In this document: piece after piece, positions 1 to 64,000 of the stretch
Numbering within the stretch: the stretch's first letter is position 1
Layout: the number at the start of each line of letters is the position of its first letter
Assembly: GCF_900128725.1 (NCBI RefSeq)
Contig: NZ_LT667500.1
Location: forward strand, 248,001 to 312,000
DNA: 64,000 bases
Source: Buchnera aphidicola
GTDB taxonomy: Bacteria; Pseudomonadota; Gammaproteobacteria; Enterobacterales; Enterobacteriaceae
Direction: 5' to 3'
Program-made: the position numbers and the translations under genes
The notes under the pieces: model-generated
What the model saw: the letters and a program-made list of their open reading frames with translations, nothing else
The model's database searches: none
Told to the model about the DNA's origin: nothing

Positions 1-347
1 CCAAACCCAACAGGGACGTCTTTGTGTGGTATATTGGGAATAGTAATTAATATTTTATATATTTTTCTTTGAACTAATTCTAATTTTTTTTTTAAGACGC
101 TAATCGAGTCTCGAGAATGGATGAGTTGATTTTTTAAAATATCAATTTTATGATAAATTTGTTTTCTATGTATGATATGCTTTGATAATTTCTTATGTTC
201 TGAAATTTTCATTTCGCTACTTATTTGTAATTTTTTACGCTTTTTTTCTAATTTTTTTAACATCTCTATATCTAAGATATAGTTTCTTGTATGTAATCTT
301 TCTTGAAAAAAAGAATAATTATTTTTAATATCATTAAAATTTAACAT
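1..347 (-). CDS. serS: Seryl-tRNA synthetase, N-terminal part (cut by window edge)
   Basis: Charges tRNA-Ser with serine in the cytoplasm. Only the first 115 codons lie in the window; the gene runs off the left edge. The translation starts MLNFNDIKNNYSFFQERLHT and forms the long Lys/Glu-rich antiparallel coiled-coil arm that binds the long variable arm of tRNA-Ser. It then reaches the linker IPNIPHKDVPVG just before the catalytic domain, which matches the enterobacterial IPNLPADEVPVG segment. The ATG at 347 is in frame with this segment. It is divergent from trxB, so the 195 bases between them should hold both promoters. The catalytic motifs are outside the window. Confidence 0.9.
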   Translation of the reverse strand, partial: MLNFNDIKNNYSFFQERLHTRNYILDIEMLKKLEKKRKKLQISSEMKISEHKKLSKHIIHRKQIYHKIDILKNQLIHSRDSISVLKKKLELVQRKIYKILITIPNIPHKDVPVGF

Positions 348-542
348 AGTGTTTATAGTCTTCAAGTGTATAAGTTTTTTAAAAAAATATAAATGCTTTC
401 TTTGATATACACATCAATCAAATAAAAATAACATAAGACATTATCATATAATAACATTATTATACACAAATCTTATTTTTATTATATTAACTATTTTTTT
501 ATTTTATTTTAAAAAAATAAAAATTTTTAACAGGAGCTGATA

Positions 543-1502
543 GTGAGTGAAAAAAAAAAACAATTTAGTCAATTAGTTATTATTGGCTCAGGTCCAGCTG
601 GTTATACAGCAGCTATTTATGCTGCGCGCTCTAACATTAACACTATATTGATTACTGGCCCCCAGCCGGGTGGGCAATTAATAAAAACAAATGATATAGA
701 AAACTGGCCAGGTGATTATAAGCAGATTAGCGGTATAACTTTGATGGAGCGTATGTTACACCACGTAAAAAAGTTTTCTATCAAAATTATTGACGACATA
801 ATCACGTCAGTAAATTTTAAAAATAATCCTTTTGAAATTAATGGAGCGACAACACAATACTTTAGTAAAGCTATTATTATTGCAACAGGATCATCTACTA
901 AACTATTAAACATTCCCTCAGAAAGTGTTTATATGGGAAAGGGTGTGTCTACCTGCGCTGTATGCGACGGTTTTTTTTATAAAAACCAACCAGTAGCAGT
1001 TGTAGGAGGGGGAAATTCAGCGCTTGAAGAAACAATATATTTATCAAATATTTGTAAAAAAGTATATTTAATTCATCGTCGTCAACAATTTCGAGCAGAC
1101 AAAGTATTAATTAATCGTTTATATGAAAAAATAAAAACAAATAAAAATATTATTATTTATTTTAATTCTCGTGTTGCACAAATCGTAGGAAACCATATAG
1201 ACATGAATGGAATTAAAATTTATTCCGAAATAGACAAAAAATTTAAATTAATTAATGTATCCGGATTATTTGTAGCTATTGGGCATATTCCAAATTCTAT
1301 GATTTTTTCTAAATTTATTGACATTAATAATAATTATGTAAAAATTAATTATAATAACCAGGTATTTAAAACACAAACAAACATACCCGGAATATTTGCG
1401 GCTGGAGATGTTTCTGATCCAATTTATAGGCAAGCTATAACAGCTGCTGCAAGCGGCTGTATGGCGGCGATAGATGCTGAAAAATATTTAAATAACTCTT
1501 GA
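543..1502 (+). CDS. trxB: Thioredoxin reductase
   Basis: FAD- and NADPH-dependent enzyme that reduces thioredoxin in the cytoplasm. It has 319 residues, close to the family length of about 320. The FAD-binding GSGPAGYTAAIYAARS is near residue 15, the NADPH-binding GGGNSALEE near residue 155, and the C-terminal FAD-contacting AAGDVSDP near residue 288. The redox motif is CAVC where E. coli has CATC; both cysteines are kept. The start is a GTG, chosen because AGGAG lies at 532-536, six bases upstream, and the next residues align with the family N terminus. It is followed 45 bases later by infA in the same direction. Confidence 0.96.
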   Translation: MSEKKKQFSQLVIIGSGPAGYTAAIYAARSNINTILITGPQPGGQLIKTNDIENWPGDYKQISGITLMERMLHHVKKFSIKIIDDIITSVNFKNNPFEINGATTQYFSKAIIIATGSSTKLLNIPSESVYMGKGVSTCAVCDGFFYKNQPVAVVGGGNSALEETIYLSNICKKVYLIHRRQQFRADKVLINRLYEKIKTNKNIIIYFNSRVAQIVGNHIDMNGIKIYSEIDKKFKLINVSGLFVAIGHIPNSMIFSKFIDINNNYVKINYNNQVFKTQTNIPGIFAAGDVSDPIYRQAITAAASGCMAAIDAEKYLNNS

Positions 1503-1547
1503 ACAGAATAATCCATAAATTGCTGTCTTATTCTTAGGAAGCACATC

Positions 1548-1763
1548 ATGAAAGAAAAGAGCATAGAGATGCAAGGAATTGTAATAGATACTTTACCGAA
1601 TACCACATTTAAAGTGAAACTAGAAAATAAACATATAGTTATAGCTCATATATCCGGAAAAATGAGAAAAAATTATATAAGAATTTTAACAGGAGACAAA
1701 GTAACGTTAGAGTTAACTCCTTATGATCTAAGTAAAGGAAGAATTATTTTCCGTAGTCGATAA
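1548..1763 (+). CDS. infA: Translation initiation factor IF-1
   Basis: Small OB-fold protein that binds the 30S A site during initiation together with IF2 and IF3. Its 71 residues are almost the full enterobacterial length of 72. The core [18 protein letters not shown] and the end [11 protein letters not shown] are nearly identical to E. coli, making this one of the most conserved proteins in the window. An AGGA at 1536-1539 lies eight bases before the ATG at 1548. It follows trxB in the same direction, as in other Buchnera genomes. Confidence 0.97.
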
Positions 1764-1908
1764 ATTGTAATTTATTGTGTTAAAAAGAGTTTAAAAATTT
1801 TTAAAAGATAGTATTTATTTTTATTAGAAATAAAAATATCTATAACTTAATATAAATCTTAAAAACAGATTAATTCATTTTAAAATATTTTAAAAAATTA
1901 GGATGTGT

Positions 1909-3624
1909 ATGCGTACCAAATATTGCGGAGATATCAAGTCAACAGACAACAATAAAACTATTACTATATGCGGATGGGTAAACCAAACAAGACGATTAAA
2001 AGATATTATCTTTACTAATATTAGAGATATTTCAGGAAACATACAAGTTGTTTTCCACAAAAAAAATAAATCTTGTTTTTTGTCTGCACTAACTTTAAGA
2101 AATGATTTTTGCGTTCAAATTCAAGGGTTGGTTACTATTAAACAGTTTAATCAAAAAATAAATAAAAAAACGATTAATCATTCTTTTGAAATTATAGCGC
2201 GTCAGTTAGTTATTTTCAATAAAACAGCTCCTATTCCTTTAGACTATTCTAAAAAAAACAAAGAAGATATAAGATTTAAATTTCGTTATTTAGATTTACG
2301 GCGATTCGAAATGACTGAAAAAATAAAAAAAAGAAACGAAATCACTACATTAATTAGAAAATTTTTTATTAAAAAAAAATTTTTAGAAGTTGAAACACCC
2401 ATTCTAACTAAATCAACTCCTGAAGGAGCGTCAGATTATTTAGTAAACAGCCGATTATATCCTGGTAAACATTATGCGTTACCTCAATCCCCTCAATTAT
2501 TCAAACAATTATTAATGATATCAGGAATAGAGAAGTATTATCAAATTGCGAAATGTTTTCGGGATGAAGATTTACGATCAGACCGACAACCAGAGTTTAC
2601 TCAAATAGATATTGAGGCATCTTTTGTGGAAACTTATGCTCTGAGAGAATTGATAAATAAGCTAATAAAAAAATTATGGTTTTCAATAAAAAATATTACT
2701 TTAAAAAATATTGATACGATAAGTTATCGTGATAGTTTGCTTAAATATGGAACTGATAAACCTGATTTACGTAATCCTATTCAATTTATTGAATTTAGCG
2801 ATATTTTTAATAAAGAAACTAAAAATTTATTTTTTTGGTTAGAAGATAATAAAAAAAATAGAATTATTGGCATCAAAATACCCAATGGAGTATCATTAGT
2901 TTCTAATGAAAGAATAAAAGTTTATAAAAATTTTTTAAAAAAGCGTTATTCACATCAATTTTTATGCATTCAAGCAATAGACATAAAAAAACATGTTGTT
3001 GATATTTATAATGCCGAAAAAATTACTATAAATAAAAAAATACTGAAAGCTATCTTTTCTCGCGCTTCAGTATGCAATGGCGATATACTATTTGTAGTAG
3101 CAGAAGAGTTACATTTAGCTAATAAAATTTTAAGCGATTTAAGATTAAAGATAGGGCTAGATCTTAATATTACCGACCAAAAAACAGTATACCCTATTTG
3201 GGTTATAGATTTCCCTTTATTTAAAATAGATAAAGACCATCAATTAAAATCTATGCATCACCCCTTTACCGCTCCTAAAAAAAAAATTAAGTCGCTTATG
3301 CTAGAAAATCCGCTAAAAATTATATCTAGTGCATTTGATTTGGTTATTAATGGTCATGAAATAGGTGGAGGCTCTCAACGCATTCATGATTATAAGTTAC
3401 AAAATCAAATTTTTGATTTGCTGCAAATAAATAAAAAAACAAAAAGAAAACAATTTGATTTTTTTGTTAATGCTCTAAAATATGGCGCCCCGCCCCATGC
3501 TGGATTAGCTTTAGGCTTAGATCGCTTAGCTATGCTGTTAACAGACAGTTCGACTATTACTGATGTCATTGCTTTTCCTAAAACTAGCTCTGCAATTTGT
3601 TTAATGACTGGCGCTCCCTGCTAA
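1909..3624 (+). CDS. aspS: Aspartyl-tRNA synthetase
   Basis: Class II synthetase that charges tRNA-Asp. An N-terminal OB anticodon-binding domain (ICGWVNQTRRLKD, about residues 20-35) is followed by the catalytic domain with motif 1 (FLEVETPILTKSTPEGASDY), motif 2 (FRDEDLRSDRQPEFTQID) and motif 3 (GLALGLDRLAMLL). I prefer the second ATG at 1909, giving 571 residues, because the protein then begins MRTKYCGD like E. coli MRTEYCGQ and an AGGA lies five bases upstream. An ATG two codons earlier (1903) overlaps that ribosome binding site. The insertion domain typical of bacterial AspRS is present but shortened. Confidence 0.96.
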   Translation: MRTKYCGDIKSTDNNKTITICGWVNQTRRLKDIIFTNIRDISGNIQVVFHKKNKSCFLSALTLRNDFCVQIQGLVTIKQFNQKINKKTINHSFEIIARQLVIFNKTAPIPLDYSKKNKEDIRFKFRYLDLRRFEMTEKIKKRNEITTLIRKFFIKKKFLEVETPILTKSTPEGASDYLVNSRLYPGKHYALPQSPQLFKQLLMISGIEKYYQIAKCFRDEDLRSDRQPEFTQIDIEASFVETYALRELINKLIKKLWFSIKNITLKNIDTISYRDSLLKYGTDKPDLRNPIQFIEFSDIFNKETKNLFFWLEDNKKNRIIGIKIPNGVSLVSNERIKVYKNFLKKRYSHQFLCIQAIDIKKHVVDIYNAEKITINKKILKAIFSRASVCNGDILFVVAEELHLANKILSDLRLKIGLDLNITDQKTVYPIWVIDFPLFKIDKDHQLKSMHHPFTAPKKKIKSLMLENPLKIISSAFDLVINGHEIGGGSQRIHDYKLQNQIFDLLQINKKTKRKQFDFFVNALKYGAPPHAGLALGLDRLAMLLTDSSTITDVIAFPKTSSAICLMTGAPC

Positions 3625-3733
3625 TAGCAATATTTTTAGTACACTTTAAACAATGATTTATGTTTTTAAATGTTATCATCTTTAATAATAAAAAATTTTA
3701 TTTTTAAAATATTTAATTGATATATGAGGGTAT

Positions 3734-4456
3734 ATGGCCGGACATAGTAAGTGGGCAAATACAAAACATAGAAAAAAAGCTCAAGATATCAAACGAAGCA
3801 AAATATTTACTAAAATTATAAGAGAAATTACAAATGCTAGTGCACAAAACGGATCCAACTTAAATACAAACCTTCAATTAAGAACCATTGTAGCAAAGGC
3901 TAATAATTATAACATCAGTAAAGATTTAATTAATACAGCTATACAGCGCGGCTTGGGTCAAGATAAAAAAAATATTTTTAAAGTTGTAAAATATGCTGGA
4001 TATAGTGCAAGTGGAATAGCGATCATAATACATTGCGTTACGAATAACAGCAATAGAACAGTGAGCAGCATAAGAAATATTTTTACTCGCTTTAAGGGCA
4101 CTTTAGTAAACTATGAAAATGCTCAGTATTTATTTAGTTTTTTTACCACTATACAGGTAGACGCGAGCCCGCATACTAGAGACATAGTATTGAATAATCT
4201 TGACATTCACTCGAGAATATATTCTAAAAAAATAAAAAAAAATTTTTTAGAGCTGACTATTAAAAAAAATAATGTTAAATTTATAAAAAAACAGCTGTTA
4301 TCCTCTAAGATCGCTCTTAAAACCATGCGTATGATAATTACTCCTAAAGTTTTATGTGATTTAGATGCTATTAATAAAACAAAAATGCTCGACTTAATTA
4401 ACTCATTACAAAAATTAAAAGAAACTACTGAAATTGCACATAATGCAAAAATATAA
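3734..4456 (+). CDS. yebC: YebC/TACO1-family translation or transcription factor
   Basis: Member of the YebC/PmpR/TACO1 family, described as transcriptional regulators and more recently as ribosome-associated factors that help with difficult peptide sequences. The start MAGHSKWANTKHRKKAQD is the family signature. The length, 240 residues, is close to the 246 of E. coli, although the C-terminal half is strongly diverged and lysine-rich. In E. coli the gene also follows aspS (through nudB); the usual downstream ruvC is not present here. The molecular role in Buchnera is not known. Confidence 0.92.
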   Translation: MAGHSKWANTKHRKKAQDIKRSKIFTKIIREITNASAQNGSNLNTNLQLRTIVAKANNYNISKDLINTAIQRGLGQDKKNIFKVVKYAGYSASGIAIIIHCVTNNSNRTVSSIRNIFTRFKGTLVNYENAQYLFSFFTTIQVDASPHTRDIVLNNLDIHSRIYSKKIKKNFLELTIKKNNVKFIKKQLLSSKIALKTMRMIITPKVLCDLDAINKTKMLDLINSLQKLKETTEIAHNAKI

Positions 4457-4834
4457 TCCGATACTATAAAGCATATAAAACTGTTATCCTTAAGGGTCTA
4501 ATAAATATAATTAACCCTCGCATTATTGTATCAATCATAATCTTTTATATGATTTATTTTGTGAAAAATTGCTTGTATACCAAGCGTGTATAATTTATAA
4601 AATGACTATATATGATAAACAATTTTATACTTAAACAGCATATGATAAAATGAAAGAAAAATTTACAAAAATGTTCGTGTTAAATCATAATATTTATGTT
4701 CTCTAAATTAAAAATATTATTTATATAAATTCTATTTCACCATATAAAGATAATTCTTTTATTAAGATAAGAGTTGTTTGGTCATATATAGTCTCGACAA
4801 TACTATACAATAAAGTTATAAAATATAACTGTAC
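4457..4834. other. Noncoding spacer between yebC and pykA
   Basis: These 378 bases hold no convincing reading frame. The two flanking genes converge. A bulged hairpin near the yebC end (4493-4518) is the only structure I can point to. In pea-aphid Buchnera, as I recall it, zinc-transport genes (znuC, znuB) lie between the aspS/yebC segment and pykA, so this is probably the trace of their loss. Confidence 0.55.
4493..4518 (+). terminator. Possible hairpin after yebC
   Basis: AGGGT-C-TAA pairs with TTAACCCT across a loop of nine bases, giving eight pairs with one bulged C. It starts 37 bases after the yebC stop. There is no T run behind it, so this is a weak candidate for a transcript end. Confidence 0.3.
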
Positions 4835-6277
4835 TTACAATATTTGAACAATTCTACACATATTTGGTATAATTAAATTATTTTTATCACTGCTTTCTAT
4901 TGCTATAATAAAATCATGTTTTTTTAAAAATTTCTTATTTTTTAATAACTGTATTGCTGAATCAGTAGTATTTAAATCAGTGTTTTGTTTTTTAAGATAT
5001 ACTGGAACTATTCCCCGATATAATGCTGATAAACGAAGCTGCTTCGTGCTACTGGATAAATAAAAAATAGGTAAACCAGATGTAATTCTAGAAGCTAATA
5101 AAGCAATTTTATGTGATGTACGAGCAAGAATAACGGCGGAAACATTAGTTAAATGATTTGCAGCATACATAGCCGTCATAGAAATAGTCTCAGAAACACT
5201 ACTAAAAGTCTTATTGATGCGATGTTTAGAAATATTAACACTAGGAACTTTTTCGGCGCCCAGGCATATTTTAGACATAGCCTGAACCGTTATTTCAGGA
5301 AAATTACCAGAAGCGGTTTCTGCAGACAGCATAACCGCGTCCGTTCCATCTAAAACTGCATTCGCGACATCCATCACTTCTGCTCGGGTAGGAAATGGGT
5401 TAGTAATCATTGATTCCATCATTTGTGTAGCTGTAATAACTGTGCGATTGAATTGTCTCGCCATTTTGATTAATTTTTTTTGTATTCCAATTAATCGATG
5501 ATCACCGATTTCTACACCTAAATCACCTCGAGCAATCATAATTCCGTCAGACTCTAAGATTAGATTTTTTATAATAGTATCCGATGATATTGCTTCTGCT
5601 CGCTCAATCTTAGCAATAATTTTTGCCCGGCTACCTGATTGCCTCATTAACAATCTTGCTTTTTTTAAATCTTCTCCTGATCGAGGAAATGATACTGCTA
5701 AATAATCTACTTTCAACTTAGCGGCTAGCTTTATATCTAATTCATCTTTTTTGGTCAAAGCACTTGCTGACAAACCGCCCCCTAATTTGTTTAAACCTTT
5801 ATTATCAGATAAATAACCACCAATAACCACTTTAGTAAAAATTTTTGTATTATTAGTTTTTATAACCTGTAATTGTATTTTTCCATCATCTAATAAGAGA
5901 ATATCACTGGGTGAAACTTCTTTGGGAAGATGTTTGTAGCTGAAGCCTACCACATGTTTGTTACCTTGTTTCTTTAAAACATTTAGATCTAACAAAAAAT
6001 CATCTCCAGCACTTAAAAAAACTTTTTTGGCACTAAAACTAGAGATACGTATTTTAGGACCCTGTAAATCTCCAATTAAAGCCACGAAACAATTTAAATC
6101 TTTTTCTATTAATCGAATTTTTTTAACTCGATCAATATGATCTTGAGCTGAACCATGAGAAAAGTTCAATCTTAACGCATTGGTCCCTAATTTTATAATT
6201 TTTTTTAAAACCGCATCATCATCCGTCGAAGGTCCTAACGTAGAAACAATTTTCGTTCTTCTAATAGAATTTTGCAT
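4835..6277 (-). CDS. pykA: Pyruvate kinase, PykA type
   Basis: Last step of glycolysis: phosphoenolpyruvate plus ADP to pyruvate plus ATP, in the cytoplasm. The 480 residues equal E. coli PykA, and the N terminus RRTKIVSTLGPSTDDD with LGGGLSASALTKKD follows PykA rather than PykF. The active-site segments are intact: GDLQGPKIR, the catalytic lysine region AKIERAEA, MIARGDLGVEI and TATQMMESM. It is divergent from zwf, as in other Buchnera, with a 452-base spacer between the two starts. Confidence 0.96.
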   Translation of the reverse strand: MQNSIRRTKIVSTLGPSTDDDAVLKKIIKLGTNALRLNFSHGSAQDHIDRVKKIRLIEKDLNCFVALIGDLQGPKIRISSFSAKKVFLSAGDDFLLDLNVLKKQGNKHVVGFSYKHLPKEVSPSDILLLDDGKIQLQVIKTNNTKIFTKVVIGGYLSDNKGLNKLGGGLSASALTKKDELDIKLAAKLKVDYLAVSFPRSGEDLKKARLLMRQSGSRAKIIAKIERAEAISSDTIIKNLILESDGIMIARGDLGVEIGDHRLIGIQKKLIKMARQFNRTVITATQMMESMITNPFPTRAEVMDVANAVLDGTDAVMLSAETASGNFPEITVQAMSKICLGAEKVPSVNISKHRINKTFSSVSETISMTAMYAANHLTNVSAVILARTSHKIALLASRITSGLPIFYLSSSTKQLRLSALYRGIVPVYLKKQNTDLNTTDSAIQLLKNKKFLKKHDFIIAIESSDKNNLIIPNMCRIVQIL

Positions 6278-6729
6278 ATAAACGCCTGTATAGTAAATAT
6301 ATAGTTAATATAAAACTAAAATTACATAAAAAAAATCATTAAATTTGTATTTTTTTTAAATCACTGAAATTAGAATATTCCTTCATTGATAAGATAATCA
6401 CTTAAAAATATAAATATAATTTTTGTAAAAACGTTTATTTTTTAAAAGAATTATTTGGTATATACTATTTACATATAAATATTCTATAAATCTTTATATA
6501 TTTTGTTTTTATGGATTATCTTAAAAAAAATAACTTCAATTTAAAAAAAATCTATTTAATTATAGATCAAAAATATAAAAGATATATACATTTATTTATT
6601 AAAAATAAAATTTTATATATATCCATAGTAATTTTTAAAAAAAATTAATATAATTATTAAATTAATGTAGTTAAAAAAAGATGAATAAAAAAAATTTTTT
6701 TATTCACACGCAATACAGTAAGGAAAGAT
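6278..6729. other. Divergent spacer between pykA and zwf
   Basis: 452 bases without a gene between two divergent starts, so it must carry the promoters of both. The DNA is too AT-rich for me to single out a -35/-10 pair with confidence. Only the zwf ribosome binding site AGGAAAG near 6721-6727 is clear. Confidence 0.5.
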
Positions 6730-8196
6730 ATGATCATACCATCTCATCTATATACTTTGATTATTTTTGGGGCTACTGGTGACTTAGCTCAAAGAAAATT
6801 ATTTCCTGCTTTATATCGATTAGAAAAAAGAAATAAATTAATAAACAACATAAAAATAATAGGGGTAAGTCGAGCAAATTATTGTGAAAAAAAATACCTT
6901 GAGGTTATATATAACGCTCTTAAAAAATTTTTAAATGAAGAGATCTCAATCGATATCTGGAAAACGCTAAAAAAACGTTTTTTATTTTGTCAGCTGGATG
7001 TAAATAAAACTGAAGATTTTAAAAAATTAAATGTTTTTTTTAAACAAAAAAATAATATTTTGATTAATTATTTAGCGGTATCTTTTGATTTACTTATAAA
7101 TATTTGCAGAGGCCTTCAGTTTATTGGATTTAATAAAAAAAACTCTAAAATAGTTATAGAAAAACCAATTGGAAATTCTTTAAATACATTTAATCTAATC
7201 AATACGTCCATAAAGAAGCATTTTAATGAAAATCAAATATTTCGCATTGATCATTATCTCGGCAAAGAAGCTTTGATGAATTTAATTTCATTAAAATTTG
7301 CTAATCCTTTTTTTAATAATAACTTTAATTATAAACACGTTGATCACGTCCAAGTGACATTGTCAGAAAATATAGGCATAGAAGGCAGATGGGATTATTT
7401 CAATAAAACAGGGCAAATAATCGATATGGTCCAAAACCATGTCTTACAAATAATTTCTATTTTTGCTATGAATGCGCCTAAATCGTTAACTAAAAAACAT
7501 ATTATAAAAGAAAAGATAAAAATATTAAAATCCTTACGGCTAGTTGATGAAAAAAATATAAAAGAACATATTTCTTTGGGTCAATATTCTTCTAAAGACC
7601 TTAACGGTCAAATAACACCACATTATTTGAACAAAAACAACGCAAATAAAGCGAATAACACCGAAACATTTGTCGCTATAAAGCTGTATATAGATAATAA
7701 AATATGGAAAAACGTTCCTTTTTACATACGCACCGGCAAAAGATTACCTAAAAAATGTTCAAAAATTGTTGTTTTTTTTAAAAAAAAAACAGAACACTTA
7801 TTCTCTCCTGTAGACTTAGGTAATATGAGTAATCGTCTAGTAATAAATTTACAGTCACCTCCGGATATTAGAATTAAGTTTTTCAATAAAGTACCAACAT
7901 TAAATTCTAACTTAGCCGTAAAACCCTTCGAATTATCTTTTAATTACAAAAAAATTTTTAAAGGTTCTTCTTTTTTTGAAGAGTATGATAAATTATTATC
8001 AGAAATAATACAAGACAATCAATTTTTATTTGTTCATTATAAAGAAATTATATACGCTTGGAAATGGATCGATCCTATCATACGCGCGTATAAAGCAAAT
8101 CTTGCGCTCTTACAAAACTATGAATCCGGAACCTGGGGACCTGATTCATCTCAAAAATTAATAGAACAAGACAAAAAAAAATGGGATAACAGCTAA
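6730..8196 (+). CDS. zwf: Glucose-6-phosphate 1-dehydrogenase
   Basis: First step of the oxidative pentose-phosphate route: glucose-6-phosphate to 6-phosphogluconolactone with NADPH formation. The Rossmann motif IFGATGDLAQRKLFPALYRL is at residues 12-31 and the substrate-binding signature RIDHYLGKEALMNL is near residue 173, with the key histidine. The length is 488 against 491 in E. coli. AAGGAAAG precedes the ATG. The reading frame crosses an A10 run near 7780 without being broken. Confidence 0.96.
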   Translation: MIIPSHLYTLIIFGATGDLAQRKLFPALYRLEKRNKLINNIKIIGVSRANYCEKKYLEVIYNALKKFLNEEISIDIWKTLKKRFLFCQLDVNKTEDFKKLNVFFKQKNNILINYLAVSFDLLINICRGLQFIGFNKKNSKIVIEKPIGNSLNTFNLINTSIKKHFNENQIFRIDHYLGKEALMNLISLKFANPFFNNNFNYKHVDHVQVTLSENIGIEGRWDYFNKTGQIIDMVQNHVLQIISIFAMNAPKSLTKKHIIKEKIKILKSLRLVDEKNIKEHISLGQYSSKDLNGQITPHYLNKNNANKANNTETFVAIKLYIDNKIWKNVPFYIRTGKRLPKKCSKIVVFFKKKTEHLFSPVDLGNMSNRLVINLQSPPDIRIKFFNKVPTLNSNLAVKPFELSFNYKKIFKGSSFFEEYDKLLSEIIQDNQFLFVHYKEIIYAWKWIDPIIRAYKANLALLQNYESGTWGPDSSQKLIEQDKKKWDNS

Positions 8197-8406
8197 TAAT
8201 AATCCATATAAAAATCTACACAGCTTTTCTAAGAAAACATTTTTTAGAATTACAACTAACGTTAAAAATATTGATACATAATCAGTTTACGTTATTTAAA
8301 AATAACTAAATAATAATTGTTATTAAAAAATATTGCATTATTTTTTCACATAACAATTATCTCATAAAGAATATATCTTCTTTACCTGTTGTAAGGAATC
8401 TTATAT

Positions 8407-9291
8407 ATGACTCATTTTATTCTTTTGTTTTTGGCGAATTGCTGCAATATATTATTTTTTGGAACCATTTTAAATTTGATGGGACTGCCTAGTGATAATA
8501 TTTATAGCTGTGTACTAATGTACATATTTTTTAATTTACAGCAATCAATCATCGCATTATATTTTTCAAAACAAAATAGCTTAAAATCCGTGAATGGAAC
8601 AATCATTAATTTTCCTTGTAATAACATAGAGAAACGGTTGGTAGAAGCAGTTAAACAACAATCTCAATTAGTTGGTATAAAAACCCCTACAATAGCAGTA
8701 TACTCATCACCTACTATGAATGCTTTTGCTACTGGATTTAAAAAAAATAATTCTCTTATTGCTTTTTCCAGTAGTTTATTAACAACAATGAATCACGAGG
8801 AAATAGAAGCTATTATTGCTCATGAGCTAACACATATTACCAGAAGGGATGTAATAACCATGATTGTTCTTCAAAATATAGTTAATGCTTCTATTTTTTT
8901 TGTCTCTCAAGTCTTATTTAGATATTTTTTAAAATTTTTTCCAATATACAAAAAAAATTATTCAGTAAAAAAATCTATTTTATTCGCCCACTTACCAATA
9001 ATTCACAAATATACAATTAATATTATATCTTCGGCCATAACTATGTGGTTTTCTAGAAAACGCGAATTTTACGCAGATGCTGGAGCAGCAAAAATAGTAG
9101 GCTGTAAAAAAATAATTGCTGCACTAAAGCGACTAAAAAATAGTTGCAACCCACAAGAACCAGAATCTATCCATACTTTATGTATTAACGGCAAATACAA
9201 TAAATACATAAGCTTTTTCCGTTCTCACCCAACTCTTGATCAGAGAATAGAGGCTATTAAAAAGAGAAAATATATTTCGTCTAAAGTATAA
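8407..9291 (+). CDS. htpX: HtpX membrane zinc metalloprotease
   Basis: M48-family protease of the inner membrane that works with FtsH in quality control of membrane proteins. Two N-terminal hydrophobic segments (about residues 3-55) precede the zinc motif HELTH in IIAHELTHITRRD near residue 138. A second pair of hydrophobic segments follows (about 157-220), then the third zinc ligand in REFYADAGAAK. The length is 294 against 293 in E. coli. AAGGA about ten bases before the ATG supports the start. It follows zwf in the same direction after 210 bases. Confidence 0.94.
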   Translation: MTHFILLFLANCCNILFFGTILNLMGLPSDNIYSCVLMYIFFNLQQSIIALYFSKQNSLKSVNGTIINFPCNNIEKRLVEAVKQQSQLVGIKTPTIAVYSSPTMNAFATGFKKNNSLIAFSSSLLTTMNHEEIEAIIAHELTHITRRDVITMIVLQNIVNASIFFVSQVLFRYFLKFFPIYKKNYSVKKSILFAHLPIIHKYTINIISSAITMWFSRKREFYADAGAAKIVGCKKIIAALKRLKNSCNPQEPESIHTLCINGKYNKYISFFRSHPTLDQRIEAIKKRKYISSKV

Positions 9292-9674
9292 TAAAAGTAT
9301 AGAATTTATTTCTAAAACTAGAAAAAATATAATTTATATTGATTTTTTCTTTAAAAAAAATAAATAAATAAAAAAACACGCATAAAACAATTAAAGAACA
9401 ATAAAAAAAATAATTTTTTAAAAATAACATTAAACGGTATAAACAATAACTATAGCTATTATTAAGAGAATCAAGCTAGACAATGCGCTAACGAACGTAT
9501 ATTTACTTAATTGCTAATCTAGATTTATAATATGCATGATGAAGAAAAATGTTTCATAAAACATTTTATACCCTTAAAAGTTATATAAAACGCTTATTCT
9601 GCACTTTTTCGGAAAAAATATTATTTTTTTTAAAAAATAATAAATATTACATGTTTTTTATTAGGAGATTTTTT
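9292..9674. other. Spacer between htpX and the TerC/CBS gene
   Basis: 383 bases with no separate gene. The reading frame of the next gene is open back to 9549, but the extra 42 residues look like translated spacer. A cold-shock gene (cspC) sits in this position in pea-aphid Buchnera as I recall; I see no trace of its conserved KWFN motif. Confidence 0.5.
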
Positions 9675-11264
9675 ATGATTTCTTTATTAGATCCATCTAT
9701 TTGGATCAGTATTTTTGCTCTAATATTTGTAGAAATTTTTTTAAATATTAATAATATAGGTTTTATTTCTTTATTAATACAAAAATTACCTCATCAAGAA
9801 AAAAATAAAGCTCAATATTTCGGATTGATAGTGGCGTTACTTATGCGATTTAGTCTTTTAATTACCTCATCCTGGCTAGTAAATTTAACAAAAACGACAC
9901 TAATAAATAAATTTTTTATTTTTTCTACTAAAGAGATTATTTTATTTTTTGGGGGATTTTTCTTATTCTCTGAAACTATAGATGAGCTGTACGCCTATAT
10001 GTATGATGTAGAAAAAAATAAAAAATATTCTCGTTTTTGGTATGTAGCGGCTCAACTTATAATATTAGATGCAGTTTTTTTTATTAACTCCGTTACGATA
10101 GAGACTGGAATAACAAATAATTTATTAATTAAAATGCTATCTATAACGGTATCGCCTATTATCCTAATACTTTTGGCTCAATTATTTATTAAATATATGG
10201 GTTCGCAAAAAAAGACATCTGCATCGTGTTTATGCTATTTATTAATTATTAGTTTAAATTTAATTTTAGAATCATTAGGTTTTTTTATACCAAAAGAATA
10301 TTTATATATCCCGATGGGATTTACTTTATTTATAGAAACAATGCACCAAATTCGAAAAAATAATTTACAAAATAAAAAATTTCAACAACCTCTTCCAACA
10401 CAAATAATTAATACAACATTAAATGTCATATATAAAAATATAAAAAATAATAAACATTATAAAAAAAATAATTATATTATAAAGCAGATTAACTATTCTC
10501 ATGATGATATATATAATTATACTGATATTAATGCTATCCTAACATCAGAAATAAATATAATTACTAACGCGTCTCAGTTAGGAAATAAATCTATTCAAGA
10601 GATTATGATTCCAAAAAAAAAAATAATTTGGATTAATATTTTTGATAACAAACAATTAATTAAAAAAATTATATCAAATTACTCATACCAGGTCATACCG
10701 GTCTGTCAAGATACATTAAATAACATGATAGGAATGGTGCCTATTAAAGCACTACTAGATGCAGTGCACGAAAATAAAAATTTATATGATATAGCAATAC
10801 AATATCCACCTATTATTATTCCCAATACTCTGAAAGTAATTACTTTACTTAATTTTCTTCGTTATGCAGAAAATAATATTATTTTAATTAGCGATGAATC
10901 AGGCGTTATTCAAGGATCGGTTACACCTATGAATGTATTTAATATGTTCATCGGAACTTTCTTGAGCGTCACCACAATGCCTCAGATTATTCTAAATGAA
11001 AATCATTGGATCGCTTACGGTTCAATAAATTTAAATTCTTTAGAAAAAATATTACAAATTAATATAAACAAAAAATATGATGGTTGTATTTCTCTAGCAG
11101 ATTTTCTAATATATAAAAATAAAAACATTCCAAAATCAGGAGAAGTTATTTGTTATCAATCCTATAATTTTCATATCCTAAAATCTAATTTATACCAAAT
11201 ACATTTAGTAAAAATAACAAAAGAGAAAAACAATAATATCTGTATGCTGGAGTCAAAAATATAA
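9675..11264 (+). CDS. yoaE: TerC/CBS-domain integral membrane protein (YoaE type, UPF0053)
   Basis: Inner-membrane protein with an N-terminal TerC-like domain of about seven hydrophobic segments (residues 8-225). Two CBS repeats follow (EIMIPKKKI to GSVTPMNVF, about 310-420) and then a CorC/HlyC-type C-terminal domain. Relatives are proposed to export metal ions. I chose the ATG at 9675, giving 529 residues, because AGGAG lies at 9663-9667 and the protein then starts MISLLDPSIW like E. coli YoaE. The open frame to 9549 lacks such support. The conserved acidic sites of the TerC domain are changed: GIDN reads NINN and LDAVFSLDAV reads LDAVFFINSV, so ion transport may be lost. Confidence 0.85.
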   Translation: MISLLDPSIWISIFALIFVEIFLNINNIGFISLLIQKLPHQEKNKAQYFGLIVALLMRFSLLITSSWLVNLTKTTLINKFFIFSTKEIILFFGGFFLFSETIDELYAYMYDVEKNKKYSRFWYVAAQLIILDAVFFINSVTIETGITNNLLIKMLSITVSPIILILLAQLFIKYMGSQKKTSASCLCYLLIISLNLILESLGFFIPKEYLYIPMGFTLFIETMHQIRKNNLQNKKFQQPLPTQIINTTLNVIYKNIKNNKHYKKNNYIIKQINYSHDDIYNYTDINAILTSEINIITNASQLGNKSIQEIMIPKKKIIWINIFDNKQLIKKIISNYSYQVIPVCQDTLNNMIGMVPIKALLDAVHENKNLYDIAIQYPPIIIPNTLKVITLLNFLRYAENNIILISDESGVIQGSVTPMNVFNMFIGTFLSVTTMPQIILNENHWIAYGSINLNSLEKILQININKKYDGCISLADFLIYKNKNIPKSGEVICYQSYNFHILKSNLYQIHLVKITKEKNNNICMLESKI

Positions 11265-11314
11265 AACTATATTATGAATATAAATAAATATACTGAAAAA
11301 ATAAGCGATTTAAT

Positions 11315-11998
11315 ATGAATGTCAAAAAAACTATCCTAGCGCTGGACACTAGCGTATATTCTTGTTCTACTTCTTTATTATATAAAGAAAAAACATATAG
11401 TTTATTTATGCCATGCGCTAAAAATCATGAAAAAAATATTTTAAATATGATTAAAACAATTTTAGAAAAAAAACAAATTACTTTAAATCAAATAGATTTA
11501 ATTGCCTGCACAGTAGGCCCTGGAAGCTTTACTGGGATCAGAATTGCTATTGGAGTATCTCAAACAATATCAATAATTTATAAAATACCTATTATTGGAT
11601 TCTCGACATTAAAAATTTTATCAGAACAAAGTTGGAATATTAATAAAATTAATCGAGTTTTTGTAATTCTACAAATATCTCAAAAGCAAATATTTTGGGC
11701 TAAATACTTAAAAAATAAATTTGGTTTGTGGGCTGGCAACCATACAGAAAAACATTTTGATAATTTAAATATTATAACAAAAATGATAAAAAACCATACT
11801 GGAACCTGGTCTGTAATTGGATTGCGCTCAAACATAAAAATTTCTAAAAAGTCTATTAAATTATTTTATACACGTATTAGTACGCCGCATGCAAAAGATA
11901 TTATTTCGTATACTAAAAAATATTTACAATACAATAAAATATCTAACAGACTAAATTACATATATCCGAGGTATCTTCTGCACCCTGTAAGTCACTAA
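11315..11998 (+). CDS. tsaB: TsaB, tRNA threonylcarbamoyladenosine synthesis
   Basis: Partner of TsaD and TsaE in making t6A at position 37 of ANN-decoding tRNAs. The ASKHA-fold N terminus ILALDTSVYSCSTSLL is at residues 7-22 and the hallmark CTVGPGSFTGIRIAIG is near residue 65. The length is 227 against 231 in E. coli. The C-terminal half is divergent, as is usual in this family. It follows the TerC/CBS gene by 50 bases and converges with minE, with only 17 bases between the two stops. Confidence 0.92.
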   Translation: MNVKKTILALDTSVYSCSTSLLYKEKTYSLFMPCAKNHEKNILNMIKTILEKKQITLNQIDLIACTVGPGSFTGIRIAIGVSQTISIIYKIPIIGFSTLKILSEQSWNINKINRVFVILQISQKQIFWAKYLKNKFGLWAGNHTEKHFDNLNIITKMIKNHTGTWSVIGLRSNIKISKKSIKLFYTRISTPHAKDIISYTKKYLQYNKISNRLNYIYPRYLLHPVSH

Positions 11999-12015
11999 TT
12001 TAAAAACGACATAAT

Positions 12016-12270
12016 TTACTGTATAGTTACTGGAATTCTTAATTCTAAAATCATTTTTTTCTTTCTAGTTTTTTCTATTTTGATAGACACTAAATGTGAT
12101 TTAATCTTAATGTATTTTTGAATTGCTAACAATAAATCATTTTTTAAATTCAAAAAACAGTTAAATTCTTCGGAGTTATTACGTTGCATTTGAACAAGTA
12201 TCTTTAATCTTTTTTTGGCTATATTAGCTGTAAATTGTTTTTTTGATAAAAATAAATTTAATAAAATCAT
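12016..12270 (-). CDS. minE: MinE, topological specificity factor for division
   Basis: Small protein that releases MinD from the membrane and drives the pole-to-pole oscillation that keeps Z-rings at midcell. It has 84 residues (88 in E. coli). The N-terminal amphipathic and MinD-binding segment, including TANIAKKRLKILVQMQRNN (about residues 14-32), is well kept. The C-terminal dimerisation half is poorly conserved but of normal length. It lies two bases after the minD stop, so it is very probably translated from the same mRNA. Confidence 0.94.
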   Translation of the reverse strand: MILLNLFLSKKQFTANIAKKRLKILVQMQRNNSEEFNCFLNLKNDLLLAIQKYIKIKSHLVSIKIEKTRKKKMILELRIPVTIQ

Positions 12271-12272
12271 AT

Positions 12273-13085
12273 TTATCTCCTAAATAACCATTGGAAAAAA
12301 CCCTTTTTCTCTTCTGATAAAAACCGTAAGGGCACGCGTTCTCCCAACAATCGCTTTACCGTATCTGAATATGCCTGACCAGATAAAGAATCAATATTTA
12401 ATATCGCTGATAACCCCTGATTAGAAAATTTTAAAATATCAGGATCTTCAGGAATAACTCCAATTAAAGGAATTTGGAGGATATCTAAGATATCTTCCAT
12501 ACTCAACATATCCCCCTGAATTACTTTTTTGGGGTTATATCTTGTTAATAGCAAATGCTCTTTAACCGGAATATCATTATTTTCAGCTCTCTTAGATTTA
12601 GAGGATATAATGCCTAAAATTCTGTCAGAATCTCGAATAGAAGAAATCTCAGGATTAGTAACAACAATCGCCTCATCAGCAAAATATAATGATAAAATAG
12701 CCCCGGACTCAATTCCTGCTGGAGAATCACATATGATGAAATCAAAATGCATATTTAATAAAATATTAAAAATTCGTTCCACTCCCTCTTTAGTTAAAGA
12801 ATCTTTATCTCTTGTCTGAGATGCAGGGAGCAGAAATAAATTTTTGGTATATTTATCCCTAATCAGGGCCTGATTTATACTGGCTTCTTTTTTAATTACA
12901 TTAATAAAATCATATACTACTCTACGCTCACAACCCATAATTAAATCAAGATTTCTTAACCCAATATCAAAATCAATTACTACGGTTTTTTTTCCTTTTA
13001 ACGCTAATCCGGTGGCAATGGAGGCGCTGGAAGTAGTTTTTCCAACCCCTCCTTTTCCAGAAGTAATAGTAATAATCCGAGACAT
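12273..13085 (-). CDS. minD: MinD, membrane ATPase for division-site placement
   Basis: ATPase that binds the membrane in its ATP form and recruits MinC, and is cycled off by MinE. It carries the deviant Walker A GKGGVGKTT at residues 10-18, the DFDIGLRNLD switch region, and the amphipathic membrane-targeting tail (KGFFQWLFRR) at the very end. The length of 270 residues equals E. coli. The middle gene of minC-minD-minE, it is one of the better conserved proteins here, so the Min system is probably working. Confidence 0.97.
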   Translation of the reverse strand: MSRIITITSGKGGVGKTTSSASIATGLALKGKKTVVIDFDIGLRNLDLIMGCERRVVYDFINVIKKEASINQALIRDKYTKNLFLLPASQTRDKDSLTKEGVERIFNILLNMHFDFIICDSPAGIESGAILSLYFADEAIVVTNPEISSIRDSDRILGIISSKSKRAENNDIPVKEHLLLTRYNPKKVIQGDMLSMEDILDILQIPLIGVIPEDPDILKFSNQGLSAILNIDSLSGQAYSDTVKRLLGERVPLRFLSEEKKGFFQWLFRR

Positions 13086-13132
13086 ATAATAAATTACTCC
13101 TTTAAATAAATTTTTATTAGCATAATCATACG

Positions 13133-13855
13133 TTAATTTAAATTCCTTATATAAATTTTTTTATTAATTAAGCCAATTTCTACACTTTTTCCTAAAAATT
13201 TTATTGGAATTTGCTCAATAGTTAGATATTCTCCAGCAATAGCGATTAGTTCTGCCAATAGTTTCATACAAAAAATTTTCTTGTGAATATCTCCGCTAGC
13301 GCCTGCTAGCGCTCTCCCTCTTATCGTTCCATATATATGTATATTTCCATCTGCAATAACTTCTGCTCCCGAACTAACATTATTAGTAATTATTAAATCA
13401 TTACTCGAAACATATATTCTCTGCCCCGAACGCACTAACTGATCTACTAAAAGACTAGCTAGACTTGTTTTATGCAAACATAATGGTTCAGTAGCATTAT
13501 TTTGGTAATGATAATGCATATCCTGTGGTATACCACCAGGTGTTGTACTGGTGTTTTCGCGTAAAATTAGAAGCCCAGATTGTAAAATTTTTTTTTTTAT
13601 CTTTTCATTCGAGCAACCAGAAATACCTATTAAAAAAAAACCCGAAGATAAAATAAAACTTTTAAGCTTTATCCAATTTAAAGCATATGATAATCTCTTT
13701 ATATTTAATATAATAGGTTGATTTTGAAAAAAAGCAGGAGATTCTTTTATTTTTTGTAGTAAAAAATCTTTAAAATAATAATGATTCCTATCATTTAAAT
13801 ACACAACTAAAATAGAAAAATTATTTTTTTTAAAGTGTATTAATTTATTTTGCAT
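13133..13855 (-). CDS. minC: MinC, inhibitor of FtsZ polymerisation
   Basis: Blocks Z-ring assembly away from midcell. The N-terminal FtsZ-binding domain (residues 1-105) is strongly diverged. The C-terminal beta-helix domain that dimerises and binds MinD is well kept, with RSGQRIYVSSNDLIITNNVS and GNIHIYGTIRGRALAGASGD (about residues 138-190). The length of 240 residues is close to E. coli (231). First gene of the min operon; a TATAAT box 27 bases upstream may be its promoter. Confidence 0.94.
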   Translation of the reverse strand: MQNKLIHFKKNNFSILVVYLNDRNHYYFKDFLLQKIKESPAFFQNQPIILNIKRLSYALNWIKLKSFILSSGFFLIGISGCSNEKIKKKILQSGLLILRENTSTTPGGIPQDMHYHYQNNATEPLCLHKTSLASLLVDQLVRSGQRIYVSSNDLIITNNVSSGAEVIADGNIHIYGTIRGRALAGASGDIHKKIFCMKLLAELIAIAGEYLTIEQIPIKFLGKSVEIGLINKKIYIRNLN

Positions 13856-13881
13856 GTTTGTTAATCCGCGGCTACTATGTA

Positions 13882-13887
13882 ATTATA
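13882..13887 (-). promoter_or_regulatory. Candidate -10 box for minCDE
   Basis: A perfect TATAAT on the minus strand, 27 bases before the minC start. No good -35 hexamer stands 16-18 bases further upstream (the best is TTATTT), so support is moderate only. Confidence 0.35.
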
Positions 13888-14141
13888 TAGTATTGATAAA
13901 AACAAATAAAAAAAATAAACGCTGTAAAGAAATAAAATTTTATATAATCAGTAAAGGTAGTAGTATGTGTTATATAACATATCATTAAGCAGGCCTTTTA
14001 AAAAAACTAATGCTCGCATAATAACGCCAATATTTGTATTTATTCAAATGCTTTTATACTTATTAATAATCTTACTTAACGTTTAAGTAAAAATTTTAAT
14101 TATTAACAATGAATATTTTTAAATGACTTTTGTAAAACTAT

Positions 14142-15188
14142 ATGAGTAAAATACCTATTAAAAAAATACATAAATCTAAAGAATTTCAGTTTTTTAAAAA
14201 AAATTTTTTATTTTTTAAAAAAAAATATACTATTCTCGCCGGAGAAATACCAGAAGAATTATGCATAAAGAATTTTTTCAAAAAATCCATTATATTAGTT
14301 GAAAACTATAATATATATAAAATGATATCCTGTAAAATAAAAAAAGAATTAATTTTCAATAATTTGTTTCGCCCTCTTCAACTTCAAAAATATAAACAAT
14401 TAATTTTTTTTTGGACAAAAAATAAAAATGAAGTTAAATTTCAAATCATGCATTTATTACCATATATTTCATATACTTGCAAAATATCTTTAATAGGGAA
14501 AAAAGATTGCGGTATAAATAGCGTGCCTAGTATTTTTCACACATACTTAAAATTTAAAAAAAAAAATTATTCACGAAATTGCTGTTTATATCAAGGACGT
14601 ATCATTCAAAAACCAATATTTTTATTAAATCAATTTATTAAAATACACGTATGGAATAAATTAATTATTGAATCTTTACCCGGAGTATTTGGGTATAAAA
14701 AAATCGATGAAGGAAGTAAGTTATTAATATCAACTTTTGATCATAGTATTCGGGGAAATGTATTAGATATCGGCTCTGGAACAGGAATTTTAAGTATTGC
14801 TTTACTTAAAAAAAACTCCGAATTAAATGTAACATTGGTAGATATTCATGGTCCATCAGTTTGGTGTAGCAAAAAAAATTTATTAAGCAATAATTTTTCA
14901 GGGGAAGTTTTTTTTAGTAATATTTACTCTAAAGTGACAAAAAAATATAATCTCATTATATCTAATCCACCAATACATATCGGAATAAAAATAAATCTAA
15001 AGATATTAATTACCATTATTAAAAATTCAAAAAAATATCTTAAAAAAAACGGTGAACTAAGATTAGTTATAAACTCTTTTATTTCATGTGATTTTATCTT
15101 TAAAAAATATGACTTGAATTATAAAATATTGTTAAAAACGCATTGTTATAAGATTTTACAAGTAAAAAGAAATTATCGTTCGTATTAA
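14142..15188 (+). CDS. rsmC: 16S rRNA m2G1207 methyltransferase
   Basis: Uses S-adenosylmethionine to methylate G1207 of 16S rRNA. A degenerate N-terminal methyltransferase-like domain (residues 1-170) is followed by the active C-terminal Rossmann domain: LPGVFGYKKIDEGSKLL, then the SAM loop VLDIGSGTGILSI near residue 205 and the catalytic NPP motif near residue 277. The motif is NPPI here, where E. coli has NPPF. The length is 348 against 343 in E. coli. The N-terminal half has many lysines and asparagines from AT pressure. It is divergent from minC. Confidence 0.92.
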   Translation: MSKIPIKKIHKSKEFQFFKKNFLFFKKKYTILAGEIPEELCIKNFFKKSIILVENYNIYKMISCKIKKELIFNNLFRPLQLQKYKQLIFFWTKNKNEVKFQIMHLLPYISYTCKISLIGKKDCGINSVPSIFHTYLKFKKKNYSRNCCLYQGRIIQKPIFLLNQFIKIHVWNKLIIESLPGVFGYKKIDEGSKLLISTFDHSIRGNVLDIGSGTGILSIALLKKNSELNVTLVDIHGPSVWCSKKNLLSNNFSGEVFFSNIYSKVTKKYNLIISNPPIHIGIKINLKILITIIKNSKKYLKKNGELRLVINSFISCDFIFKKYDLNYKILLKTHCYKILQVKRNYRSY

Positions 15189-15209
15189 TTATTATAATTA
15201 TAACAATCA

Positions 15210-15294
15210 TACCCGGAGCGGGACTTGAACCCGCAAAGCCATAACAGCCGAGGGATTTTAAGTCCCTTGTGTCTACCGATTTCACCATCCGGGC
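15210..15294 (-). tRNA. tRNA-Leu, anticodon UAA
   Basis: The cloverleaf closes with a 7-pair acceptor stem (GCCCGGA with TCCGGGT, the last pair G-T). It has the long variable arm of a leucine tRNA, a T arm around GGGTTCAAGTCCC, and an anticodon loop CTTAAAA that reads UAA. It is nearly identical to E. coli leuZ. The discriminator A is at 15210. CCA is not encoded and must be added after transcription. Third gene of a Ser-Cys-Leu transcript. Confidence 0.96.
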
Positions 15295-15333
15295 AAAAAT
15301 ATAAGCATATATTTTATATGAATACTTGAATTC

Positions 15334-15404
15334 AGGCGCGTCCCGGAATTGAACCAGGTTCCACGGATTTGCAATCCGCTACATAACCAATCTGTCAACG
15401 CGCC
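15334..15404 (-). tRNA. tRNA-Cys, anticodon GCA
   Basis: Acceptor stem GGCGCGT with ACGCGCC, discriminator U at 15334, and anticodon stem-loop reading GCA. The D and T arms match E. coli cysT closely. CCA is not encoded. It lies between the serine and leucine tRNA genes on the same strand; E. coli likewise has cysT next to leuZ. Confidence 0.96.
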
Positions 15405-15427
15405 ATAATATCTATAAAATTTATTTT

Positions 15428-15512
15428 TGGAGGAAGAGGGATTCGAACTCTCGGATAATTTCTCATCGGCGGTTTTCAAGACCGCTGCCTTAAACCACTC
15501 GGCCATTCCTCC
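15428..15512 (-). tRNA. tRNA-Ser, anticodon UGA
   Basis: Acceptor stem GGAGGAA with TTCCTCC, anticodon stem CGGT/ACCG around a loop reading UGA, and the long variable arm expected for serine. The base after the acceptor stem is A, whereas E. coli serine tRNAs use G as discriminator. CCA is not encoded. First gene of the three-tRNA unit, beginning about a dozen bases after a good promoter. Confidence 0.95.
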
Positions 15513-15523
15513 TTTATCTTTAT

Positions 15524-15552
15524 AGTATACTAAGAACTAAAAAAAAAGTAAA
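15524..15552 (-). promoter_or_regulatory. Sigma-70 promoter for the tRNA Ser-Cys-Leu unit
   Basis: On the minus strand TTTACT (15547-15552) and TATACT (15524-15529) are separated by exactly 17 bases. The -10 box ends 11 bases before the first base of tRNA-Ser, so the transcript would have a very short leader. Confidence 0.7.
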
Positions 15553-15686
15553 GTACTCAAAAAAACCCATTTTATTAAAAAACTGCTCACACTCTAAAAG
15601 AGAATCAGTAAAATGATTTATGCTAAGCGTACAAACGTATAACTTATTACCTAATAAACATACATAATGATTTACGATAATCATCG

Positions 15687-15710
15687 ATCTTACAAGATCG
15701 CTCGTAAGAT
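15687..15710 (-). repeat. Inverted repeat downstream of ompA
   Basis: ATCTTAC and GTAAGAT form a 7-pair stem with a 10-base loop, 56 bases after the ompA stop. It has no T run on the minus strand, so it may stabilise the 3' end rather than terminate transcription. Confidence 0.3.
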
Positions 15711-15765
15711 AACTGATAATTTTTTGTAATATTAAAAATATTCTTTTAAAATAACAGCCTAATTA

Positions 15766-16740
15766 TTAGGAAGAGCGCTTAAATCCTTGAATAAAAATAT
15801 TTTTCTTTAATAAACCCTTTTTTATAAAATATTTCGATGCTTCTAGAGCGCGATTTAAAGATCTTTGTTTATCCTCATCACTTGTTGTTGATAAATTTTC
15901 GTAACCAGTAATTACCAAAATGATTCTTTCTTTTCCTGATTTTTCAATTTTTTTGTTAAGTAAGTTTAACGAATCATGTATAGATACAAAATCTTGAGAA
16001 ATATTTAAAAAAAATAAAAAAGGATGCTGAATATTAATGGTATGATAAATATCTACATATTTACGAGGTAATATAGATTCAACATTTTTTTCACTTCCAT
16101 TCAAGGATGCGCTCTTGTTGTCAGTCAAGAAAAAAGAAAATCCTGCACCAATACCATCAAATAAGCTACGCGCATGTTTTAATTTAAGGCGATTAATATA
16201 CTGACGTAAGTCATAATTTATATTAAAATTAATATGTTTTTTAAATAAATATTTAACACCCGTCGATAAAAAAGGTAAAGTCGGGAGGTTTTTATTACGG
16301 CTGAAAACACTTATAAAGTTCTTTCTTTGAAACTTAGATTGTAAATTAGTCCCCACTTTAGCACAACCAATTAGATTTTTATTAAACGTATACAGCGTAT
16401 TTATAGCATATTCTATATTAGAAATATATGAAGGAATTTTATTATTTCTGTCATTATAGTAAATATTTGCTAATCTACCAGATAATATTCCGAAATTAAA
16501 ATATGAATTAAATTGACGTTGACATGAAACAAGGGGTTTTAACACTAGAACTGATTGGGCCGTGCCTTTATAATCAAAGAAAAATAATCTTGTGCATGTT
16601 TTAAATATTTTAGACGGACTTAAAGAACTACATTGAAAACTAACGTCCCGCTTATTTGTCTTCTGTATCGCTTCCTTTGCGTGCACGGGTGAAAAAAAAC
16701 TAGATAACAATAAAGCAAAAACAATGGTAAAGTTTTTCAT
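15766..16740 (-). CDS. ompA: OmpA-like outer-membrane porin, C-terminally shortened
   Basis: Outer-membrane beta-barrel protein with a periplasmic OmpA-like domain. The ATG at 16740 starts a clear signal peptide (KNFTIVFALLLSSFFSPVHA, cleaved after HA). The frame stays open upstream, but that part looks like translated leader. A diverged barrel (about residues 25-200) leads into the periplasmic domain, ending VITGYENLSTTSDEDKQRS then LNRALEASKYFIKKGL. The protein stops about 40 residues before the usual family end, missing the last strand and helix. The peptidoglycan-contacting Asp of the GYTD motif reads Asn, while the Arg of the RA pair is kept. A 13-base palindrome overlaps the stop. Confidence 0.85.
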   Translation of the reverse strand: MKNFTIVFALLLSSFFSPVHAKEAIQKTNKRDVSFQCSSLSPSKIFKTCTRLFFFDYKGTAQSVLVLKPLVSCQRQFNSYFNFGILSGRLANIYYNDRNNKIPSYISNIEYAINTLYTFNKNLIGCAKVGTNLQSKFQRKNFISVFSRNKNLPTLPFLSTGVKYLFKKHINFNINYDLRQYINRLKLKHARSLFDGIGAGFSFFLTDNKSASLNGSEKNVESILPRKYVDIYHTINIQHPFLFFLNISQDFVSIHDSLNLLNKKIEKSGKERIILVITGYENLSTTSDEDKQRSLNRALEASKYFIKKGLLKKNIFIQGFKRSS

Positions 16741-19228
16741 ATATATTCCCAAGTTTTTTGAGGTAAAAGTTTTACGAAATGAAAAAAATTTCAATAAATC
16801 TATTTTAGAAAAATAAAAAAATATTTTTATTTTTTGATCTCTGATTTGAGATATATAGAATACTTCAATATAGTTATTTAGCTGATAAACATCGAGATAT
16901 TTAAAATATATATATTTCTTATGTATTGAAGAAGATTTTCTTATCAATATCTTTCTTCAAACAAATACGCTAACTATAACAACGTTATGTGCAATTATTT
17001 TTTTATAAAAACATTTTATATATCTTTCATTCAATTAAAATACTATCACATAAAATACTCTAGGCAATAATTTTATTTAAGTCAATATAAAAATAAAAAA
17101 TATATTTTTTTATATTTTTGAATCAATTAACATCCAACCCCTTTTTCTTTACAATCAGCGCGGTATTTTTTAGTAAAAATATTTTTAAAAATTCTTCTTT
17201 ACAAAAATTTTTTATATCTTTTTATTAAACTTAAAAAAATAATAATGTTCATAAAAATAACTGAACCCGAGACAAATAAAATCATTTGGTAAAGGAATAA
17301 GGGTTTAATTGCATTGCTAAAGCATATTTAACATTTATATAAATAAATATTCTTATAAATACATGTTTAGTTCTTTATCATAAAAGAACTGCTTAGAATC
17401 ACTTCAGTCAGATGCATAAAAAACTGTGTTTTTTGTTACAAGTATATGCCTTTTATATAACTTCAACCCAATCTTAACAATAAATTAAAAAAAAGTATTA
17501 AAAAAACAATTTAATTTATTTTAACTATATCGCTACAAAATAAAAATTATATTTTTTTTATTTTCTGTCAAATATTATATAAACTTTATAAATGCAGGAG
17601 CTTAGATCGCATCAACAATATACTCAAATTAAATAAAAAATTTATAAACATTGATATTTTTGTTAGAAAATGCTAAAAAATTAAAAATAATTAAAAGAAC
17701 TAAAAAAATAGATAGACTCAACATTATAGAATATAAAAATACATGAATTTACTGTACTTATAAATATTAAATTGGAATAAAAAAGAGACCCTGAAAAAAG
17801 AACAAAACTTGTTATAAGTTAAAAACTTTTCAAATATATTTTTAATATAAATGGTGTTCTTTTTAGACAAAAGTAGTGTGCATCGTTCTTTTTATAGCTA
17901 TTATAAAAATATACGTCTATTTGACGCTTATAGTGTTACTACTTAAACTTTAAAACATTTGATTATTAAAAATATCAAAAAAATAAAAAATTTATTTTTC
18001 TAATATATTTTTTTTAAAAGGTGCAATAAATGCAATCAAAAAAAATACAGATAAACCCGTAGTATAAAAAAAGCATCATGATATTAGAAAAATAACCCAG
18101 AAATACTGATTAAAATCATTTTATGTAACTTTTAGTTAACCGAGCGAAATCCGAGAAATTTATAGAGATACAATCTCAATAAACTAATAAGAATTAAAGC
18201 ACTAAATATATCCGTAAAAATTAATTTTTATTGATAAACAAATTATATGATTAATATTTATTTAATAAAGATTCATTAGGGTCACAAAAATATAAATTTC
18301 TTAAAACGTCTTAATTGTAAACACAATTAATAATTAGCTAAAAAAATTCAGTATACGTTATACCATAATTAAAGTCTATACATTAGCTGTTTAATAATCT
18401 TAGCATATTGTTAGAAAAAAATAATCTTTTCGACATTTTAAGAAAATATTAATCATTTTATTTAATTAAATATAATTTACTTTATTTACGCGAAAGTCTT
18501 TTCCGAAAGAATTGTGTGTCTTTAATAATTTTTTAAAAAAAAATATTTTTTTATTGATAATTATAACAATGTACTTGTTATACAGAATGAAAGTTTACTA
18601 TAAATATAAAATATATATTTAAAAATATAAAAAATTTTTAAAAAATTTTTACATTTTATATATAAAATAATTTACTATTTAGGTAGTATTCGATATTATA
18701 AATATGTGATATATTTTATTCTTGAATAAAAGGGAATAATTAAATAAAAAATATTATTTAAAAAAAAAAAGAAACAAATATTGACGCTTGAAAAATAATA
18801 GTTTACTTATTCGAATAAATGCTGATAATAGATTTACCGCATTAATTGTGTGCTCAAGGTAAAAATTTTTATTATTTTACTTTATTCACATAAAACGTTA
18901 TTTTAAAAATAAACTCCAAGTCAAGATAGTGGGATTAAAGAATATATTGTTAAAGTTACTGAATATTATTTTTACATACTAAAATATGAATGTTATATTA
19001 AAGTTACCTATTAACTACATAACGATATCACTATACTAGAAAACTATAATTTTTTGAAAAATAAACAACTTTTCAAAAAATAAAATATATTATGTATACT
19101 ATGTATACTAAAATATAATCAGTCAAAGTTATATAAATTAATCAAGTTATTACAATATTATATATATCAGTTTTTTAATGATAAAAATAAAAAAAATTAT
19201 ATTTTTACAATAAACTATGGAGTCATAC
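16741..19228. other. Eroded DNA at the former flagellar locus
   Basis: About 2.5 kb between ompA and flgF with no convincing gene on either strand apart from the ompA promoter. In other Buchnera the hook/basal-body genes upstream of flgF (flgN, flgA, flgB, flgC, flgD, flgE) stand here. I looked for their conserved motifs and could not recognise any, so they are deleted or decayed beyond reading by eye. Short AT-rich repeats occur (for example TATGTATAC twice near 19090-19110). Confidence 0.6.
17057..17085 (-). promoter_or_regulatory. Sigma-70 promoter for ompA
   Basis: TTGACT (17080-17085) and TAGAGT (17057-17062) on the minus strand with a 17-base spacer. It implies a leader of roughly 310 bases before the ompA ATG at 16740. 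E. coli ompA also has a long regulatory leader, though shorter than this. Confidence 0.6.
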
Positions 19229-19957
19229 ATGAACACAATAAAAAACTCTACTACTGCTATAGATCATAGAAATTTAATTGACCGCCATGTTAAGGTTTCT
19301 AACTTTCGCTTTAAAAACAAAGATGTAAAAAATGATCATAAATATCACTTAGATCTTGACAAAGCAAATAAAAAAACTATAAATAAAAAGGTTGTAAATT
19401 CTGATGCTCTAAACGTTAATCAATCTCAAAAAAACACACCTGCTTTAGATCAAGAAAATAAAAAAGAAATAGGGTGGTTTTCTGTTTTAGATGGTCAGGG
19501 GTATGAGGGATTCGTAAAAACGGGACACATAGAAGTTAATAAAAATCGAGAAATATCAATAGATAATTACACACTTCTAGATATTCACAATAAACCAATC
19601 ATTGTTCCAGAAAACAAAACTATACTTATAAAATCTGAAGGTATTGTTGTAGCGCAAGATGCTGCTGATTTAGAAAATAATAAAGTAGAATTCTTGGGAC
19701 AATTAAAGAATCTTGCGTTAAATAATGATGACGTTATTATGCGGGATGATGGAGCAATGTATGATTTAAGTGACTCTGGAATAGAAAAATATAAACAAAA
19801 TGAATTAGATATCCAGAATAAACTTGTATCTAAAAAAACTTCTATGAAAAAAGACCAAGCCAAAGCAATAAATTTAATTAACATATTAAATGAAGTAAGA
19901 GCTCAAGAATCTCGTATGAAATTTAATTTAGACAATAACGACGAAAAAACTAAATAA
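19229..19957 (+). CDS. flgF: Flagellar basal-body rod protein FlgF, orphan and diverged
   Basis: Proximal rod protein of the flagellar basal body. The best match is the central region from GWFSVLDGQGYEGFVKTG (about residues 81-98), through ITIxNYTLLDIHNKPIIVPE to the segment following it, in line with E. coli GWLAVQTADGSEGYTRNG. The end NEVRAQESRMKFNLDNN resembles the C-terminal helix. The N-terminal rod helix is very degraded and lacks the usual SNLAN motif. It has 242 residues from the ATG at 19229, which has GGAG six bases upstream; an ATG at 19217 is also in frame. All other flagellar genes around it are gone or broken. It may be decaying or kept for export-apparatus assembly. Confidence 0.75.
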   Translation: MNTIKNSTTAIDHRNLIDRHVKVSNFRFKNKDVKNDHKYHLDLDKANKKTINKKVVNSDALNVNQSQKNTPALDQENKKEIGWFSVLDGQGYEGFVKTGHIEVNKNREISIDNYTLLDIHNKPIIVPENKTILIKSEGIVVAQDAADLENNKVEFLGQLKNLALNNDDVIMRDDGAMYDLSDSGIEKYKQNELDIQNKLVSKKTSMKKDQAKAINLINILNEVRAQESRMKFNLDNNDEKTK

Positions 19958-20393
19958 TCTTTTGAAAAAAATTATTTTATTATTGAGAAAATTATGTTAT
20001 TTATAAGACAATAATATGAGTAAAAACTAATTTTTAAAATATAAAAATAGAATATTTCTCCACCACGAGAAAAATACGATTACATAATTTTTACTAAATT
20101 TAAATTTTTTATTGAAATAATAATTAAACATTTTCTTATAGTTTTCAATATAGAAACTGGATTACTACCAGTTTCTATAAACACCTTTGAGCTATAACAA
20201 AAATGTTTATAAAAAACTACACTGTACAAAAAAGATACACTGCAAATAATACGGCAATACGCTCAAATTAATACAAGTGACTATACAACTTGATAGCTCC
20301 TATCTTCTAAACAGAAGTATAAAATTTTAAAAAAAAATGATATTCTTTAAAAATTGTATTACTAATCAGGATCTCGAGTAATAATGAACTTAC
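19958..20393. other. Noncoding stretch where flgG is expected
   Basis: 436 bases after flgF with no reading frame and no readable trace of FlgG. The only distinct element is a perfect 12-pair hairpin at 20149-20179. Confidence 0.5.
20149..20179 (+). repeat. Perfect 12-bp hairpin downstream of flgF
   Basis: TATAGAAACTGG and CCAGTTTCTATA pair without mismatch around a 7-base loop, about 190 bases after flgF. No T run follows on either strand. In decayed AT-rich DNA a stem this long with three G-C pairs at its loop end is notable. It may cap the flgF transcript. Confidence 0.55.
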
Positions 20394-21006
20394 GCGCCTT
20401 ACTACACAGACATATACGAACGGCTATATTTAATATCTTGTCTATCAAATCACGTAGCTCCATCTAATCACACACAAACGAAGAAAAAGTTTTTATTCAG
20501 AAAATTAAATTATCAGAAATAAATTACAAAAATGCTTTAAAAGATAATCCTGCATAGTTTAATGGTTACTCTCCATACAGAGTAGATGATAATATACAAT
20601 ATTATTTTATGAAACAAATATTACAAAATATATCGTCAGTAACTACTTAAAAAGAAAAATATGCAATTATGTTAATATGAAACCTGTTATTGTGAATAAA
20701 CATATAAGTCGTATTCATAAAAAGAAAGGCTATTCCTTTTTTATCCATCAAAACCTTTCTATTAAAAACAATATTCAAACCAAGTTCTCAGCTAAAACGG
20801 TTAAAATTTTAAAAATAAATATTTAAAACTATTTGGAGAAAAAAATTTTTATTAATTATTATATAGGCCAGATTACATTCTATGGAATGGTTAACCCAAA
20901 ACAAATTAATAAAAATCATTATCTAGATTCTTCTAAAATATCTAGTTTAATAATTAAATATCAACACAACAATATACCAAAAAATTTTATTTTTTTATTT
21001 ATTTAA
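20394..21006 (+). pseudogene. flgH: Flagellar L-ring protein pseudogene
   Basis: Broken remnant of the L-ring lipoprotein of the flagellum. Readable pieces fall in FlgH order: GYSPYRVDD then QILQNISS (matching GYQPLFEDRR and IVLQENVSA) near 20570-20635, FSAKTVKILKINI near 20790, and finally ITFYGMVNPKQINKNHY with SSKISSLIIKYQ (matching IRFSGVVNPRTISGSN and VADARIEYV) at about 20868-20970. At least four stop codons and several frame changes interrupt it, and the lipoprotein signal is gone. A functional protein is impossible. Confidence 0.8.
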
Positions 21007-21095
21007 AAAAAACATAGCATTTTTTAATTACATAATATGTATTATATATTATGAATACTTTCATCTATACATATCGTTGATATATTGAGGATTAT

Positions 21096-21511
21096 ATGAA
21101 TACACTGTTAAAATTAAAATATATTATTATCATGATATGTATTGTCTTCATAAATATCTTTCATTTTTCTACAAAAAAAATTTATAACTTAATCGATATT
21201 TCAAATATGTCGAATATTCCCTTAATTAGATATGCTTTAGTAGTTGGATTAAACGGCACTGGAGATAACTCATCAAAAACACCTTAAACCCCTCAAACGC
21301 TCAATAATATACTAATAAAGTTAGGTATTCACGTATAGATAACGTAAAAAAAATTAATACTAAAAATATAGCGGCCGTGATTGTAAAAGTCCGTATTTTT
21401 CCATTGAATTATATGGGTCAAGAAGTTGATATAACTATATCTTCTATCGGTAATGCACAAGATTTGAGTGGCTGAACATTGCTGATGAAGGTTTTAAAAA
21501 ATACTAATAAA
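21096..21511 (+). pseudogene. flgI: Flagellar P-ring protein pseudogene, 5' part
   Basis: Starts with a signal-like hydrophobic segment, then IPLIRYALVVGLNGTGDNSS, which matches FlgI SLIGYGLVVGLDGTGDQTT. The frame ends in a TAA after SSKTP, but the sequence continues TPQTLNNILIKLGIHV, then, after stops and a frame change, NTKNIAAVIVKVRIFPLNYM with GQEVDITISSIGNAQDLSG, a stop, and TLLMKVLK. Only the first third or so of the gene (about 135 of 365 residues) remains. The rest, and flgJ/flgK, are missing before rluC. Confidence 0.88.
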
Positions 21512-21714
21512 AAAAAATAAATATTTTTTTTTAAAGAAATTTAAAAATAAAAATTAAAAAAATTTCTAAAAATATATTTTTTTAAAAAATTAAACTTAAC
21601 GTCACTTTAAAAATTAATACTTAGACCTCCAGATATAAAAACTAGTATAATAAAAATATACTTTATTATGCGAGATACCAACATAATATTTATTTTTACT
21701 TCAGAGACTGTAAT

Positions 21715-22661
21715 ATGCGCACTCATGATTCGCTTAAAAAAGTAATCACTATTCAAAAACACATGTCAGAACAAAGAATTGATAATTTTTTATTTAAGAA
21801 TTTTAAAAAATTACCAAAAAGCATGATATATCGTAGCTTACGAATTGGAAAAATAAAAATCAATAAAAAAAAAGTCAAACCATACTATAAATTACAGAGA
21901 AACGACTGTATAACTATACACTCTATTAATATAGACATAAAAAAAAAAAAGTTTATTTAACCGGATTAACTATTAATTTGTTTTTAAAAAACATTTTATT
22001 TGAAGATAAATATTTAATCGTTTTTAACAAGCCTTGCGGAATTGCCGTACACGGAGGAAGCGGAATAAGCTATGGTGTAATAGAAACTTTTAGAACAATG
22101 CGTCCAGAATTAAAATTTTTAGAATTAGTTCATCGTATTGATAAAGAAACATCCGGAATACTTCTTCTAGCAAAAAAACGATCAATTTTAAAAAAAATGC
22201 ATGAAAATTTCTATTTAAAGAAAATAAAGAAAGAATATTTAGCATTATTACAAGGACATTGGTCAAAAAAAAACAAAGTAATAACCCTTCCATTATTCAT
22301 AGGAAGTAATATAAACCAAAAAAAAAAAGTATATGTGCATAAAGACGGAAAACCTTGTAAGACCCATTTTTTAGTTAAAAAATATTTTTACGACACTACC
22401 CTTGTCTCTATTATCCCTGTTACAGGTCGTACTCATCAAATTAGAGTACATGCTTCACAATTTGGACACCCAGTTCTTTTTGATCAAAAATATGGAAAAA
22501 AAAAAACAAAAACCAATTATGTTATAAAAAAAAATAATAGATTGTTATTACATGCTTATAAGATATCTTTTCCGCACCCTAAAGATGATAAAAAATTTTC
22601 TATAATTGCTCCTTTAGATGAAAAATTTGAAAATTGCTTAAAATTTTTTTCAAAAAAATAA
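21715..22661 (+). CDS. rluC: 23S rRNA pseudouridine synthase RluC, frameshifted at A12
   Basis: Makes pseudouridines 955, 2504 and 2580 in 23S rRNA. The first frame (21715-21960) encodes the S4 RNA-binding domain (SEQRIDNFLFKNFKKLPKSM), and the second (in phase with 21978-22661) the catalytic domain with HRIDKETSGILLLAKKRS, carrying the catalytic Asp, and TGRTHQIRVHASQFGHP. The two frames join at a run of 12 A (21939-21950). One extra A, or a -1 slip, gives an uninterrupted protein of about 315 residues, and no stop lies between the parts in the shifted frame. Every family motif is intact, which argues for slippage rescue or a miscalled run rather than a dead gene. Confidence 0.85.
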
Positions 22662-22783
22662 TTATTATTATATGTATGTTTATAAAAATAATGTTATATT
22701 GTGATATAAAGATTTATTTTAGTTCTAAACAATTAAATTAATTGATGAACAAAAACATATTAATATTAATAATAGGAAAAAAA

Positions 22784-22981
22784 ATGGCTGTACAAAAAAG
22801 TAAACCTAGTCGCTCCAAAAGAGGAATGAGACGATCGCACGATCACTTAATTCAAAAAACATTTTCTACAGACAAAACTTCAAAAGAAATACATATCAGG
22901 CATCACATTACCGCAAAAGGATATTATAGAGGAAAAAAAACATCGTTATTCTTTGCAAGATCAGAACAAGATATTAAGTAG
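22784..22981 (+). CDS. rpmF: 50S ribosomal protein L32
   Basis: Small protein of the large subunit. [20 protein letters not shown] and the [10 protein letters not shown] segment are typical. The true start is the ATG at 22784, with AGGA seven bases upstream; an open frame back to 22742 (TTG) adds an unconserved stretch. The product has 65 residues, longer than E. coli (57) because the C terminus runs on for about ten residues with no match. It precedes the fatty-acid genes as in E. coli, where plsX and fabH lie between; both are absent here. Confidence 0.95.
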
Positions 22982-23304
22982 AAAAAGAATATTCGAATAA
23001 ATAATTAACATGATTTCGTTGTGAAATATATAAGCTATTTCGTACATCGTTTTATTTTTTAAAAATATTTTTAAAAAATACATAAGTATATATTTAAAAA
23101 CTCTATTTCCCTCTAAAAGTTTTTTTGTTCAGTTCCATTAACGTTAATAATTATTTATTTCGTACATATTTTCAAACTCTTATATGCTCTATATAAAAAA
23201 GCATGTGTGTTTATTGTGAAAAACACATGTGTTCTATTCCAATAAGATATCTATCTATATTATCGATTATACTGCTATAAAAAAGCTAATAGGTCAATTA
23301 TTAT
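22982..23304. other. Spacer between rpmF and fabD
   Basis: 323 bases, no gene. plsX and fabH of the E. coli order are missing. An imperfect hairpin at 23202-23229 is the only structure I see; it may end the rpmF transcript or lie in the leader of the fab operon. Confidence 0.5.
23202..23229 (+). repeat. Imperfect hairpin before fabD
   Basis: CATGTGT-G-TTT pairs with AAA-A-ACACATG across a short loop, ten pairs with one mismatch. No T run follows, so the function is unclear. Confidence 0.3.
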
Positions 23305-24245
23305 ATGAACCAATTTGCAATAATTTTTCCCGGATTAGGAACTTACAACATAAAAGTATTAGAAGCATTATTTAAAAAACATAATATAATTCGCCAAACA
23401 TTTACTGAAGCATCAGACATATTACACAATAACATATATAAAGACTTTATAATTAATGCATCTGATCCTTTGTATTACAAAAAAAATATATATTTAATTA
23501 TATTCATTTCATCAATTGCCATATACAGGACATTAAATAAAGAAATAGATATTAATCCCGGTATTATGGGTGGACATAGCTTAGGCCAATATTCTGCTTT
23601 GGTCTGCAATAATAATATTTTATTTCAAGAAGCTCTAAAAATAATTAAAATACGTAATCAAATTATGCTATTAGCAGTTAAAAATATTCGTATATTAAAT
23701 TTAATAATTTTAGGATTAAACTATAATATTGTAAAAAGAATTTGCACATCAGTGTCTACTACAAAAAAAAAGTATTTATCTCTATTGTTAACTCAAAAAA
23801 ACAAATAGTCATTACGGGACATTATTCAGCAGTACATTATGCTGGAACTATTTTGAAAAAACTTTTTTTTGCAAAAATTATTCGATTACCTATCTTAATT
23901 GCACCTCATTGTTTATTGATGAAAAAATATAAAAAACACTTTTCTTTTTATTTAAAAAAAATAAATATTTCTTCAAGCACAAATGCAATTATTAGCAATC
24001 ATAATTCTAACCTTCTATATTCAAAAAAAGATATCTATAATTCATTAGTCAAACAAATATATAAAAAAGTACGATGGAGTGATAATATCAAAAAAATAAT
24101 TTCTTTAAGAAAAAAAATAATTATTGAAATAGGAATCGGAAGAATATTAACTAATCTAAATAAAAAAAACAAAACAATTCAATCATATTCTACTGATCAT
24201 AGTAAAAAATTATCATTAATCGTAGATATAATCAAAAAATTATGA
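23305..24245 (+). CDS. fabD: Malonyl-CoA-ACP transacylase FabD, frameshifted at A9
   Basis: Moves malonyl from CoA to acyl carrier protein, feeding fatty-acid synthesis. The first frame (23305-23808) carries the nucleophile GGHSLG (Ser92) and Arg117; the second (to 24245) carries the catalytic His in APHCLLM and the end segment EIGIGRILTNL. The frames meet at a run of nine A (23763-23771): one extra A, or a -1 slip, gives CTSVSTTKKKVFISIVNS, matching E. coli across the joint. The oxyanion-hole Gln11 (FPGQG in E. coli) reads Leu (FPGLG). The stop overlaps the fabG start, so the two are translationally coupled. Conservation on both sides implies the product is made. Confidence 0.85.
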
Positions 24246-24979
24246 AAAAAAAAATTGCTTTAATTACGGGCGCTAATCGAGGCATCGGTAAAAAAATTGC
24301 TACAGACTTAATAAATCTAGGAATATACGTCATAGGCACAACAACTACAAAAAAAGGGTTGGTCAAAATAAAAAAAAGATTTCAATCAAACGGAACTGGA
24401 GTATTGATAAACTTTATACATAACTCTACAATTAAAAAAAAAATAAAATCGATAATTAATAAATTTAAAGTTATTGATATTATTGTTCATAACGCTGGAG
24501 TGATATATGATAATTTATTAGTAACAATGAAAGACGAAGAATGGACAAATGTTATAGACATTAATTTATCTGCTATATTTTATATTACAAAAATCATCCT
24601 ACCGCCTATGATCAAACAAAGATATGGCCGAATAATTGTCATCAGCTCACTCTCCGGAAAAATAGGGCAAAAGGGACAAACAAATTATTCAGCATCAAAA
24701 TCTGGTTTGATAGGTTTTGCAAAATCTTTAGCGTTAGAGGTGGCTTCCAAAGGAATTACAGTGAATATTGTTTCTCCCGGATATATTATAACTAATATGA
24801 CTAAAAATATACTATCTTCTCGAAAAAAGGAAATTTTGAAAAAAATACCGGTAGGTCGCTTTGGAAAAACCAAAGATGTCTCTCACCTTGTATCTTTTTT
24901 GTCATCAGAAAAATCTTCCTATATTACTGGCCAAAATATTCATATTAACGGCGGCATATATGCTTCTGCAAGCACATAA
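24242..24979 (+). CDS. fabG: 3-oxoacyl-ACP reductase
   Basis: NADPH-dependent short-chain dehydrogenase that reduces 3-ketoacyl-ACP in fatty-acid elongation. The cofactor loop GANRGIG is at residues 10-16, NAG near 84, and the catalytic triad is Ser136, Tyr149 and Lys153 (TNYSASKSGLIGFAKSLALE). The 245 residues compare with 244 in E. coli. The ATG overlaps the fabD stop by four bases (ATGA), showing translational coupling, and acpP follows 75 bases later. Confidence 0.96.
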   Translation: MKKKIALITGANRGIGKKIATDLINLGIYVIGTTTTKKGLVKIKKRFQSNGTGVLINFIHNSTIKKKIKSIINKFKVIDIIVHNAGVIYDNLLVTMKDEEWTNVIDINLSAIFYITKIILPPMIKQRYGRIIVISSLSGKIGQKGQTNYSASKSGLIGFAKSLALEVASKGITVNIVSPGYIITNMTKNILSSRKKEILKKIPVGRFGKTKDVSHLVSFLSSEKSSYITGQNIHINGGIYASAST

Positions 24980-25054
24980 CTTTCCGTATATAATGATGTT
25001 ACAGTATTCATAATAAATTTCTACTATTATTCAATATCATGGAAAACGAAAAAA

Positions 25055-25291
25055 ATGAAAAGTATTACTAATCGAGTAAAAAGAATAATTCAAAAACAGT
25101 TCCCTACAAAAAAAACAATTTGTTTAAGCAGCCGGTTGCATAAAGAATTAAAAATTGATTCATTAGATTTCGTAGAATTAATTATGCTGTTAGAAGAAGA
25201 ATTTAATATTGAGTTATTCGACATAGAAGAAGAAACAATAAAAACAATACAAGATCTAGTAATATACATTACAAAAAAAATTAATAAATAA
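25055..25291 (+). CDS. acpP: Acyl carrier protein
   Basis: Carries growing acyl chains on a phosphopantetheine arm. The attachment site DSL has Ser at residue 36, exactly as in E. coli, followed by the recognition helix [16 protein letters not shown]. It has 78 residues and is acidic in the second half. The N-terminal loop is more diverged ([16 protein letters not shown]) than in most ACPs. It is the third fatty-acid gene in the row; fabF, which follows acpP in E. coli, is absent. Confidence 0.95.
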
Positions 25292-25307
25292 AGATAAAAG
25301 CTTATAT

Positions 25308-26291
25308 ATGAAGAACTATCCGTGGCTATTACATCAGTATAATGACATTATTGAAAAATACTTAAAAAAAAAATTACATCCAATCATTTTAATGCAATCC
25401 AATAACGATATAGGCGTTTCCAACTTAATTTTACAAATCTATAAATGGATTTTATGTTCTAATAAAAAAAAAAATAAAAATTGCGGGCATTGTCTCGCAT
25501 GCAGGCTAATAGATTTAAATAATCACCCAGATGTATATAATCTCTATCATTTATCTAAAAAAAAAAATATTGGAATTGACGTAGTTAGAAACGTTCTAAA
25601 TAACTTATATAATTCCTCACAACAAGGTGGAAAAAAAATAGTTTGTTTTCCCGAAATGAACAATCTCACCCAAGAAGCGAGTCATTCTATATTAAAAACT
25701 TTAGAAGAACCGCCACATGATACGATATTTTTTTTATGCACAAACAATATATTGCAAATCAATAATACCATTAAAAGTAGATCAACTATTTATCTAATTC
25801 CCTCTCCAAGCGAAAAAAACAATTTAATTTGGCTAAAAAAAAAGAATAAGTCTTTTCTTTCTTTTCAGCTATTAACTGCGTTACGAATGAATAATAACTC
25901 TCCTATTAATGCGCATAAATTTCTAAATAAAAATACCTTTAAACAAAGAGATATATTTATGCAAGCAATAAAAAAATATATTTTTGACCATAAAAATATT
26001 GATCTATTAAAATCTATATACGGTTACAATACAAAAAATGTTGTTTTGTGGGTTTTTTATTTGTTAATAGATACTATAAAATATAAAACAAATTACATAG
26101 GCAAAATCAGAAATATAGATAATTTAAAATTAATTAAGATAATTTCCAATAAAAATAGTATCAATGCATTAAAAAATAATTTATTAACTTGGATCAGTTA
26201 CCAAAAAATATTAACTCATGCATTTAATATTGATAAAAAGTTAGTTTTTACTGAGCAAATTTTATCATGGGCAAATGTAATATTAAAATAA
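25308..26291 (+). CDS. holB: DNA polymerase III delta-prime subunit
   Basis: Clamp-loader subunit that helps open and place the beta clamp. The N terminus NYPWLLHQYNDII matches E. coli, followed by a degenerate P-loop (SNNDIGVSN, so it does not bind ATP, as expected for delta-prime). The zinc module CGHCLAC is preceded by a further Cys, and the conserved LKTLEEPPHDTIFFL with the SRS arginine-finger region are present. It has 327 residues (334 in E. coli). Only 16 bases separate it from acpP; tmk, which usually stands here, is missing. Confidence 0.93.
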   Translation: MKNYPWLLHQYNDIIEKYLKKKLHPIILMQSNNDIGVSNLILQIYKWILCSNKKKNKNCGHCLACRLIDLNNHPDVYNLYHLSKKKNIGIDVVRNVLNNLYNSSQQGGKKIVCFPEMNNLTQEASHSILKTLEEPPHDTIFFLCTNNILQINNTIKSRSTIYLIPSPSEKNNLIWLKKKNKSFLSFQLLTALRMNNNSPINAHKFLNKNTFKQRDIFMQAIKKYIFDHKNIDLLKSIYGYNTKNVVLWVFYLLIDTIKYKTNYIGKIRNIDNLKLIKIISNKNSINALKNNLLTWISYQKILTHAFNIDKKLVFTEQILSWANVILK

Positions 26292-26322
26292 CGTTTTATC
26301 CAAACCAATAAGGATCAAGAAT

Positions 26323-27102
26323 ATGTTTTTAATTGACAGTCATTGCCATATTAATCGTATATATAATGCTAAAAAAAAAATAAATATTAATAATATTTTA
26401 AATAAAGCATATTCAAAACATGTTAAATTATTCTTATCCGTTTCTACATCCTTATCAGACTTTAACGATTTATTCAAACTTACAAGCGCATATAGAAATA
26501 TTTTTTTATCCTGCGGCCTACATCCGTGTTATTCACACTTGATCAATGATATCCAAGATATTAAGTCTCTTGCCACAAACAAAAAAGTCATCGCGATTGG
26601 AGAAACGGGGCTGGATTTCTATCGATCTCAACAAAAAAAAACCGAACAAATAACATTATTTGAAAAGCATATATGCATCAGTAGAATTACTAAGAAACCA
26701 TTAATTATACACAATAGACATGCAGATAATGAAGTTATAAATACTCTAGAAAACCAAAAAAATAAGTTATCTACCGGAATTATTCATTCGTTTACAGGAA
26801 CAACAGAATTTGCAAAAAAAATATTAGATTTAGGATTTTATATTTCATTTTCCGGAATTATTACATTTAAAAAATCACACGAATTACGTTCTGTTATAAA
26901 ATTTATTCCATTAGATAGATTATTAATAGAAACAGATTCTCCGTATCTCGCCCCTGAGCCGTATCGAGGAACTAACAATCAGCCCTATTTATTATATTAT
27001 ATAGCTCAAACTGTTAAAAAATGTTTAAACATAGATCTTGATAATCTCTCAGAAATACTAAAAAAAAATTTTTTTGAATTATTTAACATAAAAAACTTCT
27101 AA
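26323..27102 (+). CDS. tatD: TatD-family metal-dependent deoxyribonuclease
   Basis: Homologue of E. coli YcfH, a TIM-barrel metallohydrolase with 3'-5' DNase activity in characterised relatives. Metal ligands appear in order: DSHCH near residue 5, the Glu in IGETGLDFY near 89, His in IIHNRHAD, His in HSFTG, and Asp in ETDSPYLAPEP. It has 259 residues (265 in E. coli). AAGGA before the ATG supports the start. It follows holB by 31 bases, as in enterobacteria. Confidence 0.93.
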   Translation: MFLIDSHCHINRIYNAKKKININNILNKAYSKHVKLFLSVSTSLSDFNDLFKLTSAYRNIFLSCGLHPCYSHLINDIQDIKSLATNKKVIAIGETGLDFYRSQQKKTEQITLFEKHICISRITKKPLIIHNRHADNEVINTLENQKNKLSTGIIHSFTGTTEFAKKILDLGFYISFSGIITFKKSHELRSVIKFIPLDRLLIETDSPYLAPEPYRGTNNQPYLLYYIAQTVKKCLNIDLDNLSEILKKNFFELFNIKNF

Positions 27103-27738
27103 ATAAAATATAAAAAATAATTAAGTAAATGCTATTAATATAAAAATATTATATATTTCAAAAAAATAAAAGTATAGAATTTTATAATCAAGTTCACTAA
27201 CTATATTTTAATATTTTTTCAAAAACAAAGAATAACTAATTATTAAATTCATTACGCTAATTAAGAGAGCCTTAAATATGTAAATCTATTTATAGGCTCA
27301 AATCATTTTTTTTAACCATAAATACTACTCATTTAACCAAAACCTACAATATAACAAAAAGTTATATGATTGATATTTTTTTTATATTTCCATCATGCTG
27401 CAAAAAATATAATCAAAAATTAAATTATTAAATCATTTTAGAGTCTAACGAAGGCGTAGAAAAATAAATTATTATTTACATATACCGAAAGATACTCGAA
27501 ATACTTACTCTCGGCATAAAAATATTTTTATCAATATAAAAATAAAAAGCACCATATTTATAAACGTAAAAATATATATTTATAAAATAGAAAACGATAT
27601 CAATAAATAATGTTTTCTAAGCTAGACGCTTGTTCATAAATAAAATTCAGGCAATAAAATTGTATAGATGTTATCCGGCAAGGCAAACTTCTAAAAAAAT
27701 AAAAAAAATATTTATTTTATTTGATAAAAATAAATATT
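27103..27738. other. Noncoding spacer between tatD and asnS
   Basis: 636 bases with no gene, holding two terminator-like hairpins (27268-27313 and 27705-27740). In pea-aphid Buchnera, as I recall, the glucose PTS gene ptsG follows tatD. I find no trace of it, so it was probably lost here and the first hairpin could be its old terminator. Confidence 0.5.
27268..27313 (+). terminator. Terminator-like hairpin in the tatD-asnS spacer
   Basis: AGCCTTAAATA pairs with TATTTATAGGCT (one bulge) and is followed within a few bases by eight T. It reads as an intrinsic terminator for plus-strand transcription but lies 165 bases after tatD. Confidence 0.5.
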
Positions 27739-27740
27739 TT
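27705..27740 (-). terminator. Intrinsic terminator of asnS
   Basis: ATAAATATTTT/AAAATATTTAT forms an AT-only stem of 11 or more pairs overlapping the asnS stop. It is followed on the minus strand by a nearly continuous run of T (eight T, A, seven T). Confidence 0.55.
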
Positions 27741-29136
27741 AACAATCAGACTTACCAATAGTTCTAGGATAAGGAATTGATTCTCGAATATTTTTAACCC
27801 CAGTAATAAATAAAATTAATCTCTCTACTCCTAACCCAAATCCAGCATGAGGAACGGTTCCATATCTACGTAAATCTCGATACCAATTATATTTTTCCCT
27901 ATGCAGCTTTACTTCACGCATTCGCGCATCTAAATAATTCATCCTATCTTCTCTTTCAGATCCTCCGATAATTTCACCAACTCTTGGAATAAGCACATCA
28001 AACGCAGATACAGTCTGATTATCACTATTCAAACGCATATAAAATGCTTTTAATAATTTTGGATAATTGCGAATCACAATCGGGGATTTAAAATAATCAT
28101 GTATTAAATATTTTTCTTGCTGAGCAGATAAATCTTCTCCCCAAGAGATATTGTCCTGAATAATATTTCCATTCTTTTTTATTATATTGACAACTTCAGT
28201 ATATTCAATTTGTATAAACTTCATGCATAAAAATTTATTCAAACGAGATATAAGATTAACGTTAATCGTTTTTTGCAAAAAAATCAAATCAGGAAGGCAG
28301 TTATCTAAAACATAACTGATTACATATTTTAATAATTTTTCAGAAAAACTAGATATTTGATCAATATCAGCAAAAGCTTTTTCTACTTCCAACATCCAAA
28401 ATTCTGATAAATGTTTTTTTGTATTAGAGTTTTCAGCTCTAAAAGTAGGACCGAGTGAATATACCTTAGACAAAGCGCACGCATAAGCTTCTAATGTCAA
28501 CTGACCAGAAACCGTTAAGAATACTTTTTTTCCAAAAAAATCTATTTTTTTTGCACCTTTGTTTTCTCCATGAAGATGATTACTGGTATCTAATAAAGAT
28601 ACTTTAAACATGGATCCGGCGCCTTCGGCATCAATGCTCGTGATAATTGGTGAAGATACCCACAAGTAATTATGATTCTGTAAAAATTGATTCAAAGAAT
28701 AAAAAACAGTATTTCGAATTCTAGAAACAACACTAATTAACCTTGTTCGGGGTCTTAAATGAAGAAAATTCCTCATATATTCTACAGTATGTTTTTTTGC
28801 TGATATAGGATATAATTCAGGACGATCAACCCACCCTAAAACCTCAATATTATGTGCATTAATTTCATATATTTGAAAATTTCCGTAAGAAAGCAACAAT
28901 TGACCTTCGACAGAAATAGAACAACCTGCAGTTAATTTAGTGATTTCAGTAAAATTTTGTAATAAAGATTTTTTAGCCACTACCTGAATTGTATGAGCAG
29001 ATGAACCGTCATATATAGTTAAAAAAGATATTCCTATTTTTGACGTTCTTTTGCTTCTCACCCATCCGTTTATAGTAACTAGCTTATTTACATAATTGTT
29101 TTTTGTATAAATATCAAAAATAGAAGCAGTTTTCAT
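27739..29136 (-). CDS. asnS: Asparaginyl-tRNA synthetase
   Basis: Class IIb synthetase that charges tRNA-Asn. The N-terminal OB domain carries TINGWVRSKRTSKIGISFL (about residues 21-39). The catalytic core follows with FWVSSP-like motif 1, TVSGQLTLEAYACALSKVYS, FRAENSNTKKHLSEFWMLE (motif 2) and GFGLGVERLILFITG (motif 3). The 465 residues compare with 466 in E. coli, and there is no sign of decay. AAGGAAGT-like sequence precedes the ATG. It converges with tatD across a long spacer. Confidence 0.96.
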   Translation of the reverse strand: MKTASIFDIYTKNNYVNKLVTINGWVRSKRTSKIGISFLTIYDGSSAHTIQVVAKKSLLQNFTEITKLTAGCSISVEGQLLLSYGNFQIYEINAHNIEVLGWVDRPELYPISAKKHTVEYMRNFLHLRPRTRLISVVSRIRNTVFYSLNQFLQNHNYLWVSSPIITSIDAEGAGSMFKVSLLDTSNHLHGENKGAKKIDFFGKKVFLTVSGQLTLEAYACALSKVYSLGPTFRAENSNTKKHLSEFWMLEVEKAFADIDQISSFSEKLLKYVISYVLDNCLPDLIFLQKTINVNLISRLNKFLCMKFIQIEYTEVVNIIKKNGNIIQDNISWGEDLSAQQEKYLIHDYFKSPIVIRNYPKLLKAFYMRLNSDNQTVSAFDVLIPRVGEIIGGSEREDRMNYLDARMREVKLHREKYNWYRDLRRYGTVPHAGFGLGVERLILFITGVKNIRESIPYPRTIGKSDC

Positions 29137-29541
29137 AATTACTTCCTTTCGTGTAAAATAAATATATATAATGTATAATTTTAGTTATACGATCTATTTA
29201 AATAGTCGTACCATAAAGCTGTATAGTTAATTCAAAAAATTTATATTCAGATAATTAAAAAAATTAAAAAATCAATTTTTATATTTATTGGAATCGATTT
29301 TGTAATAAAAGTTCGTTAAAAATATTTAATATCTATAAAAAATATTAACCATATAATTATCAATACAATTTATGTTAAAAATAAACAGTAAATATTATGT
29401 AAAAGCCAATAATGACCCTGGATATATATTAAAAAATAAAAAAATTATTAACAATAAATATATTTATATATATTAAGCTAATGATTAATCAAATCTCAGC
29501 ATGCATGTACTTAAGAATATTATATATGTTCTAAAATGTTT
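29137..29541. other. Noncoding spacer between asnS and trhO
   Basis: 405 bases without a gene. In pea-aphid Buchnera I recall pyrD near this position; nothing of it is recognisable. I see no other structure apart from AT-rich repeats. Confidence 0.45.
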
Positions 29542-30489
29542 TTATAAAAATAATTTTTTTTGACACTTTTCGCTACAACAAGAATCGAATTTTATAGAAC
29601 ATACCTTGCATTGAATAAATAAGCGATGGCAAAAATTATTAAAACAATTAATATGAACTCTATCTGTAAATTGATTACAGCTTATGCATTTAGAAAAAAT
29701 TTTATTGGTAACTTTTTTTGCTAAACGAGCATCAAAAACAAAAACTTTTCCCTGGAAATAATTTCGCAAATTATATTTTTTTACTTGTGTTAAATAACAT
29801 AAAATACCGCCATATATATGGTATACCTGAGAAAAACCATGGTTACGCAATAAAGCTGTAGCTTTTTCACAACGTATTCCACCGGTACAATATAAAATAA
29901 CTTTTTTTTCTTTGTATTGGTGTAGATATTTAGGAATTTTTTTTAACTGTTCTCGAAATGTTTGAGCAGGAACGGTAATTGAGTTAAAAAAATGCCCAAT
30001 TTCATATTCGTAACTGTTTCGCATATCCACTAAAACGCATGATTTATATAAAATATATTTGTTAATTAAATAGGCATTCAAATAAATTCCACGCTTTTTA
30101 TTATTAAAATAAAAATTATTAATCTGACTAGATATAATTTGTTTTTTTACCTTAACCCTCAAATCAAAAAATGTTTCTTTTTTATTTTCAAAAGAAGCAT
30201 TCATATACATTTTTTTAGTTTTAATATGAATACATTTAAAAAAATGCTTTATATAACTAAATTCAAAAAAGGGGATGCTAATCAATGCGTTGATCCCTTC
30301 TTCTGAAATATAAATGCGACCTAAAATATTTTTTTTTTCTAAGTTTAATTTTATTAAATAGCATAATTTTTTCGGATCTAAAATTATAAAATATTTATAA
30401 AAAGATAAAACAATACGCTTTTTGCAGCTGTAGTGAGAGTACACATTCTCCAAACAAGTATTCGAAATTAATTGAGTTTTTTTATACAT
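29542..30489 (-). CDS. trhO: tRNA uridine-34 hydroxylase TrhO (YceA), rhodanese fold
   Basis: Oxygen-dependent hydroxylation of U34 to ho5U in wobble positions. The N-terminal acylphosphatase-like domain (SFYKYFIILDPKK) is followed by a rhodanese domain with DMRNSYEYEIGHF and the active Cys in YCTGGIRCEKATALLR. The C-terminal cysteine-rich domain (CISCNQF, CKVC, CCSEKC) is present. It has 315 residues against 350 in E. coli; the missing part is the unconserved tail. The many in-frame A/T runs are intact. It lies 78 bases after valS on the same strand. Confidence 0.92.
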   Translation of the reverse strand: MYKKTQLISNTCLENVYSHYSCKKRIVLSFYKYFIILDPKKLCYLIKLNLEKKNILGRIYISEEGINALISIPFFEFSYIKHFFKCIHIKTKKMYMNASFENKKETFFDLRVKVKKQIISSQINNFYFNNKKRGIYLNAYLINKYILYKSCVLVDMRNSYEYEIGHFFNSITVPAQTFREQLKKIPKYLHQYKEKKVILYCTGGIRCEKATALLRNHGFSQVYHIYGGILCYLTQVKKYNLRNYFQGKVFVFDARLAKKVTNKIFSKCISCNQFTDRVHINCFNNFCHRLFIQCKVCSIKFDSCCSEKCQKKLFL

Positions 30490-30567
30490 AAAGCGAAATC
30501 CGTTTTATATTAGTAGAGAATATAAATATATGTACATATGTTACATACGACAACTTGATCAATGTTT

Positions 30568-33453
30568 TTATTTTAAACAATTAATATTTTTTTTTACTAA
30601 AACTTTTTTCTGAATATTAATCTTGTCTAAAATAGATATATCTTTATTTAAAAGAGATTTTTTTTCTAAAATTAAATGTTTAGGAGCACGAATTAAGAAT
30701 TGTTTATTGCATAATAAGCTGCCTGTACGCTGAATGGATTGCTCTAATAATCGAATTCTTTTATTCAAACGCTGTAATTCTATGTTAATGTCTAAAAAAG
30801 AACTAATTTCCACAAATATTTCAACATCCTCAATAATCCGAATAATAGAAGATGGAATTTGATCTATTTCCTTGATTTCTACCATCTCTTCTAAATAAGC
30901 CATTTTTTTTAATACTGTATAGTTTTCAAAAATAAATACTCTTTTTTTATAAGACAAATTTCTTATATATATTTTTAATACAGCATTATATGAAACTTTT
31001 GTGTCTACTCGAATGCAGCGTAGAACAGAAATTATTTTTTGAAACCATTTCATACACTTTGTAGCATACACGTTATTTAACGATTTATTATATTGAGGAA
31101 TAGAGTTTACAACAATGATTGATTTATATATAGGTTGTAATGCTTGCAAACAATTCCAAATATATATAGTAATAAACGGCATGATCGGATGTAACAATAA
31201 TAGAAGTATACTCAGAACATGAAATAGAGTGTATGTAATGGATTGAATCTCATAATTTTTCCCATATTTTAAAATGGGCTTAATGAGTTCTAAATATTGA
31301 TCACAAAATTTATGCCATATAAATTTGTGTAATAAAACTGACAAATTATCAAATCGAAAAACCTTCATCGCTATATGATATTTTTTACATACATCATTTA
31401 ACTCACTAAAAATCCATTTATCTAATAAGCAAGTATTGAAGTAATTATTTTGACTATAATTATTTTGACCAGCATTCTTTTTAATATGCTTAATAACAAA
31501 ACGACTCGCATTCCAAATTTTATTACAGAAATTTTGGTATCCTTGTAAACGACTCATGTCCCAGTTAATATTCCTGCTTGTAGATGCTAAAGATAAAAAA
31601 GTATATCTCAAGGCGTCTGTGCTATGGGCAGAAATTCCCTCTGGAAAATTTTTTATAGTACTTAATCTAATAGTATTGAGTGCATCAGGGTTAATTAAAT
31701 TTTTTGTTCTTTTTTTTATTAATTTTAATAAACTAATGCCATTAATCATGTCCAAGGGGTCCAAAATATTTCCGTAAGACTTTGACATCTTTTTTCCGGA
31801 TTCGTCTCGTATCAATCCGGTAATATACACAGTTTTAAAGGGAATTTGGGGTTTTCCGTTTTTATCCTTGATCATATACATAGTAATCATAACCATTCTA
31901 GCAATCCAAAAAAAAATAATGTCAAATCCGCAAACAAGAACATCGGTAGGATGAAACGTTAATAATTTTTCAGAATTACCAGGCCACCCTAAACCAGCAA
32001 ACGTCCATAAGCTCGAAGAAAACCAAGTGTCTAAAACGTCGGGGTCTTGGTATAAGCCGACACTGCTATCTAAAGAATACTCTTTGCGAATAGACTGTTC
32101 GTTTTCTCCTACATAAATGTTTTTGTTTATATCATACCATACCGGAATACGATGCCCCCACCACAATTGTCGCGAAATACACCAATCTTGAATATTATTC
32201 ATCCAAGCTAAATACATATTTTTATATTGATGCGGTATAAAAATAATCTTTTTTTCTTTTACTGCCTGAATTGCTAATGAGGATAAGGCTTTGGCATTTA
32301 AATACCATTGATTAGTTAGCATTGGCTCTAAAATAACCCCACTTCTATCTCCGTGAGGAACACTAGCTTCATGCTTAATAACTTTTTTAATAAAACCTGT
32401 AGCCTTTAAAATCAGTAAAATTTTTTTTCTTGCAATCAAGCGATCATGATTTTGTAAATTTTTTGGAACTTGATTATCAAAAATAGATATCTTTTTTCCA
32501 TTATAATCCAATATATTAAAGGTTTTTCGTATTTTGCCATCTCTTGTAAAAATATTAATCATAGGTAACTTATTGCGCTGACCAATATCATAATCATGAA
32601 AATCATGAGCTGGTGTAATTTTTACACAACCCGTTCCCTTCAACATATCTATCGAAGCATCGCTAATAATAGGGATTATACGATTTAATATAGGAACTAA
32701 AACATACTTTCCGATATATTTTAAGTATCGACTATCCTCAGGATGTACAGCTAATGCAGTATCCCCTAGTAAAGTTTCAGGTCGAGTAGTAGCTACAATC
32801 ACTCCGCCTTTATTTAATAGATTATATTTTTTCTCTACAAAAGCGTACCGAATATACCACATATTTGTTTGACAAATTTTGTTCTCTACCTCGAGATCCG
32901 AAATAACTGTCCTAAAATGTATATCCCAGTGAACTAATTTTTTACGCCTATAAATTAGTCCATCTCTATATAACGTGATAAAGACTTTTTTTACAGCTTC
33001 CGAAAAATTCGAATCTAGCGTAAACCGAACAGAATTCCAGTCAATTAAATGTCCTAATCTTTTTATTTGTTTAAACATTATTAATTCAGATTTTTTTTTC
33101 CAATGGAAAATTTTGTTTATAAACTCTTTCCTGGAATACGAATTTTTGTCTTTACCCTCTTTTCTTAACAAATAACGCTCTACGACCATTTGTGTCGCAA
33201 TACCAGCATGATCTGTCCCCATTTGTAATAATGTATTTTTTCCAAGCATGCGATGATATCGCGTTATAACATCCATAATAGTTTGCTGAAATGCATGACC
33301 CATATGCAAATAACCGGTTATATTGGGAGGCGGAACCATAACGCAAAAACTATCAGAAGATATTTTTCTTTCAGAATGAAAAAAAAATTCATTTTTTTTT
33401 AAGTATTTTTGTATTTTTTTTTCTATTAATTGAAAATTATAATGTTTTTCCAT
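30568..33453 (-). CDS. valS: Valyl-tRNA synthetase
   Basis: Class I synthetase that charges tRNA-Val. The HIGH-type signature PPPNITGYLHMGH is near residue 45, the editing domain contains VATTRPETLLGDTALAVHPE, the segment WCISRQLWWGHRIPVWYD is typical, and the KMSKS loop GKKMSKSYGN is near residue 560. The C-terminal coiled coil is also present. I chose the ATG at 33453 (961 residues) because it gives MEKHYN like E. coli MEKTYN and has AGAG nearby; the frame is open eight codons further, without a ribosome binding site. The holC and pepA genes that neighbour valS elsewhere are absent. Confidence 0.95.
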   Translation of the reverse strand: MEKHYNFQLIEKKIQKYLKKNEFFFHSERKISSDSFCVMVPPPNITGYLHMGHAFQQTIMDVITRYHRMLGKNTLLQMGTDHAGIATQMVVERYLLRKEGKDKNSYSRKEFINKIFHWKKKSELIMFKQIKRLGHLIDWNSVRFTLDSNFSEAVKKVFITLYRDGLIYRRKKLVHWDIHFRTVISDLEVENKICQTNMWYIRYAFVEKKYNLLNKGGVIVATTRPETLLGDTALAVHPEDSRYLKYIGKYVLVPILNRIIPIISDASIDMLKGTGCVKITPAHDFHDYDIGQRNKLPMINIFTRDGKIRKTFNILDYNGKKISIFDNQVPKNLQNHDRLIARKKILLILKATGFIKKVIKHEASVPHGDRSGVILEPMLTNQWYLNAKALSSLAIQAVKEKKIIFIPHQYKNMYLAWMNNIQDWCISRQLWWGHRIPVWYDINKNIYVGENEQSIRKEYSLDSSVGLYQDPDVLDTWFSSSLWTFAGLGWPGNSEKLLTFHPTDVLVCGFDIIFFWIARMVMITMYMIKDKNGKPQIPFKTVYITGLIRDESGKKMSKSYGNILDPLDMINGISLLKLIKKRTKNLINPDALNTIRLSTIKNFPEGISAHSTDALRYTFLSLASTSRNINWDMSRLQGYQNFCNKIWNASRFVIKHIKKNAGQNNYSQNNYFNTCLLDKWIFSELNDVCKKYHIAMKVFRFDNLSVLLHKFIWHKFCDQYLELIKPILKYGKNYEIQSITYTLFHVLSILLLLLHPIMPFITIYIWNCLQALQPIYKSIIVVNSIPQYNKSLNNVYATKCMKWFQKIISVLRCIRVDTKVSYNAVLKIYIRNLSYKKRVFIFENYTVLKKMAYLEEMVEIKEIDQIPSSIIRIIEDVEIFVEISSFLDINIELQRLNKRIRLLEQSIQRTGSLLCNKQFLIRAPKHLILEKKSLLNKDISILDKINIQKKVLVKKNINCLK

Positions 33454-34590
33454 AATCTCTATAATCACATCGCTCATTTATTTTTAAAAAAATAAAAATT
33501 TTTATATGTTAAAAACTAATAAAAACATGTATTTTACACTACATTATAAATATAAAATAATATAGAAATTTCTATCCCAGTTATTTAACTGCTATCAAGA
33601 AAAATAAATAATTTTTTAAAATAAAAACTTTATTTTATTAATAACACTGTGTTAATATTAACTACTAATATCAAAAAAAGTAAACAGGAGTGAACTGAAA
33701 TATATGTTTTCATTAAATATATAAATTTAGATATATGTATATTTCTAAAAAATTTACTATATAGTTAGAATAGCGCTAACAATAAAATATTATTTTATAT
33801 ATTATACCCGCTTGCCTAGTTACATCAATCAATCGAATAAATGTTTATATAATATATATCATTCAATTATGATTTTGATATCTATCAAATATTATAGCAT
33901 AATAACGGTTATTATAATTTACTCTAGCCGTGCCATACGATTAAAAAAATATACTTTAAAACTAACATAAGAAAAATGGTTACAATGAAATAATTCTTAA
34001 ATTTATCAGTATAGCTATACTCAACAAACTCGTATATCTATGCTCAAGCATTGTCTTTTATCATACTTTCGTGGTGTTAAAACTTAAAAATATAAGCGTT
34101 CGAAAGATAATCGTTTTTTTTATCTTTTTTTAATAAAATTATCTATATATATAAATTAATAAATTGTTAGTTTATCATTAATTAGTAAAAAAAAACTATT
34201 TTTTTCGCTTTGGCGCCAAAAGAAAAAAATTAAAAAAAACCGCGTTCTAAATAATCTATGCAAAAAAGCCCTTAAAAATTAAAATTTATACTAAAATATA
34301 AACCCATTTTTTACGTATTCAGATTTTTTCTCTGTATAAGAAAAAGTGTGTAATAAAACAATTAAAGATTCATAATATAAACCAAAAAAATATTTAAAAT
34401 CTAAATTTTTCAGGTATTCATAAATATTCATAATTAAATTAATATTATTAATTTTTGATATTCATAAGCAATTATACATATAATATGTATATATCAGAAT
34501 AATAAACAAAAACACTTTTACAAAATAAATTGTACATATCGCTGCATATTACCCATTATGCAAATAAAAAAATATATATAAGAGAAACAC
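33454..34590. other. Eroded spacer between valS and argI
   Basis: About 1.1 kb with no gene on either strand, between two divergent genes. pepA (leucyl aminopeptidase) stands between valS and argI in pea-aphid Buchnera as I recall; I could not find its NTDAEGR motif. A strong palindrome at 34199-34228 stands out. The promoters of both flanking genes should lie here. Confidence 0.5.
34199..34228. repeat. Near-perfect palindrome, possible bidirectional terminator relic
   Basis: Seven T, then CGC, then the perfect palindrome TTTGGCGCCAAA (34209-34220), then AG and seven A. The GC core flanked by T and A runs has the form of a two-way terminator. It sits in noncoding DNA about 370 bases before argI. 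Confidence 0.45.
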
Positions 34591-35604
34591 ATGAAAACAT
34601 TATATAAAAAAAGCTGTCTAAATCTATCTAGCTTTACAAAAAAAGAAATCATTTATTTGGTAAAATTGTCACAATTGTTTAAAAAAAAAAAAGAAAGAAA
34701 AATGGAAAAACAATATCTTAAAAAAATAAATATAGCATTAATTTTTGAAAAACAATCTACCCGCACTAGGTGTGCATTTGAAATAGCTGCTTACGATCAA
34801 GGAGCCAACACCACCTATTTGGGCCCAAACGATACACATATAGGATACAAGGAATCAATAAAAGATTCAGCTAAAGTATTGGGAAAATTATACGACGGAA
34901 TACAATATCGAGGTTTTTCTGATCGAGTGCTCGAAGATTTTAATAGATATGCAAAAGTACCTGTATGGAACGGACTAACCAATACTTTTCATCCTACTCA
35001 AATATTAGCAGATTTGATTACAATAAAAGAAACCTATCCGGATGTTCCGTTAAAAAAAATTAAATGCGCTTATGTCGGTGATGCGCAAAATAATATATGT
35101 AATACTTTAGTAGAAGCATCAAATATTACTGGTTTACAAGTTAATATTGTGGCCCCTAAGTTATACTGGCCTAAAAAAAATATTTTTTTAAAAAATGATA
35201 TTAATACTACTCAAAAAAATAACATTAAATATACTGAAAATATTCAACAAGGCGTTCAAAACGTTGATTTTATTTATACAGACGTATGGGTTTCTATGGG
35301 AGAAAAAGAAGAACGATGGGAAAAAAAAATACATGATCTTTATCCGTATCAAGTTAATAAAAAAATGTTAGACATGACAAATAATCCCAATATAAAAATA
35401 TTACATTGTTTACCAGCTCTACATAACAAAAAATCTATTGTAGGATTAAAAATATGTAATAAATTTAATTTAAATAATGGACTAGAGATTAGTAGCGAGG
35501 TATTTAATTCCCATATAAATCTTAGTTTTCAGCAGTCCGAAAATCGATTACATAGTATTAAAGCATTATTAGTGTCATGTTTATCTAAACAAAAATTCTT
35601 TTAA
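34591..35604 (+). CDS. argI: Ornithine carbamoyltransferase
   Basis: Sixth step of arginine synthesis: carbamoyl phosphate plus ornithine to citrulline. Carbamoyl-phosphate binding STRTR is at residues 56-60, HPTQ near 137, the ornithine loop DVWVSMG near 232, and HCLPA near 273. It has 337 residues (334 in E. coli). An AGAGAAAC before the ATG is a plausible ribosome binding site. Arginine is one of the amino acids Buchnera supplies to aphids, so the gene is expected to be functional. Confidence 0.96.
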   Translation: MKTLYKKSCLNLSSFTKKEIIYLVKLSQLFKKKKERKMEKQYLKKINIALIFEKQSTRTRCAFEIAAYDQGANTTYLGPNDTHIGYKESIKDSAKVLGKLYDGIQYRGFSDRVLEDFNRYAKVPVWNGLTNTFHPTQILADLITIKETYPDVPLKKIKCAYVGDAQNNICNTLVEASNITGLQVNIVAPKLYWPKKNIFLKNDINTTQKNNIKYTENIQQGVQNVDFIYTDVWVSMGEKEERWEKKIHDLYPYQVNKKMLDMTNNPNIKILHCLPALHNKKSIVGLKICNKFNLNNGLEISSEVFNSHINLSFQQSENRLHSIKALLVSCLSKQKFF

Positions 35605-35695
35605 CAAATAGAATAAAAATATACTATTTTTATTCACAAAAAATATAAAATAATATATTTTTATTACAAAAATATACAAAATATTAGGAAATCAC

Positions 35696-36076
35696 GTGCT
35701 CAAGAAAAAATATATTTTAAATAAAACATTTGGACCTTATTCACCTATTATTCAGGTAAATAATTTATTTTTTATTTCCGGTCAAATTCCTATATATCAC
35801 AGGACTGGCGTTATCCCTGATAATCTATACGAACAAACAAGTTTGGCGTTAAATAATATTCGCGTTTTATTAAAAAAAAGTAATTTACATATAAGAAATA
35901 TTGTCAAGATAACTATTTTTACAACAAAAATAAACCAATTAAATGAAATTAATTTATCTTATCAAGAGTTTTTTAACAAATATACTCTAAAATATCCCGC
36001 AAGATCATGTATAGGTATATCCGCATTACCCAAAAAGGTAGATATAGAAATTGAAGCTATTGCTGCAATATTATAA
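35696..36076 (+). CDS. ridA: RidA family 2-iminobutanoate/2-iminopropanoate deaminase
   Basis: Hydrolyses reactive imines formed by threonine dehydratase and other PLP enzymes, protecting branched-chain amino acid synthesis. The start is GTG at 35696 with AGGA six bases upstream. The trimer-forming core FFISGQIPI and the substrate-binding Arg in YPARSCIGISALP (about residues 100-112) are kept. It has 126 residues (128 in E. coli). It follows argI directly; pyrB and pyrI, which lie between them in relatives, are missing. Confidence 0.94.
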   Translation: MLKKKYILNKTFGPYSPIIQVNNLFFISGQIPIYHRTGVIPDNLYEQTSLALNNIRVLLKKSNLHIRNIVKITIFTTKINQLNEINLSYQEFFNKYTLKYPARSCIGISALPKKVDIEIEAIAAIL

Positions 36077-36085
36077 TAACAACAT

Positions 36086-36102
36086 ATGCCACTGAGTGGC
36101 AT
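36086..36102 (+). terminator. Short hairpin after ridA
   Basis: ATGCCAC and GTGGCAT form a perfect 7-pair stem with a 3-base loop, nine bases past the ridA stop. The following bases are AT-rich but not a pure T run. Confidence 0.45.
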
Positions 36103-36135
36103 AATATATAAAATCGTATTTTAATAAGCATCCAG

Positions 36136-36156
36136 TTTCTCTAGAAAATAGAGAAA
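36136..36156 (-). terminator. Hairpin immediately after deaD
   Basis: TTTCTCTA and TAGAGAAA pair perfectly with a 5-base loop, touching the deaD stop codon. It probably protects or ends the deaD mRNA; no T run follows on the minus strand. Confidence 0.45.
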
Positions 36157-37887
36157 TTACTTATTCTTATAATTTTGATATTTTCGAGCGCTTTTCTTTC
36201 TATTTCTCTCTAAAGACGCGCTTATAGGAATAATTTTGATATTAATCGCTTTATTTAAAATTCGTGTATTTAATAATCGTACTAACAAGCGCTTGGAATG
36301 ACTCTTTGGGAGCTCTATAGTAGAATAATTCGAAAATAAGCGAATATTACCAATCAAGCGGCTACTAATATCTCCTTCATTAGCGATGGCTCCTACAATA
36401 TGACGCACCTCCACTCCATCACTGCGACCCACTTCAATGCGAAATACTTGAAAATCTTCCAGTTTCTTACGATTATAAATAGATCGAGAGTTAGTTTGTT
36501 TTATAAATCTATTTTTATTACTCCAAGACGGATTATTTCTGCCATGAAAAGAAAGAACAGGGTATTTTTTATCAGAGGGTATAATTAGCGGGCGCTCGCC
36601 TTGAGCTAACTTTAATAAGGCTGCAGAAAGTTTTTCAAAATCCCAACCATCAATTAAATTTAATTTTAATAATAAGGACTGATATAAATATAAATCAGAA
36701 CTATTTAACGCATCTTGTACTTTTTTGGAGAAACTTTTCAACCTATATTCTGCTAGTACTTCAGATTTTGGCAACTGCACTTCCGGAATAGAGTGTTGAA
36801 TGACTCTTTCAATATTTCTTAATAATCTACGTTCACGATATTCCACAAACAACAAGGCTCGACCAGTTCTTCCTGCTCGACCAGTTCTTCCGATACGATG
36901 AACATAAGACTCTGCGTCCATGGGAATATCATAGTTAATGACAAAGCTAATCCTATCTACATCCAAGCCTCTAGCTGCTACATCTGTTGCAATTAATACA
37001 TCTAATTGACCATTTTTTAATCGCTCTAGAGTTTGTTCTCTCAGTACCTGATTCATGTCACCGTTTAGAGCAGAACTGTTGTATCCATTTTTTTCTAATG
37101 CCTCAGACACTTCCAAAGTAGCGCTTTTTGTTCGAACAAAAATAATGGTTGCAGAAAAATCTTCTACTTCTAAAAATCGAATTAAAGCATCAGTCTTTTT
37201 CCCTCGCACTATCCAATAACTTTGTTGTATGTCAGGACGCGTATTACCGGTAGACTGTATTTTAACTTCTTTTGGAGAGCTCATAAAACGCTTAGATATT
37301 CTTCGAATAGCTTCTGGCATGGTAGCTGAAAATAATGCTGTTTGATGTGTTTTAGGAATTTTGGACATAATAGTCTCGACGTCTTCTATAAAACCCATGC
37401 GCAACATTTCATCAGCTTCATCTAGTACTAGGCTTTTTAAATGAGTTAAACTCAGCGTATTTCTTTTCAAGTGATCTAATAATCGACCCGGAGTACCTAC
37501 AATGATTTGAGGTCCTTTTCGCAGGGCTTGAAGCTGAATTTCATATCTTTGACCCCCGTATAGCGCTAACACCTGTATTCCAAATAGATATTTAGAAAAA
37601 TCAGAAAAAGATTTAGCGACTTGTATAGCTAATTCGCGAGTAGGAACTAAAACTAAAATCTGAGAACGTTTTAAAGAAACTTCAATATTATTCAATAAAG
37701 GTAAAGCAAAAGCAGCGGTTTTTCCGCTTCCCGTTTGAGCCATACCTAAAACATCTTTTCCTAATAACAAATCAGGAATACATGCAGATTGAATGGGAGA
37801 GGGTTTTACATATCCTAATCCTTCTAAAGATTTTATTAAACAGGAATTAAGATCGAAAAAAGAAAAAGAGTTATAGTTTTGAGCCAT
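36157..37887 (-). CDS. deaD: DEAD-box RNA helicase DeaD (CsdA)
   Basis: ATP-dependent RNA helicase in ribosome assembly and cold-adapted mRNA decay. All helicase motifs are present: MAQTGSGKT (Walker A), [31 protein letters not shown] (DEAD), LFSATMPE (SAT), [11 protein letters not shown] and [13 protein letters not shown]. The C-terminal RNA-binding DbpA-like domain ([20 protein letters not shown]) is kept, but the long Gly/Arg tail of E. coli is gone, so it has 576 residues instead of about 629. The start is the ATG at 37887 (MAQNYN), preferred over a TTG 18 codons upstream. Confidence 0.95.
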
Positions 37888-38162
37888 GCAGAGTATAAGC
37901 CTCTTATGTTGCAATAACGGCCAGTCTACTACACAACTCAATAAGAAAATTTTTACTTATTTTCATTAAAGAGCATAAACCGGCTAAATTGAATGTATAT
38001 ATATTTTTAGGAAAATAAATTCTTTTAATACAAAATTTTTAAATATTTAATAGTTGCAAAAATTAGTAAAATTTAATTATACAATAAAATAAAAAAATAA
38101 GATAGTCCATATATTTATGTCAAATAAAAACCCATAAACTCAAATAACATATATCTACTTAT

Positions 38163-40244
38163 CTAAATATCTTTCATACTTAAACGAATACGCCCTTGTC
38201 TATCAATATCTAACACCCTTACAAAAATTGCTTGATCCACTCGCAAATGATTCACTACTTTATCCACTCTTTTGTGCGAAATCTGAGAAATATGTATTAA
38301 CCCCTCCTTACCTGATCCAATAGCAACAAAAGCCCCGAAATCTAAAACGCGGGTTACTTTTCCCGAATATACTTTTCCGATCTGTATCTCTTCTGTAATT
38401 TGTTTAATTCTACGAATTGCATTTTTAGCCTTTTCCCCAATAGTAGAAGAAATTTTAACTATTCCGTCATCTTTAATTTCAATAACAGTGCCCGTTTCTT
38501 CGGTTAACATTCTAATAACAGAACCGCCCTTTCCTATAACATCCTTGATTTTTTCAGGATTAATTTTTATAGTATATATTCTTGGAGCAAATTTTGAGAT
38601 ATCACTTCTAGGAATTTGCAATGCGGTTTCCATAATATCTAAAATTTTTAATCTTGCTAATTTAGCTTGATCTAAAGAAGCTTCAATGATTTCACTAGTA
38701 ATTCCAGGAATTTTGATATCCATTTGCAAGGCAGTAATGCCAATTCTACTACCTGATACTTTAAAATCCATATCACCGAGATAATCTTCATCCCCTAAAA
38801 TATCTGATAAAATAACATAAGTATCATGTTCTTTAATTAACCCCATAGCAATTCCAGCAATAGCTGATTTAATCGGTACGCCTGCATCCATTAAGGCCAA
38901 AGATGCGCCGCAAACAGAAGCCATAGAAGATGAACCATTAGATTCTGTTATTTCTGAAACTAAGCGAATAGTATATGGAAATTCATCGATATTTGGCATA
39001 ACTGCTAAAAAACTACGTTTAGCTAATTTTCCATGACCAATCTCTCTTCTTTTCGGCGAACCAACAATTCCGATTTCTCCAACAGAATAAGGGGGAAAAT
39101 TATAATGAAATAAAAAGTTATCAGTTCTATCTCCTAGAAGATCGTCTAAATTTTGAGCATCTCGAGATGTCCCTAAAGTAGCCGAGACCAGGGCTTGAGT
39201 TTCTCCTCGAGTAAATAATGCAGACCCATGAACACGCGGCAAAATGCCAGTTCTAACATCGATGGGTCTAATTATATGATTCATTCGACCGTCAATTCGT
39301 AATCTACCCTTTAAAATACGTTTTCGTACAATATTTCGTTCTAAAAAAAAGATACTCTCTTCAATTTGGGAAATTGTTAAAGAGCTATCTTTGCTTAATA
39401 AATCTGTTATAATTTGTTGTTTAATATCGCTTATTTTTTTTAATCTCTCTTTTTTAGAAAAAATGTGATATGCTAAATTAATATCCTTTCCAATTTTTTT
39501 AGATACTAAAGAGTATAAAGTTTTATCGGGTTTATACATTGAAGAACAGATATTAGGAACTTTGTTCGCTATTTTAGAAAATAAATAAATATTATCAATT
39601 AAAGATTTTTGATGCTCATGGCCAAATAAAATTGCATTGAGAATTTCTTCTTCTGATAAAATATCTGCTTCTGCTTCCACCATTAAAATGTTTTCTTTAG
39701 TTCCTGATACTATTAAATCTAAACAACTTTTTTTCATTATATCAGTAGAAGGGTTTAAAATATATTTGTTGTTTAATAACCCAACACGCGCGGCGCCTAT
39801 AGGACCTAAAAAAGGTAGTCCAGATAAAGATAAAGCTGCCGATGCCCCTATAATAGAAATAATATCTGGATTAATCTGAGGGTTTACTGAAATTACGGTT
39901 GCAATAATTTGAACTTCATTTAAAAAATCTTTAGGAAATAAAGGGCGTATGGGCCTGTCTATTAGTCTAGACGTCAAAATTTCATTTTCATTCGGCCTGC
40001 CTTCTCGTCGGAAAAAACCACCAGGAATTCTGCCGGCAGCATATGTACGTTCCTGATAATTAACTACTAAGGGAAAAAATTTTTGCCCGGTCGTGACCGC
40101 GTTATCGCTAACAATTGTAACCAATACAGTTGTATCGTCCATGCTCGCCAAAACTGAAGCAGTAGCTTGTCTAGCTATAACACCGGTCTCCAAAACAATT
40201 GAGTGTTGACCATATCTGAACTTGTGTATACTTGGTTTTAACAA
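38163..40244 (-). CDS. pnp: Polynucleotide phosphorylase
   Basis: 3'-5' phosphorolytic exoribonuclease and main mRNA decay enzyme. Two RNase PH domains ([20 protein letters not shown] and the second with [16 protein letters not shown]), a KH domain ([16 protein letters not shown]) and an S1 domain ([20 protein letters not shown]) appear in order. It has 693 residues against 711 in E. coli; the loss is the short tail after S1. The start is TTG at 40244, as E. coli pnp also uses TTG, with AAGGA upstream. It follows rpsO across an intrinsic terminator, the same attenuated layout as in E. coli. Confidence 0.96.
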
Positions 40245-40370
40245 AATTAATATCCTTAAAAAATAAAAAATTTAAAAAAATGACAATTATCACTTGATAC
40301 AAAATCTCAAAATAATATCATTTCGTTAAAATAAAATACATTATGTACCTTTGACATAGAAAAAGCCAAG

Positions 40371-40397
40371 AAAAGAGCTAAAAAAAATAGCTCTTTT
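40371..40397 (-). terminator. rpsO terminator/attenuator before pnp
   Basis: AAAAGAGCTA and TAGCTCTTTT form a perfect 10-pair stem with a 7-base loop on the minus strand, ending in four T. It lies 64 bases after rpsO and 127 before pnp, corresponding to the rpsO t1 attenuator in E. coli. Confidence 0.7.
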
Positions 40398-40460
40398 TAT
40401 GCATAAGATTATACTTTTTTATTAAAAAAATTATTTGATTAAAAACGATAATCTAATTAC

Positions 40461-40730
40461 TTAATGACGTAAACCTAATTTTTTAATTAAAAAAAGATAA
40501 TTGTGATATTCTTTAGATTTTATGTAATCTAATAACTTTCTACGACGAGAAACCATTTTTAACAATCCCTTTCGCCCGCAATGATCTTCTTTATGAGAAA
40601 TAAAGTGTTTTTGTAAGTAGTTAATCTTTCTGGTTAACAGCGCAATTTGTACAAATGAATGCCCACTGTTGAGATTAGATTTTCCGTATTTAAGAATTAA
40701 ATTCTTAGTGTCTAATTCATGTTTTAACAT
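40461..40730 (-). CDS. rpsO: 30S ribosomal protein S15
   Basis: Primary-binding small-subunit protein that also bridges to the large subunit. It has 89 residues, exactly the E. coli length. The central helices with [20 protein letters not shown] and [20 protein letters not shown] are well kept. The start is an ATG. It lies between truB and pnp, as in E. coli. The N-terminal dozen residues are more diverged than the rest. Confidence 0.97.
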
Positions 40731-40797
40731 AAATATACTCTATATATTAGTTTATTGAAAATAAAACAGTTAAATGCATGGAATGCAATATAATACT

Positions 40798-41733
40798 TCA
40801 TAAATTAAAAATACACTCCGGAATTAAAAAACATAATTCATTTATTTTTCCAATTCCCAAAAATGTATTTTTTTTTCCAGTAACAACTCGAACTACACTA
40901 GCTTTAAGCGCATAACATAAAAAAATACTTAAATTTTTTTTAAAACTTTTAGCTTCTACATTATTCAATTTTATTTGAGGGCACTCTAGAAAAAAAGAAC
41001 TCACCGGAAGCAAAAATGCACTCAGCATGTTCGGGAGATAAAATTTATGAATTTGATGTATATTTTTATTTTCTACAAAATATAAATCAGAAAATGTAAC
41101 TAATTGGGATGAATTATAAGAACCTACTTTTAAGCGACGTAAAAAAACAACGTGAGCCCCGCAAGTTAACTTTTTTCCAATATCTTCTACTAAACTACGA
41201 ATATATGTCCCCTTAGAACATATCACTGTTAACTCTAAAAAACCACTGATAAACTGAATACAGTTCAACTGATAAATGATTACGTTTCTTGAACTTCTCG
41301 GGATACATATACCTAATCGAGCATATTTATATAAAGGGATCCCTTGATATTTTATAGCCGAAAACATGGGAGGAACTTGCTGTATTTTTCCTAAAAAAGT
41401 ATTTAAAATTTTAATAATTTCGCTGATGTGCAACTGTATAGAACGAGTATATAGGATTTGACCTGAAGCATCTCCTGTAGTCGTAACTTCTCCTAGCTTA
41501 GCTATAACATGATATTTTTTTATAGAATTTGTTAAATATTTAGAAAATTTTGTTACCTTTCCAAACAAAATAGGGAGCATTCCTGTAGCTAACGGATCTA
41601 ACGAGCCAGTATATCCAGCTTTCTTGGCCAAAAAGATATTTTTTACTTGCTGTAACGCGCCGTTAGAGGAAATACCTTTCGGTTTATCTAATAATAATAT
41701 TCCGTTATAACTATTATAATTTCTATCATCCAT
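40798..41733 (-). CDS. truB: tRNA pseudouridine-55 synthase
   Basis: Makes the universal pseudouridine 55 in the T arm of tRNAs. The catalytic Asp46 sits in GYTGSLDPLATGMLPI, aligned with Asp48 of E. coli. GILLLDKPKGISSNGA, KTYIR-like CSKGTYIRSLVEDIGK and the C-terminal PUA-like region are present. It has 311 residues (314 in E. coli). It lies 54 bases after rbfA in the nusA-infB-rbfA-truB-rpsO order typical of enterobacteria. Confidence 0.95.
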   Translation of the reverse strand: MDDRNYNSYNGILLLDKPKGISSNGALQQVKNIFLAKKAGYTGSLDPLATGMLPILFGKVTKFSKYLTNSIKKYHVIAKLGEVTTTGDASGQILYTRSIQLHISEIIKILNTFLGKIQQVPPMFSAIKYQGIPLYKYARLGICIPRSSRNVIIYQLNCIQFISGFLELTVICSKGTYIRSLVEDIGKKLTCGAHVVFLRRLKVGSYNSSQLVTFSDLYFVENKNIHQIHKFYLPNMLSAFLLPVSSFFLECPQIKLNNVEAKSFKKNLSIFLCYALKASVVRVVTGKKNTFLGIGKINELCFLIPECIFNL

Positions 41734-41787
41734 ACATTAACCTGTATAATATACAATATAACGATGGCCACCAGTTTATCGTGCGCT

Positions 41788-42147
41788 CTATTTTTTTCTA
41801 CTACTATGAATAAGCCTTGAAATCTTCATTCCTTTAATAAAGGAAATATCGTGAATAAAAAGTAACTTAGGGACAATCCGAAGATATATGTGTTGATTAA
41901 GTTGCGCACGAATAAATCCTGAAGAATTATGTAGTATTCCTAACACTAATTTAATATAATCAACATCTTCGTGATTTAAAAAAGTTATAAATATTTTCGC
42001 ATACCCTAAATCTGATGATACTTTTACTTCAGAAACAGTGATTAAAGCATTTAATCGAGGATCTTTTAAATAGTGTCGAATAATAACCGCAATTTCTTTA
42101 TGTAGGCTGCGTTCTAATCTATTAGCACGATAAAGCTTTTTCAGCAT
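41788..42147 (-). CDS. rbfA: Ribosome-binding factor A
   Basis: Small KH-fold protein needed for maturation of the 16S 5' end and for cold growth. The core KDPRLNALITVSEVKVSSDL with YAKIFITFLN matches the family, as does SGFIRAQLNQHIYLRIVP. The start is the ATG at 42147 with AGGA six bases before it, giving 119 residues; the frame is open 14 codons further without such a site. It is shorter than E. coli (133) because the acidic tail is missing. Confidence 0.94.
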   Translation of the reverse strand: MLKKLYRANRLERSLHKEIAVIIRHYLKDPRLNALITVSEVKVSSDLGYAKIFITFLNHEDVDYIKLVLGILHNSSGFIRAQLNQHIYLRIVPKLLFIHDISFIKGMKISRLIHSSRKK

Positions 42148-42230
42148 ATTATTTCCTATTAAATAATCAATATATTTATATATATGCACAATGAAATCGA
42201 TCGTGTATATCTTTAAAGCATTATAATAAA

Positions 42231-44471
42231 TTATGTAATTATTTGAAATAATTCAATTATATCTCCAATTTGAACATCATTATAGTTTTTTACACCAATA
42301 CCACATTCTACTCCGTTACGGACCTCTAAAACATCTTCCTTAAATCTGCGCAAAGACTCTAATTCGCCTTCATAAATTACAACACTATTTCTTAAAACTC
42401 GTATTGGATTAGTTTTTCTAATGATTCCATCCATCACCATACATCCAGCTATTAAACCAAATTTTGGAGATTTAAATATACTTCTTACTTCGGCTAACCC
42501 TAAAATCTGTTGTTTATGAGTAGGAGTTAATAAACCCGATACTACTGCCTTGATATCATTAATTAAATCATATATTATCGAATAGTATCGTACGTCCAAA
42601 CTTTCTAATTCTATAATTTTTTTTGCAGAAGGAGTAGCTCTGACATTAAATCCTATTAAGATAGAACAGCTTGTAGAGCTCAAATATGCATCAGTTTCAG
42701 TAATAGCACCAACGCCAGACATAATGATGCTAACTTGAGAATTCGAGTTAGACAGTCCGGTCAATGAACCTAATATAGCTTCTAAGGATCCTTGGACATC
42801 TGCTTTTAAAATAATATTTACATCTGATTCTTTCGTAACATTAATATCATTAAATAAATTCTCTACATTCATTTTCTTTTGATTCGAAAACTGAAGATCT
42901 CGAAATTTTCTTTTTCGATATAACGATACTTCTTTAGCTTTTTTTTCATTATGAACTACTACTAGTGTATCACCATTTTTTGGAACTCCAGATAAACCAA
43001 ATATTTCTACAGGAAGAGAAGGGGTAGCAAATAAAATATTTTCACTAAATTCATTACGCATTAATTTAATTTTTCCATATTCTAAGCCACAAATGACAAT
43101 ATCATTCAAACGCAAGGTACCTTCTCGTATTAATACAGTAGCCACCGGACCGCGCTGGTTGTCCAATAGAGATTCAATTACGGTTCCAGAAGCCATATTG
43201 TCATATGAAGATTTTAGTTCTAATATTTCAGATTGTAACAAAATTGTTGATAATAAATTATCAACACCTTTCCCTGTTTTTGCTGATACCGGTACAAAGA
43301 TATTTTCTCCTCCTAATTCTTCAGAGATAATAGAGTGTTTTACTAATTCTGTTTTTATATTACTAACGTTAGCATCCGATTTATCTATTTTATTAATAGC
43401 CACAATAATCGGAACATTAGCTTGTTTTGCATGTTGAATTGCTTCTATAGTTTGCTGCATTACTCCGTCATCAGCAGCTATCACTAAAACTACTATATCT
43501 GTAATCTGTGTCCCTCTAGATCTCATAGAAGTAAACGCAGAGTGTCCAGGGGTATCCAAAAATGTTATCCTGCCATGAGCGGTATTAACATGATATGCGC
43601 CAATACGCTGAGTAATGCCCCCACTTTCTCTTGAGGCAACGGCTGTAGCTCGAATACGATCCAACAATGATGTTTTTCCATGGTCTACATGACCCATCAT
43701 AGTTACTACAGGAGGTCTTTTTTCTAATTTTAGATTACCAGAATTTCGATTTTTCATGATAGAAATTTCTAATTCATTTTCACGATATATTAATACTTCA
43801 TGGCCCATTTCCTCTGCGACTAACTGAGCAGTATCTTGATCTAATATGTGAGTGCTAGTAGCAGAAACACCTAAATTTAGTAAATTATTAATAACTGCAG
43901 AGCTTTTTACAGACATTTTGCTAGATAAATCTAGAACTGAAATAAAATCACCTATAATAATTTTTTTATTTAATTTTTTGGGCGGTTTATTAAACTTTTG
44001 TTGTAAAACAGAGCGATGCAAAGAATGAGAATTAAATTTTTTATTATCTCCAGACGAGCGTTTATGCAAACCTTTAGCTGAATAGAAACGGTTTTTTTTA
44101 TTATTCTTCTGAGAATTAACTAGCTTAGTAGGCTTTTTACGATTAATAAAGCTTTTTTTAAAATTAGATGAGCTATAATCATAGTATGCTTTTTTCTTAT
44201 CGTTGGGGGCAAGACTATTAGATTCAGTGTTTTGGTGCATTAATTTTTTTTTTTTATTTAATAAACGGGTTTCAGAAATCTTATTATTTATTTTTTTTTT
44301 TAAAACCTGATTAACCGGTTTCTGATTTTTTTTTCGCACTATAAAATTGGCGCCAGGAGACTTTATATCTAACTTATTTGTCAATATTTTATCTTTATAA
44401 ACAATCTCCTTTTTTTTATTTGACATTAATAATGATTTATTATTTTTATCTCTGATTTTTTTAAATTTCAC
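42231..44471 (-). CDS. infB: Translation initiation factor IF-2, N-terminally shortened
   Basis: GTPase that brings initiator tRNA to the 30S and promotes subunit joining. After a Lys/Asn-rich low-complexity N terminus comes the conserved IF2_N segment ([20 protein letters not shown], about residue 174). The G domain has GHVDHGKTS at 260-268, DTPGHSAF near 306 and NKID near 358, and the C-terminal initiator-tRNA-binding domains follow. It has 746 residues against 890 in E. coli. The first IF2_N repeat is missing, and an in-frame stop lies about 15 codons before the GTG used here at 44471. The GTG has no good ribosome binding site, so the true start is uncertain. Confidence 0.9.
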
Positions 44472-44814
44472 TGGTAGAATTATCTCTTTTATTTTAAAAT
44501 TGCTTTTAAATAAATATTAATGTTGTTAAATATAATTGAAATACTGGTTAATAAAGATTGCTTAAAAATTTTTTAATTAAATAATTTCACAAATATATAA
44601 AAATATTAGGATACATATACCATGATTAATATTTTTTTTTAAAAAATTGCTTTATTTCTTACAACGATATCGTTTTAATAAAAACGATATGTTTGTATAA
44701 ATCATATTACATATGGTCTATTGAACAAAAATTATAAAAATTTTCCAAAAAAATCTTTAACGTTTTGTAAAAAACTTAATAGAACATTTATCATGTTTTT
44801 CATTATAACCCCCT
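44472..44814. other. Spacer between nusA and infB with a perfect hairpin and a tiny ORF
   Basis: 343 bases where E. coli has only a few dozen. It holds a 23-codon ORF with a strong ribosome binding site (44732-44803) and a hairpin at 44667-44690 (ATATCGTTTT with AAAACGATAT, perfect 10 pairs, 4-base loop). It probably includes the decayed 5' end of infB. Confidence 0.5.
44732..44803 (-). CDS. Tiny 23-residue ORF with strong ribosome binding site after nusA
   Basis: Not a recognised gene. AAAGGGGG (44809-44816), overlapping the nusA stop, lies five bases before the ATG and is one of the strongest Shine-Dalgarno sequences in the window. The peptide MKNMINVLLSFLQ continuing NVKDFFGKFL would form an amphipathic helix. 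It may be the relict of the original infB start, now cut off by a stop, or a real small membrane-active peptide translated by coupling to nusA. It does not align well with the normal IF2 N terminus. Confidence 0.35.
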   Translation of the reverse strand: MKNMINVLLSFLQNVKDFFGKFL

Positions 44815-46302
44815 TTATTTAGCATTATGAAACCAGCAAATATTACGGGCCTCCATAATTAAACGGCCAGCCTGAGAAGATGTTAATATAGCAATATCAT
44901 TTAAATCATCAATACTCTGTTCCGCTAAGCGCTCTAAAGTATATATTTTTTTTTCTGTTAATTCTTGAATGACAATTTCGTTAATATTTTTTAAACGAAA
45001 TAATTCGGAATTTAGGCAATGTTTTTGAAATACTTTATTAGATTTTTCTTGCTTCTTGCTTAAAAGAGATATAGCTTGTTTGCGAAGCTCTAAAATAACG
45101 TTTCGTTTAATTCCTCTAATAGATAATAATTCTTGCATAGAAGCTTCAACTATCGATTGAGCAGAAGAAAAACCCGAATATATTAATAATGAAATATCAT
45201 TTTCAGTAAGGCGCAATTTATCCTTCAAAATACCAAAAAAATTATTTTTTTCTGTCTTCTTTGCCTGAACTACAAACTCAGAAGTCATTATATTTAATTC
45301 CCAACCGGTTAATTGAGATGCTAAGCGTACATTTTGTCCGTTTCGACCAATAGCTTGAGCTAAATTACACGTTTTAACTTCTACATTAATTATATGATTA
45401 AAATCATCTAAAACAATTGATGACACATCTGCTGGAGCCATAGAATTGCTTACAAACTTTTCTGGATTCTTATCCCATAGAATAACGTCTATTCTCTCTC
45501 CACACAATTCGTTGGAAACAGCTTGAACGCGAGCTCCCCTCATGCCAACGCAAGCCCCTATAGGATCAATTCTCCCGTCGTAAGTAGTAACAGCTATTTT
45601 AGACCGAGAACCCGGATCACGAGCAATAGCTTTAATTTCTATTAATTTTTCTCCAATTTCAGGAACTTCAATCCGAAATAACTCTACTAGCATATCTGAT
45701 TTAGATCGACTAATAAATAATTGAGCTCCATGAGTTTCATAAGATACCTTATACAAGATACCCCGAACCCTATCATTAATTCTAAAATTTTCTCTCGGTA
45801 ACATATCATCGCGCATGATGATACCATCAATATTATTTCCAATATCTAAAATAGTATAATCTCTATTAATCTTTTTGACAATACCCGCTATAATTCGGCC
45901 TCTTTTTTTATAAAATTGATCAAGCACCATTTCTCGCTCTGCTTCTCTAACTTTTTGTATAATAACTTGTTTAGCTATTTGAGTAGCAATTCGGTCAAAA
46001 GTTACAGAACTAATACGATCTTCTATGTAATCATAGAGTTGGATAGCATTATCTTCAAATCGAGCAGCTTCTAATGTTATTTCTTTTGTAGGGTTACATA
46101 CTACATTTACAACTAACCATCGCCGATATGTATTAAAACTACCATTTTTACGATTTATACATACTCTAATATTAATATCTTGATTATATTTTTTTTTAGT
46201 AGCAATGGCCAAAGCGCTCTCTAAAGCTTCAAAAATTTTTTCTCTTGAAATAGATTTTTCATGCGATACAGCATCTACTACAGACAATATTTCTTTATTC
46301 AT
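44815..46302 (-). CDS. nusA: Transcription termination/antitermination factor NusA
   Basis: Binds RNA polymerase and controls pausing, termination and antitermination. The N-terminal polymerase-binding domain, S1 domain ([19 protein letters not shown]), two KH domains ([20 protein letters not shown] and [20 protein letters not shown]) and two C-terminal acidic-repeat domains are all present. At 495 residues it is exactly the E. coli length. It heads the nusA-infB-rbfA-truB-rpsO-pnp-deaD run; rimP, which precedes it in E. coli, is missing. Confidence 0.96.
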
Positions 46303-46449
46303 ATCAGTTATCCTTAAATTAACATGGATATATTAGCCACCTAAAGAATTCAAAGAAAAAAGAAATTTTTTTTTTTAAAAAAAAAATATTAAATATTTAA
46401 TCATAAATACTACTAAATTATATAAATATATTTACAAAAATATAACAAC

Positions 46450-46474
46450 AAAAAACCCCGAAATATTCGGGGTT
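46450..46474 (-). terminator. Intrinsic terminator after tRNA-Leu(GAG)
   Basis: AACCCCGAA and TTCGGGGTT form a perfect 9-pair GC-rich stem with a 3-base loop, followed on the minus strand by four more T. One of the clearest terminators in the window. Confidence 0.8.
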
Positions 46475-46555
46475 GAAATATTAAATAGCTGTTTTAATAC
46501 ATATACATGCAATATAAAGAAATCGAAAAAAGAAAGAAAAAAGAAACATAATTTA

Positions 46556-46644
46556 TACCGAAGACGGGAATCGAACCCGTATACTTATTATCATTAAGTA
46601 CTACCTCCTCAAGATAGCGTGTCTACCAATTTCACCACTTCGGC
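46556..46644 (-). tRNA. tRNA-Leu, anticodon GAG
   Basis: Acceptor stem GCCGAAG with CTTCGGT (last pair G-T), anticodon loop TTGAGGA reading GAG, long variable arm, and T arm ACGGGTTCGATTCCCGT. It closely matches E. coli leuU. The discriminator A is at 46556 and CCA is not encoded. It lies downstream of secG on the same strand, the same neighbourhood as in E. coli, and is followed by a strong terminator. Confidence 0.96.
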
Positions 46645-46808
46645 TAAAGCTTTAATATAATCATGGCAACTATAGTATAGTAAATAAAAAGAAATAAAGA
46701 AATAAAAAAATAAACAAAAAAAACAGGATTATTTAAAATAAAAATTTTATCAATAATATTGATACATTTTATATTTACTATATTATACAAAACACCTTGT
46801 GTTCATTT

Positions 46809-47057
46809 TTAAACACCTGAATAAAAATTCATTAAACTCTTAAAATTAGATAACAATAAATTAATAATTAAAAATAACATTAATAAAAAAAATATTATAT
46901 ATATTGAGGCGGTATTTTTAGACCCCTCTGTAAATAACTGAGAAGAATAATCGCTAGTGGTGGACGATAATTCATTTCCTGGACTAGGTTGAAAAATAAT
47001 AATAGAAACTAACGCAACAGAAACAAATAACAATACAATTAATAAAAAAAGATGCAT
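46809..47057 (-). CDS. secG: SecG, preprotein translocase subunit
   Basis: Small inner-membrane partner of SecYE that eases SecA cycling. Two hydrophobic segments (residues 3-22 and about 52-72) flank a short polar loop, with the family QPSPGNELSS region where E. coli has QQGKGADMGA. I prefer the ATG at 47057 (82 residues), which aligns residue for residue with the E. coli start; a GTG four codons upstream is also possible. The E. coli C-terminal tail is missing. The identification rests on topology and its place next to leuU. Confidence 0.8.
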   Translation of the reverse strand: MHLFLLIVLLFVSVALVSIIIFQPSPGNELSSTTSDYSSQLFTEGSKNTASIYIIFFLLMLFLIINLLLSNFKSLMNFYSGV

Positions 47058-47645
47058 ACAAAACACCACAGGTTATTTAAACAATAAAATTTCATTAAAT
47101 ACAGCATATCAAAATCACTATATATTAATTATATTTTAATAATATTCTAAAAATATCTTAAAATTTAGTATATGTTACATCAGTATATATTTTTTATAAA
47201 GAACATATAAAATGCTTTATAAATGAAAGACAAAAAAAAAACAAGGAAATAACACTATAATTTATGTGCTAATTTTTATAGCTATTAGTTTATTTTTTAT
47301 AACTTATATAAAATCTCAAAAACATATATCAACATGTTCGTTGTAAATAATTATGTATATTTTATATACATTGTTTTTTATTAAAAATCTATTAGTCATA
47401 GTAAATACTATATAAGTATGACTTATAATTTTTTCAAAAAATTAACTATTTTCAGTTTAGCATTATTTTAAAATTAAAAAAAAAAACAATAGCTACATAA
47501 AATATTTATCTCTTTAATTTTACTATTATAGATTTACCCGTAAAAAATGACTAAAAATTTTATTTCGTAGATTCGAATAAAAAAGAAAAACAAAGGTATT
47601 TATGATTTCATACTCATTAAAATTAATAACGATGAATAAACATAA

Positions 47646-47692
47646 CGCTATACTGTAATAACGCATCTCGATTGAAAAAAAGCAGTATAGCG
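47646..47692. repeat. 10-bp perfect inverted repeat, 27-base loop
   Basis: CGCTATACTG and CAGTATAGCG pair perfectly around a 27-base loop. The GC content is higher than its surroundings. No T run is attached, so it may be a decayed RNA element or a protein-binding site; I cannot tell. Confidence 0.45.
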
Positions 47693-47720
47693 CATATATT
47701 TTCATTGAAATATAAAAATA

Positions 47721-47752
47721 AAAACATATATAATAAAAATTATATATGTTTT
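47721..47752. terminator. 13-bp AT-rich hairpin, likely ftsH terminator
   Basis: AAAACATATATAA and TTATATATGTTTT pair perfectly around a 6-base loop, with T runs available in both directions. It lies about 210 bases beyond the ftsH stop on the minus strand. Confidence 0.5.
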
Positions 47753-47964
47753 TTCAGAAATAATACCTACCTTATCATTAAAGATAGATATTATTAAATC
47801 ATGAGAATTTTTTATTAAAGAATTAAAAAATAATTTCAATACTCTTAATCTTAACTAAAGCATTAACATCCTCTCCACCATAAAATAAAAAAAAGTTGTT
47901 GTTACTTATACCAAGTTAGTAAAAAAATAAACACTAAAAAATAGATCTCCTTGGAACAAATCTT

Positions 47965-49797
47965 TTAATTAGTAGACCATCCTTGAGGGGGTCTCACCGG
48001 CTTTCGGGACATCAAGTCATCAATTTGACAAGATTCCAGAGTTTCATATTTTATTAAAGCGTCTTTCATAGCATGCAATATATCTATATTTTTTTTAAGA
48101 ATTTTTTTTGTCCGCTGATAATTAGTTTCAACAAATAATCTCACTTCTTGGTCAATCATCTGAGCCGTAGCATCTGAAAAACGTTGCTGTTCACTTTTAA
48201 ATCGTTTAAACGAAGATTCATTGTTCTCTTCAGAATATAATAAAGGACCTAATTTCTCAGAAAAACCCCATTTTGTTACCATATTTGTAGCTAATTGAGT
48301 CGCTACTTTTATGTCATTGCTTGCACCAGTGGAAACCCGGTGGACACCATAAATTATTTCTTCTGCCAGACGCCCTCCGTATAAAGAAGAAATTTGACCT
48401 TCTAAATGCTGACGGTTTTTACTCAGGATATCCTGTTGGGGCAAAAATATAGTAACGCCCAAAGACCGACCTCTTGGAATAATTGTTATTTTATGCACTG
48501 GATCGTGCTCAGGCACTAATCTACCAACAATAGCGTGGCCAGACTCATGATATGCGATAAGTTCCTTTTGAAGATCTGTCATGATGCACGACCTTCTCTC
48601 AGAACCCATGGTTATTCTGTCTCTGGATTTTTCAAATTCAGACATAGTAACCTTAGTTTTATTAAGACGAGCTGCTAATAAAGCTGATTCATTTACTAAA
48701 TTAGCTAAATCCGCTCCAGAAAAACCCGATGTGCCTCTAGATAGGATCATCGGCATCACATCATCTCCAACAGGTATTTTTTTCATATGAATCTTTAAAA
48801 TTGCTTCTCGACCCCTTAAATCCGGAAGAGGTACTACTATTCGTCGATCAAATCTACCTGATCGTAATAACGCAGGATCTAGAACATCAGGTCGATTAGT
48901 AGCTGCGATTAAGATAATCCCTTGGTTTTCTTGAAAACCGTCCATTTCAACTAAAATTTGATTTAACGTCTGTTCGCGTTCATCGTTAGAGCCTCGAAAA
49001 CCTCCTCCTCTTTTCCGACCCACAGCATCAATTTCATCAACAAAAAGTATACACGGAGCGCATTTTCTAGATTTTTTAAACATATCGCGGACACGAGAAG
49101 CCCCTACACCAACGAACATTTCTACAAAATCCGATCCCGAGATAGTAAAAAAGGGTACACGCGCTTCTCCTGCAATAGCTTTAGCTAATAAAGTTTTTCC
49201 AGTTCCCGGAGGACCTATTAGTAAAACTCCTTTGGGCATTTTTCCTCCCAATTTTTGAAATCGTTGTGGTTCTTTTAAATATTCTACTAATTCAGATACC
49301 TCTTCTATAGCTTCAGGACAGCCGGCAACATCTAAAAAAGTAACTTTAGTCATATTTTGAGATACAGTTTTCGCTGTGCTTTTTCCAAACAATAGAGTTC
49401 CTTTGCCAATGCTATTGTGTATTTTTTGTGCAAAAAAAACCCATAAACCCGCTAATAAAAATGCAGGAAACCATGATATAAATATAGAAACCAAGATACT
49501 TCTTTCCTTGTAGGCTACTCCGGTAATATTAACATGATTTTGCAGCAAAACATCTAATAACTCAGGATCATTCATAGGAGAATAAGTAATGTATTTTTTA
49601 AAATCAGTTTTGGTAACTTTGATCTCGTTACCATTAACTGTAGCATCACGAATTTGATTGTTATTAACGTCTTTCACAAAATCAGAATAACTTACGATTA
49701 CATTTTCTGATTTATAAAAAAAAATGTTTTGAACTAGTGACACCAATATAGCTACAGCAAAAAAACATAAAATTAAATTTTTAATTCTGTTAATCAA
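47965..49797 (-). CDS. ftsH: FtsH, membrane AAA+ zinc protease
   Basis: Hexameric inner-membrane protease for damaged membrane proteins and regulators. Two membrane segments (about residues 7-26 and 100-122) flank a periplasmic part. The AAA domain follows with GPPGTGKT at 195-202, [11 protein letters not shown] and the second region of homology SGRFDRR; the zinc motif HESGH is at 417-421. It has 610 residues (644 in E. coli), lacking only the unconserved tail. It lies 38 bases after rlmE, as in enterobacteria. Confidence 0.96.
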
Positions 49798-49835
49798 AAG
49801 ATAACCTCTCTATATACTTATATTAAAAAAAATAA

Positions 49836-50465
49836 CTATACTTTTAAGCCATAAGCAATAATAAATACTTCTCGAGAATTCATACATGAAGCCTTCGGTT
49901 TATAAATCTTCACAAAATTAAATGTGTTATAAATTTTTTGCATATATTCATCAAAACCATAGCCTTGAAATAATTTTATAATTAAATACCCTTGAAAATT
50001 TAAGACTTGTATAGCAATTTTGAGTACAATGTTACTTAATTTAAACATATTGGCATTATCAACAACGGAACAACCGCTAATATTTGGCGACATATCTGAC
50101 ATAACGACATTCCAAGAATATTCTTTAACAATCAATAAAAACTTTTCTAAAAACTCTGTCTTTGTAATGTCTCCATGAAAAAAAGTAACATTCTTTAAAG
50201 ATTTCATTGGCAAAACATCACACGCAAAAATTATTCCGTATTTTCCAATCTTTTTGCGCGCATATTCTGACCATCCGCCCGGATTTGACCCCAAATCCAT
50301 AATATTCATTTTATTTTTAAAAATATTTTCCGATTCATTAATCTCTTTTAGCTTAAACCACGCACGAGATCTTACGTTTTTTCTATTTCTTTCTTTAACA
50401 TATGGATCATTAAAATGTTTTTTTAACCAGCGTTTAGAATTATTTGAACTTTTTTTCAAAACCAT
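49836..50465 (-). CDS. rlmE: 23S rRNA 2'-O-methyltransferase (U2552)
   Basis: Methylates U2552 of 23S rRNA late in 50S assembly. VRSRAWFKLKEI carries the first catalytic Lys, followed by the SAM loop DLGSNPGGWSEYA, MSDMSPNISG with the catalytic Asp, LIIKLFQGYGFDEY with the second Lys, and SREVFIIAYG with the Glu: the full K-D-K-E set. E. coli reads DLGAAPGGW at the SAM loop. The start is the ATG at 50465 (209 residues, the E. coli length); the frame is open nine codons further. Upstream of ftsH on the same strand. Confidence 0.94.
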   Translation of the reverse strand: MVLKKSSNNSKRWLKKHFNDPYVKERNRKNVRSRAWFKLKEINESENIFKNKMNIMDLGSNPGGWSEYARKKIGKYGIIFACDVLPMKSLKNVTFFHGDITKTEFLEKFLLIVKEYSWNVVMSDMSPNISGCSVVDNANMFKLSNIVLKIAIQVLNFQGYLIIKLFQGYGFDEYMQKIYNTFNFVKIYKPKASCMNSREVFIIAYGLKV

Positions 50466-50698
50466 AATATCATTTAACACCTTAAAATACACAAAATATA
50501 CAAGCTTCGTTAACTATTCTTGAAATTAAACTATTTAAAATAAATATACTATTATAATATAAATATTACATTACAAAAAAAATAAATAAAAATAAGAATT
50601 TTATAGAAATATCAAAATTATGTTTATGAGAACAAAACTTTAATAAAAAATATCTACTTCAAGAATATTTACGCAATATATAATACATAATATATATT

Positions 50699-51178
50699 TT
50701 AAATATACTCAATTTTTTTAATTAAATATTCTACTGACCCAGAAGGGGTATTTACTATAGCAATATCATTTTTTTTTTTTCCAATTAGTGCTCTAGACAT
50801 AGGTGAATGAATAGAAATGGAAAATTCCTTACAATTCGCTTCATCATCACCTACAATAGTATAAATAAAAATATCATTAGTACTATTTTGTAACACTGTT
50901 ACAGTAGACCCAAAGATGACAACACCTCTAAAAGGTATTTTAGTGACATCTATAATTTGAGCATATAATATTTTTTTTTCGATCTCACATATACGATGTT
51001 CGCAAAAACTCTGTTCTTCACGAGCCGAATGGTATTCTGCGTTTTCTTTTAAGTCACCTAACTGTCTAGCATTCGCTATGGCCTGCACAATAAAAGGTCT
51101 TGTAATATATTTTAGTTTTTTTAATTCAGCTTTTAACCTATTAAAACCTCGCAACGTCATCGGAACTTTGTTAAACAA
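50699..51178 (-). CDS. greA: Transcription elongation factor GreA
   Basis: Rescues backtracked RNA polymerase by stimulating cleavage of the nascent RNA. The N-terminal coiled coil contains [20 protein letters not shown] with the tip acidic residues of GDLKENAEY. The C-terminal FKBP-like domain has [14 protein letters not shown]. It has 159 residues (158 in E. coli). AAGGAGAT stands before the ATG. First gene of the greA-rlmE-ftsH minus-strand group. Confidence 0.96.
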
Positions 51179-51606
51179 ACCTTTATCTCCTTTACGCTAA
51201 AAAAAACAAAACAAATAAAATTTATTTATATTATTTATCTGTTAAATTAAACTATAATTAAATAAAATATCACTTTTGCTCAACACTTCGTTTATATGTT
51301 ATTATTAAAAATGTTATATGTATTATCTATACACATAAAATGTATTATAAAGCATAATAATCATTGATGTTTTCAATTAAATGAAAATTTTTATAATTAA
51401 CAGTTGATACAAACAAATTATCGAAAATCATATATAAATTATACAAATAATGATTTTTTTAGAGTATACCTATTACTTTGCTAATATATAGAAAAATTTT
51501 AATTAATTGGCGAATACAAGAGTTTTAAAAACCATATATAAAAAACTAAATAATATATTGATTAATGCATATTAACTACTTTCTTGTAAAAAATCGAGTA
51601 ATAAAC
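51179..51606. other. Divergent spacer between greA and ibaG
   Basis: 428 bases with no gene. A TTGATA at 51404-51409 could be a -35 box for ibaG, but no good -10 follows at the right distance. The toluene-tolerance (mla) genes that precede ibaG in E. coli are absent. Confidence 0.4.
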
Positions 51607-51852
51607 ATGAACCATGATAAAATTCACTCTTTAATTAAAAAAAAATTAAACCTAAAAAAAGCTCTAGTTTCTGTAAAAGAAAAAAATATTTCAATTATCG
51701 CGATAGGAGATATATTTATAGGCATGAATTCTCTTGAAAAACAAAAAAAAATATATAAAATACTATTACCTTATTTTTTTAAAAAAAAAATTCATGCCGT
51801 TTCTATACAAGCGTATACTCTTAATGAATGGAAAAAAAAAAACTCTCTTTAA
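51607..51852 (+). CDS. ibaG: BolA-family protein IbaG (YrbA)
   Basis: Small BolA-type protein that in E. coli works with monothiol glutaredoxin in iron-sulfur metabolism. ISIIAIGDIFIGMNSLEKQK and the C-terminal IHAVSIQAYTLNEW (E. coli IHAVSIKAYTPAEW) identify it, and the conserved His is kept. I prefer the ATG at 51607 (81 residues), which aligns with the family N terminus; the frame is open 14 codons further. An A10 run near 51781 is in frame here. In E. coli the next gene is murA, which is absent. Confidence 0.88.
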   Translation: MNHDKIHSLIKKKLNLKKALVSVKEKNISIIAIGDIFIGMNSLEKQKKIYKILLPYFFKKKIHAVSIQAYTLNEWKKKNSL

Positions 51853-52424
51853 TTTAACTAATATTCTCAAATATTTAAAATACATCAATAAATATACTAA
51901 AAAAAATCATTATTTATTGATAATAATACATACCTTGCAAAAATATATCATTATAAGTTCTTCTTTTTCTCAAGATCAGCATATTTATCTAAAATCAATG
52001 TTTTTAAGTTAAAAATTCTAAATTACAAACATATTTTATATGCATATAATAATTTTTCCAGGCATTTTAAAAAAATTTTAAGAAACAGTATCGTTAAGGA
52101 AGCGTCGATGAGCAAGCGCTCTGCATGAAGTAAAAAATATTTTTATTATATCGACCTATATCATTTTAGATGTATATTGTTGTATACGCTTGTCCATAAT
52201 TTACATAAAATATTAATCTATACAATAATTTAATGACGTAAAAAAACACTTCCACATATATTTTTTATATAAATTTCAGTATTTAAAAAAACAATATTCA
52301 TTAAAAAATTTTAAGCTTTGTGATAAATAAAATACTAATGTTATATTTAACTAAACAACCTTAAAATTATAAATAAATATACTTTTATTATTAATTAATG
52401 GATTAATACTCAGAGAAATATATT
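51853..52424. other. Noncoding stretch where murA is expected
   Basis: 572 bases between ibaG and rplU. An overlapping 92-codon frame (51734-52012) begins inside ibaG in another phase and has no recognisable match; I treat it as chance. No MurA motif is visible. A somewhat GC-richer spot near 52100-52130 (GAGCAAGCGCTC) could be a small hairpin. The promoter of rplU-rpmA-obgE must lie here. Confidence 0.5.
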
Positions 52425-52739
52425 ATGTATGCAATATTTTTAGACCGCAATAAACAGTATAAAGCTAAAGTAGGCAAAGTAATTAGGTTAGAAAAAATAA
52501 ATAACAGTGTTGGATCACAAATTTTATTTAAAAAAATAATATTATTCTCGAATAATAAAAAAATATCTATTGGACAACCTGTGCTCCAAAACATATTAAT
52601 AGAGGGATCAATTCATAAACACGGAAAAGAAAAAAAAATAAAAATCATAAAATTTCATCGTCGTAAACATTATAAAAAGACTCAAGGACACAGACAAAGT
52701 TATACAGATGTATTGATAAAAAATTTTATATATCAATAA
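52425..52739 (+). CDS. rplU: 50S ribosomal protein L21
   Basis: Large-subunit protein that contacts 23S rRNA. It has 104 residues, like E. coli (103). Characteristic parts are [20 protein letters not shown] at the start and the basic C terminus [20 protein letters not shown] (E. coli KFRRRKHYRKQQGHRQW). AGAGAAA precedes the ATG. First gene of rplU-rpmA-obgE. Confidence 0.96.
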
Positions 52740-52761
52740 ACACACAATATTAGGATAAAAA

Positions 52762-53025
52762 ATGGCTCATAAAAAAGCAGGTGGTTCATCACGCAATGGA
52801 AGAGATTCAAAATCAAAAAGACTAGGCATTAAAAAATATGGAGGAGAATATGTTTATCCTGGAAATATATTAATTAGACAAAGAGGAACAAAATTCCACC
52901 CAGGTTATAATGTAAAATGTGGAAAAGACCATACTTTGTTTGCCACATCTCAGGGAAAGGTGAAATTTGAAAAAAAAGGTATTTTAAAGAAAAAATTTAT
53001 TAGCGTTATTCAAGTTGCATCATAG
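52762..53025 (+). CDS. rpmA: 50S ribosomal protein L27
   Basis: Large-subunit protein whose N-terminal tail reaches the peptidyl-transferase centre. [20 protein letters not shown] and [20 protein letters not shown] are the family hallmarks. It has 87 residues (85 in E. coli). AGGA lies seven bases before the ATG. It follows rplU by 22 bases and is surely co-transcribed. It begins MAHKK directly, without the extra N-terminal peptide cleaved in Firmicutes. Confidence 0.97.
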
Positions 53026-53088
53026 AAACTAAAAAATACTACATTATGTTTTTAATATACAAAAAAATAATTGTTCAATAATTTTTAA

Positions 53089-54132
<1,044 letters not shown>

Positions 54133-54304
54133 TTTACCGAGCAATCATACTCTCAAGAAGATATATAGACTTTAAAAAAAAATAAAATTATAAACAATAA
54201 TGAATATTTATTATAAGAATCATGCAAAAAAATTTTAATATTATATGAAGTATAATGCACTTTTTCAAATTTAATAAAATGAAAAATGACACATATATTA
54301 TAAT

Positions 54305-54336
54305 AAGAAACCCGGGATATACATACCGGGGTTCTT
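54305..54336. terminator. Bidirectional terminator between obgE and rpsI
   Basis: AAGAAACCCGG and CCGGGGTTCTT pair over 11 positions with one mismatch and a 10-base loop. It lies between two convergent genes and ends in T-rich sequence on the minus strand only after a short gap. Confidence 0.6.
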
Positions 54337-54351
54337 CAAAACAAACAAATT

Positions 54352-54744
54352 TTAACGTTTAGAAAATTGAGGTCTTTTTCTAGATTTTCGAAAACCAAAT
54401 TTTTTACGCTCTACTTGTCTGGGATCACGTGTCACAAATCCTTCTTTACGCAAACTTCCTCTTAACGAGTTATCATATTGTATTAAAGCACGGGTAATAC
54501 CCTGACGAATAGCCCCGGCTTGACCGGATATGCCTCCGCCCTTAACTGTGATATAAAAATCAAAAAAATGTAACATGTTTACTGTATCTAATGGTTGTTG
54601 AACGACCATACATGACGTTTCCCTGCTGAAATATTCTTTCAGCGAACGCTTGTTTATAGTAATAACACCCTTGCCTTTACATAAAAAAACACGCGCTGAA
54701 GAGCTTTTACGACGACCAGTGCCATAATTAATATACTTCGACAT
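54352..54744 (-). CDS. rpsI: 30S ribosomal protein S9
   Basis: Small-subunit protein whose C-terminal tail touches the P-site tRNA. It has 130 residues, exactly the E. coli length. [20 protein letters not shown], the [20 protein letters not shown] segment and the basic end [14 protein letters not shown] are conserved, including the terminal Lys-Arg that contacts tRNA. Its start is 28 bases after the rplM stop, so the two form the usual operon. Confidence 0.97.
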
Positions 54745-54772
54745 AATATAATAACCTTATTATTTAAACAAA

Positions 54773-55201
54773 TTAAATATCTAAAAAAACTGGTTTTTGC
54801 GCTATTAAAGTATGTTCGTTAAAAGGAAAAACTTTTAGTTTTTTAAAAAAAAGCCGTCCAAGCGGTCCTTTCGGCAACATACCTTTTATTGCTTTTTCAA
54901 TAATGCGTTCAGGATGGTGTGACAGCATATACTTGAAAGTATATTTTTTTATCCCACCAACATGTCCGGTATGATGGTAATAAAATTTGTTAATTTGCTT
55001 TTTTCCGGTGACAATTATTTTAGATGCATTTATAACTATGATATAATCACCTACATCTACATGAGGAGTATACTCTGGTTTATGCTTTCCACGTAATCGC
55101 TTTGATATTTCAGCGGCAAATCGACCTAAAACTTTATTAGTTCCATCAACATAATACCAAGATCTAACCACTTTGTTTATATTAGCTGAAAAACTTTTCA
55201 T
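54773..55201 (-). CDS. rplM: 50S ribosomal protein L13
   Basis: Early-assembling large-subunit protein. It has 142 residues, the E. coli length, when started at the ATG at 55201, which has AGGA eight bases upstream and gives MKSFSANIN (E. coli MKTFTAKPE). The frame is open five codons further. [20 protein letters not shown] and the [12 protein letters not shown] and [11 protein letters not shown] segments are nearly unchanged. Upstream gene of the rplM-rpsI operon, divergent from pheA. Confidence 0.97.
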
Positions 55202-55358
55202 AATACGATTCCTCAAATAATTACTTAATTTGTCAAATTGATTTACCTAAATTAGAGATAAAAAATTATTCTATATATCCTTTAATATAGATTAATACAT
55301 CTGGAGTCTTTGTATTTTATAAACACATATAATAAACAGTTAAGATGGAAACTTAAAT

Positions 55359-56504
55359 ATGCAAATAAAAAATAAATTATATTTCTTAAGAAATCAAATT
55401 AATAATTTAGATTATAAAATAATTAAAATATTAAAAAAAAGAGAATCTGCATCTGTGGAAATACTCAAGTACAAATTATCTAAACAGTTATGCATTCGCG
55501 ATAAAAACCGAGAGATAGAACTTTTTCAGTCTTTAAATAGACGCAGTAAAAAAAACAAAATAAATCCAGAATTTATAAAAAAATTATTTCAGATAATTGT
55601 TCATAATTCAATTCTTATACAAAAAAATTGGAAAAAAAAAATATTAACAAATCAAAAAAAATATTTTTGTGGATATTTAGGACCGATTGGATCATACTCG
55701 CACGCAGCTTTTTCATCTTTATCAAAAAAAAATAAAAATATTTTATTAGCGAGCGAACATTCGAATTTCACGTCTATAATAGAATCACTGGTTAGTAATC
55801 GTTGTAAATTTGCCTTACTTCCCATAGAAAATAGGATATCAGGAATTATTTCAGAGGTATATGACATAATTAAACAAAAAAAGGAAATATATATAATTAA
55901 AGAAATATATATAAAAATTAACCATCATTTATTGACTACCCAAAACTGCTTTATTAACGATATACAACGTATATATAGTCACGAACAACCTTTTAAACAA
56001 TGCAGCACTTTCTTAAATAAGTTTCCAGAATGGAAAAAATGTTACTTTCCTAGTACCGCGGCCGCAATAAAGCAAATGGTTATAGAAAACAATAAAACTA
56101 CAGCAGTATTAGGGTCTGCAGACGGAAAAGATTTTTATAATCTAAAATCTATAGCAAAAAATTTATCAAATAAAAAAAATAATATTACTAGATTTATTCT
56201 TATTTCAAAAAAATTAAAAAAAATACCCGAAAATATTGAGTCTAAAACTACTATTTTCATCACACTAAATGATAATATAACTAATAAAAAAAAAATACTA
56301 AATATTTTTAAGAAAAGAAATATTAAGGTAATTAAAATGATCTCTCCTAAAAATATTATAAAAAAAATACAAAAAACTTATTTCTTAGAAATTCAATCAC
56401 ATATAGATTCTGAAATTACAAAAGATGCATTACATCATGTAGCAAAATATGCAATAAATACTAGGATATTAGGTTGTTATCCCGCTGAATCTATGGAATT
56501 TTAA
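55359..56504 (+). CDS. pheA: Chorismate mutase / prephenate dehydratase, regulatory motifs lost
   Basis: Converts chorismate to prephenate and then to phenylpyruvate, the committed steps to phenylalanine. In the mutase domain all E. coli active-site positions are kept: Arg11, Arg28, Lys39, Asp48, Arg51, Glu52 and Gln88. The dehydratase domain has GYLGPIGSYSHAAF and the catalytic Thr in NNITRF. In the C-terminal ACT domain, the GALV and ESRP motifs that bind inhibitory phenylalanine in E. coli are replaced (NITNKK and ISPKN at those places), so feedback inhibition is probably gone. It has 381 residues (386 in E. coli). Such desensitised PheA is known from Buchnera and fits overproduction for the aphid. 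Confidence 0.95.
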   Translation: MQIKNKLYFLRNQINNLDYKIIKILKKRESASVEILKYKLSKQLCIRDKNREIELFQSLNRRSKKNKINPEFIKKLFQIIVHNSILIQKNWKKKILTNQKKYFCGYLGPIGSYSHAAFSSLSKKNKNILLASEHSNFTSIIESLVSNRCKFALLPIENRISGIISEVYDIIKQKKEIYIIKEIYIKINHHLLTTQNCFINDIQRIYSHEQPFKQCSTFLNKFPEWKKCYFPSTAAAIKQMVIENNKTTAVLGSADGKDFYNLKSIAKNLSNKKNNITRFILISKKLKKIPENIESKTTIFITLNDNITNKKKILNIFKKRNIKVIKMISPKNIIKKIQKTYFLEIQSHIDSEITKDALHHVAKYAINTRILGCYPAESMEF

Positions 56505-56602
56505 AACGAAAGATACATAAATTCGCGTTAATTGTAAACATAAAAAATAATTATAAAATTGTAAGTAATAAAATTAATCATAAAAAGGTGTTAATAATAG
56601 TT

Positions 56603-57949
56603 ATGTTTAATAGCTTAACAAAAAAAATTACAAAAATTTTTGAAAATTTTTCATATAAAGGGCATTTAAAGCCAATAGTTATCAAAAAAATGCTTAAAAA
56701 AGTAAAATATGCACTATTAGACGCCGACGTTTCCATCAAAGTTATACAAACTTTTTTAAAGAATGTTAAAGAAAAAATTCAAAATAGCCAAATTAATACT
56801 CACTTAAATCCAGGGCAAAATATCATAGATATAATCTTAAAAGAATTAATTTATATTATGGGAAATAAGCCACATTCATTTACATTTATGTCTAACAAAC
56901 TAACTATTTGTACTCTTATAGGTCACCAAGGCGCTGGAAAAACGACGAGTGTGGGGAAATTAGCCTATTTATTAGCGCATAAATATAAAAAAAAGGTACT
57001 TGTAGTATCTGTTGACATATATAGACCAGCCGCTATACTTCAATTAAAAAGACTAATAAAGCAAACAAAAGCTGATTTTTTTTCATCTCATGTTAACCAA
57101 CAAGCTATTGAAATAGTAAAACTAGCAAAGAAAGAAGCAAGTAAAAAAAAATATGATGTATTGCTTATTGATACCGCAGGAAGACTGCACACCGATAAAT
57201 TTAAAATTAAAGAGTTGGAAAAAATACAAGAAAATGCCCAGCCTCAAGAAACATTATTGGTCGTTGACTCCATGACAGGACAAGATGCTGTACATTCCAT
57301 TAATACATTTAATAAAAAATTCCAGCTATCAGGAGTAATTTTAACAAAATTAGACAGCGATACAAGAGGCGGAGCAGCTCTATCGATTCGAATGCTAACA
57401 AAAAAACCAATTAAATATATTGGTGTAGGAGAAAAAATACATGATTTACAAATTTTTTATCCAGAGCGAATCGCAAAAAGAATACTTGGGATGGGAGATG
57501 TATTATCAATAATAGATGATATTAAAAATAAACTAAAACACAGCGAAAAAAACTTGTTAAAAAAAACAACACAAAAAGGTGATACATTTAATCTAAACGA
57601 CTTTTTGATACAAATTAAACAAATAAAAAAAATTGGCGGCATTAGCTCTTTAATAAATAAATTGCCAGTCAATATCATTCCGTCTCGCGCAATGCTAGAC
57701 AGCATAGATGAAAAATCCTTAATAAAAATTGAAGCTATGATTAATTCAATGACAAAACAAGAAAAAAGTTACCCTTCTATAATAAAATCACAAAGAAAAA
57801 AAAGAATTGCACGGGGATCTGGAAACACAATACAAGCAATAAATATTTACTTAAAAAAATTTGAACAAACTAAACGCATGATGAAAAATATAAAAAAAAA
57901 TAAAAAAAACCAAATATTTGAAAAAATTAAAAATTATCTGATAAAATAA
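56603..57949 (+). CDS. ffh: Signal recognition particle protein Ffh
   Basis: SRP GTPase that, with 4.5S RNA and FtsY, targets membrane proteins to the Sec translocon. N domain, then G domain with GHQGAGKTTSVGK near residue 104, DTAGRLHTD, TKLDSDTRGGAAL and the M domain with RNA-binding SQRKKRIARGSGNTIQ. I chose the ATG at 56603 (448 residues, MFNSLTKK like E. coli MFDNLT); a GTG five codons upstream overlaps the probable ribosome binding site AAGGTG. The C-terminal methionine-rich finger region is much poorer in Met than in E. coli, which may alter signal-sequence binding. Confidence 0.94.
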   Translation: MFNSLTKKITKIFENFSYKGHLKPIVIKKMLKKVKYALLDADVSIKVIQTFLKNVKEKIQNSQINTHLNPGQNIIDIILKELIYIMGNKPHSFTFMSNKLTICTLIGHQGAGKTTSVGKLAYLLAHKYKKKVLVVSVDIYRPAAILQLKRLIKQTKADFFSSHVNQQAIEIVKLAKKEASKKKYDVLLIDTAGRLHTDKFKIKELEKIQENAQPQETLLVVDSMTGQDAVHSINTFNKKFQLSGVILTKLDSDTRGGAALSIRMLTKKPIKYIGVGEKIHDLQIFYPERIAKRILGMGDVLSIIDDIKNKLKHSEKNLLKKTTQKGDTFNLNDFLIQIKQIKKIGGISSLINKLPVNIIPSRAMLDSIDEKSLIKIEAMINSMTKQEKSYPSIIKSQRKKRIARGSGNTIQAINIYLKKFEQTKRMMKNIKKNKKNQIFEKIKNYLIK

Positions 57950-58028
57950 CATTTAGCTAAATTCATTTTGTCTAGAGCAAATAAGTATTTCTTTTTAATA
58001 AAAACTACATAAAACATAAGGCAGAACT

Positions 58029-58271
58029 ATGATAAAAATTAGACTTGCTCGACATGGAGCCAAAAAAAAACCATTTTATAAAATAATAATATCAGATGTA
58101 AGATCTGCTCGTAATGGAAAATTCATCGAACGTATTGGATATTTTAATCCGTTTGCTAAAAAAAATGAAAAAAAAATACATATTCGTATTGAAAGAGCTC
58201 AATATTGGATACAAAAAGGAGCAAAACAATCTCATCGACTCAAAAAATTATTTAAAATATCTCAAAAATAA
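58029..58271 (+). CDS. rpsP: 30S ribosomal protein S16
   Basis: Small-subunit assembly protein. MIKIRLARHGAKKKPFYKI with DVRSARNGKFIERIGYFNPF matches E. coli closely. It has 80 residues (82 in E. coli). AAGGCAGA precedes the ATG. First gene of the classic rpsP-rimM-trmD-rplS operon, with ffh directly upstream as in enterobacteria. Confidence 0.97.
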   Translation: MIKIRLARHGAKKKPFYKIIISDVRSARNGKFIERIGYFNPFAKKNEKKIHIRIERAQYWIQKGAKQSHRLKKLFKISQK

Positions 58272-58311
58272 AAATAAACACTCGTCACTAACCCTAGTAT
58301 TTTTATAAATT

Positions 58312-58815
58312 ATGATTATCATAGGAAAAATTAGTCACCCGCACGGAATTTTAGGATGGGTACACGTTATTTCCTTTACGGAAATAAAAAAAAATATTTT
58401 TAAGTATTTCCCATGGAAATTAGAAAAATCAAACCTTCAAATCCATAAATGTGATATTTCCATGTATCGAAATTATTCTAAAAATTATATTATAAAATTC
58501 AAACATATTAATGACCGAAATAAAGCTACAAAAATTTCTAAAAAAAATATTTATATACCACGCAGTCAATTGCCTATACTCAAATATCAGGAATATTATT
58601 GGCATGATATTTTTCAATGTTATGCATATAGTGATAAAAAAGAAAAAATTGGTCCTGTAGTCGGTATACTAGATAATAGTTTCTATAACACGTTAGAGAT
58701 ATTGAATGAAAAAAAAAAAAAAAATATTAATGTACCATTTATACAACCTGAGATAATTCAAAGTATAGATATAAAAAATAAAATTATTATTATTAATAGC
58801 TCATACCCTAAATAG
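58312..58815 (+). CDS. rimM: 16S rRNA processing protein RimM
   Basis: Binds S19 and assists maturation of the 30S head. The N-terminal GKISHPHGILGWVHVISF and PRC-barrel segment YYWHDIFQCYAY (with the conserved YW) mark the family. It has 167 residues (182 in E. coli). The frame crosses a run of 15 A (58710-58724) without breaking; this is the longest A run I noticed in an intact gene in the window, and slippage there would shift a fraction of the product. Confidence 0.92.
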   Translation: MIIIGKISHPHGILGWVHVISFTEIKKNIFKYFPWKLEKSNLQIHKCDISMYRNYSKNYIIKFKHINDRNKATKISKKNIYIPRSQLPILKYQEYYWHDIFQCYAYSDKKEKIGPVVGILDNSFYNTLEILNEKKKKNINVPFIQPEIIQSIDIKNKIIIINSSYPK

Positions 58816-58840
58816 GTATTCTAAACATTGAATAAAAAAA

Positions 58841-59542
58841 ATGATAACATTCAGTATTATTACAATTTTTCCCGATATATTTAATACATTCTTGAAATAC
58901 GGAATAGTAAATCGAGCTATAAAAAAAAAAATTATTGATATCAATATTTTAAATCTCAGAGATTATAGTGATAACCAAAGAAAAAGAATAGATGACCAGA
59001 TTTATGGGGGCGGAGCAGGCATGCTAATAATGTTCTTACCTTTATTTAAAGCGGTTAACAGAGCAAAAAAAAATAAAAAAAAAAGCATTGTTATCTATTT
59101 ATCGCCACAAGGAAAAGTTTTAAAACATCAATATATACAGTATTTCATAAAAAAAAAAAATTTAATATTTATTTGTGGTCGTTATAAAGGTATTGATGAA
59201 AGATTTATACAAACTCAAGTAGATGAAGAATGGTCTATTGGAGATTATATTTTAACTGGCGGAGAATTAGCTGCTATGGTATTTATAGAAACCATTACCA
59301 GATTTATTCCGGGAGCTCTAAACAATAAACAATCTCTATTCGAAGAATCGTTCTCTCACGGTTTATTAGATTGTCCGAACTATACGAGACCAAAAAAAAT
59401 ACATAACTATACAGTACCTTCTACATTATTATCTGGAAATCATAACGAAATAAAAAAATGGAGATTAAAACATGCCATAAAAAATACTTTATTAAAAAAA
59501 CCTCATATGATAAAAAACATAAAAAGAGATACTAAAATATGA
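58841..59542 (+). CDS. trmD: tRNA (guanine-37-N1)-methyltransferase
   Basis: Makes m1G37 next to the anticodon of tRNAs reading CNN and some others, preventing +1 frameshifts. The SPOUT trefoil-knot motifs are intact: [45 protein letters not shown] with the catalytic Asp. It has 233 residues (255 in E. coli); the loss is in the C-terminal helical part. The stop overlaps the rplS start by four bases (ATGA), so the two are coupled. Confidence 0.95.
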
Positions 59543-59886
59543 ACAATTATATACAAAACCTAGAAAATGAATATAAAAAAAAAAATATACCTATATTTAA
59601 ATCAGGAGATTCTCTAGTTGTCCAGATATGGGTCTTAGAAAGTAATAAAAAACGAATCCAGGCTTTTGAGGGTGTTGTTATTGCTAAAAGAAATAGAAAC
59701 CTTAATTCTTCTTTTATAATACGAAAAATATCAAACGGAGAAGGCATAGAAAGAAAGTTTTTAATACATTCTCCTAATATACATAAAATAAAAGTTATTA
59801 AGCGAGGATGTGTAAAAAAAGCAAAATTATATTATTTAAGACACCGGACCGGAAAATCTGCTCGAATAAAAGAACAATTGAACTAA
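59539..59886 (+). CDS. rplS: 50S ribosomal protein L19
   Basis: Large-subunit protein at the interface with the 30S. It has 115 residues, exactly the E. coli length. [37 protein letters not shown] and [16 protein letters not shown] mark the family, and the end [19 protein letters not shown] is conserved. The ATG overlaps the trmD stop. Last gene of the rpsP operon, followed by a hairpin 78 bases later. Confidence 0.97.
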
Positions 59887-59963
59887 AAAAAGAATCATTA
59901 ATTTTTTAGAAATAATTATAATAACTTTTTTTGAATAATTAAAAAATTTATTTATATTAATTA

Positions 59964-59994
59964 TGCAGTCAGAATATTTTAAAAATTGACTGCA
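59964..59994. terminator. Hairpin between convergent rplS and tldD
   Basis: TGCAGTCA and TGACTGCA form a perfect 8-pair stem around a 15-base AT-rich loop, midway between two convergent stops. Probably serves both transcripts, though neither side has a long T run. Confidence 0.55.
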
Positions 59995-60012
59995 CAATAC
60001 AAATAAAAAAAA

Positions 60013-61461
60013 TTAGGATGATCCTCCTACCGTTAGTTTATCTACTCTAATCGTAGGCTGACCGACACACACCGGGATATTTTGTCCGTTTTTCCCACAA
60101 CAACCAAGACCATTATCCATCCGTAAATCATTTCCAACCATAGAAATTAGTTTCATTACCTCTATTCCAGATCCAATAAGTGTTGCAGATTTAAGGGGGT
60201 ATAGAATCTTGCCTTTTTTAACTAAATATGCTTCAGAAGTAGTAAAAACAAAATTTCCAGAAGTAATATCAACCTGTCCATCGCTAAAGTTAACAGCATA
60301 AATACCATACTCTAAGCTTAATATAATATCTTGAACAGCGTCTTTTCCCGGTAGTAAATATGTATTAGTCATCCTAGGCATAGGTAGACTCGAATAAGAA
60401 TCCCTCCGACCATTTCCAGTACTAGTCGACCCCATTAAGTGGGAGTTTAATTTGTCCTGCAGAAAAGACCTTAAAATCCCTTTATCAATTAAAATATTAT
60501 ATTTACTAGGGGTACCTTCATCATCAATATTAATAGATCCCCTAGAGCCTTTTAACGTTCCGTTATCTACTACGGTACATAAGTTAGAGGCTACTATTTT
60601 TCCCATTTTTTTAGTAAATATAGAGGTTTTCTTTCGAATAAAATCCCCTTCTAGTCCGTGACCTACGGCTTCATGGAATAAAATTCCAGGCCATCCCGAC
60701 CCCAAAATAACAGGAAAAGCTCCTGATATAGATGATTTAGCAGATAAAGAAATCAAAGCAATCCGTACCGCTTCTTTGGTCCAAGATTCTATTAATGTTT
60801 CATCATTAGACTGTTTCTTTAATAAATCTTGAAACCCTAGTCTACCTCCTCCTCCACTACAGCCATTTTCGCGAATACCGTTTTGCTCAGCCATAACTCT
60901 GATAGTAATACGCACTAAAGGGCGAACGTCTTGAGACAAAATATTACTATCAGTCGAACCGATTAATATTTCTTCGTACTCACAAGTTAGAGTCGCATAA
61001 ACATCTGTAATCCGGTGATCCGTATTACGAGCTAATTGATCAATTAAATTTAATGTATAAATTTTTTTTTCAATAGAAAAATTTTGTATTGAATTAAAGC
61101 GGGTATATAAATTCATATTATTAGAGTTAAAACTCTTTTTGAAAAGATGATTTGAAACATCGGGTATCATTTTACAAACTATCTTTGTGGAATCCATTAA
61201 ACTATTTAATGTAATGACATTAGTGCAAGAAAAAAATGTAGAACAATTTTTTATCACCCTAATACCTACTCCTTCGTCAAACAAATAAGTACTTTTTTTT
61301 ATTATGCTTTTCTCTAATACCCACGTCTCTTGCTCTCTTAGCTGAAAATAAATATCACCAAAATCAACTTTATTTTCTGACATATAATTTAATAATAAAA
61401 AAATATTACTTTCTTGAAGATTGTATCTATTTAATAAAACATTTTTCATAACCTTGATCAT
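60013..61461 (-). CDS. tldD: TldD, metalloprotease subunit
   Basis: Partner of TldE (PmbA) in a TldD/E protease that processes unfolded or modified peptides. The metal motif HEAVGHGLEGD (HExxxH) is near residue 260, with GWPGILFHEAVGHG around it; TGNGRRDSY, MPRMTNTYLLPG and VDITSGNFVFTTSEAY further identify it. I prefer the ATG at 61461 (482 residues, 481 in E. coli), which aligns with the E. coli N terminus; an ATG four codons later has a close AAGG. The protein is well conserved for a nonessential gene, and both halves are intact. Confidence 0.94.
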   Translation of the reverse strand: MIKVMKNVLLNRYNLQESNIFLLLNYMSENKVDFGDIYFQLREQETWVLEKSIIKKSTYLFDEGVGIRVIKNCSTFFSCTNVITLNSLMDSTKIVCKMIPDVSNHLFKKSFNSNNMNLYTRFNSIQNFSIEKKIYTLNLIDQLARNTDHRITDVYATLTCEYEEILIGSTDSNILSQDVRPLVRITIRVMAEQNGIRENGCSGGGGRLGFQDLLKKQSNDETLIESWTKEAVRIALISLSAKSSISGAFPVILGSGWPGILFHEAVGHGLEGDFIRKKTSIFTKKMGKIVASNLCTVVDNGTLKGSRGSINIDDEGTPSKYNILIDKGILRSFLQDKLNSHLMGSTSTGNGRRDSYSSLPMPRMTNTYLLPGKDAVQDIILSLEYGIYAVNFSDGQVDITSGNFVFTTSEAYLVKKGKILYPLKSATLIGSGIEVMKLISMVGNDLRMDNGLGCCGKNGQNIPVCVGQPTIRVDKLTVGGSS

Positions 61462-61703
61462 TAAAATAAATCTCTCAAAATAATCATAAAATATGATACG
61501 GAATCCAATCATAAAAAGGATTGTTTGCGACCTAAAAGTCTTTTACTTCCTTCAAATAAATTGCTATAAACAATGATTTGAATGATATAAAACCGAAAGA
61601 ATAATATAATTTTAATTATAAAAAACTATTTAATTCTTGAATTAAATGTTATTATATTTTAATTATAATTTTTTATAATTAAATTTATATTATAGGCGTA
61701 TAT

Positions 61704-62189
61704 ATGAATAAAAAAATAAAAATTTTGTTAATAAATGGACCTAACCTAAATTTATTAGGAACGCGAGAACCAAAAATTTATGGAAAAAAAACATTACCTC
61801 AACTAGTTCAAAAAATAAAAAAAATTGCAAAAAACCTAAACGTAAAAATTTATGATTTTCAATCCAATGCAGAACATCGAATCGTAGAAAAAATACACGA
61901 AAGCAAGACACTAAAAATAAAATTTATTTTAATTAATCCCGGAGCATTTGCTCATACCAGTCTCTCTATACGCGATGCGTTGTTGGCTGTTGGACTTCCT
62001 TTTTTTGAAATCCATATTTCTAATATTTTTTCTAGAGAAGAGTTTCGATCACACTCTTGGATATCTGATATAGCAAATGGTATTATATCCGGATTTGGAA
62101 CCGATGGATATATTTGGGCATTAAATAGTGCAGTTAGTTATGTATTAAAAAAACAAAACTTCAAAAAAAAATCAAACAGTAATTCATAA
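61704..62189 (+). CDS. aroQ: 3-dehydroquinate dehydratase, type II
   Basis: Third step of the shikimate route to aromatic amino acids. It is the small type II dodecameric enzyme, not the E. coli type I AroD. NGPNLNLLGTREPKIYG (residues 11-27) carries the catalytic Arg and Tyr, NPGAFAHTSLSIRDAL is typical, and HISN holds the catalytic His. It has 161 residues against about 150 for the family, with a short Lys/Asn tail added. With pheA in the same window, it supports aromatic amino acid supply to the host. Confidence 0.95.
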   Translation: MNKKIKILLINGPNLNLLGTREPKIYGKKTLPQLVQKIKKIAKNLNVKIYDFQSNAEHRIVEKIHESKTLKIKFILINPGAFAHTSLSIRDALLAVGLPFFEIHISNIFSREEFRSHSWISDIANGIISGFGTDGYIWALNSAVSYVLKKQNFKKKSNSNS

Positions 62190-62662
62190 AACGCACATGC
62201 AGTTTTATACTTTTATTTATTTAAAAAACCCATTTTCTTGTTTTAATGCTTCTTAGTTACTAATGCTCAACACAATAAAAACCTGAGTATCATTGGATTA
62301 AGTATATTATTGAACATCATCCAATAAAATTTTCCGTTTTTCGGGTAAAATACTATATATAAATTATTTTACTTATTTGATAACAATTAAAGAAAATAAT
62401 TTCTTAAAAAAAAGATGTATCCAATGAAGAAAATATAAAAACTCTCTTTATTGAAAGAAAATTGAAGCTAAAGAACAAGCCGTATTTTTATTTTAAAGTA
62501 ACATATTTTGGCTTCATCAATAGAAATACAATTATTAAAAATTAATATATAAAAAATTTTACTACTAAAAAAATCAGTTTTTTTAAATCTTTTTTATTAT
62601 AACATATATAATAAAAAAGATGCATGTAAAACTAATGATTGAAGTAATCACTACTCACTTCA
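62190..62662. other. Noncoding spacer between aroQ and rluD
   Basis: 473 bases between two convergent genes with no reading frame. A perfect 15-pair hairpin near the rluD end is the only strong structure. Confidence 0.55.
62587..62621. terminator. Perfect 15-bp hairpin downstream of rluD
   Basis: ATCTTTTTTATTATA and TATAATAAAAAAGAT pair without mismatch around a 5-base loop, 42 bases after the rluD stop. The stem is AT-rich and carries T runs inside rather than after it. A likely shared terminator for the convergent aroQ and rluD transcripts. Confidence 0.55.
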
Positions 62663-63630
62663 TTATTTCATATCTTCTTCATATAAACAATGAATTAACG
62701 CAACCATATCACTTGGGGGACCGGCTACCCAATTTCGCATCAAACCTCTAGATGGATATATGAAAGTTAACCTTCTTGCATGTAACGCTGGTCTAAACCA
62801 ACCGAATAATATTTTATGTAACCTATTAGTAGAGGAACATAAAAGTCGCGCTCTAAAACCTGGATCGTATACTTGATCGCCTAAAACAGGATGAGAAATA
62901 GATGAAAAATGTACTCTAATCTGATGCGTTCTACCTGTTTCTAATCGTACTCGCAAATATGTACAGTGCCGAAATATAGCTATCACTTGATAACGAGTAA
63001 TAGATTCTTTTCCTCCTGCGCTTACCATCATTTTAGTACGGCGGAATATATGGCGTTTAATGGGTCGATTAATTTCTCCGTCTCGTTCAATCCGACCAAC
63101 TACGATAACATCGTATTCTTTAATAATTTTACGAGTTTTAAATAAATCTAAAAGATACTGATATGCCGCTATTTTCTTTGCTATCACCAATAAGCCTGTT
63201 GTATGTCGATCTAATCGATGAACAATTCCAGCTCTAGGTAAATTAATACTTTCTTTATAATGATAAATTAAAGAATTAAACAACGTACCAGAGGTATGCC
63301 CGTAACCTAAATGAACTACTAAATCATAAGGTTTATTAATAATAAGGATATCTGAATCTTCAAAAATAATATTCAAAGGTATATTTTCTTCTTTAAATTC
63401 AATACAAGTATTTATGTCTTGAATATATAAACAAATTTTATCATTTAAAAAAACTTTTTTTTTGGAATCCGTATAGTTTTTTTATTAATAGAAACATATC
63501 CTGATAAAATTAATTTTTTAACCATAGATCGGGATATCTCATTAACTTGAGAAACGATAATTTTATCTAATCGAATAGCTGATAATTGCTGCATTGAAAC
63601 CGTGAATTTAATTATTTTTCTGTTAGACAT
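62663..63630 (-). CDS. rluD: 23S rRNA pseudouridine synthase RluD, frameshifted at A9
   Basis: Makes pseudouridines 1911, 1915 and 1917 in helix 69 of 23S rRNA, important for 50S function. The first frame (63630 to 63445) holds the S4 domain (IRLDKIIVSQVNEISRSMVK); the second (to 62663) holds the catalytic domain with HRLDRHTTGLLVIAKKIA (catalytic Asp) and ETGRTHQIRVHFSSISHP. The frames join at nine A on the minus strand (63455-63463). One extra A, or a -1 slip, yields PKKKVFLNDKICLYI then EENIPLNIIFEDSDI, matching E. coli across the joint without a stop. The intact motifs on both sides suggest the product is still made. Confidence 0.86.
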
Positions 63631-63916
63631 ATAATTCTCATTAATTTCTTATTTTTCTTCCGACGAATTCAAAATGAATAAAGATTCTAAGTATTGATCA
63701 AAAAAAACTATTTTTTAACTTATAAAAAATCTCTGAAAATTTAGTAAAAAAATTAAGTTATAAGCAAAAAATCCAATGATAAACAGCATATAAATTAAAA
63801 TCTATTATATATTCTTTTCAAATTATAAATATAATGTAAAAAATATATAATTCAAAAAAAAATAGATTTTAATATTATATAATTCTATTCTTTAAATATC
63901 AAGAGACGTTAAATAT

Positions 63917-64000
63917 ATGAAAACAGATGAATTGCGAACCATGTTTTTGCGTTTTTTTCAAGAAAAAAATCATAAAATTATTCCAAGCAGCTCTTTGGCG
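63917..64000 (+). CDS. alaS: Alanyl-tRNA synthetase, N terminus (cut by window edge)
   Basis: Charges tRNA-Ala. Only 28 codons are in the window: MKTDELRTMFLRFFQEKNHK followed by IIPSSSLA, matching E. coli AlaS ([24 protein letters not shown]). The ATG at 63917 has GAGA about ten bases upstream. It is divergent from rluD, with 286 noncoding bases between. The catalytic, editing and C-Ala domains lie outside. Confidence 0.9.
   Translation, partial: MKTDELRTMFLRFFQEKNHKIIPSSSLA

What the first reader, a model, noticed from the sequence alone, without database searches (positions are those of the whole stretch)
21715..63630. All three frameshifts need the same correction: one extra A or a -1 slip
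In rluC, fabD and rluD the downstream frame is reached by the identical net change, always at poly(A), with no stop in the joining stretch. Random pseudogenisation would give mixed directions, and breaks and stops elsewhere. The pattern fits either systematic loss of one A in the assembly or real, tolerated slippage. If real, about 5% of the genes here depend on it.
Basis: partly seen in the sequence, partly recalled or inferred. Interest (0 to 1): 0.82.

Follow-up and report, generated by a model that had tools for sequence, protein, structure and literature searches.

The report
Recurring one-base frameshifts in symbiont genes
Three genes of this aphid symbiont are broken by one missing base inside a run of As; two of the breaks recur in most related symbionts, and the rluD break is also found at the same site in symbionts of other genera, so they look like old breaks that the cell reads past rather than sequencing errors.

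Summary
rluC, fabD and rluD each change frame by -1 at a run of 12, 9 and 9 A, with both frames open across the run. The genome is a Buchnera near those of Cinara aphids. An assembly error is unlikely for rluC and rluD: of 16 genomes held of the genus, rluD is frameshifted at the same homologous site in 14 and rluC in 11, always -1. Among 66 reduced genomes of 54 other genera, rluD has the same break in 6 and rluC a -1 break in the same linker in 3. Counting one event per gene per genus, 22 are -1 and 1 is +1. The frameshifted catalytic halves are under ordinary purifying selection; no conserved internal start was seen for rluC or rluD. Best reading: one base lost in replication, tolerated because RNA polymerase slippage, perhaps with ribosomal slippage, restores part of the product. 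This rescue is a known kind; I saw no earlier report of the shared rluD site. Slippage itself was not measured: no RNA or protein data.

The parts
21715..21960 (+). rluC, upstream half (S4 domain) in the zero frame, stop at 21958-21960
   Evidence: RluC profile positions 1-78 of 317
21939..21950 (+). rluC run of 12 A followed by G; zero frame reads AAA AAA AAA AAG
21930..22661 (+). rluC, downstream half (catalytic domain), open in the -1 frame
   Evidence: RluC profile positions 93-313 of 317
23305..23808 (+). fabD, upstream half in the zero frame
   Evidence: FabD profile positions 2-150 of 290
23763..23771 (+). fabD run of 9 A followed by G; zero frame reads AAA AAA AAG
23742..24245 (+). fabD, downstream half in the -1 frame
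   Evidence: FabD profile positions 152-286 of 290
63445..63630 (-). rluD, upstream half (S4 domain) in the zero frame
   Evidence: RluD profile positions 3-59 of 325 (24 bits)
63455..63463 (-). rluD run of 9 A followed by G; zero frame reads CCA AAA AAA AAG
62663..63481 (-). rluD, downstream half (catalytic domain), open in the -1 frame
   Evidence: RluD profile positions 84-314 of 325

Best explanation
These are real, old, tolerated frameshifts. SHOWN: the frame change, its place at the run, its -1 direction, its recurrence at the same place in relatives (rluC, rluD) and in other symbiont genera, and purifying selection on the frameshifted catalytic halves of rluC and rluD. INFERRED: in an AT-rich symbiont, lysine codons become long A runs; DNA replication drops one base; the gene survives because RNA polymerase, while copying a long run of A or T, adds an extra base in a share of transcripts, so that part of the mRNA carries one uninterrupted frame. 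A -1 slip of the ribosome on the lysine codons may add to this. Enzymes needed in small amounts, such as the 23S rRNA pseudouridine synthases RluC and RluD, bear the lowered output best, so such breaks persist in them.
For: Recurrence at the homologous site: rluD 14 of 16 and rluC 11 of 16 genomes of the genus; rluD in 6 and rluC in 3 of 66 reduced genomes of 54 other genera. Direction: 22 of -1, 1 of +1, one per gene per genus (test). No -1 excess where no long run is present: 31 of 79 rows. dN/dS of the frameshifted catalytic halves in four close pairs: rluC 0.12-0.26 and rluD 0.16-0.25, inside the 10-90% range of 118-121 genes in each pair. Published for Buchnera: 151 of 157 transcription insertions lay in homopolymer tracts, against 16 of 57 deletions, and the rate grows with run length (PMC5574713, passages). 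A review reports 12-50% corrected transcripts for poly(A)-frameshifted genes of an aphid and an ant symbiont (PMC5009743, passages).
Against: No RNA or protein data for this organism. [quoted passage not shown] The upstream piece of rluD has dN/dS 0.29-0.84, above the 90% point of all genes in all four pairs (77-109 codons, and the pieces reach past the run and the start in some genomes, so they are not clean). rluD carries stops in G041 and was not matched in G081, so some reduced genomes do without it. A 2025 paper counts rluD of one Blochmanniella as inactivated (PMC12779916, passages). In two other symbionts few pseudogenes gave detectable protein (PMC13345370, abstract). fabD rests on 2 of 16 genomes and its selection was not tested in a pair with both copies frameshifted.
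Confidence: 0.68

Rival explanations
1. The main rescue is ribosomal: a -1 slip on A AAA AAG or A AAA AAA, as in dnaX of E. coli, with no change in the mRNA.
For: In this genome all three sites read A AAA AAG in phase. In its 164-kb block a run of 9 or more A in an unshifted ORF is followed by G at codon position 1 in only 17 of 179 cases. In rluC and rluD this genome alone has G there, an Ile-to-Val change against most relatives, of a sort seen at 187 of 2131 comparable columns.
Against: Relatives keep the frameshift without AAG (10 A then T in 13 of 14 rluD copies). In fabD the G after the run is shared with intact relatives. No stable structure in 80 nt downstream: z -0.75, -1.44 and -0.07. 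No AGGAG-like sequence seen by eye upstream. T-run cases exist too (tusC, holB), though U UUU UUU is also slippery.
Confidence: 0.22
2. Early pseudogenes: the genes are inactive and not yet worn down; the direction reflects a mutational bias towards losing a base from long runs.
For: A cited paper finds minimal effects of losing RluD in wild-type E. coli and Salmonella, though in K-12 its loss gives a severe growth defect (O'Connor and Gregory 2011, title and passage seen through PMC5373646). rluD carries stops in G041. Intact copies of rluC (G010) and tusC have runs one base longer than frameshifted ones. The upstream piece of rluD is little constrained.
Against: Purifying selection on the catalytic halves in pairs where both members are frameshifted. 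No second frame change in the rluD and rluC copies chained, and no stop inside the catalytic halves. In the same block tldD of G003 and G015 shows what decay looks like: 4 and 3 frame changes in mixed directions.
Confidence: 0.12
3. Assembly or base-calling artefact: one A lost at each run.
For: Runs of 9-12 A are hard to sequence; many bacterial pseudogenes are attributed to sequencing or assembly errors (PMC11017572, passages). G009 has several weak frame changes near runs of 7-8.
Against: The same break at the same site in 14 of 16 and 11 of 16 genomes, whose RluD catalytic halves are 48-63% identical to this one. In the 164-kb block of this genome 179 runs of 9 or more A lie in ORFs without a frame change. 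G011 has the exact chromosome length published for the C. cedri symbiont, 416,380, and carries the rluD break. I could not see reads or the sequencing method of any genome.
Confidence: 0.04
4. Split genes: the two halves are made as separate polypeptides by internal initiation.
For: A catalytic half could act alone, as RluA lacks an S4 domain (recalled).
Against: No ATG, GTG or TTG is conserved in the downstream frame of rluC or rluD between the run and the catalytic core. Not tested for fabD across relatives.
Confidence: 0.03

Closest known systems
Poly(A)-tract frameshifts rescued by transcription slippage in Buchnera and Blochmannia (Tamas 2008, Wernegreen 2010; known here only through citing papers)
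   Same: Single indel in a long A/T run, gene otherwise intact, some conserved across relatives.
   Different: Here the same rluD site is frameshifted in 7 genera (this one and 6 others) and the -1 direction is counted over 23 events; transcripts were not measured.
Homopolymeric frameshifts counted per genome: 1-18 in Buchnera (PMC3164680) and 4-8 in Blochmannia (PMC4389277)
   Same: Same kind of lesion, same sort of organism. This genome has six in the 38% examined (rluC, rluD, fabD, tusC, recC and a holA-like gene).
   Different: The Buchnera paper stresses independent inactivation (murF); the passages read do not mention rluC or rluD.
dnaX -1 programmed ribosomal frameshifting in E. coli
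   Same: A AAA AAG in phase at all three window sites.
   Different: No downstream structure found, no upstream stimulator seen by eye, heptamer not kept in most relatives, and the needed catalytic part lies beyond the shift.
rluD reported as inactivated in Blochmanniella BSEQ (PMC12779916, passages)
   Same: rluD listed among genes left as ORF fragments, ascribed to deletions or indel frameshifts.
   Different: Those authors read the fragments as loss; the site was not given in the passages read.

Membership tests
Slippage-rescued poly(A) frameshift of endosymbionts | Frame change lies at an A or T run of about 9 or more | tested here: met
   12, 9 and 9 A. The census of the genus counted only runs of 9 or more; the 9 cases in other genera were found without a run filter and have 9-11 A
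Slippage-rescued poly(A) frameshift of endosymbionts | Rest of the gene is open and recognisable | tested here: met
   Halves adjoin on one profile
Slippage-rescued poly(A) frameshift of endosymbionts | Conserved among related lineages | tested here: met
   rluD 14 of 16, rluC 11 of 16; fabD 2 of 16 only
Slippage-rescued poly(A) frameshift of endosymbionts | Purifying selection on the frameshifted gene | tested here: met
   Catalytic halves of rluC and rluD inside the 10-90% range of 118-121 genes; upstream rluD piece not. fabD: none of the four pairs has both copies frameshifted
Slippage-rescued poly(A) frameshift of endosymbionts | mRNA pool of mixed run length with restored-frame transcripts | not testable with these tools
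   No reads held
dnaX-type programmed -1 ribosomal frameshift | Slippery heptamer in phase | tested here: met
   A AAA AAG at all three sites
dnaX-type programmed -1 ribosomal frameshift | Downstream stimulatory structure | tested here: not met
   z -0.75, -1.44, -0.07 over 80 nt
dnaX-type programmed -1 ribosomal frameshift | Upstream Shine-Dalgarno-like stimulator | tested here: inconclusive
   None seen by eye; no scan run
dnaX-type programmed -1 ribosomal frameshift | Heptamer A AAA AAG conserved in relatives | tested here: not met
   T or C follows the run in the other 13 rluD and 10 rluC frameshifted copies of the genus

The most novel reading that the evidence does not exclude
The frameshift in rluD (and rluC) is a regulatory site, not just a tolerated scar. 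RluD modifies helix 69 of 23S rRNA next to the decoding centre (recalled); if poorly modified ribosomes slip more on lysine runs, low RluD would raise its own synthesis, much as prfB does with release factor 2. That would explain why the same site in rluD breaks, in the same direction, in seven genera, why no reversion was seen in a clade of 12 genomes, and why rRNA and tRNA modification genes (rluC, rluD, tusC, tusE, rsmE) recur in the list. In this genome the A AAA AAG change at both sites would mark a move from transcriptional to ribosomal slippage.
Probability: 0.08. Interest if true: 0.85.

Novelty: new member of a known kind. Interest (0 to 1): 0.5.

Why it matters
Some papers score such genes as lost (rluD in PMC12779916). 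If rluD, rluC, tusC and others are still made, gene counts of reduced genomes and the metabolic models built on them are off in a predictable way. The recurrence of one site in rluD offers natural replicates on which transcriptional and ribosomal rescue can be told apart.

Tried and rejected

A AAA AAG as a general rule: rejected, since most relatives keep the shift without it.

Rows dropped before counting. Of 152 frame-change rows (88 of -1, 64 of +1), 140 had a single change and 35 bits on both halves. Of these 51 had a run of 9 or more in the zone open in both frames: 48 of -1 (14 families), 3 of +1 (2 families). Dropped from these by reading: mdlA-like G011|72 (-1) and fmt-like G004|32 (+1, two genomes), where the upstream piece lies before the start codon. 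Six rows at a run of 8 were dropped as upstream or antisense matches (rplP-like G007|177, -1; G010|217, +1 in five genomes), and four rows at a run of 7, all -1, three of them in G009, were not counted. Added by reading the junctions: rluD G008, rluC G003, tusC G013 and tatD-like G002. polA G005 was not counted (frames not both open). G002|118 is called holA by my reading only; NCBIfam gave no match at 1e-15; it gives one -1 (G000) and the one +1 (G013). mdlA, fmt and rplP are likewise names from my reading. recC junction zones in G007 and G015 hold several runs; trpS rests on G009, whose quality I doubt.

Short rluD frames that proved to be something else: G091, G215 and G109, where I saw no S4 half upstream; G208 rluC was masked; G050 rluC is open across the linker. 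The other copies among the 66 genomes were judged by frame length only; G041, with stops in rluD, was left out of the 66.

Independence: the count of 22 to 1 takes one event per gene per genus. That the six other rluD genera are independent rests on their separate genus labels, on the open frame of G194, a congener of G050, and on a partly weakly supported RluD tree. Rooting with EF-G was not done.
Full report
OBSERVATION. In the window rluC, fabD and rluD are each read in two frames. The upstream halves end at stops soon after runs of 12, 9 and 9 A; the downstream halves are open in the -1 frame, and the stretch open in both frames (28, 79, 34 nt) contains the run. NCBIfam puts the halves on adjoining parts of the RluC, FabD and RluD profiles.

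WHERE IT COMES FROM. The genome has 456,703 bases in 3 contigs. Its second contig is a leucine plasmid of Buchnera aphidicola, nearest in the plasmid collection to those of Cinara pseudotaxifoliae (75.0%) and Cinara cedri (76.4%) symbionts. Sixteen genomes of the genus are held. One of them, G011, has a chromosome of 416,380 bases, the length printed for the C. cedri symbiont in PMC3164680.

RECURRENCE IN THE GENUS. I read the rluD junction in all 16 genomes. It is frameshifted at the same homologous place in 14, intact in G005 and G009; the run is 10 A in 13 of the 14 and 9 A in this genome. rluC is frameshifted in 11 of 16, with runs of 11-15 A; G001, G005, G009, G010 and G011 are intact, G010 with a run of 14. 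fabD is frameshifted in 2 of 16, this genome and G006. Every one of these is -1. Between G002 and G014 the rluC site differs by substitution, not length. Genomes whose RluD halves are only 48-63% identical to this one would not be expected to share an assembly error at one homologous place, so an artefact is unlikely for rluC and rluD; I saw no reads.

A WIDER CENSUS. I fetched syntenic stretches of 168 kb from each of 15 genomes and 100 kb more of this one, about 38% of each chromosome, and compared 154 gene families. Genes with a single frame change at a run of 9 or more were, besides rluC, rluD and fabD: tusC (7 of 16, a run of 10 T; one added by reading), recC (6), polA (2 counted), a TatD-family hydrolase (3, one added by reading), and one genome each for holB, aspS, trpS, rsmE and tusE, plus a gene that I read as holA (one -1, one +1). 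Names are from NCBIfam except holA. In rows with such runs 48 of 51 are -1. In 79 rows without a run of 7 or more in the shared open zone, 31 are -1 (16 families) and 48 are +1 (20 families, 15 rows from one ORF pair); many are, by my reading, alignment artefacts at gene starts, but they show that the method does not favour -1.

OTHER GENERA. From 198 family genomes drawn evenly and relatives found earlier I took 66 genomes of at most 2.0 Mb, of 54 other genera, and looked at rluC and rluD in them. Short frames led me to read 14 junctions. In 6 genomes (G023, G050, G087, G090, G120, G217) rluD is broken at the same site as in Buchnera: nine A after CC or CCT, then G or T, -1. In 3 genomes (G022, G081, G156) rluC has a -1 change at a run of 10-11 A in the linker between S4 and catalytic domain. 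The other 5 were not of this kind. G050 has a congener, G194, with an open rluD. G+C of the stretches with these nine breaks ranged from 15% to 46%, so extreme AT richness is not required. Among the rows listed, which was cut before its end, only G023 and G090 outside the genus have a short rluD frame.

DIRECTION. One event per gene per genus (13 in the genus, 9 outside) gives 22 of -1 and 1 of +1; for these numbers the two-sided binomial is 6e-6. In a clearly decayed gene of the same block, tldD in G003 and G015 (named), frame changes near runs of 7 or more were 2 of -1 and 4 of +1; Fisher's test gives 0.003, on very few events and on shorter runs. The -1 excess fits two causes that these data do not separate: replication tends to drop a base from long runs, or only -1 can be rescued, because polymerase slippage in Buchnera homopolymers mostly adds bases (151 of 157 insertions and 16 of 57 deletions lay in homopolymers; PMC5574713 passages). 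The same paper saw no transcription error that restored a frame.

FUNCTION. In four close pairs in which both members are frameshifted in rluC and rluD, the catalytic halves have dN/dS of 0.12-0.26 (rluC) and 0.16-0.25 (rluD), ranks 33-94 of 118-121 genes and inside the 10-90% range each time. The upstream piece of rluC has 0-0.22 (55-89 codons). The upstream piece of rluD has 0.29-0.84 (77-109 codons), above the 90% point in all four pairs; these pieces reach past the run or the start in some genomes, so the value is unclean, but it counts against a tightly kept S4 half. No start codon is conserved in the downstream frames of rluC and rluD before the catalytic core. The simplest reading is that product with the catalytic half is still made at some level.

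MECHANISM. RNA polymerase slippage accounts for A and T runs alike and for the long runs found. Ribosomal -1 slippage is possible at every A-run site in the window. For this genome it gains some weight: rluC and rluD both carry a private change that creates A AAA AAG, of a sort seen at 8.8% of comparable columns; in fabD the G is shared with intact relatives. But no downstream structure was found and relatives keep the shift without AAG. I put transcription slippage first and ribosomal slippage as a contributor.

COMPARISON WITH PRINT. The phenomenon is known: PMC3017870, PMC4389277 and PMC3164680 (passages) count 1-18 such genes per genome and cite work showing rescue by transcription slippage in Buchnera and Blochmannia; PMC5009743 (passages) gives 12-50% corrected transcripts. 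I could not read the original papers. A search for Buchnera with rluD listed 4 papers; one for at least three of rluD, frameshift, symbiont and pseudogene found 332, of which 12 were listed. Of those that hold rluD I opened one, PMC12779916 (passages), which treats rluD of one Blochmanniella as inactivated. In these searches I saw no report of the shared rluD site, but the library lacks most subscription journals.

VERDICT. A new, unusually well replicated member of a known kind.

Noticed in passing
L205:6093-6521 (intact G004 copy); G000, G005, G006, G007, G012, G013, G015: tusC is frameshifted -1 at a run of 10 T in 7 of 16 genomes, scattered over the tree, and tusE at 13 A in G011. Both act in sulphur transfer to tRNA wobble uridines (recalled), including that of tRNA-Lys, which reads the A runs.
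   Followed up: partly
window 60016-61542: tldD is open in this genome but decayed in G003 and G015 with 4 and 3 frame changes in mixed directions; a useful decay control.
   Followed up: partly
window about 21096-21500: A remnant of flgI (P-ring): only residues 7-144 of the 362-residue G001 frame are matched, with a frame change near a run of 8 A, in a gene-poor stretch.
   Followed up: partly
G009 block, about residue 174 of G009|35: One ORF of 274 aa in G009 corresponds to two adjacent ORFs in the +1 frame in the 15 other genomes; I read it as neighbouring ribosomal protein genes (rplE and rpsN, by recall) run together, not as a frameshift.
   Followed up: no
G009: This genome has several frame changes near runs of only 7-8 bases that no congener shares, which may point to lower sequence quality.
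   Followed up: no
G041:C3:50125-50819; G081: rluD carries several stops in G041 and was not matched in G081, so the gene can be lost in reduced genomes.
   Followed up: no
window, whole: G+C of this genome's window is 26.7% against 18-23% in the syntenic blocks of its 15 congeners.
   Followed up: no
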